The notes under the pieces: generated by a model
The model's input: only the letters and a program-made list of their open reading frames with translations
What the model was told of the DNA's origin: nothing
Database searches by the model: none
Program-made: the position numbers and the translations under genes
Source: Ulota crispa
Taxonomy: Eukaryota > Streptophyta > Bryopsida > Orthotrichales > Orthotrichaceae
Direction: 5' to 3'
Assembly: GCA_963920765.1 (NCBI GenBank)
Contig: OY987243.1
Coordinates: forward strand, 18,223,419 to 18,287,418
DNA: 64,000 bases
Part shown: positions 1 to 64,000 of the stretch, piece by piece
Layout: the number at the start of each line of letters is the position of its first letter
Position numbering within the stretch: the first letter of the stretch is position 1

Positions 1-555
1 CTTCAATCCTTAAAATTCACTCGAATCCTTGCAGATCTGTCGAGCCTCAAACTCGATCTGATCACCTTTCTTGTGCTGAAACTTTTGCTCTTTCGCTCAG
101 TCACAGACGTTCAGAAACAGGAGAAATAGTGGGGTTGCATGTGTTATCTGGGAACTTCATAACATTCTTTAAGAAACCCTGATGACACCCTGGAACTGCC
201 CATGATAACCCTAGTGCTTGAGTATACATCATGCCCTTGGAAAATCGCATTAAGAGGGGATTTGAGGGATATTAAGAAAGAACATGCTGTAAGCGTGGAT
301 GCGCTTTGTTACATATGAGTGTATAGAATCGAGTACTTTGTCAATGTAGTTATTTTGCATTTGTAGCTAGAAAGGGTGCAATGCTTCGACTGCTAGAGAA
401 TGTTTCGTCCCTGCAGTTTCTTAACGAAAAGTTGGAGCACTTCAAAGGCTTAAAAATGTTATATATTTTTGTTTTTTTTGTAATTTTCTGCTGAATGAGT
501 ATGGGGCACTAGTAGTAAGTTCGAAAACTACATACCATTGTGTGGGGGAGTGCAG
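1..555 (+). other. Intron and/or unresolved upstream part of the ApgM-like gene
   Basis: This stretch precedes the last exon of the phosphoglycerate mutase gene and ends in an AG acceptor at 554-555. It presumably holds intron sequence. I could not recognise any earlier ApgM exon in it, so the 5' part of the gene probably lies before the window. A short open frame after an AG near position 33 shows no family similarity I can name. Confidence 0.4.
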
Positions 556-1023
556 GCGATTGACGACTGTGGACACGACAAGGCAATGAAGCTGAAGGTG
601 AAGGCATTCGAGGCAGTGGATACCATGGTGGCCCAGTTGGCGCGCCTGCTCTTGGAAGCCGAGAAACGAACCGGGACGCGCTTCTCCATTTGCATCACTG
701 GAGATCACTCCACGCCTGTCGAGTATGGAGATCACAGCTACGAGCCTGTGCCCTTCTCCATTTGCCACGTGAGAGACTTCGTGAAAGCCAAAGGTGGCGA
801 GCAGGTGGTTCTGGCAACCGATCTCACTCCCTTTTCTCTGCCTACTGCCGACGTGGTGAGGCTTAACATTGTTGTTGACGAGGTGTCGGAGACTGTGAAA
901 GCGGTGGCAGGTGACTCCGTGACCAGGTTTGGTGAAATTGCCGTTGCACGCGGTTGCCTTGGCCGGTTTACTGGCAGTGAGATGATGGGCGTCATCAAGC
1001 ACTACATGGCTCTGGACGCGTGA
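556..1023 (+). CDS. 2,3-bisphosphoglycerate-independent phosphoglycerate mutase, archaeal (ApgM) type, C-terminal exon (5' partial)
   Basis: This is the final coding exon, about 155 residues, of a cofactor-independent phosphoglycerate mutase of the archaeal ApgM class. The enzyme interconverts 3- and 2-phosphoglycerate in glycolysis and belongs to the alkaline-phosphatase superfamily. The sequence shows an IDDCGHD segment near the start of the exon and the metal-binding signature GDHSTPVEYGDHSYEPVPF about a third of the way in. The end, with GCLGRFTGSEMM before the stop, is the usual ApgM C-terminus. An AG acceptor at 554-555 sets the exon start in the correct phase; an apparent ATG at 538 would lie in the intron. 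The rest of the protein is outside the window. This class is distinct from the larger BPG-independent enzyme that most plants use. Identity is strong; the exact acceptor is slightly less certain. Confidence 0.82.
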   Translation, partial: AIDDCGHDKAMKLKVKAFEAVDTMVAQLARLLLEAEKRTGTRFSICITGDHSTPVEYGDHSYEPVPFSICHVRDFVKAKGGEQVVLATDLTPFSLPTADVVRLNIVVDEVSETVKAVAGDSVTRFGEIAVARGCLGRFTGSEMMGVIKHYMALDA

Positions 1024-1927
1024 CCAGCGCTTCCCACAGCGGACACCAGCCAGGCTGGGGATGGGTTTTAGGGTTTTAGGGTTTAGGGTTTAGGGCTTCG
1101 TGCTGAGGAGGAACTCCTTTGAAAAGCACATGACTGCTATGGTACTGTCCCCTCAGGGCAAAGCAAATCTCATGTTGTTGGACATGATTGTTGGAAGCTT
1201 ACTGCCAATGAATGCATTTCCAAAAATATATCGCCTGCAAAAATTGGGTTGAGGATTGAGCAAGGGATTTAATGTTGAAAATTTGTGTACCTTGGAATGA
1301 AGACATTTGGGGGTCGAATGGAAGAGAACTCGTACTCCACCTGTGGACTCGTTTTTTCTTAGAGATTTGGTGTTAGTACAAGGCATGCTTTGTTGTTGGG
1401 GCTTCCTTAGCCTGGTTTTTAGTGAAATCAACATGGCAATAGTACACCAAAAGTTTCTTAGGTTTAGGTCAATGATTGACCAAGGTTGTGCAAAATAATT
1501 TACATTGTTGTGTTCCTTTTGCACTCGTGTCCTCAAGCGATGTTTCCTTTACAAACAAAGGAATTAAGTGTCCATGATTAGAAAGTAAAAATGGGTCAGA
1601 TCGAATACGCAGACATGTTCACAGGATGTACCACTTTGCACTGACAGAGTCTAATGGAGCGGATGAGTAACTTAGTGCACAAAGTGCTTAACTGCAAATC
1701 CGACTCAGAAATTTATTATTTTTTCAGGAATCGTCTAGCACCTATGGTAAATGTTTTTACAATACTGATGTTGGACAGTGCTAGGGCCTCAAAGATTATT
1801 ATATAAGTTTGCAGACTAACAACAGCCTCAGTTTCTGACGCATTATTAGAATATAACAATCGCACGATAACGTTTACCTGAAGTTGCAATTATACACTGA
1901 GGAAATAATGTTTGAGTCTGAGGTGAT
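1024..1927. other. Convergent 3' flanks of the ApgM-like and thiolase genes
   Basis: About 0.9 kb lies between the two stop codons and must hold both 3' untranslated regions. Apart from a TTTAGGG-type tract at 1063-1096 I see no coding similarity here. The open frames at 1153-1536 (-) and 1307-1498 (+) overlap each other and look like chance. Confidence 0.5.
1063..1096 (+). repeat. Short plant-telomere-type repeat (TTTAGGG)
   Basis: Four GGGTTT(T)A units run in tandem just after the mutase stop codon, the last ones matching the plant telomere unit TTTAGGG exactly. This is an interstitial tract of about 34 bp in a 3' flank, not a chromosome end. Confidence 0.7.
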
Positions 1928-5609
<3,682 letters not shown>

Positions 5610-7694
5610 GGCAACTATACTGTTCCCTTTCTTTCCGATCTAGTTGCTGTAATCTCTGACGACAGGATGCACTTGCGTACAATTCACCCCAATTTAAGCC
5701 GATTCTACCAAATTTTCAGAATACTCAGAAGCAGATCGAAGCGAGGAAGAATCGGGTTGAGAGGATCGGAGCTCTAGTTTGGTTTCTAGATAACTAGGGG
5801 AACTACAAGGGCTGATGGCGATGGCGATGGCTACGATCTCATGAAGAGTTTGCAGGAAGACGAAAAGGGAGTTGGTGATGGCAACCTGGGTGGACGACGC
5901 TGACGTGGAAGGTTGGTGAGCTTAGGTGGCATGTCGGTTTTATTTTAATTATATAACTGGCTTTGTCTGGAGTCTTCAATTAGAACTTTATCACGTGATA
6001 TGGTCGGAACAGAAATAATTCAAAAACTTGTAATTTGGGGTGTGAGCTGAGATTGTGACACGTGGAGGTTTGTTCAATAGTACCTGTGCACTTCCAAATA
6101 TATCTTGGAGCCAACTTCCTTGGGGCCTTGGAATCAATGTACGGGGAGTATCGGCATTTAGTTACAAGCTAACCGGTTGATTTTGAGAATTGTTGGATTG
6201 AATTCAAAAATTTAGGAACAAAGGAAAAAAAGATAATATTCCTTATTTTCTATAGGCTTAGTCGAGAGTATACTCTAGATAACCGGTTGACCCAAGAGAA
6301 TGTAGGATATTGGCCAGCTAAGCTAAAGAAACTTCCCAGACTCTGCTTGGAATCGACCATGGTGATCAATGTTTGAACTTTGGTAAACTGAGGCACGCAA
6401 AATTATTGGGCATTTTGCTAGAAATTTGGTGGAACATTCGTTTTGGTTTCCAATTTTGCTATTTTCTAGCCTGTTTTATAAAGAGAAATGAGCTTCGAAA
6501 TTCAATTTTTTATTTATTTGTAACTTGGTAAATTTACAAGCTGTCAAAGAAGAAGTGCCTACAGCATGATAGATTCCCAAAAGATTGAAACTATATGCAA
6601 CTAGTGTAATGCTGATGCATTTGACTAATATTTGAATGATATAGAAAATATAAAATCGATGAGCGTATTGATTAATCATAATATCTTTCTACATATAACT
6701 CAATTATCAAGAATGTAGTATATTCCCTTCTTTTGGAATGGTAGTGAAAAGAAGGAAAAGAATTCTGACTATCTCAGAAGCTAATGGGATTGAAAAATTT
6801 AGTTCTTCACGACTACAACAATCTTGGATAAAATTGAACAACTTTTTCTGTTACCATGATAGCTACAAAACAATTATTCGCAACCTGCAACAAAACACAA
6901 CTCAAGAATTTTTTTTAACTTATTGGCCAAGCAATTGCACAACCCTTTTTATAATCATTTTCTAGACTTGCAACTAAACCCAATTTTTTTGTTAATAGCT
7001 GGGAATAGGTACTCTAAAATTGAATGGTAATTACCGGGACCTCGAATGGGCCAGACGTAAAGATCAATCCAGATCCCTTTCTCCGAGGAATCGTACTCTC
7101 AGTTTGCTATACATTCATTCCCCTGCTATCCCTGTAAGTTGTAAACTACGACTGCTTTTGCACTATTTTCAACTCTAAAACCTCAAATCCAAAATCCAAA
7201 ACCCTGAAGTCAATGAAGAAATTTTGTTTTTTATCCTCGGACTTGCTTCCTAAATTAGACCCATCTATAGATCCTTGGTCACTTTGAAAATTAGGGTTTT
7301 GTTTCTGATTCTAGATTTGATATGGTTTTTGATAAGACCTAGCTGAATACTGACAAGAACTTTGAAAAAAGCAAGAAAACACAATCAATCCTAGGGTACG
7401 AATCTTCTGTTGTTTTGTCTAATCAAAGCTCCTCAAACATTTCTGCGCTGCAACCTAACGAATTTGTGGAAAATCAAATAAGTTTTTGGGGTTCCAATGC
7501 TCATTCAGTAGAAAATGCAGCTATGTCTGATGTCAATTTGCTGCTGACTGAACAGGATTAACCAGACATTGCTTTTGAATTCAACGTTTCTTGTTCTCTT
7601 TCTTTGAGCTAAGTGGCTGTCTGCTTACATAGAATGTTTTCATTGTGACCTTAAAATTTATATGTATTTTCGTTTTTTTCCTTGTTCCATGCAG
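5610..7694. other. Intergenic, thiolase promoter side; no gene recognised
   Basis: This AT-rich stretch holds the 5' flank of the thiolase gene. A short direct repeat containing TAACCGGTTGA occurs near 6168 and 6278. The segment CCCTGTAAGTTG near 7130 looks like a 5' splice site that could pair with the acceptor at 7694 (see the exon-like fragment that follows). The open frames at 6476-6679 (-) and 6738-6965 (+) have no family likeness. Confidence 0.4.
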
Positions 7695-7790
7695 CTAGGT
7701 TTACCACCAACATGACAAGCCACCCAGCTCACGAAGCAGCTCTCCTTCGGAAGGATATTCAGCCGATTGTTCTGATGCGACAGCAACAGG
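7695..7790 (+). other. Isolated exon-like fragment of an unknown gene
   Basis: A textbook 3' splice site (T-rich tract then TGCAG, ending at 7694) precedes about 96 nt, and a GTACTT donor follows at 7791. Inside, an ATG at 7712 opens the peptide MTSHPAHEAALLRKDIQPIV and runs on through LMRQQQ into the donor. A GTAAGT donor near 7134 could define an upstream non-coding exon. I do not recognise the peptide. No downstream exon can be seen before the element at 8046. It may be the 5' end of a truncated gene, a captured exon, or an alternative first exon; function unknown. Confidence 0.3.
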
Positions 7791-8045
7791 TACTTTTTCC
7801 TTCATTTATCATTGTTGAATTTCTGTTCGAAATGCTTAAATTATTAACTAGTATTTCTCATGCCACAATTATATGTGAAAATCTCAAACATGTGGCTTCG
7901 CAAATCAAACTTAGATGAAAAATGAATAGAAGATTACAATGCAGTTTGGGTGCGCTACCCTAAACCCTAAACTGACCGTGGGTTGATTATAACGCATTGG
8001 TGACATCATCAGCTTCGATAGGTGGCACAGTCCTAGAAGTGTTAA

Positions 8046-8958
8046 CCCCTAAAAGACCAAGCAAAGTTTTCACCAAAAACTCTTCAAAACTGCCATTTTT
8101 AGAGCATCAACCAAATTTGAAAACAAAAACATTTTTATGCATACGTGACCGTAGGATCTTGTAGAAGAATGGTTTTAGAAAATGTGGAAATAATTTCAGA
8201 GTTTTCCACTATGTGGATTGGAAGTTAGAATGGTTTGAATATTCAAAAACGTCTTATGAAAAACCGGGCAACTACCCTTGAGAAGGTGAAATTCCTGCAC
8301 GAAAAAAGGCCATGTGGGTGGTGCTTCTCTAAATTCCTTATTCCACCCAAGTAAAGTACATGTCAAAAAAGTTTCAAATCATTTAGAGTTGTATAACATA
8401 TGGAAAAAAATTAGTAAGTAAAAAGAAGTAGAGAATGATTCAAAACACTAAATTGTTAAGAATTTAATTATGGAAATGAAAAATGCCAATCCCAATGGTC
8501 ATAATGTTGTCATAAACAATATTCATCCTTTATTTTATTTTTTTTCCAAAATAATGAAAATTGAGTAAAATAAAGGACTTCAAAGTTTATTTTGGAGTAG
8601 AGAATCCATAACTGCCTGCAAACAAAAAATCCTCATAACTTTCATCTCGTTGATCCAGATGGAATGATTCAAAGCTTCCTACATTCACATAAATCTTCTA
8701 AACTCGTTTAAAATTTTAGTTTTTGAAAAAAGTGATTTTTAAAAACTTGCACTAGCTTCCCGACAAACATAAAAAACAACATATTAGGCCATAACTTTCT
8801 ACTCATAATTGCAAATGTCATGAAATTTAATGCATATGAAAGAGAAACCTTGTCCCCACATTCAATTAAAATTCAGCCTAAAATATGATAAGCTCCAATC
8901 ACAGGTACCTGCCCAAAATCGCTATGTTTGTCAAAAAGGGGGTCTGGTCCTTTAGGGG
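8046..8958. mobile_element. Non-autonomous TTAA-flanked element, copy D (about 913 bp)
   Basis: The left end TTAACCCCTAAAAGACC and the right end GGTCCTTTAGGGGTTAA are inverted repeats, with TTAA at 8042-8045 and 8959-8962. Nothing beyond TTAA is duplicated in the flanks, which supports TTAA itself as the target site, as in piggyBac-type transposition. No transposase is encoded. Its interior differs from copies A-C. Confidence 0.65.
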
Positions 8959-9458
8959 TTAAGCAAATCATTGATCGAACTTCTAGCCGTGTTTAGTTAG
9001 TGAATTAGATTTCAATAAAAAAAGAATTTCATACTTGTTCTTGAGAAGGTATTCCTATAGTGTAAAAAACCCACGTGTATGCCATATGTGCATAAAGAAT
9101 ACGAAGAGCTAATAATATGACAGCCCTCACAGAAATTATAAGAATCTTTACAAAGAAAGATAAATCCACCCTTCAAAGTACAACCACTTAACACATTCAA
9201 GTGAATGTAGCGTTGTTGAACAAGAAATAAACTTGCTATGGCCGAATGCTATCATTGTGGTTACCCAAAGAACCAATCGAGTGAAAGCCAAGCATACACA
9301 AATTGATCTGGAATATTTAACTGATCCAAGGCTACCTCAAACCTAGGCTGAGCAATCTCAGATTGACAGATGGACCTAACGTTCATGTTGCATTTTTAGG
9401 GAAAAAGAAAGTAAACGTGACAAATCTGAATGAGCTTTCAATATGAATCAAGAGCGTA

Positions 9459-9878
9459 CTCCCTCTGTCCCTCTAGAAACGTCCAAATCAGACACATTTC
9501 TTGTACCACTAAAAGCTCCGTTTTGCTGATTTCAAATGCTGAGGAAGCGTTTGTCATGTTCAATGATCTCACGGGGACAAGTTAAGCAATTAGAGAGCAT
9601 TCTTCTCCTAACTTGGTCTTGCCCTTGCCCATATGAGGTACCATTGTTGCTACTAATCTTTAAATCATCAAGAATGAGGAGCTGGCAGCATGCACAAATA
9701 TGATACTTTTTGCATGGAAGTTGGGTGCCCAAACGGTGACATCAAAGCTAGAGATTTTGCATACATTTGATAGATGGTATATTGATTCTAGAATGCATGT
9801 GTCACTAACACAAAAACTAAAAACATAGTTAATCCTTTACAATGAAGCTTTTTGGACGTTTCAGAGGGACAGAGGGAG
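9459..9878. mobile_element. Stowaway-like MITE (about 420 bp) beside the cytidine deaminase 3' end
   Basis: The left end CTCCCTCTGTCCCTCTAGAA and the right end, whose reverse complement is CTCCCTCTGTCCCTCTGAAA, are terminal inverted repeats. They continue inward as ACGTCCAAA on both sides. TA dinucleotides at 9457-9458 and 9879-9880 match the TA target of Stowaway (Tc1/mariner-derived) MITEs, and CTCCCTC is the classic Stowaway terminus. It ends 45 bp from the deaminase stop codon, so it may lie within or supply the 3' UTR. Confidence 0.85.
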
Positions 9879-9923
9879 TATCTAAGAGGACAAGGGAGGA
9901 GGAGGAATACCTTGCAGATCAGA

Positions 9924-12179
9924 TTAGCTAGTGTGATTACTATCCTCTGTCTTTTGCAGATCAGCTTCGAAGTGATGGAAGGATGCCAAGGGAGCAATGT
10001 GCTGCAAGGCCAGACGGACTGTAGATGCATGCCGCACAGGCGCACCTTTCACCTCCACCAGAACCACAGCCTCGATATCATCATAATCGCCACCTCCTCC
10101 GCAAATAAAAGCCACAATTGCTGCTTGTAGTGCAGGAAGTCCCGGATTATAAGCAGCTGATTCCATGTACGAGCCACTGAAAATCTCGCCTTCCCTCGTG
10201 ACAATCGATAGCCCAGAGGGACAGCTGCTGTAGGGTGCATACGACGCATTGGCAGCCACGAATGCTGCCATTTTGAGGTCCACAAACGACCGGTTGTCGT
10301 CCCGGAGCCACGACCTCAGGCTTGCCTCCTTGGAGAAGTCGCCTTTGAGTTTCTGGACCACCTTCTCCTTGGGTTCCTCGTTGGAAATATTCATGTGAAG
10401 GTTTGAGCAATCGTCTCTACTCAGATCCGGCAATGCAGCGAGGCCATTGCTTCTGGCCTCCAAGAGAAGAGGGAAGTTCTTCGATAGTAAATCATCTGGA
10501 CCAAATCTGTGTGGGAGGAAGTAGGACAGTGGGCGCACTTGCTCGTCCTTTCCATCCGTCACTAACAACCGAATGTCACCTGCATCCCTCAACTCCTGCA
10601 AAAATTGCCTGCAGAAACCAGACACAACAAACACATAAGTTCTTCAAACAAGGAATCAGTAAGTACATCAACATGACAAATGCGGGTGCGTGTATCAAGA
10701 GAGGATGAAGACAACCCCTATGATGGAGCCCTAATTATTTTTTGGGAGAATTTGGTGGATACCCCTGAAGTTTGTGATAATTGTACAAATGCCCTTGGTT
10801 TTTTCAGAAACTGCACACATACCCTTGGACCGTAATCTTCAGGCATTTCTTTTGTTGTGCACGCTACTTACTTCTCCCTTTGTGCGCACACTACTTCTTT
10901 CTTTATTATGCGTGTGCACAAAGGGAGAAGGAAGTGGCATGCACAATAAAAAAAATGCCTGCAAAGTATGGTCCAAGGGTATTTGTGCAATTTCTGAAAA
11001 ACAAAGGGCATTTGTACAAATATCACAAATTTCAGGGGTATCCATCAAATTTTCCCTTACTTTTTTATTTATTAAACCCTAAGCAAAGAGAGACCATGCA
11101 TTTGTTAAGAGCGCTTCGTATGATTTGTGGAATATAGAGGTCTTCAAAGAGCACCCTGAAGCAGGGATCAGGATTTGCATCCCAATATCTTTAAATTTAT
11201 ACGGCCTGAGGGACAAAATCTCGTGGAATGCTGGCTGTCCTCCCCTCCAGATCCTCCATGGTACAAACTTGTCAATGTAGAGGACCAAGGATTCGTTGTT
11301 TGAAAATGGTCAGTTATATTTTTATCATAATGTGTAATTCAAATGAAGCCAATTTTGGTATCACCAGAATCCAATGAAGAGGATTGCATGTATGTATTGA
11401 TCCGAAAATTGAAGGACATTGAGCATAAGAAAGTCCTGGTCTGATTTTACTAAAAACAGCTTTAAACGAGGCTCAATTTTGGCTGGTTGGTGAGTTGAAG
11501 AGAGAGCTGAGATCAATGTTTAAATTGGAATTTTGTGTTTGGTGCTAGTTTGGCGATTGCCTTTTTTTTTTGGGTGCTAATCTGGCTTCTTTCATTTATT
11601 TTTTGATGAAATCCGCATGTAATCCCCAGCTTTTTAGTGCAAAAAGACATCTAAAGCAAATGATTGTGACTTGACATGTGAGAAAAGGGGGCAAAAGCAG
11701 TCCCTTTACTGGTGAATTTTGGCGAATCACACTTAGTGGCTCTGGCGCTAGTTTCAGGCTCCTCAAAAAAAATCTTTTTCTGGCGATTTGTCGCCTCAAA
11801 CAAAAACATTGGTTGAGATGGACCTGCAATGACCGCAAGGGGCAGCCGACACGGCGATGAACACGAGCTTCTGCTCGCCATGCTGCAGCGCATTCGCCAC
11901 CAAAAACTGCTCGGCGTGCACGGAATGATTCAACGGCAGCTTCGGAAACTCCAAGTTCACCCCTCGAAAGATGCGACCGCTCGCCCCCAGCCCCACGGCG
12001 CCCACGTGGAAATTGGAGATCGGAGGGCGAGCCAGCTTCGCCGTCGGCTTCACCAGCGTCGCCAGAACCTGCTCCACCCCCATCCCCGACTCATGCCGCA
12101 ACTTCGCCACCTTCGCGGCCGCTATCACGAACTCCTGCATGGCCACCACCACAGCCAAATCCCCCTCCGGAGACCACAA
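9924..12179 (-). CDS. CDA: Cytidine deaminase, plant two-domain type, 346 aa, two exons
   Basis: The enzyme hydrolyses cytidine and deoxycytidine to the uridine forms in pyrimidine salvage, probably in the cytosol. Exon 1 is 12179-11824 and exon 2 10608-9924; together they give 1,041 nt. The catalytic zinc site is intact: the HAE triad in HSVHAEQFLVAN (exon 1) and PCGHCRQFL, which is split by the intron inside the arginine codon. The second, catalytically degenerate deaminase domain follows in exon 2, with AAFVAANASYAPYSSCPSG and the conserved GSYMESAAYNPGLPALQAA. Length and order match Arabidopsis CDA1. The first ATG gives a short N-terminal extension; an internal Met at residue 14 is an alternative start. 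The single 1.2-kb intron contains a MITE (10744-11056). No organelle signal is obvious. Confidence 0.95.
10744..11056. mobile_element. MULE-type MITE family M1, copy 1, in the deaminase intron (313 bp)
   Basis: The element starts GGGAGAATTTGGTGGATACC and ends with the inverted counterpart GGTATCCATCAAATTTTCCC. The arms pair over most of the element, around a centre rich in TGTGCGCACA-like sequence. The flanks TTATTTTTT (10735-10743) and TTACTTTTT (11057-11065) match at 8 of 9 positions. Three relatives occur at 16894, 25776 and 34954. Confidence 0.88.
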
Positions 12180-12674
12180 AATTTAGCTCCGCAAGCTCAT
12201 CCACAGCCCCGGCGATCAGAATCCCTTCTCTCTCTCGCTCTTTGCGTGCATTCAAAATCTGACCGGAGCGGCACAGTCTTCAGCTCTGAACATGCGCGAT
12301 ATCGCAGTGCTTGAGATTCCGCTTGGGGTATTCTTCAGTTCCAATGTGAAATCACGCAAGAAGCTACTTCCAAGGCAAGGCGAAGCGAGGCAAGGGCACC
12401 TTGCCAGCGCCCGCCACTCTGTGGTGGCACATCCGATGGAAAGGAAGTGTCGGAATTTTACAACTGTACCCGTGACATCGTCAAGAATGGCGAGTGATTC
12501 ACGATGACGGTGGGGCCGCGATTTCCGAGTCGCCTTCGACGATCGGCATTTCAAACGACAACTGCGATGAACGCGAGTTACGCGACAGTTGATCCGTCGT
12601 GCTTACCAACGTGTCAATGGGCTTCCGACGTGGCGTCCTGACTCGGTGGATGAATGTGGCAGTCCCGGACCTCT
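12180..12674. other. Upstream flank of the cytidine deaminase gene
   Basis: This stretch should hold the deaminase promoter and 5' UTR. It is more GC-rich than its surroundings. No open frame has recognisable similarity; those at 12252-12554 (-) and 12292-12507 (+) overlap antisense. Confidence 0.4.
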
Positions 12675-12678
12675 TTAA

Positions 12679-13303
12679 CCCCTCACAGCCCAAGGGGCCA
12701 AATCGGGCTTGTCTAAATTTTATTCAGGATGCTCAATCTTCCAACAAGATTTTTTTAGTGATTATTATTATTTTTAAACTCTTAATGACGTTTAGTTTAG
12801 CATTAGGAGTCTGATTTTGAAAATGAATTAAAGTGATTTGTCTATTCAAGATTTTGTGCAAGGTGTCCATTGCAAATCTTCACTTTTTAGTGTCGCTCTT
12901 GGAAATGAGCTTCAAGTACACTAGAACTAATCACATTAAAAACTCAATTTAAAAGATTGTAGAATAGATTTTGAGGAGCTGTAAATTGAATGGGTCAAGC
13001 ATGTTATATTTTACATACTCGTATTTTATTGGTACCTTCAATTTTAGGTTTGAGATGCAAAAAGAGGATTGAAAGGCTTCAAATCACTTTCGCAGTTTTA
13101 ACACCCTCATGATCAAACATTATAATCTTTCAATCCATAAGTGATATTGTTGTGTTCTTTTCCTATGTGATCTATAACATGTCTACTTTGAATTTGTATG
13201 GTTGCGCTTCAAAGAAATCTAATAAGATTGATCAAAATGCCGGCATTTTATTCACTTTCAAGCAAATTCTAAGATACTCCAAATTACCATGGATGGTGAG
13301 GGG
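12679..13303. mobile_element. Non-autonomous TTAA-type element, copy A (about 625 bp)
   Basis: It begins after TTAA (12675-12678) with CCCCTCACAGCCCAAGGGGCC and ends ATGGTGAGGGG before TTCA (13304-13307), so the right tetranucleotide is mutated. The interior aligns along its whole length with copies B (36658) and C (37439), sharing segments such as TCTATTCAAGATTTTGTG and GATGCAAAAAGAGGATTGAA. No protein is encoded. Confidence 0.75.
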
Positions 13304-13307
13304 TTCA

Positions 13308-13785
13308 CCCCTACTAAACATCAAGGAGGATGAAAAACGTCCTTCGGCTCTAAAGAAACATTCTATGATTCCAAAAAAGTTGTTTTTCATTTGATTTTTT
13401 TCAGAAGTAACCATAAACACATGGTCCATCATGGAAGACAAAAAATTACCTCATGAGATGCATTCATATTTTTTTGTAACGCAAATTCTGATAAGATTCA
13501 GAAGCATGGTGTTAGGTCCCAAGCTACCATTTTTGCAATTTTCATGAGGGCACCATGCACTATTGACTTTTCCAACTTTTTGAAGCAATACTACTGGTGT
13601 CATGTGCAAGAACAATGTAGACTACTAGGCAGGGCAGGCCATGGTGATCCATCTGTCCTTTAAGGGTTAATGTCACCCAACATGTGCATGATCACATGAA
13701 GTTCTCTGTGGTTTTTGCACAAGACAAGCAATTTGTGCAAAGTGTTTTATTGAAACGAGTTTAGGTGTTTGTTCTACCAATGCTA
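13308..13785. other. Non-coding sequence before the assembly gap
   Basis: No gene is seen. The segment CTGTCCTTTAAGGGTTAA ending at 13680 resembles the right terminus of the TTAA family and may be a solitary end of another copy. Confidence 0.35.
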
Positions 13786-13985
13786 NNNNNNNNNNNNNNN
13801 NNNNNNNNNNNNNNNNNNNNNNNNNNNNNNNNNNNNNNNNNNNNNNNNNNNNNNNNNNNNNNNNNNNNNNNNNNNNNNNNNNNNNNNNNNNNNNNNNNNN
13901 NNNNNNNNNNNNNNNNNNNNNNNNNNNNNNNNNNNNNNNNNNNNNNNNNNNNNNNNNNNNNNNNNNNNNNNNNNNNNNNNNNNNN
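13786..13985. other. Assembly gap (200 N)
   Basis: Exactly 200 unknown bases; the round number suggests a fixed-size scaffolding placeholder rather than a measured distance. Confidence 0.99.
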
Positions 13986-14126
13986 AAACTAAAGGTTGCA
14001 AAATCATGCGTGCAAACAATACACGATTAGGATAAATACAATCAAGAAAAACCTTACTAGCTATGACTGTGTTAGTGTTGTTGGCTAAATGCATTAAGTT
14101 TCTTGATTTTGTTTTGTTTGTGTTGA

Positions 14127-14351
14127 CCCCTAAAGGGCCCTTGGGCTCTGGAGATACGATACTAAATACAGTCACAACCAATATTCAAAAGTGTGAATAA
14201 GCTAGAAATTAAGTGTTACAACCATACATATTGAAGGGTTGTATGATGGTGGGTGCATTAAAAAAAATTGGAAAACCCTCATAGCAGCTCAAATATGTTT
14301 GTACATACAACCGTACATACGGTTGCAAAGGGCTTTTGGGCCATTCAAGGG
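14127..14351. mobile_element. Possible short TTAA-type element, copy F (about 225 bp)
   Basis: TTGA at 14123-14126 is followed by CCCCTAAAGGGCCCTTGGGC, and the right end GGGCCATTCAAGGGTTAA is an imperfect inverted match, with TTAA at 14352-14355. The ends resemble the other TTAA-family members but the match is weaker. The centre carries a small CCGTACATACGG palindrome. No coding capacity. Confidence 0.45.
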
Positions 14352-14521
14352 TTAAATTGTAACAAATATAAATAACATAAAAGATTCTAGAGGAAGACAA
14401 AAATTTAGGTTCAAAAAGAAAGAAGACCATTTAAGAGCAAAATTATAATACATATCACATGCTTATAACTAGTCAATCTACCCAATGAAAATACACTACA
14501 AAACAAAGCATATTTCTTTAA

Positions 14522-14927
14522 GGGAGTTGATATGGGCACACCTTGGGTTTGATATATGCACATCCCCAAGGTAAATTTTAGATTTTTACCATCAAAAAGC
14601 TGAATTCAAAAATTTTGAATTCAAATTTGGACTTAGGGACCTTGCTGTAGTCATAAATTGTAAAGGAGGTTACAATTGAACAACACCCAATGAAAAAGCT
14701 TAGCCTTTTTTACAACAAAAAGAAAAGTAATAATTTACCCCTTAGCTAAGTTATTTTAATTGGTGTTGTTCAATTGTAACCTCCTTCTTGGTTCTAGACT
14801 AAATCAAGGTTCCTAAGTCCAAATCTGAATTTAAGATTTTCTAATTCATCTTTTCGTGGTAAAAATCTAAAATTTATCAAAGGGGGTGTGCATATATCAA
14901 ACCCCTGGTGTGCTCATATCAATTTCC
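14522..14927. mobile_element. MITE with long inverted repeat (about 406 bp)
   Basis: The left arm starts near GGGAGTTGATATGGGCACAC and continues as GGGTTTGATATATGCACA. The right arm ends TGTGCATATATCAAACCC followed by GTGTGCTCATATCAATTTCC. The inner arms also pair, sharing GGTTACAATTGAACAACACC in opposite orientations near 14670 and 14765. The element is a near-complete hairpin with no coding capacity. Exact ends and target duplication are uncertain. Confidence 0.75.
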
Positions 14928-15707
14928 TTCTTTAATAGCAATTAAAGAATGATATACCAAAGTGGTATCTAAGAAGTACAAAAGGATTTTTCAGTATCAA
15001 ATGTGGGCATGATAATTGTGTCATTAACCAATATTTTTTGATATCACGTTTAAAAAAAAATGCTTGTTCGATCGTGGAAGATCAATTATAATAATGAAAT
15101 CCAGAAATCCATGGTAAGTTTGAACATGGTAAATCTTGGGATCTAAAAAACAGAGGTGATATCAAAGAAAGTATGGTGCGAGAACAAAGGATCTCATACT
15201 GTACAAGGTCTAATTACAAAACAAAATATGTGATATCATAAACGGTCTGACGAGAGAATGATGGAGATGATAACAGAGAGTTCTGGTGTAATGTTTCATT
15301 TCTGTCTAGTTCATGAGAAACCCATTCGGAACTTCAACACAGAAAGCCATCATGACATGAGGTGGTATGAGTGACTCAAGGGCAAGTCAGCGAGTCAGAA
15401 GATATGCAGCCACTCCATGCCCTTTAGATGGACTGGCGTTAGATTTACTTTTATCGATGCAAGCTATGGCTGGCGGGCGTACCTTCTTTCCCATTGCTGT
15501 AATCATTCTAGGACTACTAGAAGTCGATTTCACAGTATATCTCCTTGGGTATGTTCAGTTCGAAGCCGTGGCATTTGCCAGCAATTTGACTCCGGAAGCA
15601 GCAGCTGGTTCTCAGTCAAGACGAATCTCAAATGCATCTGTTTCTTCAGACTCTACAACAGGTGCATTTTGGAATAGTAAAATGGTCCTGCTAGACGATC
15701 AATATAT
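14928..15707. other. Downstream flank of the PWWP gene; no supported gene
   Basis: The sequence lies 3' of the PWWP-gene stop codon and probably includes its 3' UTR. A 114-codon open frame on + at 15367-15711 shows no family likeness. On - the segment from about 15656 after a TTGTAG acceptor stays open for 40 codons and could be an alternative last exon of the PWWP gene, but nothing supports it further. Confidence 0.35.
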
Positions 15708-18700
15708 TTAATGCAGAAGGGTTTGGAACACGTGACTAACTACGGTGCTCTCATAGGTGTCAGAATCATACCGAATCAAAAAATTGGAGAACATTGCTAA
15801 AATTGTCTCCACTTTCCTAGAATGATGCGTAGGGGCGCATTGCTCAAAATCGTCACATATTCCTAAACTGACATTCTCGTGTCCAAAATGAACGGAGACC
15901 CTGCAGGAGCAGCCAACCCAAGTTGTCGCATTATTCGTAACCTCCTCAACCTGCGCTCTGGCTTTCTCTGTACCCTCTCTTCTTCCTGCACTCAGCAACA
16001 TCATTCCTTCAATACGATTACGAAGTATTTTCCTGACCTCACAACGAACCAAGCGTATGGAGCTCAACATATCAGAGACATAGTAGCTTGATCCGGCATG
16101 AAAAAAACTAGCTACTTCATGGCAGGAATACGAATACTTCAACGTGCTAGAGCAGGTTTGGAAAATAATAATCAAACTAAAAAACCTGTGCCCAAAAAAG
16201 GTCTTGGAGTATGAGTACCCATTTTCTCGTGCAAAAACGGGTATACACAGAAACACGACGAATTTGTGTTTGCCAATAAAAGTGTTCGTCAGTTTGAGAT
16301 GATCAGAAAATAACGAACAGATAAAAGGAAGCAGGCTAATTGTACCTCATAAAGAACCTTCGGCTTCCGCTTTCGTGCAGCTCGTCTTTGCTCGGTCCCT
16401 TCGTCTTCAGGAGTAGATTCCTGGCCAATACCATTTTCTTGAACGCCTGCGTAGGCCATCCATATATGTTTTCCTTCGTTATGACCAGTTAAATGCAATA
16501 CTGAAATCATGGATATCAATCAGTGTCCTCTGGTTAGGTCTTTTTGATTAATTGAAGAGTTTTAAGATACACAATTAGCATGGACTTGAGCATTGCTGAT
16601 TGGAAAAGTGATATAGGGCTGGTGCAACATTAATCAATATGTGTATACGCACCGTTGCTTTGTGATTCCTTAGGTGTTTTAGGCTCTTCTTGCTCTACCA
16701 TAGCAAGAACTGGAAAGGAGTCTGGCAGCTTTCCAGTCCTGCGAAACTCAAGTGCCTGCATACAATCCACCGTTTTCAATTCAATTCGAGCGATTCTGAA
16801 AGCTCCCGTAATGGCTTCACGGAAAGTAAAAGACGATCCCAGTGCCAATATCATATTCACTCTAATATACAAGTACGCAAGATATAAAATATAGGGAAAA
16901 TTTCATGGATACCCCTGAAGTTTGCAGTAATTTCATAGATACCCCTGCTTTTTCAGAAATTTAACAGATACCCTTGGACCAAAAAATTTCAAGTGTTTTT
17001 TTGTTGTGCATGCCACTTCCCTTCTTCCTTTGTGCGTACGCATAACAAGAAAGAAGTAGTGTGCGCACTAAGGGAGAAGGGAAGTGGCATGCACAACAAA
17101 AGAAACACTTGAAATTTTTTGGTCCGAAGGTATCTATGAAATTTTTGAAAAAGCAGGGATATCTATGAAATTATTGCAAACTTCAGGGATATCCATGAAA
17201 TTTTCCCTAAAATATACTCAAAACAGCATCAGAAACTTAGCCTGGTACAGGTAAAACTCAGTTGCAGATAATAACCTCTTCAATCCCCTTTTGAAGTGCC
17301 TTTTTCTTGATTTTACTCCTCTCTTGAAGTTTCTGTAGAAATTAATACAAAATATAATAGTCAAAATCATTCTTGATTTTTCGTGGATTGCCAAATCCAC
17401 ACAACCTTCAAAACAGCATAAGCATTCTAGCAATTTATGTCAACAGACTAAGGTGAGCTCAAATTTATTACTAGCTTAAAGTTTGAACTAGATTAGGTTG
17501 AGTTCAACGCCAGCAAAGAGCTCAGTTTCAAAGTACTTTTACTTGCGTGTTTACTTCGGCGTTAACCTCGGTGATTATTACACTGGAATGAACGTCCTTT
17601 TGTGTCGCAAAAAATTAGAAAGTTAAAAAATCGGTACTAGCATTCATTGAGCCCTCAAGTACAACAAGCAAGGTAAGACTCAGAAATGCTAACATGCAAT
17701 AGCAACTGAGCAGCTGGTCACAGTAAATTCTGATAGCAGTGCAAGAAAAGCTTGCATCAGAGATGATCTAAAACGAAATCAAATTTGTTTCACACAGGAA
17801 TAAAATAAAACTACAAGTGTCAAAATCAACCAGCACGTAAGAACGAAAATGGAGAACATAGCTATGTACATACCACGTCAAACTCCGACAAACCCACTTT
17901 CGGATCTACCCAACCACTGCACCCAACACAAGTGTTGTAAATAAAAAAGGCAGATCAGAATCTGCACAAAGGACTAATCAGAGATAAATCCACAACAAAC
18001 TCTAAAATAGCGATAGTAAATCATCTTCACATACAGGGCTGTATCTCAGACTGTTTGAAAGCTAATGGTCTGATTTCTGATTTAAATGCAAAGGACAGAC
18101 AATTGTTAAAAGAAAGGGTTAAGGGGCACGAACTAGTCATAAGTGCCGAAGAAGCGAACTAAAACGTCTGCATTGGTTCGCCGCGCACCCCCAGTACCTG
18201 ATTGGACGCCCCTCTCATTAATGATCTGTTTTATCCAATCACGTACGTGTTAACACGAAGACAAACATAGACCACGCAAATCTTTACGAATGTCACTACC
18301 GAGCAGATCTTATCACGAGACATTTCGCTTGCAGGCCCATGCTTAACTTTTTTACAATAGTTTCATCTGAGTTTGTATGAAAATGCCAAACAAAGGCTTT
18401 GAGACACGGACCTCAGCAGGCCACCAAGGAAACCTCGCAAACTTTGCCCAGACGAGCTGCCCATGCACAAACCGAGGAGGGGCCTCTGCCACAGCCATTG
18501 AAATCCCTTCGTCAGTGTCGTCGTCAGCTCCTTCACCTACATCAGAGATAGGAGGGTCTGTCGGAGTGGCACCATTTGAGACAGCATACTCAACAAGCTC
18601 TTCGCTTTGGGTTGCGACAATTCCTGAACAAGAGAAAGACCATTTCGAAAAAAGAACGATCATGAAACTCTTCTTCGTCTATTAGATTAAAGCATAGTAT

Positions 18701-20147
18701 AGTTGCAGTAAGATAGTCACAGCAAGAAATCATAAGGAGAGTAGCATTCCACAGTTGATTGAACAGAAATACCTGAGTCACTCTCGCTATCGTGCACCTC
18801 TTGGGCAACATCAATCTGAAATGAACCGTCGCATTGTGACTGAGCCTCTTCTTTCAGAGATGAACGATCCTCAAAATCACTGCTGCCTATATCTGACTCC
18901 CTCTGCCTCGCACTCTGCTGCTCATTGTCATCTGCGCAGCAAACAATGTTCAGACACAACAATTCCTCGTCTCTGTTCATCATCTCTGAGGTACTCAAAA
19001 CTCAGCCGAATATTGATCTCCATGCTCATATATTAGTAAAAGTGTAGAGCTCATAACGTGTCACAATGAACGCTCATACGCATTCAGAATGTTTATCGAT
19101 TCACACGCCCAATTTTATGATAATCAATAGGTTCATACCTAGTATTGTGAAAGATTAAAAGTCGCCAATTTGAGGATCAAAGACCCACTGCATAGCAATA
19201 CAGCCAGTGCTTTGAGAGTTTGTGACTGATCTCCGTTTCAGGCTTGGATAAACAGAACCTTCAATACAGTAAGTTTGGTTTGAGAAATCAAAAGTGCTGG
19301 AGGCGCTCCTTCAAGATCAGAAAACAGGAGACTCAATCCTTCAAGCCATTGATCTGCTATCACCTGTCAGATGATTGACCCAATCCTCAGGAAGGTGACA
19401 CGTCAATAGAGGTAAACTACATACAGCGTCCTGAGTGAATGACCACTACCAGTGCTTTAGCCAAATGTTGATCGATGTGTAGTGCGATCGAATGACAAGA
19501 AATTAGACGAAATTCCCAATCGTTGAACAGACTGTCAGTGGCTTGGAAACTGGCTACAACCATATCTTGCGCAGAGGAATTAGAGAGCTTACGCGAGCGT
19601 AAGAGATTCACTTTAAAGACAGGCAAACACTAACGACCTGGAAGGTATATAGGATCTGAAAATCCCCTTTAGACACCGCGAAGCACACAATAAAATATTC
19701 GTTCAGTAAAGGCCCCAGATGATACGAAACGGATTCAAGTAACATGGTCGTGGATCCAAAACAACAAAAAGGAGCCTGCGCACAACGTTGGATGTTCCTA
19801 CAGTTTCATGTTTCGAGGAGGAGATAATTCCTCACACTACATCAGACTTCGAGCTCTAGTTTCAAAATGCTCTTTGAACACAGTCCTGGAAACATCAGGC
19901 ACCCAGTAGTGTTCTAATACTCTCAACATCGACAGCCAAATCACAGAACAGAATGTTTCAACCATCCATACATCGATTTCGAGAAATTTAAGCATAATGG
20001 AAAGTTTTGCTGCAAACCTCGAAGGTCTACCACGTGGTTCTCATAGCTGTCCGAGTTGTAAGCTGTTTCAACAATCTTCGTGGTCTTGACTTTATCGTTC
20101 TGCACTCCTAGTTTACCACGACCGCGTGCGACCCGCAAGGGCGCCAT
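15708..20147 (-). CDS. PWWP-domain protein, acidic N-terminus, about 430 aa, nine exons (last exon tentative)
   Basis: The PWWP fold reads methylated histone tails and DNA, so a nuclear chromatin role is likely. Exons in order: 20147-20018, 18931-18773, 18623-18408, 18197-18134, 17916-17874, 17332-17276, 16755-16653, 16446-16346, then about 16136-15708. The first eight are phase-consistent, totalling 873 nt. Residues 44-145 are acidic and Ser-rich. The PWWP domain follows, with GQLVWAKFARFPWWPAEVR (exon 3), VLVRFFGTYDYGW (exons 4-5) and VDPKVGLSEFD (exon 5). Next are a Lys-rich helix (ERSKIKKKALQKGIEEALEF) and a basic RRAARKRKPK stretch (exon 8), a likely nuclear signal. The last exon contains SYYVSDMLSSIRLVRCEVRK, which I do not recognise; its acceptor is a guess. 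The donor of exon 3 was chosen by phase over GAG/gtccgt. The intron between exons 6 and 7 carries a MITE (16894-17207). Confidence 0.82.
16894..17207. mobile_element. MULE-type MITE family M1, copy 2, in a PWWP-gene intron (314 bp)
   Basis: The ends GGGAAAATTTCATGGATACC and its inverted partner at the right are near-perfect repeats. The flanking 9-mer TAAAATATA occurs exactly at 16885-16893 and 17208-17216, the cleanest target duplication in this family. The arms pair around a central TGCGTACGCA palindrome. It lies in the intron between exons 6 and 7 of the PWWP gene. Confidence 0.93.
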
Positions 20148-22397
20148 AGCTGTTTTATATCCCTACAACCACAGTCATTCACAATCAGTAAAACCAAAGA
20201 AATAATGTCAAAAAAAATATGAGATTCTCCGAGTCAAAAAGTACTCGCCAATCTAAGCATGAGGCAGGCCAAGTACTAAGCGAGAACTGAAGAGGGTCTT
20301 TATGCAGAGGTCACTACGTACTCCCAGCGGGAAAGAGTGCTGTCAATGCCGGAAAGCGACATAAAACAAATCCATTTAAGAACAGTAGTAGGCCTTTCTT
20401 TTCATAAACATGGAATAGTCACAAAGTGCGAGTTCCAGGCTGTTCCTAACGGGCTATAGCCAAGGTTTTCCAGAAGTTTCGCCAAAGTTTGATTATAAAG
20501 AGGCATTCTTGCAAAAAGACACAAAGGATGAGGCGAAGCAACACATATAAAAAGCAGTCCACAAGTTCGTCCATTCTTCTCCAAAAAATTTAGAGAGGAC
20601 ACAGAGTTGTTGCGGAGAAACTCAAAAAGTCGTCGGATTAACCTCAAGCACTGAAGCCTCCGCACGGATACGAACAGCACTGTGAATTGCACGATTGCCT
20701 CAGAATCTCACAAAACGCTTTAATGAACTCCTAATATCAATACCGTGAACTGAAAGAGAATCACAAAAGTTGCCAGCACATAACCATCAATTGACACTGA
20801 AAACCTAGAGAATGAACGGTTCCGCGGGTAGTTCAGCAACTATAGTAGAACGGGAATCGAGAAATCAAAGAGCAGAACAAAAATCAATATTATCAGAAAC
20901 CCGAAAACATACATTCGCGATAAATTACAGAACCAGAAGCTCAAAAAGAAGGGGGGACGAAGGGCGAGGTTGCAAAGCAATCGATTTCGAGTCCTTGAAT
21001 TTCCGTTCACCACATTGCAAGAAACAGCAGATCGGTGACTACACATTACTAACCCCTCCTCGACCATAAACTACGCAATAACCACCAGATCGGTATACCA
21101 GCCCTACGGGCAGAAAATTATAAAAACAAAAACAGTCTACCAAACGTGAATCAAGAAATCGGCAAAGCTTAACAAGAATTTACAAAAGCTCTTTCAAAAT
21201 CTGAACACAAAGAATCGCAATGAATGACGAAACAAACACTCTCAAAAAAGGATTGGAGTACGAGGTGGCAAATTAACCAACTCGAAGTCCTTGAATTTCC
21301 GCCACAACAAACAGCAGGCCGATAGCTACACAATGCTGCCACCTCCTTGACCAAAACTACATAATGATTGCAACTGCGTAACGAACCCTAGCCTAAAATC
21401 AACCCGAAAAGAAAGTAACGAAAAAAAACAAGAACTATACCAGCAAGACCAAACGATACATACTCGAAAAGAAATATCCGCATTGATTCACGAGTGACAA
21501 AGACAACGCGACAGACCTAGAAACGGCCTAACAAACAATTCTCAAACCCTAGGCGGTAGCAAAGTAAGAAACAAAAAAGAAAATACTGCAAAAACACTGC
21601 CAAAAATATCAAAATTCAAAAGAAAGCTCACTGATCTCATTGAAATAGACATCAACGACACACGGAGTTGTTAATGACACATGCTAATGATTCTTTGAAA
21701 ATTGATGATCACGGTTTCAGAGAAGTTCGTGCCACTTACTGAAGTTGATCAAGAAATCTCCTGGCGTTCAGTCACCATCATCGACAGAAATATGCAGCGC
21801 GAACTGAGCCGGAATTGAGAAATTGATCATAAAGTGTGGCGCGAAGCATTGTCTTGAAGTCTTCGAGCTCAGGAGTTCAGAATTCCGTAGCAAGGCAGGG
21901 AGGGGCATCGTTCAACTGATTTTGAAGCCGGGACACAACTGGCGTTGTGCAGATAAGCAAAAGAAAATCCCCGCTTTCAGTCTCCACGGTGCCCGGTGTG
22001 AAAAGGGGACCTCGTACCTCGCATACCTTGAGAATTAAAAGTTGTGTTTCTGCTGATGATGGATTCTGCATTGGCCTGGTTGGGCTTGACCCGGGGTTTA
22101 ATTTTTTTTTTTTTTTTTTTTTTTTTCAGGGTAGAGCAACTAGCGCCCTAGAATGCAGGCAGGTTTCGAAAATTGGGCTAAAATTGGAAAGAGTGAATGA
22201 TCAGCAGAAGTTCATCTAAAAAAATTACAAATATAAGCTACTTTCATCCAAAATATGATGAATTGGGTTTCTGCTCTACAATGGATTTGGCAATTTCATC
22301 TAGTTTTTCATGGGAATTTCTTTGTGTAGTGATTGTCAGCGGCTTGTCAAGGTAACATTTAGGCAAAAATTTGTTAAGAAATTAAACGATGGTTTGA
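20148..22397. other. 5' flank and probable 5' UTR of the PWWP gene
   Basis: No protein-coding similarity is seen on either strand. A diverged tandem duplication of roughly 150 bp occupies about 20930-21085 and 21225-21385, both holding GTCCTTGAATTTCCG followed by an AACAGCAG-type segment. A homopolymer of about 25 T lies at 22102-22126. The PWWP promoter must be in this region, but its position is not evident. Confidence 0.45.
20930..21385. repeat. Diverged local duplication upstream of the PWWP gene
   Basis: Two stretches about 290 bp apart share GTCCTTGAATTTCCG, then AACAGCAG, then a GACTACACA or AGCTACACA motif, CCTCC(T)TGACCA, and AACTAC at similar spacing. It looks like an old tandem duplication in the 5' flank or 5' UTR. 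Confidence 0.6.
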
Positions 22398-23265
22398 CCC
22401 CTAAATGCCCAAGGGTTCTTTTCTCATTTTTGGAAGGCAGTTTTGAAGTTTTTGAATTGTCATTGCAAGATCATTATTAAACATCAAAACAAAATTGGAA
22501 ATATAGGGTCTTGAACTTCAATGCTTCTAGATGATGATATAAAAAAAATCCTTCAAAAGTCACGTGGATGTTAAGATATTTATTAATGAATGTGGATGAG
22601 TACAAAATTTTCTATTTTTTTGGAGGTGCCTGAAACTTGTTGTGTAAATTGGCAACTTTTGTGTACAAAATTGGGAAACAATCACCTATGATAGTTTAGT
22701 ATTTGTTGTTGTTGTTGTTTCAAAACTAATGACTCCTCTTCCAAATCCATGACCACCTCTCACAAATGAGCTTGCAATGGAACTATCAAAAAGCTACCAC
22801 TTAATACAAAGAAAATGTTTAGCTCCAATTATTGATTCAAAATCATAATGTATGAAATAGAATTCAATTGTGAATGAATTCTAATTTGTATACCAAAAAC
22901 ACATTTAAATTTTGTTAAATGGTGAAATTTCAATAGTAGGGCCTTCACTACCCAAGGGAGTGCCCAAGAGACATCTTGATTATAATCTCAGCTTCATGCT
23001 TATTTTTTCAATGTGGCAACTTGGCATAGGCTCCTTAATGACACTATCACGCTTTTTAATGTGTACTAGGCATGCTTGTAGTTTAGCTTCCACCAAAAAT
23101 AGTTGGAATGTAATATGCAAGAAATTCAAATTGAATGCTAAAGTTGGCTTCAAACCACAACTTCTCCAAAAAAAACAAAAAAACAAAAAAAATTCAAATC
23201 TCTATCTTCAACAAGGTTTTCAAATTTCCTAAACACTCAAATTTGGTGCTTTGGGCATTTATGGG
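22398..23265. mobile_element. Non-autonomous TTAA-type element, copy E (about 868 bp)
   Basis: The left end, TTGA then CCCCTAAATGCCCAAGG, and the right end TTTGGGCATTTATGGGTTAA are inverted repeats. TTAA at 23266-23269 is intact; the left tetranucleotide reads TTGA (22394-22397). The terminal bases match those of copy C. The interior is different and has no transposase. A 106-codon open frame inside (22912-23232) is not recognisable. Confidence 0.65.
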
Positions 23266-23269
23266 TTAA

Positions 23270-24157
23270 CAACAACCTTCATTGCTGTGAGCTATGTATC
23301 ACAAAATCTCCAAAAAAACTCTAGGTGTTCTCAAATAATCCTTAAGGACTTATATGTGATATCTTGAAGTAATCAGATATTCTTTTAATTTGGCTTAGAT
23401 GACATACAAAGATAATTATGAATTGTTTGGTAAACAATAGTAGTAACATGTATGCCACATAAATGAACTTGTGTTAACAATTTGTAACCTCATAAAATCA
23501 TGTAGACTTTCGGAAACAACCAAAAGCCTAACAGGTCCTTAAGAAGAGTAATTTGTTGATTTGAAGTCTGTGTAGGAACAAGTTCAGGGTAGTGTTTGAT
23601 TCATATTTTGCACCCTTGTAAGCTCATTTATTCATGTAATATTGCTCTTTCAATGTTGTCTGATTATAAACTTGTTGAGACATGTATTACTTACGTTCAA
23701 TGTCTTTCTTAGAATTAAATGTTTTTAACCATTGTATCATGAAATACTCTTGTGCACTACTTGGCATTTTTTGGATGATGTGTCGTTCTTTGTTAGGTTG
23801 CTATAAATAAATTTCAATAAACTTTACTCATTATGTTTCAACACATGAGTGTGAAATGGACATAATCTAAAGTGAATATTGTCATAGTGCATTAAATTTT
23901 GTAATCGTAAATGCTATCACTTAAAGCTTAGATATCAATTGAGGTCTTGTCACACGTTTCTAAACCATATGAATTTTTTTGTCACAAGAACCAAAAGTTG
24001 CACTTTCAAAATGAGTTTAAAATGAAAATAAGAACAAAAGCAAAAAGCAAACATACATGGCATATGTAATGTTAGATATTTTTGGAATATGGTGAATAAG
24101 AAGTAGAATCAAGTGTGATAGCGTCACAAGCTTACAAAAAGAATAAAATGGAGGGGA
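23270..24157. other. AT-rich intergenic sequence
   Basis: I see no gene, splice-bounded exon or clear repeat in this stretch. Confidence 0.4.
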
Positions 24158-24412
24158 CTAAGGTAGTATGCTCTAATTTAGTGCAGTGTTCTTATTGGGT
24201 GCACTTTTAGGAACAACTAACATGTTTTTTGAAATATCCATTAGTGGTTATTGATGAGTTAAGTGACCTTAGCAAAAATGCTAAGCCCACCTAACTCATC
24301 AATGACAATAATAGATATTTCAAGGAACATGTCAGTTGTTCCTAGAAGTGCACCCAATAAGAACACCGCACTAAATTAGAACATTGCACCAAATTAGAGC
24401 ACACTACCTTAG
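24158..24412. mobile_element. MITE, hairpin-forming (255 bp)
   Basis: The left arm CTAAGGTAGTATGCTCTAAT and the right arm, ATTAGAGCACACTACCTTAG, are inverted repeats. They continue inward through TTCTTATTGGGTGCACTT and its complement, and GATGAGTTA at the centre. An extra copy of the AATTAG(A)GCAC-type segment sits in the right arm. No coding capacity; target duplication not clear. Confidence 0.8.
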
Positions 24413-25775
24413 CAGCACAAAAAATAGTGGAATGTAAAGAAACTACTTCCATGTTAGATATTTTGAACCAAAATTTCTACACATTTCTATAATCTCATGC
24501 TCTTTGTCAAAAACCTTCAAATATTATATAAGAAGAAATCTTGGCACTTAATTGAATTTCAATTTATTAAACATATATTTGTCCATCAATTTTACAAATT
24601 TGGTATTAAATGTACTTTATGATAGCAAAGTACAAAAAGTTCTTTCCAAACCATCAATAATAACTTGTCAAATGATACTTCTCATTATCAAATATTTCTA
24701 CAAACACTAAATATATGAGTAATAACGCCCTTGACTTCTTTTTCATTTTTTGGTTGAAAAGCCACAATCTCTTGAGTGATGGTGTTTGACCTACTTCTAT
24801 GCAATAATACCAAGATTATATGATATGTATGATCTAATACTTGAACTCTTAGGCATAAGGAGAAGACAAAAAAAAAGTTCAATTGTTCTCAAAAAATATT
24901 TAAAATACATATTGTACAAATGAAAGAGCCACAAATCTTGACATTTTCCATGTGAACTCTTTGAAATAAATCAAGTATGCTTTTAGCCTAATATTCTATA
25001 GAAAATCTACACATAGCTAAAATGTTTAATTCCTACATACATAGAAGTAACCACTTTGGTTATTTGGGCACTCTAGAATTATTTTTGGTTTCTTAAAAAA
25101 ATTAAACACTAAGTGATATTACTCTCAGTTTTTAATTCATCAATTTTTGAATAAAAATAAATAAAAATACAATGTGGCTTCAGTTGTGATCATTCCTCGG
25201 TTTCTTTAGCCTTAGAAGAACAACAATGCTCATGGTATTGTGGGTTTTAAAGTTTGGTGCATTCCTTTGCTAAATTCTCCCCTTTGCTTCTTTTTGTGAG
25301 ATATAAGATTAGGTTTTTTTACCATGGTTGAAGATCTTGTTTTTCACATGTTCCTTGTTTTCTCTCAAAGGGGCGCCAATGCATCTTGTTTTGTCATGCA
25401 ATAGAGCCCATGCTTGTGCTTTTGCACGCCTTGCTAGATGTGTAATTTTTATTTTTGGTTTTTAAATGAGAAAACAAAATTTAGCATGTAAGCAATGTTC
25501 TTTTTGCAATAGAAAATGCCTTAAGAAACTCTTACCTAGGTTTGAAACCCCCAATCGTTAAAAGTGACTTAGGAGGGAAAATTAAAAATACCTTTTCACA
25601 AAAAATCTAAAACCTCATTCGTCTAAAACATCAAATTTCACTATAATAAAATCTTTAAAAAAGAACCCAAAAACATGACTCCAATATGAATTAGTTGCAA
25701 TAGCATATTACACACAAGCATTGAAATTTTCTTTATAGTCTTGGACATGTGAATGCAAATGCAGAGTATATATGA
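24413..25775. other. AT-rich intergenic sequence
   Basis: No coding similarity or structured repeat could be supported in this 1.4 kb. Confidence 0.4.
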
Positions 25776-26077
25776 GGGAAAATTTCATGGATACCCTGAA
25801 GTTTGTAATAGATACCCCTACTTTTTTAGAAATATCACAAATACCCTTGAACCAAAAATTTTAGGTGCTTATTTTGTTGTGCATGCCACTTCCCTTCTTC
25901 CTTTATGTGCACACACATCAAGAATGAAGTAGTTTTTGCACAATGGGAAAAGGAAATGACATACATAACAAAACAAATGTCTACATGTTTTGGTCCAAGG
26001 GTATTTTTGAAATTTCTGAAAAAGCAAGGATATTCGTGAAAATATTGCAAACTTCAGGGGTATTCATGAATTTTCCC
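25776..26077. mobile_element. MULE-type MITE family M1, copy 3 (302 bp)
   Basis: It starts GGGAAAATTTCATGGATACC and ends in the inverted ATTCATGAATTTTCCC. The flanks TATATATGA (25767-25775) and TATATATAA (26078-26086) agree at 8 of 9 positions. It is about 1 kb upstream of the LMBD2 start codon and shares the central CTTCCCTTCTTCCTTT-type arm with copy 2. Confidence 0.88.
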
Positions 26078-26086
26078 TATATATAA

Positions 26087-27035
26087 TAAGGTTGCTCCAA
26101 TGAGTAAACTTTTTTTATGTCATCGTTTCAAAAAATACTCCAAAGTCTGAAATACCATATGGGGTTAATAGTGGAAAAGCACTTCTACAGGAGCAGAACA
26201 ACAGCAACCGTATGTACGTAAGTTAAATGGTAGTGCAAAGAGTAGTTTGTCCCACCTGAGTCAAACATTGATCTTCCATAATATCTACACTGCTCAAACA
26301 TCTTTACACCGTCCAATTTGTACGTCGTCAATCTACGTTTTCGTATGATATCGTCCTCTCGAACCTTCAACCCCTCTTTTCTTCCCCCAGCCTTATTTTT
26401 CTCACGCGTCTCCAAGTCCAAAATCTAGGCATGTTTAACAGCACCTTCGCAAGATCTACGATATGTAAGGTTCCTTTTCCTTAGACCGAACCTTTACAAC
26501 ACATGACTTGCAGGACCACCACCATAGCCACGAAACCCTAACGCAGGGGGCAGGGAGAGGCATCACGCATGTCTTGCAAGGACCGGTGTCTCACCGTCAT
26601 TTGGCGATTGCAATTTCGGAACTCGGAGCCGGAGCGTTTTGGTGTTTTCGATCTGGAGTTTTAGCGGCGTTTTTCCGATGTTTTTTCAGCTTACTTTTGA
26701 GGTTTCCGAGGCAGACGTGCGTTTGCTTTCATTATAGCTTCTGCGAGACGGAGCGTTCGGGGAGTTGAAGCTTGGTGAGATCCGAAGGTTTCGATTTGAG
26801 AAGAAGCTGTGGATTCTGACGACGAGGAAAATTGGCCCAGGTTTATAGGGGATCCAGAGGTTCTGGATGGCGGTAGAGGAGGGATTGCGCGAGTGATGGA
26901 TGCATCGGAATTGGTGTTTTGGTGTACCTCCTCGGTGGCAGGGGTTTCTAGTTGTGATTTTTCAGGATTTGGACTAAGGATAAAGAAGGATCGTAGCATA
27001 GCGGTAAAGGAGCAGGGGGGATTTTGTAGAGCAAG
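26087..27035 (+). promoter_or_regulatory. Promoter region and 5' UTR of the LMBD2-type gene
   Basis: This 0.95 kb precedes the LMBD2 start codon. From about 26500 the sequence becomes GC-richer, as expected of a 5' UTR. The open frames here (26508-26768 +, 26809-27144 +, 26691-27221 -) overlap each other and the true gene and look like chance. No core promoter element is unambiguous. Confidence 0.4.
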
Positions 27036-30000
27036 ATGTGGCTGTTCTATGCGCTGGCTGGGCCGATTGCCCTGGGCATGGTCACCGGTGTGTTGCAGTA
27101 CTTCGCAGCCCGCACTGTGCCCTTGCATGTCCGACTCATTGTAGGTTACGCTTGGTTCTGCACGATCTCCATCATCGTACTTGTGCCGGCGGACATTTGG
27201 ACCGTAAGTAGTGCCATCCACTTCCTTCTCCGTCCTTTTCTTCTATTGTGAGCATTCCTGCCTACAATTTTGTAGGTGATCATATAGGTGCAGCTTAATC
27301 GTGTAGATTTTGACCCTCTGCCGCGCATTCTGTACGTTTGGGGTTCTATTCTGAGATCAATCGTCCCTAAAGATCTAGGTAGCCGCAAATTCTTTGCTTG
27401 TTAAAACTTACGCAGTGTTTAGGCGTTTTTTTCATTGAGATCTAGTTCGATAACTTGACTACTGTAAAGCATTTTTTAGCGCGATGCGATTTTATTAGGC
27501 ATTTCGTATGAGGTGGACGTAGAAAGTTGAAATTACCTTAGTGATTACTTTTCTTGCTTCGTGTGCAAAGTTCTATGCGTCTTTCTCTGGTGATTGTAAA
27601 CCTGAAAATTTTGGAAGTTGCAGCTGCGTCTGCAGTATTTTCAAAGATTTTCTCCGGGACTTTTAGGTGTAGAGTACTGGGCAAGAATCCTGACACAGGG
27701 ATTTAAATTTGACTCCGCCGAAGCTCAAATAGAGCTATTCTTATCTTGCTAAAACGACAATTACATTAGTGGTTTACAGCAAAGCAGATCTCGATACGGA
27801 GGCGTTTGGTTTAAGTGATTATTGCTTCTAAATTGAGTATTTTATCGTAGGTTTAAGATCGAGCGGCAACTGGCATATTCTCAGCCTTTCCCTGCTAGAA
27901 TTGGGCGTTTAGAGTTCTACTATCGATGAGCTTTTCAAAAATTGGTCTTCTATGTCTGCTCAAGCTCATAGCAGAATTACTCTTGGAATGTCGTTACTTG
28001 GGAGATACATATTATGGAAGTCTGTACTTTCACTTGGAAAGCTTGTGTTAATTCCAAAATTTACGCTCGTTTTTGGGCGCAATGAATGGTTCTATGGGCG
28101 AATTTCTGCTTGTCTATTGATTTGGCCCTTGTTTGTGGTGTTGTGAGGCAGACAGTTACTTTGCAAGGTAGCAAAGCCAGCATTGCTACATTATGGAGTT
28201 GGTCATATTGGAGCACGTTCTTTCTCACTTGGTACGCATTCTATCATTCGACGTGCATGCAGCGTACTTTGTAACATAAAGCTGTCCCTGCCCTGGTGGT
28301 ACATATTGTGCTCGGATTACTTGTACGGACTGTTGATGCTCAGGCTTTTTTTGTTTGAGGCAGGCTTATTGTTCCCTTGCTACAAGGCTACGAGGATGCT
28401 GGAGATTTCACAGTCTCGAAGAGGCTCAAGACAAGCGCTCATCAAAATCTCATATTCTATTCGGTTGTGGGATTTGTTGGGGGTGTTGGGGTTCTGATCA
28501 TGATCTTCATGAACAAGCTACACTGGTATGGTCCTACTACTTTTGTGCAAGAATCTTGTCACTGATTTAGGTCTTTGTGAAGGGAATTGTTAATTGCCTT
28601 AGCAGTAGCTTCATTTATCATGTGAACATCTTTATGAGAATGACTAGTTGTGCCTTGTTTACGTACATCCTACGGGACAGCGATGTGCTGTTAACTTTAA
28701 CCGGCCCCCTTTTCTATTATTTTTTAGAAGAATTCTTTGTCCTTTATTTACCTTCTCAAAATACAGCGCAGATTCTTTATCATCAAGTAGATAACTGAGT
28801 GGAGGGCTTGGTTCTTATCCTCATAAAATGATTGCTTCTCGGCACAATCCTTTTTTTTCAGGAATGGGCTTTTAGCATTGGCGATTGCTTGCTCCAACAC
28901 TTTCGGGCTTGTTACGGGTGCTTTTCTTCTAGGATTCGGCTTGGTGGAAATTCCTCGAGGCATGTGGCGTAACGCAGATATGGACTACCGCCAGAAATAT
29001 CTGACCCACAAAATTTCACGATGTGCTGTCAAGTTAGACGACGCTCACCAAGAGTTGTCTACTGCCATCGTGGTAAATTTTCAAAGCTGTTGCTTATTTG
29101 TAGTTGCACATTAAGTTTTTAAAGTCAAACGCCCTAGATGTGTAACTTTTCTCATGAAACTTGATGCTTCGATCCGTATTGTATCTAAGCACCCTGTTTT
29201 TCTAGTGCTATCAAAGCATTATCATTTTGCCTAGAAGGTTTAGAATTATTAATTATTTTCACTCAGGAAATAGTGATAGTTTCACAGGAATTTTAATTTT
29301 CTCTTCAGTCATTCGAGTAACGTTGGAGTGCAGACTCCATTTCTGTGAACACTTCAGGAATTCTTTAACCAACTGTTTTGTAAAGGGCATGAAAACTTAC
29401 CTTATTGTTTCTTTATGCGCTGTTGGGATAGATTGCACAAGCAACTTCAAACCAAATGTCTAGGCGGGATCGGCTGCGGCCCTACATGGATGTGATTGAC
29501 GATATGCTGGCAGAAATGGTTAGTACTTTCCATCTGCCCTTATTATATTCAATTATTTAGTTAGACCTACTTGCTTGAGTAATTCACGATCTTGTGGATG
29601 ATGAGATCTCCTGTAAATTTTGCATTTACATATGAGAGGTGTTGTGAGCAAACCAGTTCCTTGCAAGTCATTTATCCTTTCGTTTGTGCATGTTTTCTAA
29701 GAATTAATTGATGGTGTCCATTGTGAATTGATTGATTGTGAATGGGATACCACAAATATGCGTTTCACATACTTGGGTCCTAATGACTATTGTGACATCA
29801 GGTTAGAGAGGATCCAATGTTCAAGCCATCAGGTGGAAGAATGGGAGAAAGTGATATGGACTACGATCAGGATGAGAAATCAATGGCTGCGCTTAGAAGG
29901 CGTTTACGCAAAGCACAAAGTTCGTATAACCGCTATAAAAGGTAATAAATGATACCTCTGCTAGCTTAGATGCGAGTGGTCTGATTGTGGCAACCTTACT

Positions 30001-33000
30001 TCTGGGACTGTTTAAAGTTGTAGTAGGTTGAAATTAGGCAGGTCACCATTTCTCGTACTTCAATCAGAATCGTGAATCTCTTTGCTGCGTACTTGATTCA
30101 AACGTTGTTGGACGTTCTGCCGATTGTTAATCGATATAAAAGGTATTTCAGTGCGGCTCACGGCGTTTTCATAATGGCGACATCAGGCGATATCAATTGA
30201 TGCTGTGGGTTAGCGGTGGAGAGTTGCGGAAATGCTGTAGGATCTAGTGTCAAGCTTTGTATTTAACAGCTTGCATTGCTTGCGTTATTAGAGGGGCAGA
30301 AACAATAGTCTGTAACTTACGGTTTCTTTTTGAATGGGCAGTGACTACGGCTCATGTGTTTGGGAGGCATTAGAGTTGGAAGAGACAGTGAAGAACATTC
30401 AGCGTGGAAGTGGTACTGATGGGTGAGTTTGCTGCATCTTCTTGTGGTGACTGCAAATCATTGTTTAGATGAATATTCTCCGGAATTGCATTCTGATTTT
30501 CATTTCATTTCTTTTTTATTTGTTCGTTACTTCAACTCAATACATGTAGTCTGATCCTAAGTATTTTACCCTCTTCTTTTTATCCTCTAATTTGGTATTT
30601 TATGGTGTGTTTTCAGACGGTTTATTTCCACTATTCACCCAGCACGTACTGGCCCCTTAGCTAACGTGCTTGATATAGCTGGTAAGCAACCTAATGATGA
30701 GTACCTGCAGTAATTTGTTAGTTGTATATTCATACAGCCTTGTTCTCTAGAAATAGCTGTTTTAATATGAATGAAACTAACTTATGTATGCGGTTGAGAT
30801 GGCATATCTTCTGTATGATGTGTTCATGGATATGTGCTGCCACTTTCTGGGTGTTCGGTTGTTTTACTGCATGGGGTGCACCTCATTTTCCTCCGAATTG
30901 TGGATTTGACTGCAGAATATGTGTGGCGCTGCCAACTTAGACAGTACGTGGTTAAAGTTTCAGCTGTAATGCTGGGAACCATGTCCGTTGCCATTGTAAT
31001 GGCTGAAGCCACCCTCATGTTTGAAGCAGATCTGTCTCTCTTTTCTTTGATACTCAAAGGGATGGGTGAATCGGAAATTCTTGTGCAGGTTAGTTATTAC
31101 TGTTCTGGCATTCTCACTCGGAAGTTCTTATATGGTTACATGTGTCTGACTCGCATGTGCGGTGATATGTAGACCTACGGGATTGAGCCACGCGCAGTGA
31201 ATTTGGGCACCCCCGCTTTTTGTTTTTATTTTAAAATTAAGTTCAGAATTAACGATCTGTAAGTCAACGGCTAGGTGTGGCTGCATTTGGCTGTAGTCAT
31301 ACTATGGTAGAGGTTGGATGTAGATTTTGCTTGATTTCAGTCAATTGTACTGAGCTCAAGTAACTAGCATTTAGCAAACAAGCTGCCTGCGTCTGGTACG
31401 CCATGGCTTCTGTATCATGGATAGAGTATGCTGTCTCTTAACACATGCATTATGTGGTGCAGGTAGTTGCTTTCATACCGTTGGTCTACATGTGCGTGTG
31501 CACATACTTTTCTCTCATTAGGTTGGGGATGATGACGATCTATTATCTAGCGCCGAAGCACACCAGCTCCGTGAGCTTGCTCATGATTTGCTCGTATGTG
31601 ACCCTTTACGTTGTTTTTCATTACCTTGCCTCTTGTGCCTTTTGTCGTGACAGTCACATTGTTGAAATGACACTGAAGCTCATGCCAACACACATTTCAG
31701 ATGTTGAATAGTCTCCGATTTTTCAAGAACCCGTTGAGGTAACGGAGTTGGGCTATGTTGCGTTTACACTAATACAGTGCACTCGTCTATTTTCCAGTAT
31801 GATTGCCAGATATGCGGCACCTCTTTGCTACAACTTTTTGAGCTTAATTAAGCTCAAAAATTCGGATGGAAGCGACCAGAAAACTGTTTTTGAAGACGTA
31901 AGTTCATGTTCCACTTTGGAGAGTCTGGTTGTAATTGGACATTCAGAGCCAATGTAGTGGTCATTATTGCAGCTTAGGGTTTGAATTGTGCAATCAGTTG
32001 TATGGTTGCTATTAAATTTACTGAATGGCTACACGCTAAAATCCACCAACTATGCGGATTGGACGTTTTCAAGTGACGTGGTGCCTTTTGGGAGTCGTCT
32101 TATTTTTATGTGTGATTTATGGATGCAGAAAATGGGTTCTATGACAGTCATCCCATATATTGGAGATGAAAGATTCAACACATTCTATCCAATATTTATG
32201 GTGATTTACACAGGCTTATTAGCGAGCAATGTTCTGAATCGAGTAATGGATTACTTTGGAAGCTGGCGATATTTTCGAAACCATGATGCTGAAGATGGTG
32301 AAGGATTTGATCCATCAGGCCTTATCATTCTTCGGAAAGGTACTTGAATCATCGAGGGTGTCCGAATTCGTCCTGCAAAGTTATTTTTATGTGAAAGCTA
32401 CTTGTGAACGAATTTTTATTTTCATTGCATGATTTGCTTTTGAATTCCCTTGAAGTGGTATCCGCAGTATTTTTTTTCTTAGTGTTATTAACTGTCAAAG
32501 ATCTCCGCTTTAATTTTGAGTTCCTTGATGTTATTATTATCGATGATTCTTTAGGTTTTAGGCATTCTCAGTTGTAAGTTAGGATCTCTTGTTGTGGACA
32601 GTGGCATGAAGGTCAAATAGTAGGTTTATTTGTTTTTTTACCATCAAAATTTAAGTTTTACATTGTTGAGATTCTCCTTGGACTTATGACTTCAACGTTG
32701 CTGTTGCATAGAGCGCTCTTGGCTTGAACAAGATGCAGAGTTAGGACGGTAGGTGATATACATGAAGTGTTTTTTTTTTTTGTTTCATTATTTCTTGTCA
32801 ATTGTCGAAGAAACAGGTTTCACTTTTGAGTTTCTTTATGTTATTATTAGTTGAAACAATATATAGATATGTTGAAACTCTTGCTAGTAGACATCCTGAA
32901 TTCCAAATCTAGGAACTTTTGTTATGGATGAGTGACATTAAGGCCAGCAGATAGTTTTCTTGTCTTTCCACTATCAACTTTCTACTCTATTGTTCCGTTT

Positions 33001-33880
33001 ACACTCTCCTTGTTCTCATCACTTCAATGTTGCTGGTGGGCAGAGCGCTCTTGGCTTGATCAAGGTATGGTGGTGGGAGAGAACGTTGTGCCCTTGGCTC
33101 GTAACTTCGGCAGTGCAGAGTTGGACATAGAGGTTGAAGCTATCCTTGGAAAGGTATTCATCACACCTTATGCTTCTCCTGATTTTAGTGGGTAGATAAA
33201 TATTTTTAACATGAAAGCCAGTCTACGCGTTCACTGCTTGTTAAGCAAGTTGTTACAAACGATTTATGTGTTTCTGTTTGAGGGTGAGCGTTATGTTAGC
33301 TCCCCACTTATATCTTGGTAGCAGCTGGATAATCTCTGTTATGTTTGGCTAATGAATGAATACTTACTGTCAGAAGGTACCTCCGGAGAAGCAAAGCCTT
33401 AAACCAACCTCTCACGTCAGGGAAGACAGCCATGATGGCTCTGGAAATCGTCATCAGGGGCGTGTGGAAAAGCCCTTATCTAAGGATGCCCTCGTTAACA
33501 AGTATACAACTCTGAAAGTATCTGATGGCAACTACAGAAATCAGTCAAAACCACCCCTTAGTGGCGATACTAGAGTGTCAGCTGGGAACATTCCGACTCC
33601 TCCAGCACCTACTCCAGCCTTGATAGACTTGCATGCGGCGCCGTCTGTAGCGCCTCAGCAATTGAACAATACAGATGGAACTGGTTTCACATTGAATTGG
33701 GATACGATGAAGTCCGGGTTGCAGAATTTCGGAACCAAACGATTTGCTCCAATGCGACAGGAGAGGCCCCAACTGCAGCCTACTTCTTCGCAGACACTGG
33801 ATAGCATTTTTCAGGGTCTTGGAAAGAAACGGGAGGTAACTGATGAAGAGGATGGCCTTGACTTGCGATTGTTACGATAG
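27036..33880 (+). CDS. LMBD2-type (LMBR1 domain) multi-pass membrane protein, 741 aa, 14 exons
   Basis: LMBR1-domain proteins are multi-pass membrane proteins; the plant LMBD2 role is not well defined. Exons: 27036-27203, 28152-28231, 28364-28525, 28862-29072, 29432-29518, 29802-29941, 30342-30422, 30617-30681, 30916-31088, 31463-31593, 31798-31897, 32129-32339, 33044-33153 and 33374-33880. All junctions are GT-AG and in phase, summing to 2,226 nt. Residues 1-56 hold the first two membrane segments and end in LVPADIW. Exon 4 carries CSNTFGLVTGAFLLGFGLVE, exon 9 a hydrophobic VMLGTMSVAIVMAEATLMF helix, and exons 10-12 further membrane segments and GFDPSGLIIL. The last 168 residues form a hydrophilic, proline-rich tail with DSIFQGL near the end, as in plant homologues of about 730 aa. 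The start is the first ATG and matches family N-termini. An ancient duplicate of the exon 13 start lies in intron 12 (32704-32743). Confidence 0.96.
32450..33080 (+). repeat. Tandem duplication covering the start of LMBD2 exon 13 and its upstream intron
   Basis: Two stretches about 335 bp apart align: roughly 32460-32740 with 32770-33075. Both hold TTGA(A/G)TT...ATGTTATTATTA, a GACTTCAA or CACTTCAA segment with GTTGCTG, and AGAGCGCTCTTGGCTTGA followed by CAAG. The downstream copy is exon 13. The upstream copy (32704-32743) has its own ATAG acceptor and a possible ACG/gtaggt donor but is not in a usable phase. Confidence 0.75.
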
Positions 33881-34953
33881 CACACGGGTAAGAACGCCCC
33901 CTTGTAGTAGTTGCATCATGTTTTTCTTAACATTTTAGGTTCTCAGAAGTCCTGCATTAGGAACATTCTTTGTAGAGGGTTAAACGGCTACCTTTTCCCC
34001 TTGACTGCAGTGCATCTATGCGCCTTTAGGTGGTGCTTATAGACAGCCAGCCCATTCGAACCCCGTTGTGTACTACTGACCCGGGTTGATCGATAATATT
34101 GGAGTACCATATTTTTCTTTAGTGTAATTATTTACTGATAGACATGCGCTCTCTGGAGGCATGGATTAGCTACCTGCTGGTTCTGCCGTAGTGATTCCCG
34201 AGCAGTAACCTCAATCAGCATGCTTTGATTTGATAATCCTTTGCAATGTGAACTGCATTGGTTGTACCTTCTTTGCGTGAGGGAATTCCTTCTTGTTCGT
34301 GTGCCTCTGTAAAGTTGGAATTACGGCCTATGGTGAGCTGTAACCGAGCAAATTTCTCTGGCTGCTGTATGGAGGACTGGAGGACTGAATTTTTTAGTCA
34401 CAGGCAAATTGCTGCCAATGGGTTACAATTTTTAGTCACACAAGCTACAAGCTGCAATAGATTAGCTGAAGTCCGAGAATGGTATTTGAAAGTTTTATAA
34501 GAGCTCAAAGCGCAGGTGGTAAATTTTTTAGATTTGTACTGTACTTTGTTGAATACTATGCAATGCGTGTCCAATCTGAATTTGTTATGGCGTTCTTTGG
34601 GGTAGTGTCAGAGATAGTTGATCTCGTCTTCTTGTTGCCTTAACAGTTGTAAAACACATTGAATATCTTTGTAGTAATTCTCTGCATCCTAACTTAGTCA
34701 AAGGTTTAATGTGATACAAATACATAAGCTTACTACATAATAGGGGGTTTCAAATATGCCGTTCATCACCAAAATCGTTCACGTGAATAAGATTTGTGAA
34801 AAATGTGTGCAAGTCACTCTGTGAACAAGCCATGACGATCTTTTGGAGGTTGTCATAGCGTATTCATTGGTGAACAAAAACTTGATCACGACCATTCATT
34901 CATTGTTTTTTTGAGATATATGAAACCCCCTTAATGTTGTGCAGTAGAAACAA
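33881..34953 (+). other. 3' flank and probable 3' UTR of the LMBD2-type gene
   Basis: No further coding similarity is present. The open frame at 34258-34500 is not recognisable. The poly(A) site cannot be placed with confidence. Confidence 0.4.
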
Positions 34954-35256
34954 GGGAAATTCTCATGGATACCCTTGTAGTTTGAAATATTCTCATAGAT
35001 ACCCCTGCTTTTTCAGAAATATCAAAAACACCCTTTGACAAAAAAAAATTAGGTGTTTATTTTGTTATGCATGTCACTTTTTTCCATTTGTGCCTTGACT
35101 ACTTCTTTCTTGTTATGTGTGCGCACAAAGGAAGAACAGAAGTGGCATGCACTACAAAACAAACACCTATTTTTTTGGTCCAAGGGTATTTGTGACATTT
35201 TTGAAAAAGTAGGGGTATCTATTAAAATATTGCAAATTACAAGGGTATCCATGAAA
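34954..35256. mobile_element. MULE-type MITE family M1, copy 4 (about 303 bp, right end eroded)
   Basis: It begins GGGAAATTCTCATGGATACC and its right arm GGGTATCCATGAAA lacks the last TTTTCCC bases. The flanks GAAACAA (34947-34953) and TGAAACAA (35257-35264) are consistent with a partly preserved target duplication. The central arms match copies 1-3. Confidence 0.8.
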
Positions 35257-35339
35257 TGAAACAATCTGGCAATGTGAAGCGATGGGGGTGTCAAAGATGA
35301 AACTACATTACTGCCATGGATGGTGTAGAGTCTTTAGGT

Positions 35340-35751
35340 AAGGTAGAAACACCATTCTTTCACCCCTCCCTAAGTCCGCACCCTACTTTTGAGGGCTTCT
35401 CTCCACCCATTGTTGAACTCAAAGTAGTGCAATGAATATCTCTTGCACAAGTAAATTTGGCCACATGTCAAGTGCTAAGCTACTTTGAGATGGTTAGGAT
35501 TGGGACCCTCAAGTGCCATTATAGGAACACATCCAAGCACTTTCAAGGGTAGTTTAGAGTTGCTAATAGGGACCCTATGAGCTGCAACTTTGCCCTTTAA
35601 TATAAAATAATATATAGTACTCTTTTCCACAAAAGTTATGTTCCAAAACAACTTGTTGAAAGGCTAACCCTATTAAAAAAATTCTTGAATTTTTGAAGAC
35701 CTTGAGGTACCCCAAACCCTTTAAACGGTTGGGTATGGGTCTGTCTACCTT
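35340..35751. mobile_element. MITE family M2, copy 1 (about 412 bp)
   Basis: The left end AAGGTAGAAACACC and right end GGTCTGTCTACCTT are imperfect inverted repeats. The interior aligns along its length with the copy at 38154, sharing TTATAGGAACACATCCAAGC and TTGCCCTTTAATAT. No coding capacity. Confidence 0.78.
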
Positions 35752-36653
35752 AAGTTACCAAAAGTCAGAGTGTGAGCCAATTTAGACCAAGATGTTTGGA
35801 GCCAACATCCAAAAGCCCTTGTCCAATGCTTCATCCAATTGAGTTTGGAGGGAAAATTGTCATGTCATTGTGGATTTGTCCGTTTGGTGCATGTTTTCAC
35901 ACCGGGCACCGGATGTCCGGTGTAGGAGCACTTTTATTCCTTTTATTCTTAGTTGACATGATTTTCTCTTTACATCACTTCATGTGAGAAGGAGTGTTTT
36001 AGACGATGGTAAGGATTTGGGGTCACCTTGAGAGGTGACCCCAAATCTTCACCGCTACATGTGAACTCCCCTCTAATTTTGACAAAAAAAGATGATAACA
36101 TGACGTTTCCATCTACCGGCCATCCGCTTCATTGTAAAAGCTCTAATATTCAAAACCCTCCCATTGGCCAATAAGATACTCTTGAATCTTGAGCGCTTCC
36201 CGGTCTGCACCGGCCCAACTAAGTTAGGGCGGTACACAAACTTACAAATGGTCGCTAGCATTGGTCCCACAGAACCATCCCCTGGCAGTCCGGGGAGTTA
36301 TTTTAACTTGGTGGACTTCTACTTCTATTTTAGTTCACTCGGATTTTTGTTTTTTTAATTGGATATGTCTTTTTTGGTTACTCAACAACCTCTCAATTTG
36401 TTCATACTCAGTTGGTTTCTCAAATTTAAAAACAAAATAAGTATATTGAAAAATTCCAAATTATATTGTGTTTTATTAGAATTTTTTTGGATTATTAAGG
36501 GGTTTGTTTATTTTTATTTTTAATGCACAAAGATCCTTGGATAGATTTGGACCAAGCAAAGACTCACCATCTTGAGTTTAAGAATTGAAATTCCACTAAG
36601 TGATAGGATCCCACGTTGGGAGTCCACACTTGTTTTGGAGTTTGGTGAGTACA
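35752..36653. other. Non-coding sequence with a perfect short hairpin
   Basis: No gene is recognised; the open frames at 35772-35987, 36073-36270 and 36164-36358 lack family similarity. A hairpin with 15-bp perfect arms lies at 36014-36047 (see the separate entry). Confidence 0.4.
36014..36047. repeat. Perfect 15-bp hairpin, 4-nt loop
   Basis: GATTTGGGGTCACCT is followed by TGAG and then its exact inverse AGGTGACCCCAAATC. Weaker pairing continues outward (GGTAAG against CTTCACC). The flanking sequence does not resemble the MITEs in this window. No T-run follows, so it is not an obvious terminator. Confidence 0.85.
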
Positions 36654-36657
36654 TTAA

Positions 36658-37299
36658 CCCCTCACCGTCCAAGGGGCCTAAATTGGGCCCTTTTGAATTT
36701 TATTCAAAGATGTGTGACCTTTTTTCAATAATTTTTTAGTAATTATTATTATTTTTAAATACTTATTGAAGTCTAGTTTTAGCATTAGGAGTTTGATTTT
36801 GAAAATGAATTAAAGCAATTTGTCTATTCAAGATTTTGTGTTAGGGTGTCCACTGCAAATCTTCACTTTCTAGTGTTGAAGGCTCTTGGAAATGAGCCTC
36901 AAGTACACTAGAACTTGGAGAAAAATCACATTAAAAACTCAATTTAAAAAATTGTAGAATAGATTTTGAGAAGCCGTAAATTGATTGGGGTTATGCATGT
37001 TATACTTTACATACTTATATATTTTTGGTACCCTTAGTTATAGGTTTGAGATGCAAAAAGAGGATTGAAAGATTCAAATCACTTTTGCAGGTTTAACATC
37101 CTCATGATCAAACATTATAATCTTTCAATCCACAAGTGATATTGTTGTGATTTCTTTTCCTATGTGATCTATAACATGTCTACTTTGAATTTGTACGCTT
37201 GCGCTTCATAGAAGATTGATAAGATTGATCAAAATGCCGGCATTTTGTTCACTTTCAAGAAATTCTGAGATACTCAAAAATACCATGGGCGGTGAGGGG
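36658..37299. mobile_element. Non-autonomous TTAA-type element, copy B (642 bp)
   Basis: The left TTAA (36654-36657) plus CCCCTCACCGTCCAAGG and the right CCATGGGCGGTGAGGGG plus TTAA (37300-37303) form clear terminal inverted repeats. No longer duplication exists in the flanks. The interior is homologous to copies A and C in the same orientation. This is the best-preserved member. Confidence 0.85.
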
Positions 37300-37438
37300 T
37301 TAAAGAGATGTGCAAGCTTCAATTTTTGGAACATGAAGCTTCTTCAAGAGTTTTGTTCAACTATCATTTGGACTTGAGGTCAAATATCTTAGAATATGGA
37401 TATCTAAACTTGATACCATCTTTTCATGGAGAAATTAA

Positions 37439-38083
37439 CCCCTAAATGCTCAAGGCACCACATTTTGGTGCCGACAATACTTCAAAGTTCAATAAAACCT
37501 AACTAAGCTGCTATTTTTAGAATTTAATATTTTAGAATTATTCTTTTTAAAGTCTAGTTTTAGCATCAAAAACCTGATTTTGAAAATTATTGATAGTGAA
37601 ATTTCTATTCAAGATTTTGTGCAAGGTTGTCCATTGCAATCTTGACTTTTTTAGTATTGAGAGCTCATGAAAATGAGCCTCAAATACACTAGATCTTGGA
37701 GAAAAATTCACACTAGAACTTCATTTAAAAAAATTGTGAAAGATTTTGAAAAGCCATAAATGGATTGGAGTTATTTATCTTATGTCCGTTAACCTTGTAT
37801 TTTTTTGGTGACCAACAGTTTAGATTTGACATGCGAAAGGAGGATTGAAAGACTTGAAATCATTTTTTCTCTTTTAACGCCCTCTTGATCAAACATTATA
37901 ATCTTTTAATCCATAAGCAATAATGTTGTATTTTCTTTTCCTATGTGATGTCTAGCATATCTAGTTTGAATTTGTATGGTTACAATTTAAAAAAAATTTG
38001 ATACAACTTATCAAAATGTTAACTTTTTGTTATGTTCAAAGAAAATTCCTAGAAACTCAAAACAAGCCTTGGGCATTTAGGGG
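37439..38083. mobile_element. Non-autonomous TTAA-type element, copy C (645 bp)
   Basis: TTAA (37435-37438) then CCCCTAAATGCTCAAGGC, and GCCTTGGGCATTTAGGGG then TTAA (38084-38087). The interior shares most of its length with copies A and B, while the outer 10 bases resemble copies D and E. It lies only 135 bp from copy B. Confidence 0.85.
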
Positions 38084-38153
38084 TTAAATTGTGAATCATA
38101 TTATCAAAATTTTCATTTGGTTCAATTACATTTTGCTAATGGTAAGGTAGACA

Positions 38154-38554
38154 CACCCATTCCCAAGTGGCTCCCAATTTTACACCCTATATTTGAGGGT
38201 TTCACCACTCACTATTGAACCCAAAGTGGAGCAGTGAACACTACTTGCACAAGTGAATCCTAACACATACCAATTGCTAAGTTAGTTAGGGAGAGTTGGG
38301 ATTGGAAATGTCAAGTGTCGTTATAGGAACACATCCAAGCAATTTCAAGGTTAGTTTAGAGTTGCTCTTAGGAATCCTTTGAGCACTAACTTTGCCCTTT
38401 AATATGAAATATTTTAGAATACTTTTATCCACATAAGTAACTTTCCATGATAGTTTGTTGATCAAAAGGTTTACCCTACCAAAAAAATTCCTGAATTTTC
38501 TGAGACCTTACGGTACCCTAAACCTAAACGCTTGGGAAAGGGTGTGTCTTCCTT
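38154..38554. mobile_element. MITE family M2, copy 2 (401 bp)
   Basis: The left end AAGGTAGACACACCCATTCC and right end GGAAAGGGTGTGTCTTCCTT are good inverted repeats. The body is a direct-orientation relative of the element at 35340, so the pair brackets TTAA copies B and C. Confidence 0.82.
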
Positions 38555-40817
38555 ATAGCAACTTGTACATTAGCCCGGATGAGCAATAATGACGAAGTTT
38601 TTTCTTACTTTTATGTTGCTCTGATTGCTCTGTAAATTCTATAGTAAGAAAGTGGCACACAAAATTCATTGAAAGGTTTAAGTGCCGACTGGCGAATTTG
38701 CTTTTCCAAATGTCCAGCCAGTGGCGACTTAATTGTCTTTGCGATGAAATGGTGGCAACACTTTCTTTTGGAGGTGGGATAACTGGATTTGATATGCAAT
38801 TTGCAGGGTTTTTGTCAATCTGTTTGGAAAACATAAAATTTGGTTCCCATTTGCAATGTGGAGATTTTTTTCTCATTTTCTTGATAGTATAAAATAATCA
38901 TTTAAAACATCTAAAAATACTTAAAAATATTTTTGTTAGTATGAATAAGTATACTAATGTACTGTACATTGTATATAATTTTCAATGGCATATTTCTATA
39001 ACTGCAATACGATTTGAGACAAAGACAGATTCAAACTGCACAAACTTAATCAAAGACTGAGTTAAATTTAAAAATAGATTACCACATAAAAGTGCCTTTA
39101 TTCATGCTTTTTAATCTTTTCGTTTTCACAATCTTTGCATACTTGATAAATCTTAAGTGCTGCCAAAAAAAACTCAAAAAATAAAACTGCAACTAAGCTT
39201 ACGTACACAAACCTTCCAAATGTTGAATCAAAAACAAATTAAAAGCACATTTATAACTAACTAGATTAGTGCAATGCACCATATAGTATATGTATATGAC
39301 ATACAACGCATATTTTTTAATGAATTTTTAAGTCACTGTAGATTTGTAACCTTAAAAATTTGATACAGTATTAGTTTTAAAACAAATCAGCCTCTCCCTA
39401 ATTTACATATTATTGAGTCCTCCGCTAGTGCGCAATGACGTGAATATCATATGCAGCAAATTGTTGGTTTTGGAACATCCCACTATTTGGTGAAGTTGAA
39501 GTAGTAGAATAGACCTTTCAAATAATATAAGACATAAACGTAAACGCCTAACCAAAAACTGATTGTTTTTGAAGGTAAAATCAGTGGCTAAGACAAAAGT
39601 ACAAGTTTCCTTTTACATCTAACATCATGTTAGGTAAATTGGGCGAAAGAGGTCATTTTGGGACTTCTGAAGGTTTAGGGTGATCATCCCAAACAAAACT
39701 CCAACATTTTTTTTGGGACACGTGTCCTCACCTGAGAGGAGGAATTTGTGAGGGAAAAATTCTTAGTGACTCAAACTGAATCTAATACTTTTGGATTTGG
39801 TTTGAGGTGACTTGAGTACAAAATGGTACCTCTGTTTTCCCAATTTACCTAATATGACCTTATCTTGTCTGTTATCTAATTGCTTGTTATTTTTGTTATT
39901 GTTTTGGTCATTTCCTACTTCAATGACTTACATTGATACCAGTGCTTCCAAAGCAAATGACAAGTGCTCAATTGTTGAAGCAGCTCATATATTGTTGAAT
40001 AATCACACATGCACAACAGGGAAACACGGTCTGAATTGATTGGAAATTGACAATATTCTATTAGTATTGACAAAACAAAGTGTTTGAATTTTTTTTTTTG
40101 GTAATATCTTGTGCTTTTGGCCGTTTTAATAATTTCTTGGAAAGGAGGGACAACAATTACCACAGTCATAGTGGTGGGTCCTTCAAATATTCACCCGTGC
40201 AATATATAATTTAAAACCCCAAATTGACAAGTTGACTTTAATATGACTATGTGGGTTCCACTTCAACAAAGATTCTTAATACTTTGACATTTGTGTCCAC
40301 ATGTTAAATTGCAGTGGTGTTCACATAGAAATGAACAATATCAGATACTTCAACAGACAAATTGTTTTCTTTAGTACAACAATATATACACAAGAGTTCA
40401 AGACTGAAATTTGCATGTAAATCTGTGGTACTGAATGATTTATTAGCAAGTAGTTGAACATAAGCCATCAGCCCATTTCCAAGACCTTTCAGATGACGAG
40501 GATAAGTTATTGTCATCGACCACTTCATTCCTTGCCTCTAGGTCTATGTCCTTGTCACTTCCTCCATGATCTTGGAAAATTTGGTTTGCAAATAACTGTT
40601 ATGTAATTAAAGTGTTGGTCCTTCTTTGAATACTTTCACGTGCTCTTGTACTGCATCAAAAGTCCTCTTCCAAATCTTGTCGGCTGCCAAAATCTAGATC
40701 GACGGTGTCATCTGTCTGATGCATAGAACCCCCAATAGGAGGCTGCTGAACCGCTGGATCCGGAGGATGACATTGACCTTGACGCCCTTCATATTTGTCC
40801 TCACTCCTTCCTCTCTT
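38555..40817. other. AT-rich sequence left of the CACTA transposase remnant
   Basis: No gene is recognised. The left terminus of the CACTA element would be expected here, but no CACTACGGGAAAA-type sequence can be found, so that end may be lost or rearranged. The open frames here lack similarity. Confidence 0.4.
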
Positions 40818-43800
40818 TCAACCTTGACCTGCATCTTCTGATCTGCCGTGTCCTTGCAATCTAAATGACCAATTCCGACTAGGTACAAGAACTTCTCTCA
40901 TGGCAACATTGCATCCTGTCAATGAAGCAATTCGTGAACCGTCACCAACATATTGGTCAATCCGCAGACCCACAAACTTGTCATCTGCTCCAATATCAAA
41001 TAGATGACTGTCAAAGTCATCCTTCGTATTAGGTAAAACTTGTCTCCCACGCACCTATTTTCTCAGAACCACTCTCCAACCGGCATCTTTTGCAACTTCA
41101 AAATAGTAGACTTACTCACATTGTCTTGGAAAACAGAAGCTATCTTGTTTGACATAGTCAGGACGCCTATCGTACTTAACTAATGTAAAGCCCCATTGAT
41201 CCTTCTTAATAGTGGCATCGCGTCCAACATAGTTAGCTTGTACATAATCACACACAAGCACTATTATAGAATGACGCGAGTAATGTAGCTCAAGTATTTT
41301 GTCTAAGTGGCCCAGGTACTTGACATTGCTCTACACCTGGTTTGCATCATTTTGTCCACTTTGAGAAAATTGTCTAAAGATAGTCAAAATTCCACTGTCT
41401 GCAGTTTTGAGAGTTGCTTCAGCCCTCAACACACAAAAGTGATTGCCAAACGCAGACATGGACCTGTATGACGTTGCTATTGGCGCCGGACCTATAATAG
41501 TGTTGACAACATCGTCAAGAATAGGGTTCTCCATCTCTTGGTTGCGTCTCACTTCATCAGCCACCCATGTAGCAAACTCTGGCAACAGATGCAGGTCCAT
41601 TGGAAACACAATTTGTGGAGCCCTTCCGCGTCTCCAATTCTCTCCTCTAAATAATATGCGTTGGGCTTCTCGATCATGCACTGCATCTTCATATCTACTG
41701 CTCTCAAAAAGAAGAATACATTAGGACAACAATACAGCCAGCACCGGCAGACATATACTTTAACGTTTTCCATTTTTCCGTTCTCATGGTTTCACTCTAA
41801 TGTCCCCACTTTACCACATCTTTTGTGTTTTTTTATCACACAAAAAAGCACTAAACACAACATATGCAACATCCTCTTTGCTATCAGACAAGTCAAAAAA
41901 TATTCTTACAAGAATACATATTGTCTTAAAAAAGAAAAGGAATACAGAAGGTCCACATGCTAGAAGTTCATAACATTAACCCCAAAAAGTATCCTAGAGG
42001 TAAATTTCTGGCTTACAATGTTACAGTAAACCCATCCTCTATAAAGCAAACACCATTTACGTGACCAAAAGTGTATGAAGTTTTTTTCAATAAACATATA
42101 GAATTTTTCATTACCGTTGCTTGTCGACACTAACCTTCCCAACCCATCAACAGCCAAAACATAGGTAATTCCCACACATAATCCTCTCGTTGTTTTCTTC
42201 AATCACTATCAACCTTGGTTGTGGATATTGTGGCAAATACTGAATACTGGACATATCGTTGGAATGTTAGGTTCCGCATTAAGAGTTATAATTTTCATAC
42301 CTAGTCATTACACGGCTGCTCATAAAATTGCAAAATCAGCTTTCAATTAGTACATGCCTAACTCACCGGTAGACAAGTCAATCACTGACCAGTCACATCA
42401 GAAGGGGCTTTTTAAAAATTTTGTTTTGCTCAAAAGGCATCTTTGACGTTAAAGAACGCAACTACGACACTTACTGCCGCAACACCAACATAACAATATA
42501 CACAAAACTTTTTAATTATATCTGTTCAATGAGAAAGAGGTGAACCTTCAATCCACAAATACAGTCCACTTGTACCAGTATATTTCCTCCTCTCTTCTAC
42601 GTACAATGCCTACACTCTGACAACAACAAAAGCACGGACATGACCTTTAGTAATTAGTTCAGTTCCCGACTAGTGTAGCAACTTCAGAATCCAACTAAGC
42701 ATGCCACTTTGACACGCGATTGAGCACAAAGACAAATGAATTAGGGAGCTACTGCCTTTGGAATCCATATATGAACAACTTCTTTATAATTTCCGTGAAT
42801 CAGTAGTTGAATTTTACCTAAACATCCCCTTTACAAAAATCAACATTGCAACAATAGAACACAAGTAGAAGAGACACCGTGTTTCACAAAATGAAAAGAT
42901 TGATTTCCATCATTATAAGAAAGACATTGAGCAACTCACCTTCTGTATGCCTCCATATGTACTGTGTTGTGTAAAACAAACTCCTATATATTTCTCTGGA
43001 ATGTGAAATCCATACATCGGTTCTTCTTCCCACTTTCTACTTCTTCATACATGGTAGGTTCTTTGTTTTTGTCCCATGCCCTTTTTGTTGTTGGGGTGTA
43101 GTTTGATAGATATTTGTTCAAAATCCTATAGATTCTTCCCTTGTGTACGCACATGCCATGCTCCCTCGAGTTTGGTTTTATTTTTGACATAGCCTTTGAA
43201 AACCTTCATAAAGCGCTCAAATGGATACATCCACTTGTTGTGGATTGGTTCACAAATAAAATGCTCCTCGACCAAGTGAATTGGCAAATGTAACATTATG
43301 ACAAAACATGATGGTGGCAACTCCCTCTCTAAGTAACAAACAGCTTCTGCAACTTCTTCCAACATCTGTTGCTTTTGAGAAGTGTCCACTACTTTAGCAC
43401 ATAATCTCCTAAACAACCTACTCACCTTCATAATAGCATGAACTACTCCAGCATCTCCTATGTTCCTAAGACAAAGTGGTAGTACCTGCTGGAGTAGTAC
43501 ATGATAGTCGTGAGTTTTAAGTCCCTGCATCTTTCCTTCTTTAATTCTCTAACTTAAAGGAGTGACATATTTGGAGGGAAACTTCAAAGTAGACAATGTT
43601 TGGAAAAAAATGTCTTGGTGCTGCTTTGTGAGAACGTACAATGCGTCTGGCATAAAATATGCATGCCTTTGTCCTTGGTCTTGCAAGTGTAGATGCGGTC
43701 GGATGTTTTGAGCTCTCATGTCTTGTCTAGACTTAATCCCATCATTTTCTCCAAAAATTGTGCACATCAGATTGTTGCACACATTTTTCTCAATGTGCAT

Positions 43801-46765
43801 TACATCCAAGACATGCCAAAGTGGAAGTTCCTGCAGATATAGCATATGCTATATTAATATTCTTCATTTCTCAAAATTGTCGATTGTACACAAATAACAT
43901 TAAGCTACCAATGACACAACTATTGTATAACTACAATATACAGTAACGCATTGGCAATTATTGTAGAACTTAAAAAAAAAATAGTATTACATTAGCCAAT
44001 GCATGGGCAATGCAACGTTTCACTAAAGACAATAGTGACAATCAAAACGTTGACTGCCATTGTGATGTGCCCTAATAAATCACATCCCTTATGAATAGAG
44101 CACTGTTTTGGCAGTTTTAATACATAATTACATGTTTGCTATATCATACCATTAGTTTGCAAAAAAAAATCACGTGTTGCACCCTATCAATCCTAGATAA
44201 TGTAGAGTAACACAATAACCGCAACTGCCTCTCACACTTCACATCTTACACAGCGGATAGAGATAAATCAAATTCATAGAAAACAATTTTTGAGAACAAA
44301 AAATTCCTTTGAAACACTCATCGCCCAGTAGGGTAGGTCAAATAACTTGCTGACTTGCTTGACACCAGTCTTCTTCACCGGATTGTTCCCCGCATTAGGA
44401 CGCCCACCCCCTTATAGATACATTTTCCGTAATTCACCACGTTCAACTATATCTTGTCTTGATTGGCAATTTGGAGCCTTGTCATAATTACATTCACCAT
44501 TAAAAGCAGTAGCAGCGCTCCTCCACAGGTGGTCTCTCTTCAACCAATGCTAGTGACCCATGTACAACATCTTGTTAACTTCCTTGGAATGCTCTGCAAA
44601 AGTACCCTCACTACAGATGGGGCACCATGCAAAGCCCTTCCTAGTCTGACCTGATACAAGTGTGTATGCCGGGAAGTCATTAACAGTCCACATGAGCATC
44701 CCCAAAGTAAGAAGTTCCTTCCAGAGCTTGGCTCTACAAACATGTCAATTGCCCTCACCCTTGTCCACAGCTTCTTCAGTTCGTGAACTAGTGGTTGCAT
44801 ATAGATATCTATAGATTCCTCAAATGGAGATGTAGGACCTGGAATTATCATGGTGAGGGTTAAGAAAAATTTCTTTGTAACCAGGTAAGGTGGAAGGTTG
44901 TAGAAAACTAAGAGAACAGGCCACACAGAATGTGTGGATGATTGGACACTATATGGATTAACGCCGTCAAGAGAGAGACCTATTTGGACGTTCCTAGGTT
45001 CTCTATTAAAGGTAGGGTGTTTTTCATGAATGAAGCGCCATCGCTCCCCATTGATAACTGATCTCATTTTACCATCACTTGATTGATTATGAGCATGCCA
45101 CTACAAAAGCTTTGCAATGGCTGGGCATCAGTACATTTTTTGCAGCCTCTTAATGATGGAAAAATACCTAAGCACTTGAACAGGTACTATTGTAGATCCT
45201 TGTATGTACCTAGACTTTTTACAACGTGGACACTGCTGTAAGTGAGATGTACCTTTCTAGTACAAAGTTTTCCCACAAACATAGCAATGTATTGTTTGAT
45301 GAGAAAGTCCCAGTTTCTTTAACATGGACTTCAAGACGCACGAATTCCGTGGGCAGTTATTCATGGAAGGTAGAATGTCATTTTTGAGAAACTTAAGCAA
45401 TTCATCTAAGAAGTAATGGTTACTTGAATAGAGGGTGCACAGCGACATGAGCACCACGCTAAATTTCAAGGCACTGCTTGAAGACTTGGGGAACAGCGGC
45501 TCTGCTGATTGCCTCAGAAACAACTCTAGCAATTCCGTTTAATCTTTTTCTTCTTCAGTTGCAGAGAGATCATCAAAATCCAAAACTTCATCTGGATCCT
45601 CCCTGATTTCTTTGTGAGTGGCGTTTGCCTGCCCAAAGTAGTCATGCGTCATTTCTTGAAGGTTAATATTTGTGTCTGTATCCATAGCTTTGTTACTGTT
45701 GTCGACATCCTCAAATGAGTAATCCCCTTTCTATGGCGGAATTTCATGTCGTCTTGCACCCTCATCCTCAAAAAATACTGCAGCTGACTCATTCCCCTGC
45801 ACATGAATACATCATCACAAAAACATGGTTACATAAAAAACCAGTAAATCAATGAATAATCTTAGAAAACAAGTCATGGAAGAACGCAGGAAAGGCTACA
45901 TCCAAGGGCATAGAGAGCACCAAAAAGCTGTAGAGACATCTTTTGTAGAATTAGAATCAACCATACATATGGAATTGACAAACTTAACCTATTGACTCAT
46001 TCAAGTGCATGAAGTCATTTCGCTTTTGAACATGACCTTCCTATCATCAAATTTTCCTTACTTTGCAGTTGCAACTTAATCCAAATTAAACATAATTGCA
46101 GCTGTGCTGCGCCTCATTTTATAGTAATAGAGTGTTTAATTTTTGTGAAACACCTTGGCAATGGAACTACTAGAAAAGAATACTTACTATAATGATATAT
46201 CTACACTATTTACTGCATTTAATCAATTAACCAATAACAAATTGAATAAGTTTGTCAACACTATATCGGCTACAATAATATAATAACAGTACCAATTTGG
46301 ACAGGTACATTACAACGACTTTAATTCTCACTCAGCAAACAAAAGCATGCCTAGGTTTTCATTTTCATTAGTCAATATTTTTGTTCACAATACGATAGTT
46401 ATATTATACTACAAGTATTAAATGAATGAAGTACAGCGTCCTTGCAAATAATGTGAGGAAGAAACTCTACATAACTTTTAAAATAGCGCTATGAAATTCA
46501 TTTATTCATTTAATTTTTTTGAAGATGACAAATTGATCAAACTCTACATCAACGATAAAGAGATTACCGTACACAATCTTACCAGAAGTGGATACACTAA
46601 GTGCCTATCTCTGCCATATTTGAGGTGGTGCCGCTCTATAACTTGCACATCTTGGAATATCATTCTGTGACACTTCTTGCATGCGCATCAGTAGCGTTGC
46701 AGGCCTTCCCTTGCTGATATTGCTCTTACTATATGGTAACACTGGTTCACCTGACTTGAATCCAT
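40818..46765 (-). pseudogene. CACTA (En/Spm) TNP2-type transposase, degenerate
   Basis: Translated pieces line up in the order of a plant TNP2 transposase from ATG 46765: CACKKC and ERHHLKYGRDRHL (46740-46560), an N-terminal segment with FSVVLMSLCTLYS and LKKLGLSHQTIHCYVC (45532-45257), RNVQIGLSLDGVNPYSVQSS and LLVFYNLPPYL with IPGPTSP (45067-44800), TVNDFPAYTLVSG with FAWCPIC (to about 44570), WHVLDVMHIEKNVCNNLM (43845-43549), a DUF4218-like part with NKWMYPFERFMKVFKGYV (43530-43126), and a DUF4216-like C-terminus with VKYLGHLDKILELHYS and DQWGFTLVKYDRR (41681-40818). In-frame stops occur after QRY, KD, KMY, KLL and MGH, and there is a frameshift near 44690. The protein cannot be functional. 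Confidence 0.9.
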
Positions 46766-49700
46766 TTCTTGAATTTATTTATGCACTTTTGTTTGTATCG
46801 GGAATTGTTGGTGATAATGGAATTCAATGAATAAAGAACTGCAAAGACAAATGTAGCCACCGGCTTCACTGCCAAAACTAGCATATAGAGTTCCACATTA
46901 AAAACTAGAAATTTCAACATGTTCTGCAAGATCATAGAATTAGCAAAGCATATACATGTTTGCCAAATGTAGAGCCCGATTTTAGGTTACATAAAATATC
47001 AACGGGGCCGTAGATGAGCAAATATAGTTTCATTGGAATTCACTGTCACAATACTCTTTGCAGACAATGACAAATTTTGCGCAACCAAACTACATTACAA
47101 ACAAGCATTTCCGTTTCTCCACAGAGTATGCCCTTATTAAAAAAAATACAGTTAAATTGACAAAAAGGGTTAACGGCAAAGCAAACAAACAATGTAATGT
47201 TGAAATCATTTTTACAATTACACACGTTTACAGGGTAGGGCAGAAAAAGTCTGATGACTGTGCAATTCATCATTGCTTAAGCAGTATTGATATTTACATC
47301 TTCTTCCACAATCGTTAAGTTAGACTGTGATATTAATAAATCCTTCATACAAGAATATAGGAACGTATTATAGATGGTGTCATACCTAATATTTTACTCT
47401 TTTGTGAAGCCCCTTGATTTTGTCACTCACAGTTCCTTCAATGCTCTCAATCCAGCCGTAAAATGCTCCTGGAGAGCAATACAACTATATCAGTGAAGGT
47501 CATTAGTATTGGCTTTAACAAAGTAAATTCAAATTGCAAACCAAATTGAACATGGAATCATGCACGCTGTATCTGAGGAAAAAAATATGTCTGCGGAGGA
47601 GAGCTAATCCTAATTGGAATGGCATAATACGTTACTCTGAATGCAAATCCTAAGTCTTTAATGTAAACCTTCAGAAGGAACTACATAAGGCGCACGATCT
47701 CCAACGCGCTTGTTCATAGGCAACCTTAGAGAGCAAGGGAACTCATTGCTTGTTAAGAACAAAAAAATCACAGTTGTTACTCATTCCTGTAGTACAAAGT
47801 GTAATGAAAACATTCACAACACATTGACAGAAATTGACTCTACACCAATTACTCATATTGCATCATAATTATAGTTGAGTGAGTAGTCACTTTACAAAGA
47901 TTGTGCATGATGAGACTTAGGGTTCCGAAATGTCAAATCAACGTGCACTTTAGCACGGTCATGTCACCATCCTCTTCTCCTCCGCCATACGTATTCAGTG
48001 ACAGTAATTCTAACTTTCCATTCTTTTCAAGCTATGGAGAGTTTGCATTTGAGGACCTTCGTGAGGTCGTGCAACATGGTTGTAATGTTAGAGATTGCAC
48101 CTGGAGTGTGTTCATTTGTTGTCAAACCGGAGTTTTGTTCTCTGAGTTTGCACGTGTTTTTTAATTTCAGTTTTTTCTAGGAATAAATAGCGAGGATGAA
48201 AGTTTGGGGGAAGACTTACAACAAGTGCAACTACGTACTGGTTAATTTTTGGTATTTGGCATCAGCAATTACTGCAACTTCACAAAGAAGTCGGAGTTGA
48301 TGTTTGGTGGCGTTCACTTGGAGATAATGTAGGCATTCTAAGTCTTAACCTCTGAAGTTCCAGAGATAATGAACCCACGCAATGCAATTTTACAGGTTGA
48401 GGTAGAGTACCTTCAATAACTTCAGCATGGGAACTTCTAAATGTGGAAGACATTGTAGAGGTACGTGTCTTGTGCTGTGTGGTCAATATTTTATGGCCAT
48501 GACGCTTTGTTAAATCTAAGCTTGTAACAAAAGATGAGTGCTAGTTGATTTCCAATGAAAAGGCATTGAATCCAATGAATACTACTGTATTGTTACTTCT
48601 CGTGTCACAGTCATGCAAATTGTGAACTTTGCAGTACTTTTAGGAGCTTTGGTTGTGGAGGAGAGTGTAGTACTGTGGGGTTCATTTCTTTGTTTTAGTA
48701 TGGCATTTTGTGTTTGAAGTTGCGGGATGGTATATTGTACCGCAAGAGTATAATGCTGTAAGGGTTTTTCATTGAATCGCCGAGCATTGTAGGCACATTT
48801 TAGTATTGTTATTTCATTTGCAAAGACGTCTATTTTTTATTATTTTGCAATAATGACTGAAGCAATGCCTTATTGCATGTTTCTAAAGGAATACTACGAA
48901 GTCATTGAGACTAAATTTTGTTTCTTGTTCCTACTGCATGCTAATGCTAATTGCAAAATTGTCAAAAGGGGACACTGATATTTTCCGAGGTATGCAAAGA
49001 CAAGGCACCAGTTAAATACAATTCCTTTGTTGAAGAATCAAGAGGTTAGTAACATACTAAAAGCATATGTCATGGAAGTCTGGCAGTTAGGTTAATTCAT
49101 GAACTGATGTAAACAGTTCGAAGAACTTTTGAAAACTTTTCTTCTACACCCATATGCAGCGGTTATGGACCTCATGCCCAACCTCGTAGTTACTGAAATG
49201 TTGTAATATGTCATACTATTCTTGTTTGGTCTTTAGAAGTGGTACAATGGCCCTTTCATTCATTGAAAGTATGACTGTCCCCCATTCGGCAATGTTAATA
49301 CAGGTTTCACATAGCACAGGTAAAATTAAGATACATTTTTTATAATTCCTACAAGTTATTCAAAGTGAAAGTGTTCTTGGCCTCTAAAAGTTAATAATTT
49401 TTTCTATGCTATCTCCTTCCTTCAGTGGTGGAGATCCAAGAAAACCATGTGAGGTTTAAAGCACTTCTTCTAAGTAAATTAACATAATAAGTGTGAAAGG
49501 TTACTATGTACATGGAATGCTTCATAATGGGTATGCTTAGTATGAACATCACTGTTATGTACGCAATGAAAGGGATGAATTGAAGGGGATGAAAAATGAA
49601 AGCATGGAAGATAAATCTTGACTATGACCTCTAAGAAACTCATGTGAGGACATATCAAAGTTTGTTATTTATAGTTATTAGGTATATAAGGAATAGTAAC

Positions 49701-50412
49701 ATTGAGTAAACTATTTCTACAGGGGATGGTAAAACAATATACATGCTATTCATTATAGAAATTAGTGCATTTGAGTAGGAGTCCCTCCTTTTTCTTTGGA
49801 GTACTTATGGATACATGTGGTGGGTTCATGTTATGTTCTCTTGAATGTTTGGTACTTTATGGCAAATTCAGTGATGCTTAGAGACCTTTCTCAAAGCAAA
49901 ATCTGACTTGAAATTGCAATATTTGTAATGGAGAAGCAACGTTTGAGAAATCATGTGCAAACGTTGTTCATGAAATCAGAGGAGCGTAATTCAAATTTCC
50001 AATGGACTTGGAAATCAATGAATGTGCTGATGATGTTTGATATTCTTGGAAATGAAGTACCTCATACAGTTGTGAAAGTCATAACCTACTGTATGACGGT
50101 AATATTAATTATCATTAAATACAGAATTACCAACTCTGAAATTGTTTTTTCAATGTTGCTGTACATTTGATGAAAAAAGGGCGGTAAGAATAAATAGAAT
50201 GGTGCATTATAGGTAGTTCATATGAACCTTAATCATGCACAGTCTTCTATTGTTCAGATGGAGAACCATTATAATAAGTTAACGTCAAACGTGGAAAATT
50301 TTGTATTATCTAACCTAAACATGTAAAACCTGTAATGCCTTATGAGTTTTTGCTATTCAAGTACGGGGAAGCGCTTACCGGATGATAATTGTGTGTGTTA
50401 TTTTTAGTAGAT
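46766..50412. other. Central part of the CACTA remnant between divergent reading frames
   Basis: AT-rich sequence separates the transposase start from the + strand frame. An 87-codon frame at 47901-48164 with a Ser/Pro-rich start is not recognisable and may be a decayed 5' exon. Otherwise I see no coding similarity. Confidence 0.35.
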
Positions 50413-53400
50413 ATGACTTTGCCTGCAAACTTCGGAAGGAGGAATGACAAATTTGTGCCTTCAAAGGACAGTCCTCATGGAACTCCGAATGGACATTGAT
50501 ACATGCCAGAGCCACTCAGGGCTATGGAGCAAGGGCACAGTAACTCTGCGCCAAGGACATTGTCACTGTGGATGCCAATCCAGTCCTTCTCTCAGAGAAT
50601 ACCATCCTTGCAGGGATTACAAAGTCCTCCAAATCATTTCTTTGCTATGGAAACTGCTAGAGCGTCTTTGAGCAGAGCAGTACCATAGATTCGAGGGACT
50701 AATCTTGGGACCAATGTTACTACATCAAGAATAGGAACATCTGTGTTTGCAAGGAATGGGAACAGAAGAGCACCTCCAGAAGGGGAAGAGTACTTGAACA
50801 ACAACTATTTTATGAGGGCGTCTAATCACTCCTCAGGTGCGCGTGGAAAAGACCATAACAATAGTGAATGAGATGATGCACATGTGAATCCTACTTAGTC
50901 TTCAATTTCACTGTACGTATGACAAATTGTAAAGGAAAATAGTGTGATGGGGTACCGTGAATTTAAGGAATTGGTGTAGAAACCAGATGTGGTTCTAAAT
51001 TATAATTGATTTAAATATTCCCAATGGTGGACTAAAGAAAGGGATATCAGTTTTGTGGCTATGAAATTATATTTTCCAAGATTGCAACCTGTCTTTTGAA
51101 ATGGTGGATGACATGGTTCAGAGTGGGCATGCAGAAATACATTGACGTATTCTAACTTATGTCTTTGTATGAATTAAATCTACAAACATTAAATATCAGA
51201 TTCAAAAATTAATGAAGAAGTAATTAATTTTGGGCTATCTTCACTTATATTATTTTGATCTCAAATTCTATTGCATGTACAATGACAGTTGAATTTATTT
51301 TAGTGTCCTTAGTATTAGAGTTCATACTGAAGACAAAGTATTTTGTGTTATTACTCATGAATTGTGACAATTAGTACTTGCAGGTCAAACTGAATTTTTG
51401 ACAAGAATACTAAAAGCAAAGAGTTGAAACTAACATGCGAAATGTTGTTATGAATGAAAGGGAACTTACACATACCCGATTATCAAGCAACATGAGCAAT
51501 AAGAGTTGACAGAGTCATGGAACAACCTTTCAAAGGTGCAACTGATGTAAAGCGGAAGCAGAGACCTCAGGATTGGACGATTCCAAGTCCGTCACCGATG
51601 AATCCACGAAATCTAGAGATACCTGTACCAGGGAGGGAGCGTTATGACGCTCTATCACAACAAACATTGCACAGCAATGTAAGATACGAGAAGGAGAAAG
51701 TTTACAAAGGATCTATTGTCCCCCATTTTCCAGTATTCAACAGAGACAACCATAATGATACAAATATAAATTTTTGTTCAAATGGCACAACTGCTATAAA
51801 AGGAGAAGTTTGTTTCATAAAACCAATTGATTAGATGTGTGAATTCACACGTTTATGACAAGGGAGTTTGGGGGTTGTTATTTTTATTATTATTCTTCTT
51901 GTAAATCACAACTATAGGACTTAATTGGTTTAAACTATAGTTTTGGACGTTCATGTATGCTTTAATTATATTAGAAATACATGCGTATTGAGAATATGCA
52001 GTTTTAGACATTGAAATAATGGCAACGTTACTGTATTATGCAGGATGCTGTAACAAAAGTTGGTGTGGAGGAGTCACAGCCAAGTATGCCTGAGATCTTA
52101 GTAAACAAAGAATGTGGTGATTCCAATGGTGAATGAGAAGACAAGGGTTCATAGGAGAACAACGATGCCATCATGTACATGCAAGGAGCTCCTGAGAATC
52201 TTCACACACAAGATCAGCACATGCTAGACAAAGAGTTGGTATTTAGGAGGTTAGAAGTGGACAATTGCAGGGAAAGGAGGCATGCGCAGGCAGCAAGGGA
52301 GGCTAAAAGGGAGCAACGTCATCTTGCAAGTCTTTCCAGAAACATTTTTTGGGTTGATGAGTATACAGGAGTGCCATTTGGAGAAGAGGTTGGTAAATGG
52401 AAGACCGAGTTGAAGTTGTTGTCCAAGAAACTTGACCTTGCCATACACAACATAAACCATCAACTCCAGAGCGCTGTCAACAAAACTTACAAGTGGATTC
52501 AACTTATGTGGCAGTATAGCAATCCCATCAAGACTGGTTGTGTGAAGGAAGTTATTGCCAAAGGGCTTATTGAAAGGCGTTACGCCTTGAAGACAAAACT
52601 TAAGAATAATGAGAAGAGGCCAGAGGTCATTTTAGATTGCACCTGGCTTGCTCTTGCGAGTGCACTGACAAACCTGATAAGCATCCAAAAATCAGAAAAT
52701 TGCAAGAAAGCTAATGCTGTGCACATTAATTTTGGCAGGACAGGTCCATCTGGGGAAGTGCGTGTGTGGGAGCAGCTCCGTAAACGACTTGGAAGAACTC
52801 TAGACCCAATAGAACTTCAAGCGGAAATGGTTTGAGACAAGGGTTACGGTGGGAGGGTTAAGAAGGCAAGAAACACTGCTGCAATAATGCAAGGAGAAGT
52901 TGGTGCCTCTATGTCAGGTTTAGGTACTTCTAAGTCATTGCATGCCAGCAATGTCTTGACTTGCATATTCATATACAATGCAAGGCTAGTGAATTTAGTC
53001 ATGGATGTCTAGTTAAAACGAATACCATTGTTGTAAGCACTGAAGTTCATTTCACCTTGTTCTGAGCACTGGTAGGGATGATATCTCATGTAGAACAAGA
53101 CATTTCCAATCATCCAGCGTATCTTAAACTTTTGGAAAGAGAAAAACAAATGATGGATAGAGAGGAAAAAATGATGCAAAGACTAGCAATATTGGAGAAA
53201 TCAATAGGAATGAACACCCTGACAGAAGAACGTCAAGTGACCACCAACACTCAGCTTACATCACCGGAGGTAGTAACAAAAAGACTGACAGTCAACCATA
53301 TGGCATCAACAATGGCTTTATTGAGGACCAACGTTGATCTCAAAGAAGAATCACATTTGCATGAGGAGACAGTGCCAAAATCAGCAGTGCTCACAGGAAC

Positions 53401-53428
53401 AACACATGAAGATGGTCAAATGCAGTGA
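50413..53428 (+). pseudogene. Second CACTA open reading frame (TnpA/Transposase_24-like), degenerate
   Basis: Several + strand pieces look like one decayed multi-exon gene. 50413-50880 starts MTLPANFGRRNDKFVPSKD but has internal stops. 51517-51834 is a Pro-rich segment. The best piece, 52173-52835, has a charged helix (RERRHAQAAREAKREQRHL), EVGKWKTELKLLSKKLD, GLIERRYALKTKLKN and GEVRVWEQLRKRLGRTLDP. Past a TGA it continues in frame as DKGYGGRVKKARNTAAIM, typical of the region after the conserved core in CACTA second ORFs. 53078-53428 encodes a probable coiled coil (KLLEREKQMMDREEKMMQRL). Its orientation is opposite to the TNP2 remnant. I assign it by context and overall look; joins are not established. 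Confidence 0.5.
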
Positions 53429-55083
53429 GAGAAGGTCAGAATTTCAATTTCTCTGCAATATGCATTATTGGACGGAGATGGTTAGATGTTCATTTCTGCC
53501 GTTCTCATATTTCCTTTTTGCTATGAGCCTGTAATAAACATGCACAGTAATTGTACGCTTATATTATTGAATTGAATATAATTGCATTTTGGAAACAACA
53601 TTGGTGACCACTAAACCATAGTAGATGAGGTTTTTTGTAAATGAAGTGAGTTTGCAATGCAGCATTCATGGTTCAATGTTAATCATTTTACAGTAAAGAC
53701 AGTGCTCTATCTTGTACAATATCGCTATTGCGTAAGGTAATTCCTGTGAAACCACCAAACTCTGCCCTAATGGCCAACTGTTAGTTCTCGTAAAGAGGTC
53801 AAATGCATTCCTATTCTTTCTATTGTGTATGTAAACATGTGTATCTAAACAATGAGCACTATCTAAGAAGTGAGAAATGCTTCTAGCGTTGGTTATTGCA
53901 CTTTCACACCGTCTGGAGTTTATAATGAATGGGATTACAGTATTGTAGACAATTGTACGATAAGGTAGGAGCATATGTGTATTGAGCTAACGTTATTTTT
54001 TGTGAACATGTGCAAGTCAAAAATGGCGGGAATCCACCTCAACAATGGGGAGTGGGCCACCCTAGAAAGAATCCAAAACAAGGCTAAATCCTTGTAGTGC
54101 ATATTGGCATTCCCGCTGACAGTCTTCATGTATTTTGTTGGAATGTGCAGTTGCAATGGTCATCTGTATGCCCTAAAATATATTTTGAAGTTAGAAGTAT
54201 CAGAATGCGTACTTTGGCAACCAGCGTAGTCTGTATACCTTCCAACCTTCCCAGCTGTAGTATTCAAAGCTGTAGTGTTGTAAGTAGTGTAATGTTATTG
54301 TTCTTTCTTATATAGGTTACATGGTGTGTAGTGTTTGTGAGTGTGTATGCCCATATGCTTCTTGTGGAAGCGTATGTGATGTCATAAATAAGCGTGAAAT
54401 GTGACTGAGTACATGCTCGGAAGGTAGTGAGATATTGTGTGTAAATGTGTTGCATACCTGAAGTAACGCGTAGTTTAATATACAATTATGATTCCGTTAA
54501 GTGTTATTAGAGTTTAATATTTTGGTTAAGGTTATTCATACCATGAATTGCCCCTCGTTTCACTTTGTTTTCCCAAAAATCAATTGTTCAAGAAACTCTC
54601 TGAGTATACCTAAAAACAATGGTAACTTTGATACCAAATTTCCTATTTTTATTTGGCACTGTTCATGTGTTTTGCTGTACAGTTGTTCCAATTAAACGTG
54701 CTATTAAATATACTGTGCAAAAAGCCGTTACTGTCTTAGCCAATGAAAAAAGCAGGACTAAATATGTCACAAGAGGGTTCCTATATACGTGGCACCATGA
54801 AAACCAAGAGTCCAAAAATAAATAACAGTTACTTTACTGACATGGAAAGTTAGAAAGGTGTCATTAGATGGAAGGTTAAAGCAAAGTAGAATGTAGTTTA
54901 CTGCTTGGGTAAAGGAAAATAACACAAAGTTTACCACTTGGGTGAAGGAAAATAACACAAAGGTTACTGCTCAAAACTAACAAGAAGTTGACAAAATGCT
55001 TTTAACTTTGTGACCAAACCAGCCTGACCAAATTGACTGCATTGTTGACGGAATGCTGTTAATTTTTTATGAATTTGGTTAGC
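53429..55083. other. Right subterminal region of the CACTA element
   Basis: AT-rich and non-coding. Near 54888-54962 short direct repeats occur, including ACTGCTTGGGTAAAGGAAAA and a near-copy ACCACTTGGGTGAAGGAAAA, as expected of CACTA subterminal repeats that bind the TnpA-type protein. Confidence 0.45.
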
Positions 55084-55084
55084 A

Positions 55085-55098
55085 TTTTTCCCGTAGTG
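55085..55098 (+). mobile_element. Right terminal inverted repeat of a CACTA transposon
   Basis: TTTTTCCCGTAGTG is the inverse of CACTACGGGAAAAA, the standard plant CACTA terminus. It lies at the expected distance beyond the second ORF. The three bases after it, ATG (55099-55101), would be one copy of the target duplication. A matching left end was not found. Confidence 0.75.
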
Positions 55099-55101
55099 AT
55101 G

Positions 55102-55617
55102 GGATGGCTTTGCATCATAACATCAATTTTTTCAAGATCATTTTTAAATTTTTAAAATTTTTAAATTTTAAAGGTTAACAAATCTAGGAAATGAACCAAC
55201 TTTACCACAAAACTTCCCGGACTGTGGTGGGGTGCAGTGAAATTATTTTGTGCTAATTATTGCTTTTTTAGCTACACCAAAATTGTTGTGCCTAATATTT
55301 TTATAGTATTTTTTGAAAAAATATAAAATATTTAGACAACTTTTAAATGCCAGTTTGGGAGTAGGTACCCAATTTTCAAGGTTCCACCCTATGTCGCTTC
55401 ACCCTACTGTGCAATATTCTAATTTCTCACAAAATTATCATGAAATAGTTTTGATGAAAGGTTGAAAGTATCCAACTTTACATTTGTAAGAAAAAAATGT
55501 AGCCATTCTTGCTACTCAACCATTTTTTGGTTAGAAAAAAAACTAAAGACCACTTCATCTAAAATATTTTCACTAGTGGGGTGTCGCCCTATGCAATAAT
55601 AGTGAAGTAAGTTAAGT
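55102..55617. other. Non-coding sequence right of the CACTA element
   Basis: No gene is seen. GGGGTG and CACCCTA motifs recur in both orientations between about 55225 and 55600, hinting at another eroded inverted-repeat element that I cannot delimit. Confidence 0.3.
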
Positions 55618-55619
55618 TA

Positions 55620-55930
55620 GGCTTGGTTCAGACTACTAGCCGGAAAAGTGGCAAAACTAGCACCTCTGCTGGTGGTTTGGCTGCCATAAACTTTTCCATG
55701 TAATTGTGTGTCATTCAAGAGTGTACCTCTGCCGGACAAGTTTGGTACTACCCTTGAAGCAAGCCCCAAAATTTCACTATCTTGTGTGTTGACGTAGTTA
55801 TATTGGTTGGTGAAAATGGATGTAAAAGTACAAGACAAACTTGCAGTTTGAACCTAGCAGACATGAAAAGCTAAATTTCAACCAATCACGTTTAAGAAAT
55901 TTTTGGCCGGTAGCTAGTCTGAACCGGGCC
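55620..55930. mobile_element. MITE with Tourist-like ends (311 bp)
   Basis: The left end GGCTTGGTTCAGACTACTAG and the right end CTAGTCTGAACCGGGCC are inverted repeats with adjacent CCGG on the inner side. TTA lies immediately to the left (55617-55619) and TA(T) to the right, compatible with the TWA target of Tourist/PIF-Harbinger MITEs, though the duplication is imperfect. Confidence 0.7.
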
Positions 55931-55932
55931 TA

Positions 55933-58253
55933 TTAGGGTCAGTTTGGTTCCTCCTTGCTGGCTGCTGCGTCTTGATTGTGCCAGTCAGTACTACATGTCC
56001 AAAAAAAGAGCACATGTTAAGCTTATGGGATCGGTGGATGGGAGTGACGGGGTGACTTCGAGCGAGCCAGATCCTCCCACGTCCAGCATGGTGGGGTCAT
56101 GACTTGACCACGTTTTTACTTTTGAGCACGCATGTCGGCGCTGGAGTTCCTGTCGGGGTCCACAAACGTGGTTAAACTTCGCACTAACTTACTCTTACTA
56201 ACTTTGATTCTGTTAATAAATGCAATATAATTCTTTTGCTATCACGCTCACTTTACGTGTTGGGGAAACTTTGACACATTCTGCAGTGTTTTCGTTGCTA
56301 CTGGAGCTGATCATGAAAGTCACATTGGGGATCAGTGGTCCCTATTAATGATGGAGTACAATAACCGATGGGTCTCCAGCTCTGCAAAATATAATGTCAC
56401 AGCATGTTGCAGCTCATTACTCATGATCTGCTTTGACGTCCAAATTGGCCGGTGTGTTTGTATCGGAGCCCTGCACTAGAAACTCCAACATCTAAGGTTG
56501 GCTGGCTACTACGTTTGTTGCGCCATCACTCCACCTTCTTCGTCTTCATCCTCTCTCCTTGTTCCTCATCTTTTTTCAGCTCAACGTGTGCTCCTATACT
56601 AACTTAACTTACTTGCTCTTAACATGTTCAGAGAAGTAGCAATCTCTCGTTGACGATTTCATAAGCCAGAGCATTCTGTGAAGACTGATTTCGGGAGCCT
56701 CAAGGTTGATGACACTCAGGGATTCTCAGGTTAGTTGCTGACTGATCATAAACAAACCCTCCATTTGTGTTGTTTTCCCTAGTTCCAAGGGTTACAACTT
56801 TGGAGGTGCTTTTCCACCCATGTTTTTGGTGGCCATATGCAAGTACTTGATCTGAACCAAGCTCATAATACATGCTTTTGAGCAAAAGGGGAGTGGGGCT
56901 GTGATCTTATCCAATTGTTGCTCTTACAAAGGTTGACGCTTAGCAAGCACTACTGTACAAGAACTCGCATTGTATCTCAACAATGAGAGAGAGTACATTC
57001 CTTTGCTAAAGTGGAACGTGGACACAAGAGCATTGGATTTGACCAGAAATTTTGAGACATTACAATTATAGCATTTTGAATTTTCTTGTTTTTAGGGTTT
57101 ACTATATCTAGAGCTTTACCGCTTTTGTAGCTTCGCTGCCGGACGGCTCTCGGTCTCAAAGTAGGAGGCAGGTTTCCCTCTGAATGTTGCTGCTGAGAGG
57201 GTAAGCTTACTAGAGAGAGTTTTCCTGAATTGATGAAAGCCTTGTGCGCATATCGGTGGAAGTGGTTAGGGTTTTGCGGGCAGCGTTGAAGGTGATTTGG
57301 ATTTGAATTGTCGGTTTTACTGTCGTCTTGAGCTGGTTTCTGAGGTTCTGTCTTAATTAGCTTCTTGTACAATAGCTATGTTTTAATGGATTTCTTCTTT
57401 TGACTAATTAGCTAGGTTGGTTGGTTATTATCATCGCGTTGCGTGAACGTGGACAATCTCGGATTGCGGCTCCTGGACACGCCTGCTTGAAAGAGGTTGG
57501 ATCGATTATGGAATTGGAGGAACTTTGTTGTCCCTCTTAAAAAATTTCTGTATTTGGAAGTATTCTTTTCGAAACATCTCTTTACCGAGAATTCACACCT
57601 GTTGGTGTTGAACTTAGACCATTCCCTTAAATCTCTTTATTTGGAAAGCGTAATCAGGATTAGTAAGTTTTGTTTTTGGACAGAGAGTTTTAACAGCAAT
57701 CTTGAGCTTATTGAGCCAATTTCTGAGGGGATTGACATTTCAGTCGGTTGGCTGCAATGTGAGTAATTTGGCACATGATCATCGTTTCAAAGTCATAAGG
57801 TGCTTGGGACACGTAATGGTTTTTAGCAGCTATTTGCAAAGCGCCAAACCACTGGTGTCAATTTCAGGAAGATCTGGCTGCTTTAAAGCACCAGCAATGT
57901 TCTTTTTCAAAATGAACAATTCCTCGACACGAGAATTCTCTTACTATATCAGAACACAAAGTATGCTCTTTTAGGACATCCAATGCATCAGGAAATAAAT
58001 AGAATATATAAAACTAGGTATTCAATAAGTAGTCTTGCGATCAAGCCCCTGAGCCTGAGAGGTAAGCTGAGGCTAGGAGCTTTACTTTTGTCTCTTGTGC
58101 AGGGGCATACCAAAAACCAAACGGTGACTTTTTTAGAAGGATATTCACGAGCTACTTGAGCCTTTTTAGATATTTGCATTAATTGTAGTGATGTCGTCGT
58201 CTATACATTTATTTTGTATTTCTGACGCATGCCTTCGTTTTGATGCTGCACAG
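55933..58253. other. 5' flank of the receptor-kinase gene; first exons not resolved
   Basis: The signal-peptide exon of the receptor kinase should lie here or just after, but I could not identify it. Open frames at 56977-57372 (-), 57497-57766 (+) and 57702-57974 (+) have no convincing family likeness; a few leucine-rich residues near 57600-57660 may be a worn LRR. Confidence 0.35.
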
Positions 58254-61200
58254 TGAACCTTGTGATTTCAACGTGCTGATCGGCATTGATCCTCCGCTGG
58301 AACCGTGTTCCATGGATGCTTATCATGTGCTATGTCAAATGGACAAAATTATCGATTTGACAATCATACGGAGATTGGTCAATGTGAATAAGAGAACCCA
58401 GATTTTCAACTGCTGAATCTGGTTAGTTCACAGCTCTTTCAACTTAGTTTTGCAGGTTTAGCATGTGAAGAATCTAGAACATACTTTGACAAGTATAACA
58501 CATGCTGCCCACATTCCTAAAGGTTCTAAGGGATTGTTTGGGCGTATTGTTATGTATTCTGTATATCTCGTCGATTAATAGCTGGCTCATGAATCCTCTC
58601 TTTGAGGTGCTCGGTCAATTGCTAGCACTAGAGTTCTGTACGTCCTGCAGTAGTGATATGAGTCACAACTCTTTCAAGAGACCTCTTTTAGAATCTGTTT
58701 TTCAACTTCCAGCAATCAACAGGTTGTATGAGTTGTTTTCCGCTTTTCCCTTTCATTTCGATCTCAGTCAGTTGTTCTTATTTGTTGACTTGCCAGTTTA
58801 TCCAAATTGCTCACATCGTAGGAAGATGGTGCGACGGTTTTGGTTTTACTGGTCTTGGTTACAGTAGTTTTCACTTAAGTCTAAACATTCGATGTTGGTG
58901 GTTCTTTGCAGGCTTGGAGGCAGCCTCGTTTGTGAAAACTATTGTTTTCCTCACGTGAACTCCTGCTGTTTTTGGGGGCCATACTGAAGGATGCAACATG
59001 GCAACAGCAAATGCCATGTACCTCCATTTGTAACTAGGACTCCTTTTTCCATGCCACTTCTTGCTAGTGCTCCTGCCCGTTCATTTGTAACATGTTCTTT
59101 GGCTGGTATCAGACAGATGAGTTTGATGGGGCAAGAATTGTTTACTCGAGAAAGGAATTGTCATCGGAATTGGGTATAACTGAGGATGGTTTTTGGATAG
59201 AGCTTGCCCCATATTAGAGAAAATTTGAAAAAACAGTTCTGAAAGCGAGGGCGATGATCCATATGGGTTGGTTTCGTCCAACCTCTGTTCGTTTGGGTTG
59301 AATCCAGGTAAAGGACAACTTTTTATATTTTTCTTGCATCATTTCTCTCAGTCTCAATTACGACAATGTACGTGCTCTACTATAAATATTTGTATCTTTT
59401 CATCTCTTTGCTGTTTTTTCTCTTTTGGAAATTGGGCTGATCAACTTACATTTTGATGATTCTCGTTCAGGAAGTTCAGCAGCAATCGCACACAAGCAGC
59501 TCTTCCATTATCACTGCAGGGCTTCTTGCAGGAGCTATTACTATGGTGCTGATGTCAAGCCTTTTAGAATGCTTCATTAAACGGAGGAGAGGTCGAAGAC
59601 ATCCCGCTTTCGATCATGCGTCAGGCGATACATCGGGTAATACAGGGAACTGAATTCTGTAGTAGTTTTTCGTTTAATTGGTGCTCTCTCTTTTGGTACC
59701 GGTTCAATTGACACGTCCGCCGATTGTTCACAGAACTCTCTGACCTTAATATTGAAGATTACCCAAGCTGTCTCTTCCCTTACGATGAACTGAAATCCTC
59801 AACGAGAAATTTCAACAAAGGGAACAAGATTGGGGAAGGAGCTTTCGGTGCGGTTTACAAGGTATATTCGTGTAATTTACTTTTGCTTGCTTATATTGGA
59901 CCCTTGCGATTCTTTCAAGCACGTTCATTTATTGTCTTTTCTTTGACAGGCTGTGCTTCTGTTTGGCAGGGTGCTTTACGAGATGGTAGTGAAGTAGCAG
60001 TGAAGGAGCTTCCATCAAACCTCAAGCAGGGCAATCAAGAGTTTCTCAACGAGATTCAGCTAATCACTGGCTTGCAACACAAGAATCTCGTGAAACTTTG
60101 TGGCTGTGCAATTAGTGGCAGCAACCGGCTGCTCGTTTATGAATACGTGGATAACAGATCTCTCGCCCAAGCTCTGTTTGGTTAGTTCCACAACTGCTCT
60201 TTTTTGGCGCACGTTTTCACTATGTTCTTCCAAGCCATGTTTCGAGCTTTACTTCGTAACTTACACCGTCATGAGTTTGTACAGACCCTGGGAGGCCATT
60301 GCTGTTGGAGTGGCCATTTCGGTACAACATTGCCCTTGGACTAGCGAAAGGGCTTGCATTCCTCCACTCCAGAGGTCCCGAACGCCTTGCCCATGGGGAC
60401 ATCAAAGCCAACAACATTCTGTTGGATAGAAATCTGGAGCCCAAGATTGCAGATTTTGGTCTCGCTCGGATCTGCCAAAACAATGAACGGAAAGTACTCA
60501 CTCGTATCGAAGGAAAGAGGTGACAATGATTCCCAGGTTGAGTTTTCATAGACAGCAGAAGTTGTTGCAGCACAGTCCTTTCCAGAGGATGATCTCTGAG
60601 AGTTTTTGCTTTGAGATGTAGGGGCTACGTGGCACCAGAATTTGCACTTCATGGTCAGCTCACAGCAAAGGCGGACGTCTTCAGCTTTGGAATCATTGCT
60701 CTGGAGCTCGTATCTGGCCGGGACAACATGAACTCAAATCTCCCTCCTGAGGAGCAATACCTTCTTTTATGGGTAAGCCTAGTTAAAATACATTCACAGT
60801 TCCTTGTAGTTTTAGTAGTGGTAAGTTAGAGGATTGTCGTTTTAAGCATTTCAACAAATGTAGGAGTGTGGTTTTTGGGAGGCAAATAGAGCCGTGGAGA
60901 GATCTTTGGGTACAAAGCCAAACCTGTTAAAATCAAATTTTCATGAATTTCTTGTGCAATTTCAACGGAAGAGGTTTTAGACCACGGTTTGTGACAGTAG
61001 ATAACTTCCTTTTTCTGTTGAAAGATAGGTGGCCGTAGACAGTTAGCCAAGTCATGCATACGCCTCTTGCTAAAATTTCTAATCAAGTGTTTTGAAAGAG
61101 ATGGTGGCTGCTGGTAACAGGGGTCAGTATAGGAGATAGTATCAGGGCCCTAATGGTTTCAGTATCCTCCCAAAAATAATGATTAACAAAAATTTTAGTG

Positions 61201-61507
61201 CTCATGGCTCTGGTTGCTTGTGGTGCAGGCATGGAATTTATATGAACAGGGACGTGTCATGGACCTCGTAGATCCAAGAGTAAAGGACGGTTGTGACGAG
61301 GATCAAGCGCGTCTGCTCATCAAAGTGGCCCTGCTCTGCTCGCAAGGCGACTCCTCCTTCCGACCCCACATGACCCGGGTGGTGGCCTTGTTATCTGGCG
61401 ACGCTGATGTCCCTGACGTTCCTGAACGACCCGCCTTTCTCGGAATTGGAGTGTCTGACCCCACCAAGCCATGCACTCGCCCCAATTCCATTACCACGTG
61501 GAAATGA
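58254..61507 (+). CDS. LRR receptor-like kinase, LRR-VIII-like, non-RD; N-terminus unresolved
   Basis: A membrane receptor kinase, probably signalling at the cell surface. The secure part is 59734-59861, 59970-60180, 60285-60519, 60622-60772 and 61229-61507, all GT-AG and in phase. It shows the glycine loop [10 protein letters not shown], the ATP lysine in VAVKEL, FLNEI for the C-helix glutamate, [14 protein letters not shown] as catalytic loop, ADFGLAR, and GYVAPEF. The catalytic loop reads HGD rather than HRD, making this a non-RD kinase, but the aspartate is kept. Sequence style ([33 protein letters not shown]) fits LRR-VIII. Before it, 59471-59636 encodes a membrane helix ([20 protein letters not shown]) and a basic stop-transfer KRRRGRR. 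Ectodomain pieces are a cysteine-containing LRR cap from 58254 (EPCDFNV ... [11 protein letters not shown]) and a 72-nt LRR exon (58651-58722). No malectin domain is seen. The ectodomain joins and start are unknown. Confidence 0.8.
58651..58722 (+). other. 72-nt leucine-rich-repeat exon of the receptor kinase
   Basis: This stretch is bounded by CCTGCAG and a GT donor and is exactly 72 nt, the length of one 24-residue LRR. That is the usual exon unit in plant LRR receptor kinases. It reads [20 protein letters not shown] and then AIN, fitting the LxLSxNxFxGxLPxxxFxLPxL pattern with some drift (RPL where GPLP is expected). Confidence 0.65.
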
Positions 61508-64000
61508 TACAAAATCCTCTGAATGGCTTCCGAGTTCCACCACTTGCACTCTATATTGTCTGTATGGTACTCCTTGTCTTTGCCAACGCTACTACACATG
61601 TGGCATCTTTAGATTTCATGGCAGATATCTTACCAAGGATATGCAGTAATGCAAACACAAGAGATCTATTTTGTTTGTTGATCCTGCTCTTTGGAGCTTT
61701 GGATTGATAGTGTCGCTGCTTCTGGCATGACCAGCACTGGTAGGACCAAGGTCGTCATGATCAAATGGATCGAAACTAGCTCACAAGCCAGGTGCAATTA
61801 CATCTTTTCGTAATTTCTCTGCAGAGGTCTAGTTGTAGTGGTGGCCGTCATTATCAAGTACAAAAGGGATATTCAGTGTACAGCTACAGAGCCTTTTATG
61901 ATCTCAACGTTCTCTTAACAATTCTAATCGTGTTTTACACCTTTATAGCTTGAGTACGTGGTCCGCTGGAAATATTTTGAGAAAATATTGCAAGTATAAG
62001 ATGAACATGTTTCTAGTCTATTTGGAAACGAAGATGTTATGTACTCTGCGAGTCTTGCTATATCTGTAGCGACGAGGTTTCTATGATGCAGAATCTGTTG
62101 ATTTTGATAGAGGACGCTTCTGGCACTTATGAAGCAAATCACTATTTCTTCAGAGTAAGATTTTGTAAATGAGTTGCCACTGCAGTCTTGACTAGTACTT
62201 GGAAGCAGTGGTTCTAATTGAGATTTTCATAATCAGTTCAGGTTGCTAAAACACTGCTAAATATGCGAAAAACCCAAATTATACACTGCGCTCTTTATGT
62301 TTTTTTGTAGCATTGAACTTCTTTTTGGGGGAGAAGCTTTGCTAACTTCAGCTACAATTGTGAACACTGGCTGGAAGTGGGGTATTTAAACTACATTCTG
62401 TTAGGTATGATATTAACACATTAGTGTTTCCGTTGGTCACCCTATTGATGATTTTGGTAATGATATATATCTTGTTTATTCAATCAAATCTTTTACTGAC
62501 GTTTAGTGTTAGACAGTTTTCCAGTTTTTGGATGATGCTCTAAATGTGCTACTGTGAATATGTTTTGCCCTTGTCAAAAATAGATGCTTCATTCTTGTTC
62601 TAACACGTAAATTTGTACTGCCAGTGCTGTTTGGGAGTAAAATCACTGGGATTTTTCTTCTTGCGCATTATTTTGGGGCTTCACAGGACATGCCTTTCTG
62701 CTCGTCAGTGGCAGTGTTTTTTTTTCACCTACCCGGCGCCACATGCCCTCACAGGAATGGAGAATTTTGAGAGGGAGAGACGAGCATTGGTCCAATTTTT
62801 GACAAGGTGGCTTCATGAGGCCCAAAAAAAAAACACTCAGTGTTGTGTGACAAGCAAGAATGTTTGAATAGCTTATCAATTAAGAGGTAGGAACACTCAT
62901 AACCGTGAGTGTACCCCTAGTCGTGGCCTACATCTGACACAAGTTGTTAGTCATTTGAAATTAATAAATTTTGTGATTATGTCGGAACTTAAGTGATGGT
63001 TACGGGTGACAAAGTGATGGTTGTAGGTGATTTGCATGACGGTTTTGAGAACCCTAGCTTGTTGTTTTTAGCATCTCCTACTCACGGTCATGGATTTTCA
63101 GTGATTCTGGACTTTAAAAAACCTTTGTGAACAAATGCTTGCAATTGGGACTTTGAAATTGATCCAAATATTTTTCATTCCTTCTTGCTAATCTAACAAT
63201 ATTATTTTCAAGCTTGTTTGATCAAGGTATATACCCTATAATGCTTAAACTCATGCTTATGGGTGTTCCTACCTTAAGCTTAGCACCCATTCTCAATGTA
63301 CTGTACAAGCTGTTCTTCCAACTTTGAGTTGCTAAAAACACTATTATGGACCACAATGGTTTTGATGGGTATTACCAATTTGTATCGTTTGTAAATTATT
63401 GCAAATTAGAATGGGTTCAAATTCTTCAAAACAACATTACATACAAGTACTTCAAAAGCCTGTTCAAACTACATAGCATTGCAAGCTCCAAGGTTTGTGA
63501 TCATGTGAAAGTGATTTATATCATTATACATAACTATTATAGACTACAATAATTATTAACTCGAGATGGTTATTCACCCACAATATGTGGCTACTCTATT
63601 CTTTAGCCTCATGGTACTGACATGTGGCATTATAAAGGTACTACATTTACACTTAACTTCAACCCCAATTAATCTTTGAAGGGCCACTTGATCTCTTCAT
63701 TTTGACAGAAAGGTCGATTAAAAAGTATAATATTGAAGATTGTTTTGGAGTTGATGTGAGAAAAAGGGCTATAGGTCTTGCAGTTTCGATTCTATCATAT
63801 GTTCAGATCCCAACAAATTCCTCAATGTAATTTTTGAAACATTAAGTTCACAATTCTTACTAAACTTGATTCCTTAAAAAAATCTTGATGAATTTGTAGT
63901 AGAATCTGTTGAAGAGGGCTTGAAATGTGATGATGATTGTAGTGGATTTTGAGATTTTTTTTGTTACTTTTATTTACAAGCTCAAATTTGTAGGAACACT
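61508..64000. other. 3' flank of the receptor kinase and intergenic sequence
   Basis: The first few hundred bases presumably include the kinase 3' UTR. No later open frame (61303-61599 -, 61407-61707 +, 62613-62867 +, 63346-63552 +) shows family similarity, and I find no structured repeat. Confidence 0.4.

Follow-up and report, generated by a model that had tools for sequence, protein, structure and literature searches.

Six short elements lie in the window (the whole stretch of DNA analysed here, 64,000 nucleotides), and they belong to very large families in the genome of the piggyBac type, cut-and-paste transposons known chiefly from animals. They are given below together with a lone end, and all element coordinates count in the flanking TTAA or its variant.

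8042..8962 (element proper 8046-8958), unstranded: MITE of the ~920-bp family, TTAA at both sides
12675..13307, unstranded: MITE of the ~650-bp family, flanked by TTAA (left) and TTCA (right)
13654..13670, minus strand: tentative lone right end of the CCCTT type, TTAACCCTTAAAGGACA, read from sequence only, for which no partner was found
14123..14355, unstranded: short MITE of the ~230-bp family, flanked by TTGA (left) and TTAA (right), its right end being of the CCCTT type
22394..23269, unstranded: MITE of the ~870-930-bp family, flanked by TTGA (left) and TTAA (right), with CCCAT at its right end
36654..37303, unstranded: MITE of the ~650-bp family, TTAA at both sides
37435..38087, unstranded: MITE of the ~650-bp family, TTAA at both sides

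The inverted ends are short and start with CCC, as do those characteristic of piggyBac (CCCTT, CCCTC and similar); those of 8042-8962 extend over 18 nt including TTAA and are 94% identical. A first-pass annotation of this DNA had described CCCCT ends directly inside TTAA, a description that is exact at both ends of 8042-8962, 36654-37303 and 37435-38087 and only near-exact for the other three elements, which carry variants of the flank or of the end. Its statement that the flanks of the three cleanest copies (8046, 36658 and 37439 by their first base inside TTAA) have nothing else in common agrees with our comparison of the outer 20 bp, where we saw no obvious likeness except TTAA.

All six elements, counted by that annotation as five and a possible sixth, have relatives elsewhere in the genome, and we regard all six as real because even the three imperfect ones match relatives over long stretches. 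Element 12675-13307 is 86% identical over 650 bp to 36654-37303 and 71% identical over 513 bp to an element in locus L011, 22394-23269 and an L013 element are 72% identical over 943 bp, and 14123-14355 is 78% identical to an element in L005 over 233 bp, its full length. The elements at 12675, 36654 and 37435 resemble one another at 75-86%, internal sequence included, as had been noted for three members, and the other three represent three further families. The six elements thus fall into four families, of ~650 bp (three members) and of ~920, ~870-930 and ~230 bp (one member each). Scanning the window for Rfam families and for tRNAs gave no matches.

End patterns and copy borders across the genome

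The genome comprises 274,817,297 bases in 157 contigs. A genome-wide collection of the ends, which the first-pass annotation had proposed, gave 22,159 forward and 22,175 reverse matches to the pattern TTAACCCCTNA, against 386 and 387 for the reversed-pattern control; a second end type, TTAACCCTTNANNGNCC, had 3,906 and 3,925 matches, compared with 3 and 4 in the control. This abundance of end patterns is real and far above chance.

The association of the ends with TTAA was determined on ends picked by their inner 16 bp alone, with at least 14 of the 16 positions agreeing and the flank disregarded. In a sample of 288,088 bases made of the window and loci L001-L028, TTAA precedes 78 of 90 such ends, while the four bases further out are mixed; this sample is biased, since L001-L008 and L010-L018 had been picked through TTAA matches. 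In the part not picked in this way, which consists of the window and L019-L028 (164,000 bases; the 164-kb sample), TTAA precedes 20 of 24 ends, and in L019-L028 alone (100,000 bases) 13 of 16. The four remaining flanks of the 24 are TCAA (twice), TTGA and GTAC, three of them one base away from TTAA. The reversed end consensus fits only 5 places across all 288 kb. At a looser limit of 13 of 16 positions, where chance matches enter, TTAA is found before 24 of 79 ends of the 164-kb sample. Of the 164,000 bases, 10,292 (6.3%) belong to the 13 reference elements or their relatives, as do 6,326 of the 100,000 bases of L019-L028.

These flanks bear on a different reading, in which elements starting A-CCCCT would have been moved, with a strong preference for TTAA, by a system of the Tc1/mariner type that duplicates 2 bp, TA. 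Of the 24 ends of the 164-kb sample, 23 keep the outermost T, and the nTAA form expected of a TA target accounts for only 1 of the 12 non-TTAA flanks of the 288-kb sample. On the same counts we rejected a Stowaway-like TA duplication with free outer bases, and we regard the TTAA-preferring form as highly improbable, the more so as the transposases found inside TTAA-bounded elements, described below, are of the piggyBac type (PF13843).

For two of the window elements, most copies end at the TTAA borders. When 37435-38087 was used as query together with 100 bp of flanking sequence at either end, and the best 40 of 4,750 candidates were scored, 42 matches were obtained, and 34 of the 41 non-self matches start and stop within 3 bp of both outer TTAA edges. 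A query built likewise from 8042-8962 (best 40 of 4,886 candidates scored) gave 41 matches. Of the 40 non-self ones, 30 come within 3 bp of the TTAA edge on either side, and 39 copies elsewhere in the genome are near full length and 89-92% identical to the window element. For the 650- and 920-bp families together, the best-scoring copies are 87-92% identical to the window copies, values that represent the upper end of the families because only best-scoring copies were scored.

A further MITE, of ~909 bp and with CCCTT ends, adjoins exactly the left TTAA of a transposase-bearing element on contig C4. With a query that held its last 104 bases only, and the best 40 of 1,402 candidates scored, 38 other matches were found at 89-95% identity, 33 of which stop between 1 base before and 3 bases after the last base of TTAA. 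Judged on this short stretch, the CCCTT family looks younger.

TTAA as the duplicated target

Empty sites were looked for by joining the flanks of candidate end pairs and seeking uninterrupted relatives in the 288-kb sample. The 670 end pairs do not equal 670 elements, many being chance pairings of adjacent ends. A junction-spanning match was obtained for 21 pairs; 8 of these were aligned, and the other 13 were judged collectively from the list, and not individually, to be duplicates, composite pairs or element-edge matches.

Among the 8 aligned sites the evidence is clean at one only. The 927-bp element L011:7825-8751 is located inside a repeat and has TTAA on both sides, and all five uninterrupted paralogous sites (two in L013 and one each in L011, L016 and L021, 78-86% identical) have a single TTAA and no other duplication. 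At L023:8676-9633, an element inserted in a member of the 650-bp family, a single TTAA in register is present in 2 of 12 empty relatives, two more have TTAA one base off, and the rest differ. The sole empty relative of the L012 site has one TTAA with gaps nearby, and no TTAA was found in the diverged relatives of the sites in L001, L003, L010, L014 and L022. A longer duplication, which the first-pass annotation had named as an outcome that would count against its reading, was seen at none of the 8 aligned sites, three of which (L001, L012 and L014) have gaps near the junction. Since five uninterrupted paralogues of one insertion each carry a single TTAA, we conclude, as that annotation had proposed, that TTAA is the target and is duplicated on insertion. 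The letters expected of a mariner-type insertion at a TTAA site are identical, so that the L011 result alone cannot separate the two, and it is the flank counts and the transposases that favour the piggyBac reading. A 3-bp TTA or TAA duplication of the PIF/Harbinger (Tourist) kind was rejected, because TTAA stands at both sides of symmetric CCCCT ends, and a 3-bp duplication would make the two ends unequal.

Elements placed back to back over one TTAA, AGGGGTTAACCCCT, were found at 876 places genome-wide and at none with the reversed control. These places agree with a duplicated TTAA serving again as target, and they do not fit TTAA as part of each element's own end, the second outcome that had been named as contrary to the target reading. 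Insertion beside older elements would simply have re-used their TTAA.

piggyBac transposases and their relation to the short elements

The transposase search proposed in the first-pass annotation was carried out with PF13843 (DDE_Tnp_1_7), the piggyBac transposase domain. It gave at least 120 matches over the cut-off, with a best E value of 1.3e-73; 116 of 528 candidates were scored, and joining four split pairs leaves 116 places. The domain was found in none of 14 control genomes, two of which are those of a cyanobacterium and a haloarchaeon, a result uninformative on other plants. Most of the listed copies have stops in the domain, and 10 of the 120 matches are free of them. One open copy, L042 on contig C4, matches the solved structures of piggyBac (6x67) at E 3.6e-20 and of piggyBat (9c0f) at E 1.4e-16.

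Identities among 13 sampled transposase domains are only 31-80%, so that many lineages are represented, and the suggestion of families moved by one transposase finds no support. All three catalytic aspartates, at what we take to be the DDD positions, are present in 7 of the 13 (L029, L031, L032, L033, L034, L038 and L039), and at least one is lost in the other 6, the open copy L042 being without the third. In L039 the three aspartates are combined with a matched domain free of stops. A cysteine-rich stretch, read by eye from a pattern scan, follows the domain in 10 of the 13; it is absent from L031, L036 and L042 and contains a stop in L037 and L040.

Five transposase copies, of two lineages (contigs C3, C10 and C8; contigs C4 and C9), lie in elements of 5.0-5.7 kb that align out to TTAA on both sides. 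For the first lineage, L044 and L029 proved to be one genomic stretch holding a 5,027-bp element, C3:13130262-13135288, with the transposase inside; it runs from TTAACCCCTCATCGCCAAAGGGG to the right end TTAACCCTTCATTGCC, and the lineage starts TTAACCCCTCATCGCC. A query made of the left end of this element and 100 bp of flank was matched by the C10 and C8 copies from base 101, the T that opens TTAA; a fourth copy on C11 (74%) began at 103, and three shorter matches, covering only 36-52 bp, began at 99-101. With the right end as query, the C10 and C8 copies ended at 352 and 351, the latter being the last A of TTAA, the C11 relative stopped at 334, and two weak matches touched the flank only. The C10 and C8 copies each contain a PF13843 match. 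For the second lineage, the right TTAA border of the L042 element is common to relatives on C8, C7 and C9 and its left TTAA border to the C9 relative, which gives a length of ~5.7 kb for the elements of C4 and C9. The border letters were read at both ends of the C3 and C4 elements and at the right end of the C10 element, and the C8 and C9 borders are alignment stops.

The ends of these large elements resemble those of the short ones. The first 30 bp of 36654-37303, TTAA included, are 83% identical to the left end of the C3 element (E 7.7e-4), and the first 31 bp of 12675-13307, likewise with TTAA, are 84% identical to it (E 0.003). An internal 17-bp match between another 650-bp element (E650c) and the C3 element also reaches E 7.7e-4, so that the likeness of the ends counts by its position, first base to first base, and not by its E value. 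Furthermore, with a matrix built from 78 MITE ends and 3,892 control 16-mers, the scores of the two ends of the C3 element and of the right end of the C4 element were reached by 0, 1 and 1 controls. For the left end of the C4 element, GGCTTGGTCGACC, the fit to the matrix is poor, 54 of the 3,892 controls scoring as high; 4 and 1 of these controls outscored the two ends of the 909-bp MITE. This is good evidence that MITEs and transposase-bearing elements share both their type of end and their target.

A search for internal homology between the window families and the few transposase elements read found none, and beyond the terminal ~30 bp we saw no clear likeness between the window elements and the one transposase element compared in full (C3). 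The idea that the short elements are deletion families finds no support in this comparison, where no clear sequence is held in common past those ~30 bp. Because internal homology is not required of a MITE, the assignment of the small elements to piggyBac is based on target and ends.

The Kolobok and Sola3 superfamilies also duplicate TTAA, and either might have moved the small elements while piggyBac was merely co-resident with similar ends, a view with which the lack of internal sequence joining the MITEs to the transposase elements would agree. Against it stand the match of MITE ends to piggyBac-element ends, at 83% over the first 30 bp, and the three of four transposase-element ends that beat the controls on a matrix of MITE ends. 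The piggyBac end motifs CCCTT and CCCTC, given in passages of PMC10813416, fit as well, and we hold a Kolobok or Sola3 origin to be very unlikely. Beside a piggyBac-like system, the first-pass annotation had offered a new superfamily. The piggyBac-like part of that proposal is upheld by the TTAA duplication, the CCC-type ends and the abundant transposases, five of the matches lying inside TTAA-bordered elements. A new superfamily is not needed; nothing speaks for it except that piggyBac is rarely reported in the plant literature surveyed, and as transposase, catalytic residues, C-terminal cysteines, target and ends all fit the existing superfamily, we give it almost no credence.

At the level of sequence, our results establish a TTAA target with its duplication (cleanly at one site), the borders of the copies, their abundance and the presence of piggyBac transposases, together with five transposase elements that have the same target and of whose four scored ends three are of the same kind as the MITE ends. 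The window elements are thus very probably non-autonomous transposons (MITEs) of the piggyBac superfamily, moved by the genome's own piggyBac transposases. The piggyBac transposase encoded by the larger elements would bind ends of the form CCC[C/T]TnAnnGnCC, cut the elements out, presumably by seamless excision, and join them into TTAA sites, which would leave TTAA at both sides. Judging from target and ends, these transposases, or relatives no longer intact, would have moved the window families.

Known piggyBac systems and the plant host

The system described here shares with the piggyBac superfamily, represented by piggyBac (PDB 6x67 and 6x68) and piggyBat (PDB 9c0f), the PF13843 transposase, with DDD in part of the copies, the cysteine-rich C terminus, the TTAA duplication and ends of the CCC[C/T]T type. 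It differs from piggyBac and piggyBat in its green-plant host and in its very large MITE population. Stowaway (Tc1/mariner) and Tourist (PIF/Harbinger) MITEs are likewise short and present in high copy number, with inverted ends and AT-rich targets. The Stowaway duplication is TA, and the transposases of both groups differ from that of piggyBac. Tourist elements duplicate TAA or TTA, according to a passage of PMC10004981, and thus both duplications contrast with the TTAA found here.

According to passages of PMC10813416, piggyBac elements have been isolated from insects, fungi and plants, their end motifs are CACTA, CCCTC, CCCTT and CCCAT, and their target is mostly TTAA; the well-defined piggyBac of that source measures ~2,472 bp, whereas the full-length elements found here reach ~5.0-5.7 kb. 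PiggyBac is one of seven angiosperm MITE superfamilies listed in a passage of PMC10004981 and is among the plant superfamilies named in a passage of PMC10794571; with these lists our elements share the superfamily, which appears there by name only. For the fern Ceratopteris, a passage of PMC6890710 gives 1,230 PiggyBac-labelled copies with 122,417 bp, or 0.00% of the genome, in contrast to 6.3% of the 164-kb sample and 116 PF13843 places here. A text search of a land-plant transposon review (PMC9033089) did not find the name piggyBac, and the titles, abstract openings and passages of the literature searched contained no account of a piggyBac population native to a plant together with its transposases.

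What is unusual in this genome is the scale of the system, 6.3% of the 164-kb sample, and its many transposase lineages. The tens of thousands of TTAA insertions, the more than 100 transposase copies, the L039 copy and the younger-looking CCCTT MITE family lead us to suggest, tentatively, that this plant lineage may have kept a native, multi-lineage piggyBac through long evolution, which would have been, and perhaps still is, a main engine of short-element spread; we consider this possible, although on balance doubtful. The superfamily is already known, and it is the scale and the host that merit the attention of specialists. piggyBac serves as a gene-delivery tool, in plants included, according to a passage of PMC10794571. 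The ~44,000 end-pattern matches offer a native plant system in which to study target choice, silencing and the birth of MITEs, and those who annotate genomes need to be aware of native plant piggyBac.

Nuclear genes for the RuBisCO small subunit and telomeres of the TTTAGGG type mark green-lineage plants. Both are found in this genome: the small-subunit genes, apparently split by introns, lie on contigs C1 and C4 (9 matches), and TTTAGGG arrays occur at the end of contig C1 (at least 100 places), which indicates that the host is a green-lineage plant.

An inverted duplication on contig C1

Mirrored flanks were observed on two of the short piggyBac-type TTAA elements, at positions 1911-2838 and 8795-9722 of a locus taken from contig C1 of the same genome:

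C1:905001-915000, locus L014

Beyond this locus, end matches (places fitting a sequence pattern of the element ends) are mirrored as well, C1:904386 with 917231 and 906153 with 915464, and these outer pairs share with the mirrored elements a common centre at C1:910,816. In a gap-free comparison about this centre, 6,486 of 8,368 positions match. The inverted duplication spans at least some 13 kb.

Transposase matches elsewhere in the genome

Equal-scoring transposase matches in opposite orientation lie about 15 kb apart on contig C2 (36765124, +; 36779670, -) and about 20 kb apart on C7 (18203169, -; 18223004, +); these pairs are perhaps further inverted duplications, or else assembly artefacts. 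At L043 (C1:1180709-1181995) the piggyBac domain is split into two adjacent pieces, each without internal stops, possibly an intron-containing gene or a host-adopted copy.

Other features of the window

A frequent repeat of about 400 bp, distinct from the TTAA families, occupies 14521-14928. It matches one stretch of locus L032 in both orientations, as do its copies from L004, L013, L018, L019, L021 and L025, and therefore looks self-complementary. A partial CACTA-type transposase at 44540-45067 (-) (PF02992 Transposase_21, E 1.3e-34) belongs to a DNA transposon superfamily other than piggyBac. An assembly gap of 200 N (13786-13985) is flanked by two of the window's TTAA elements.
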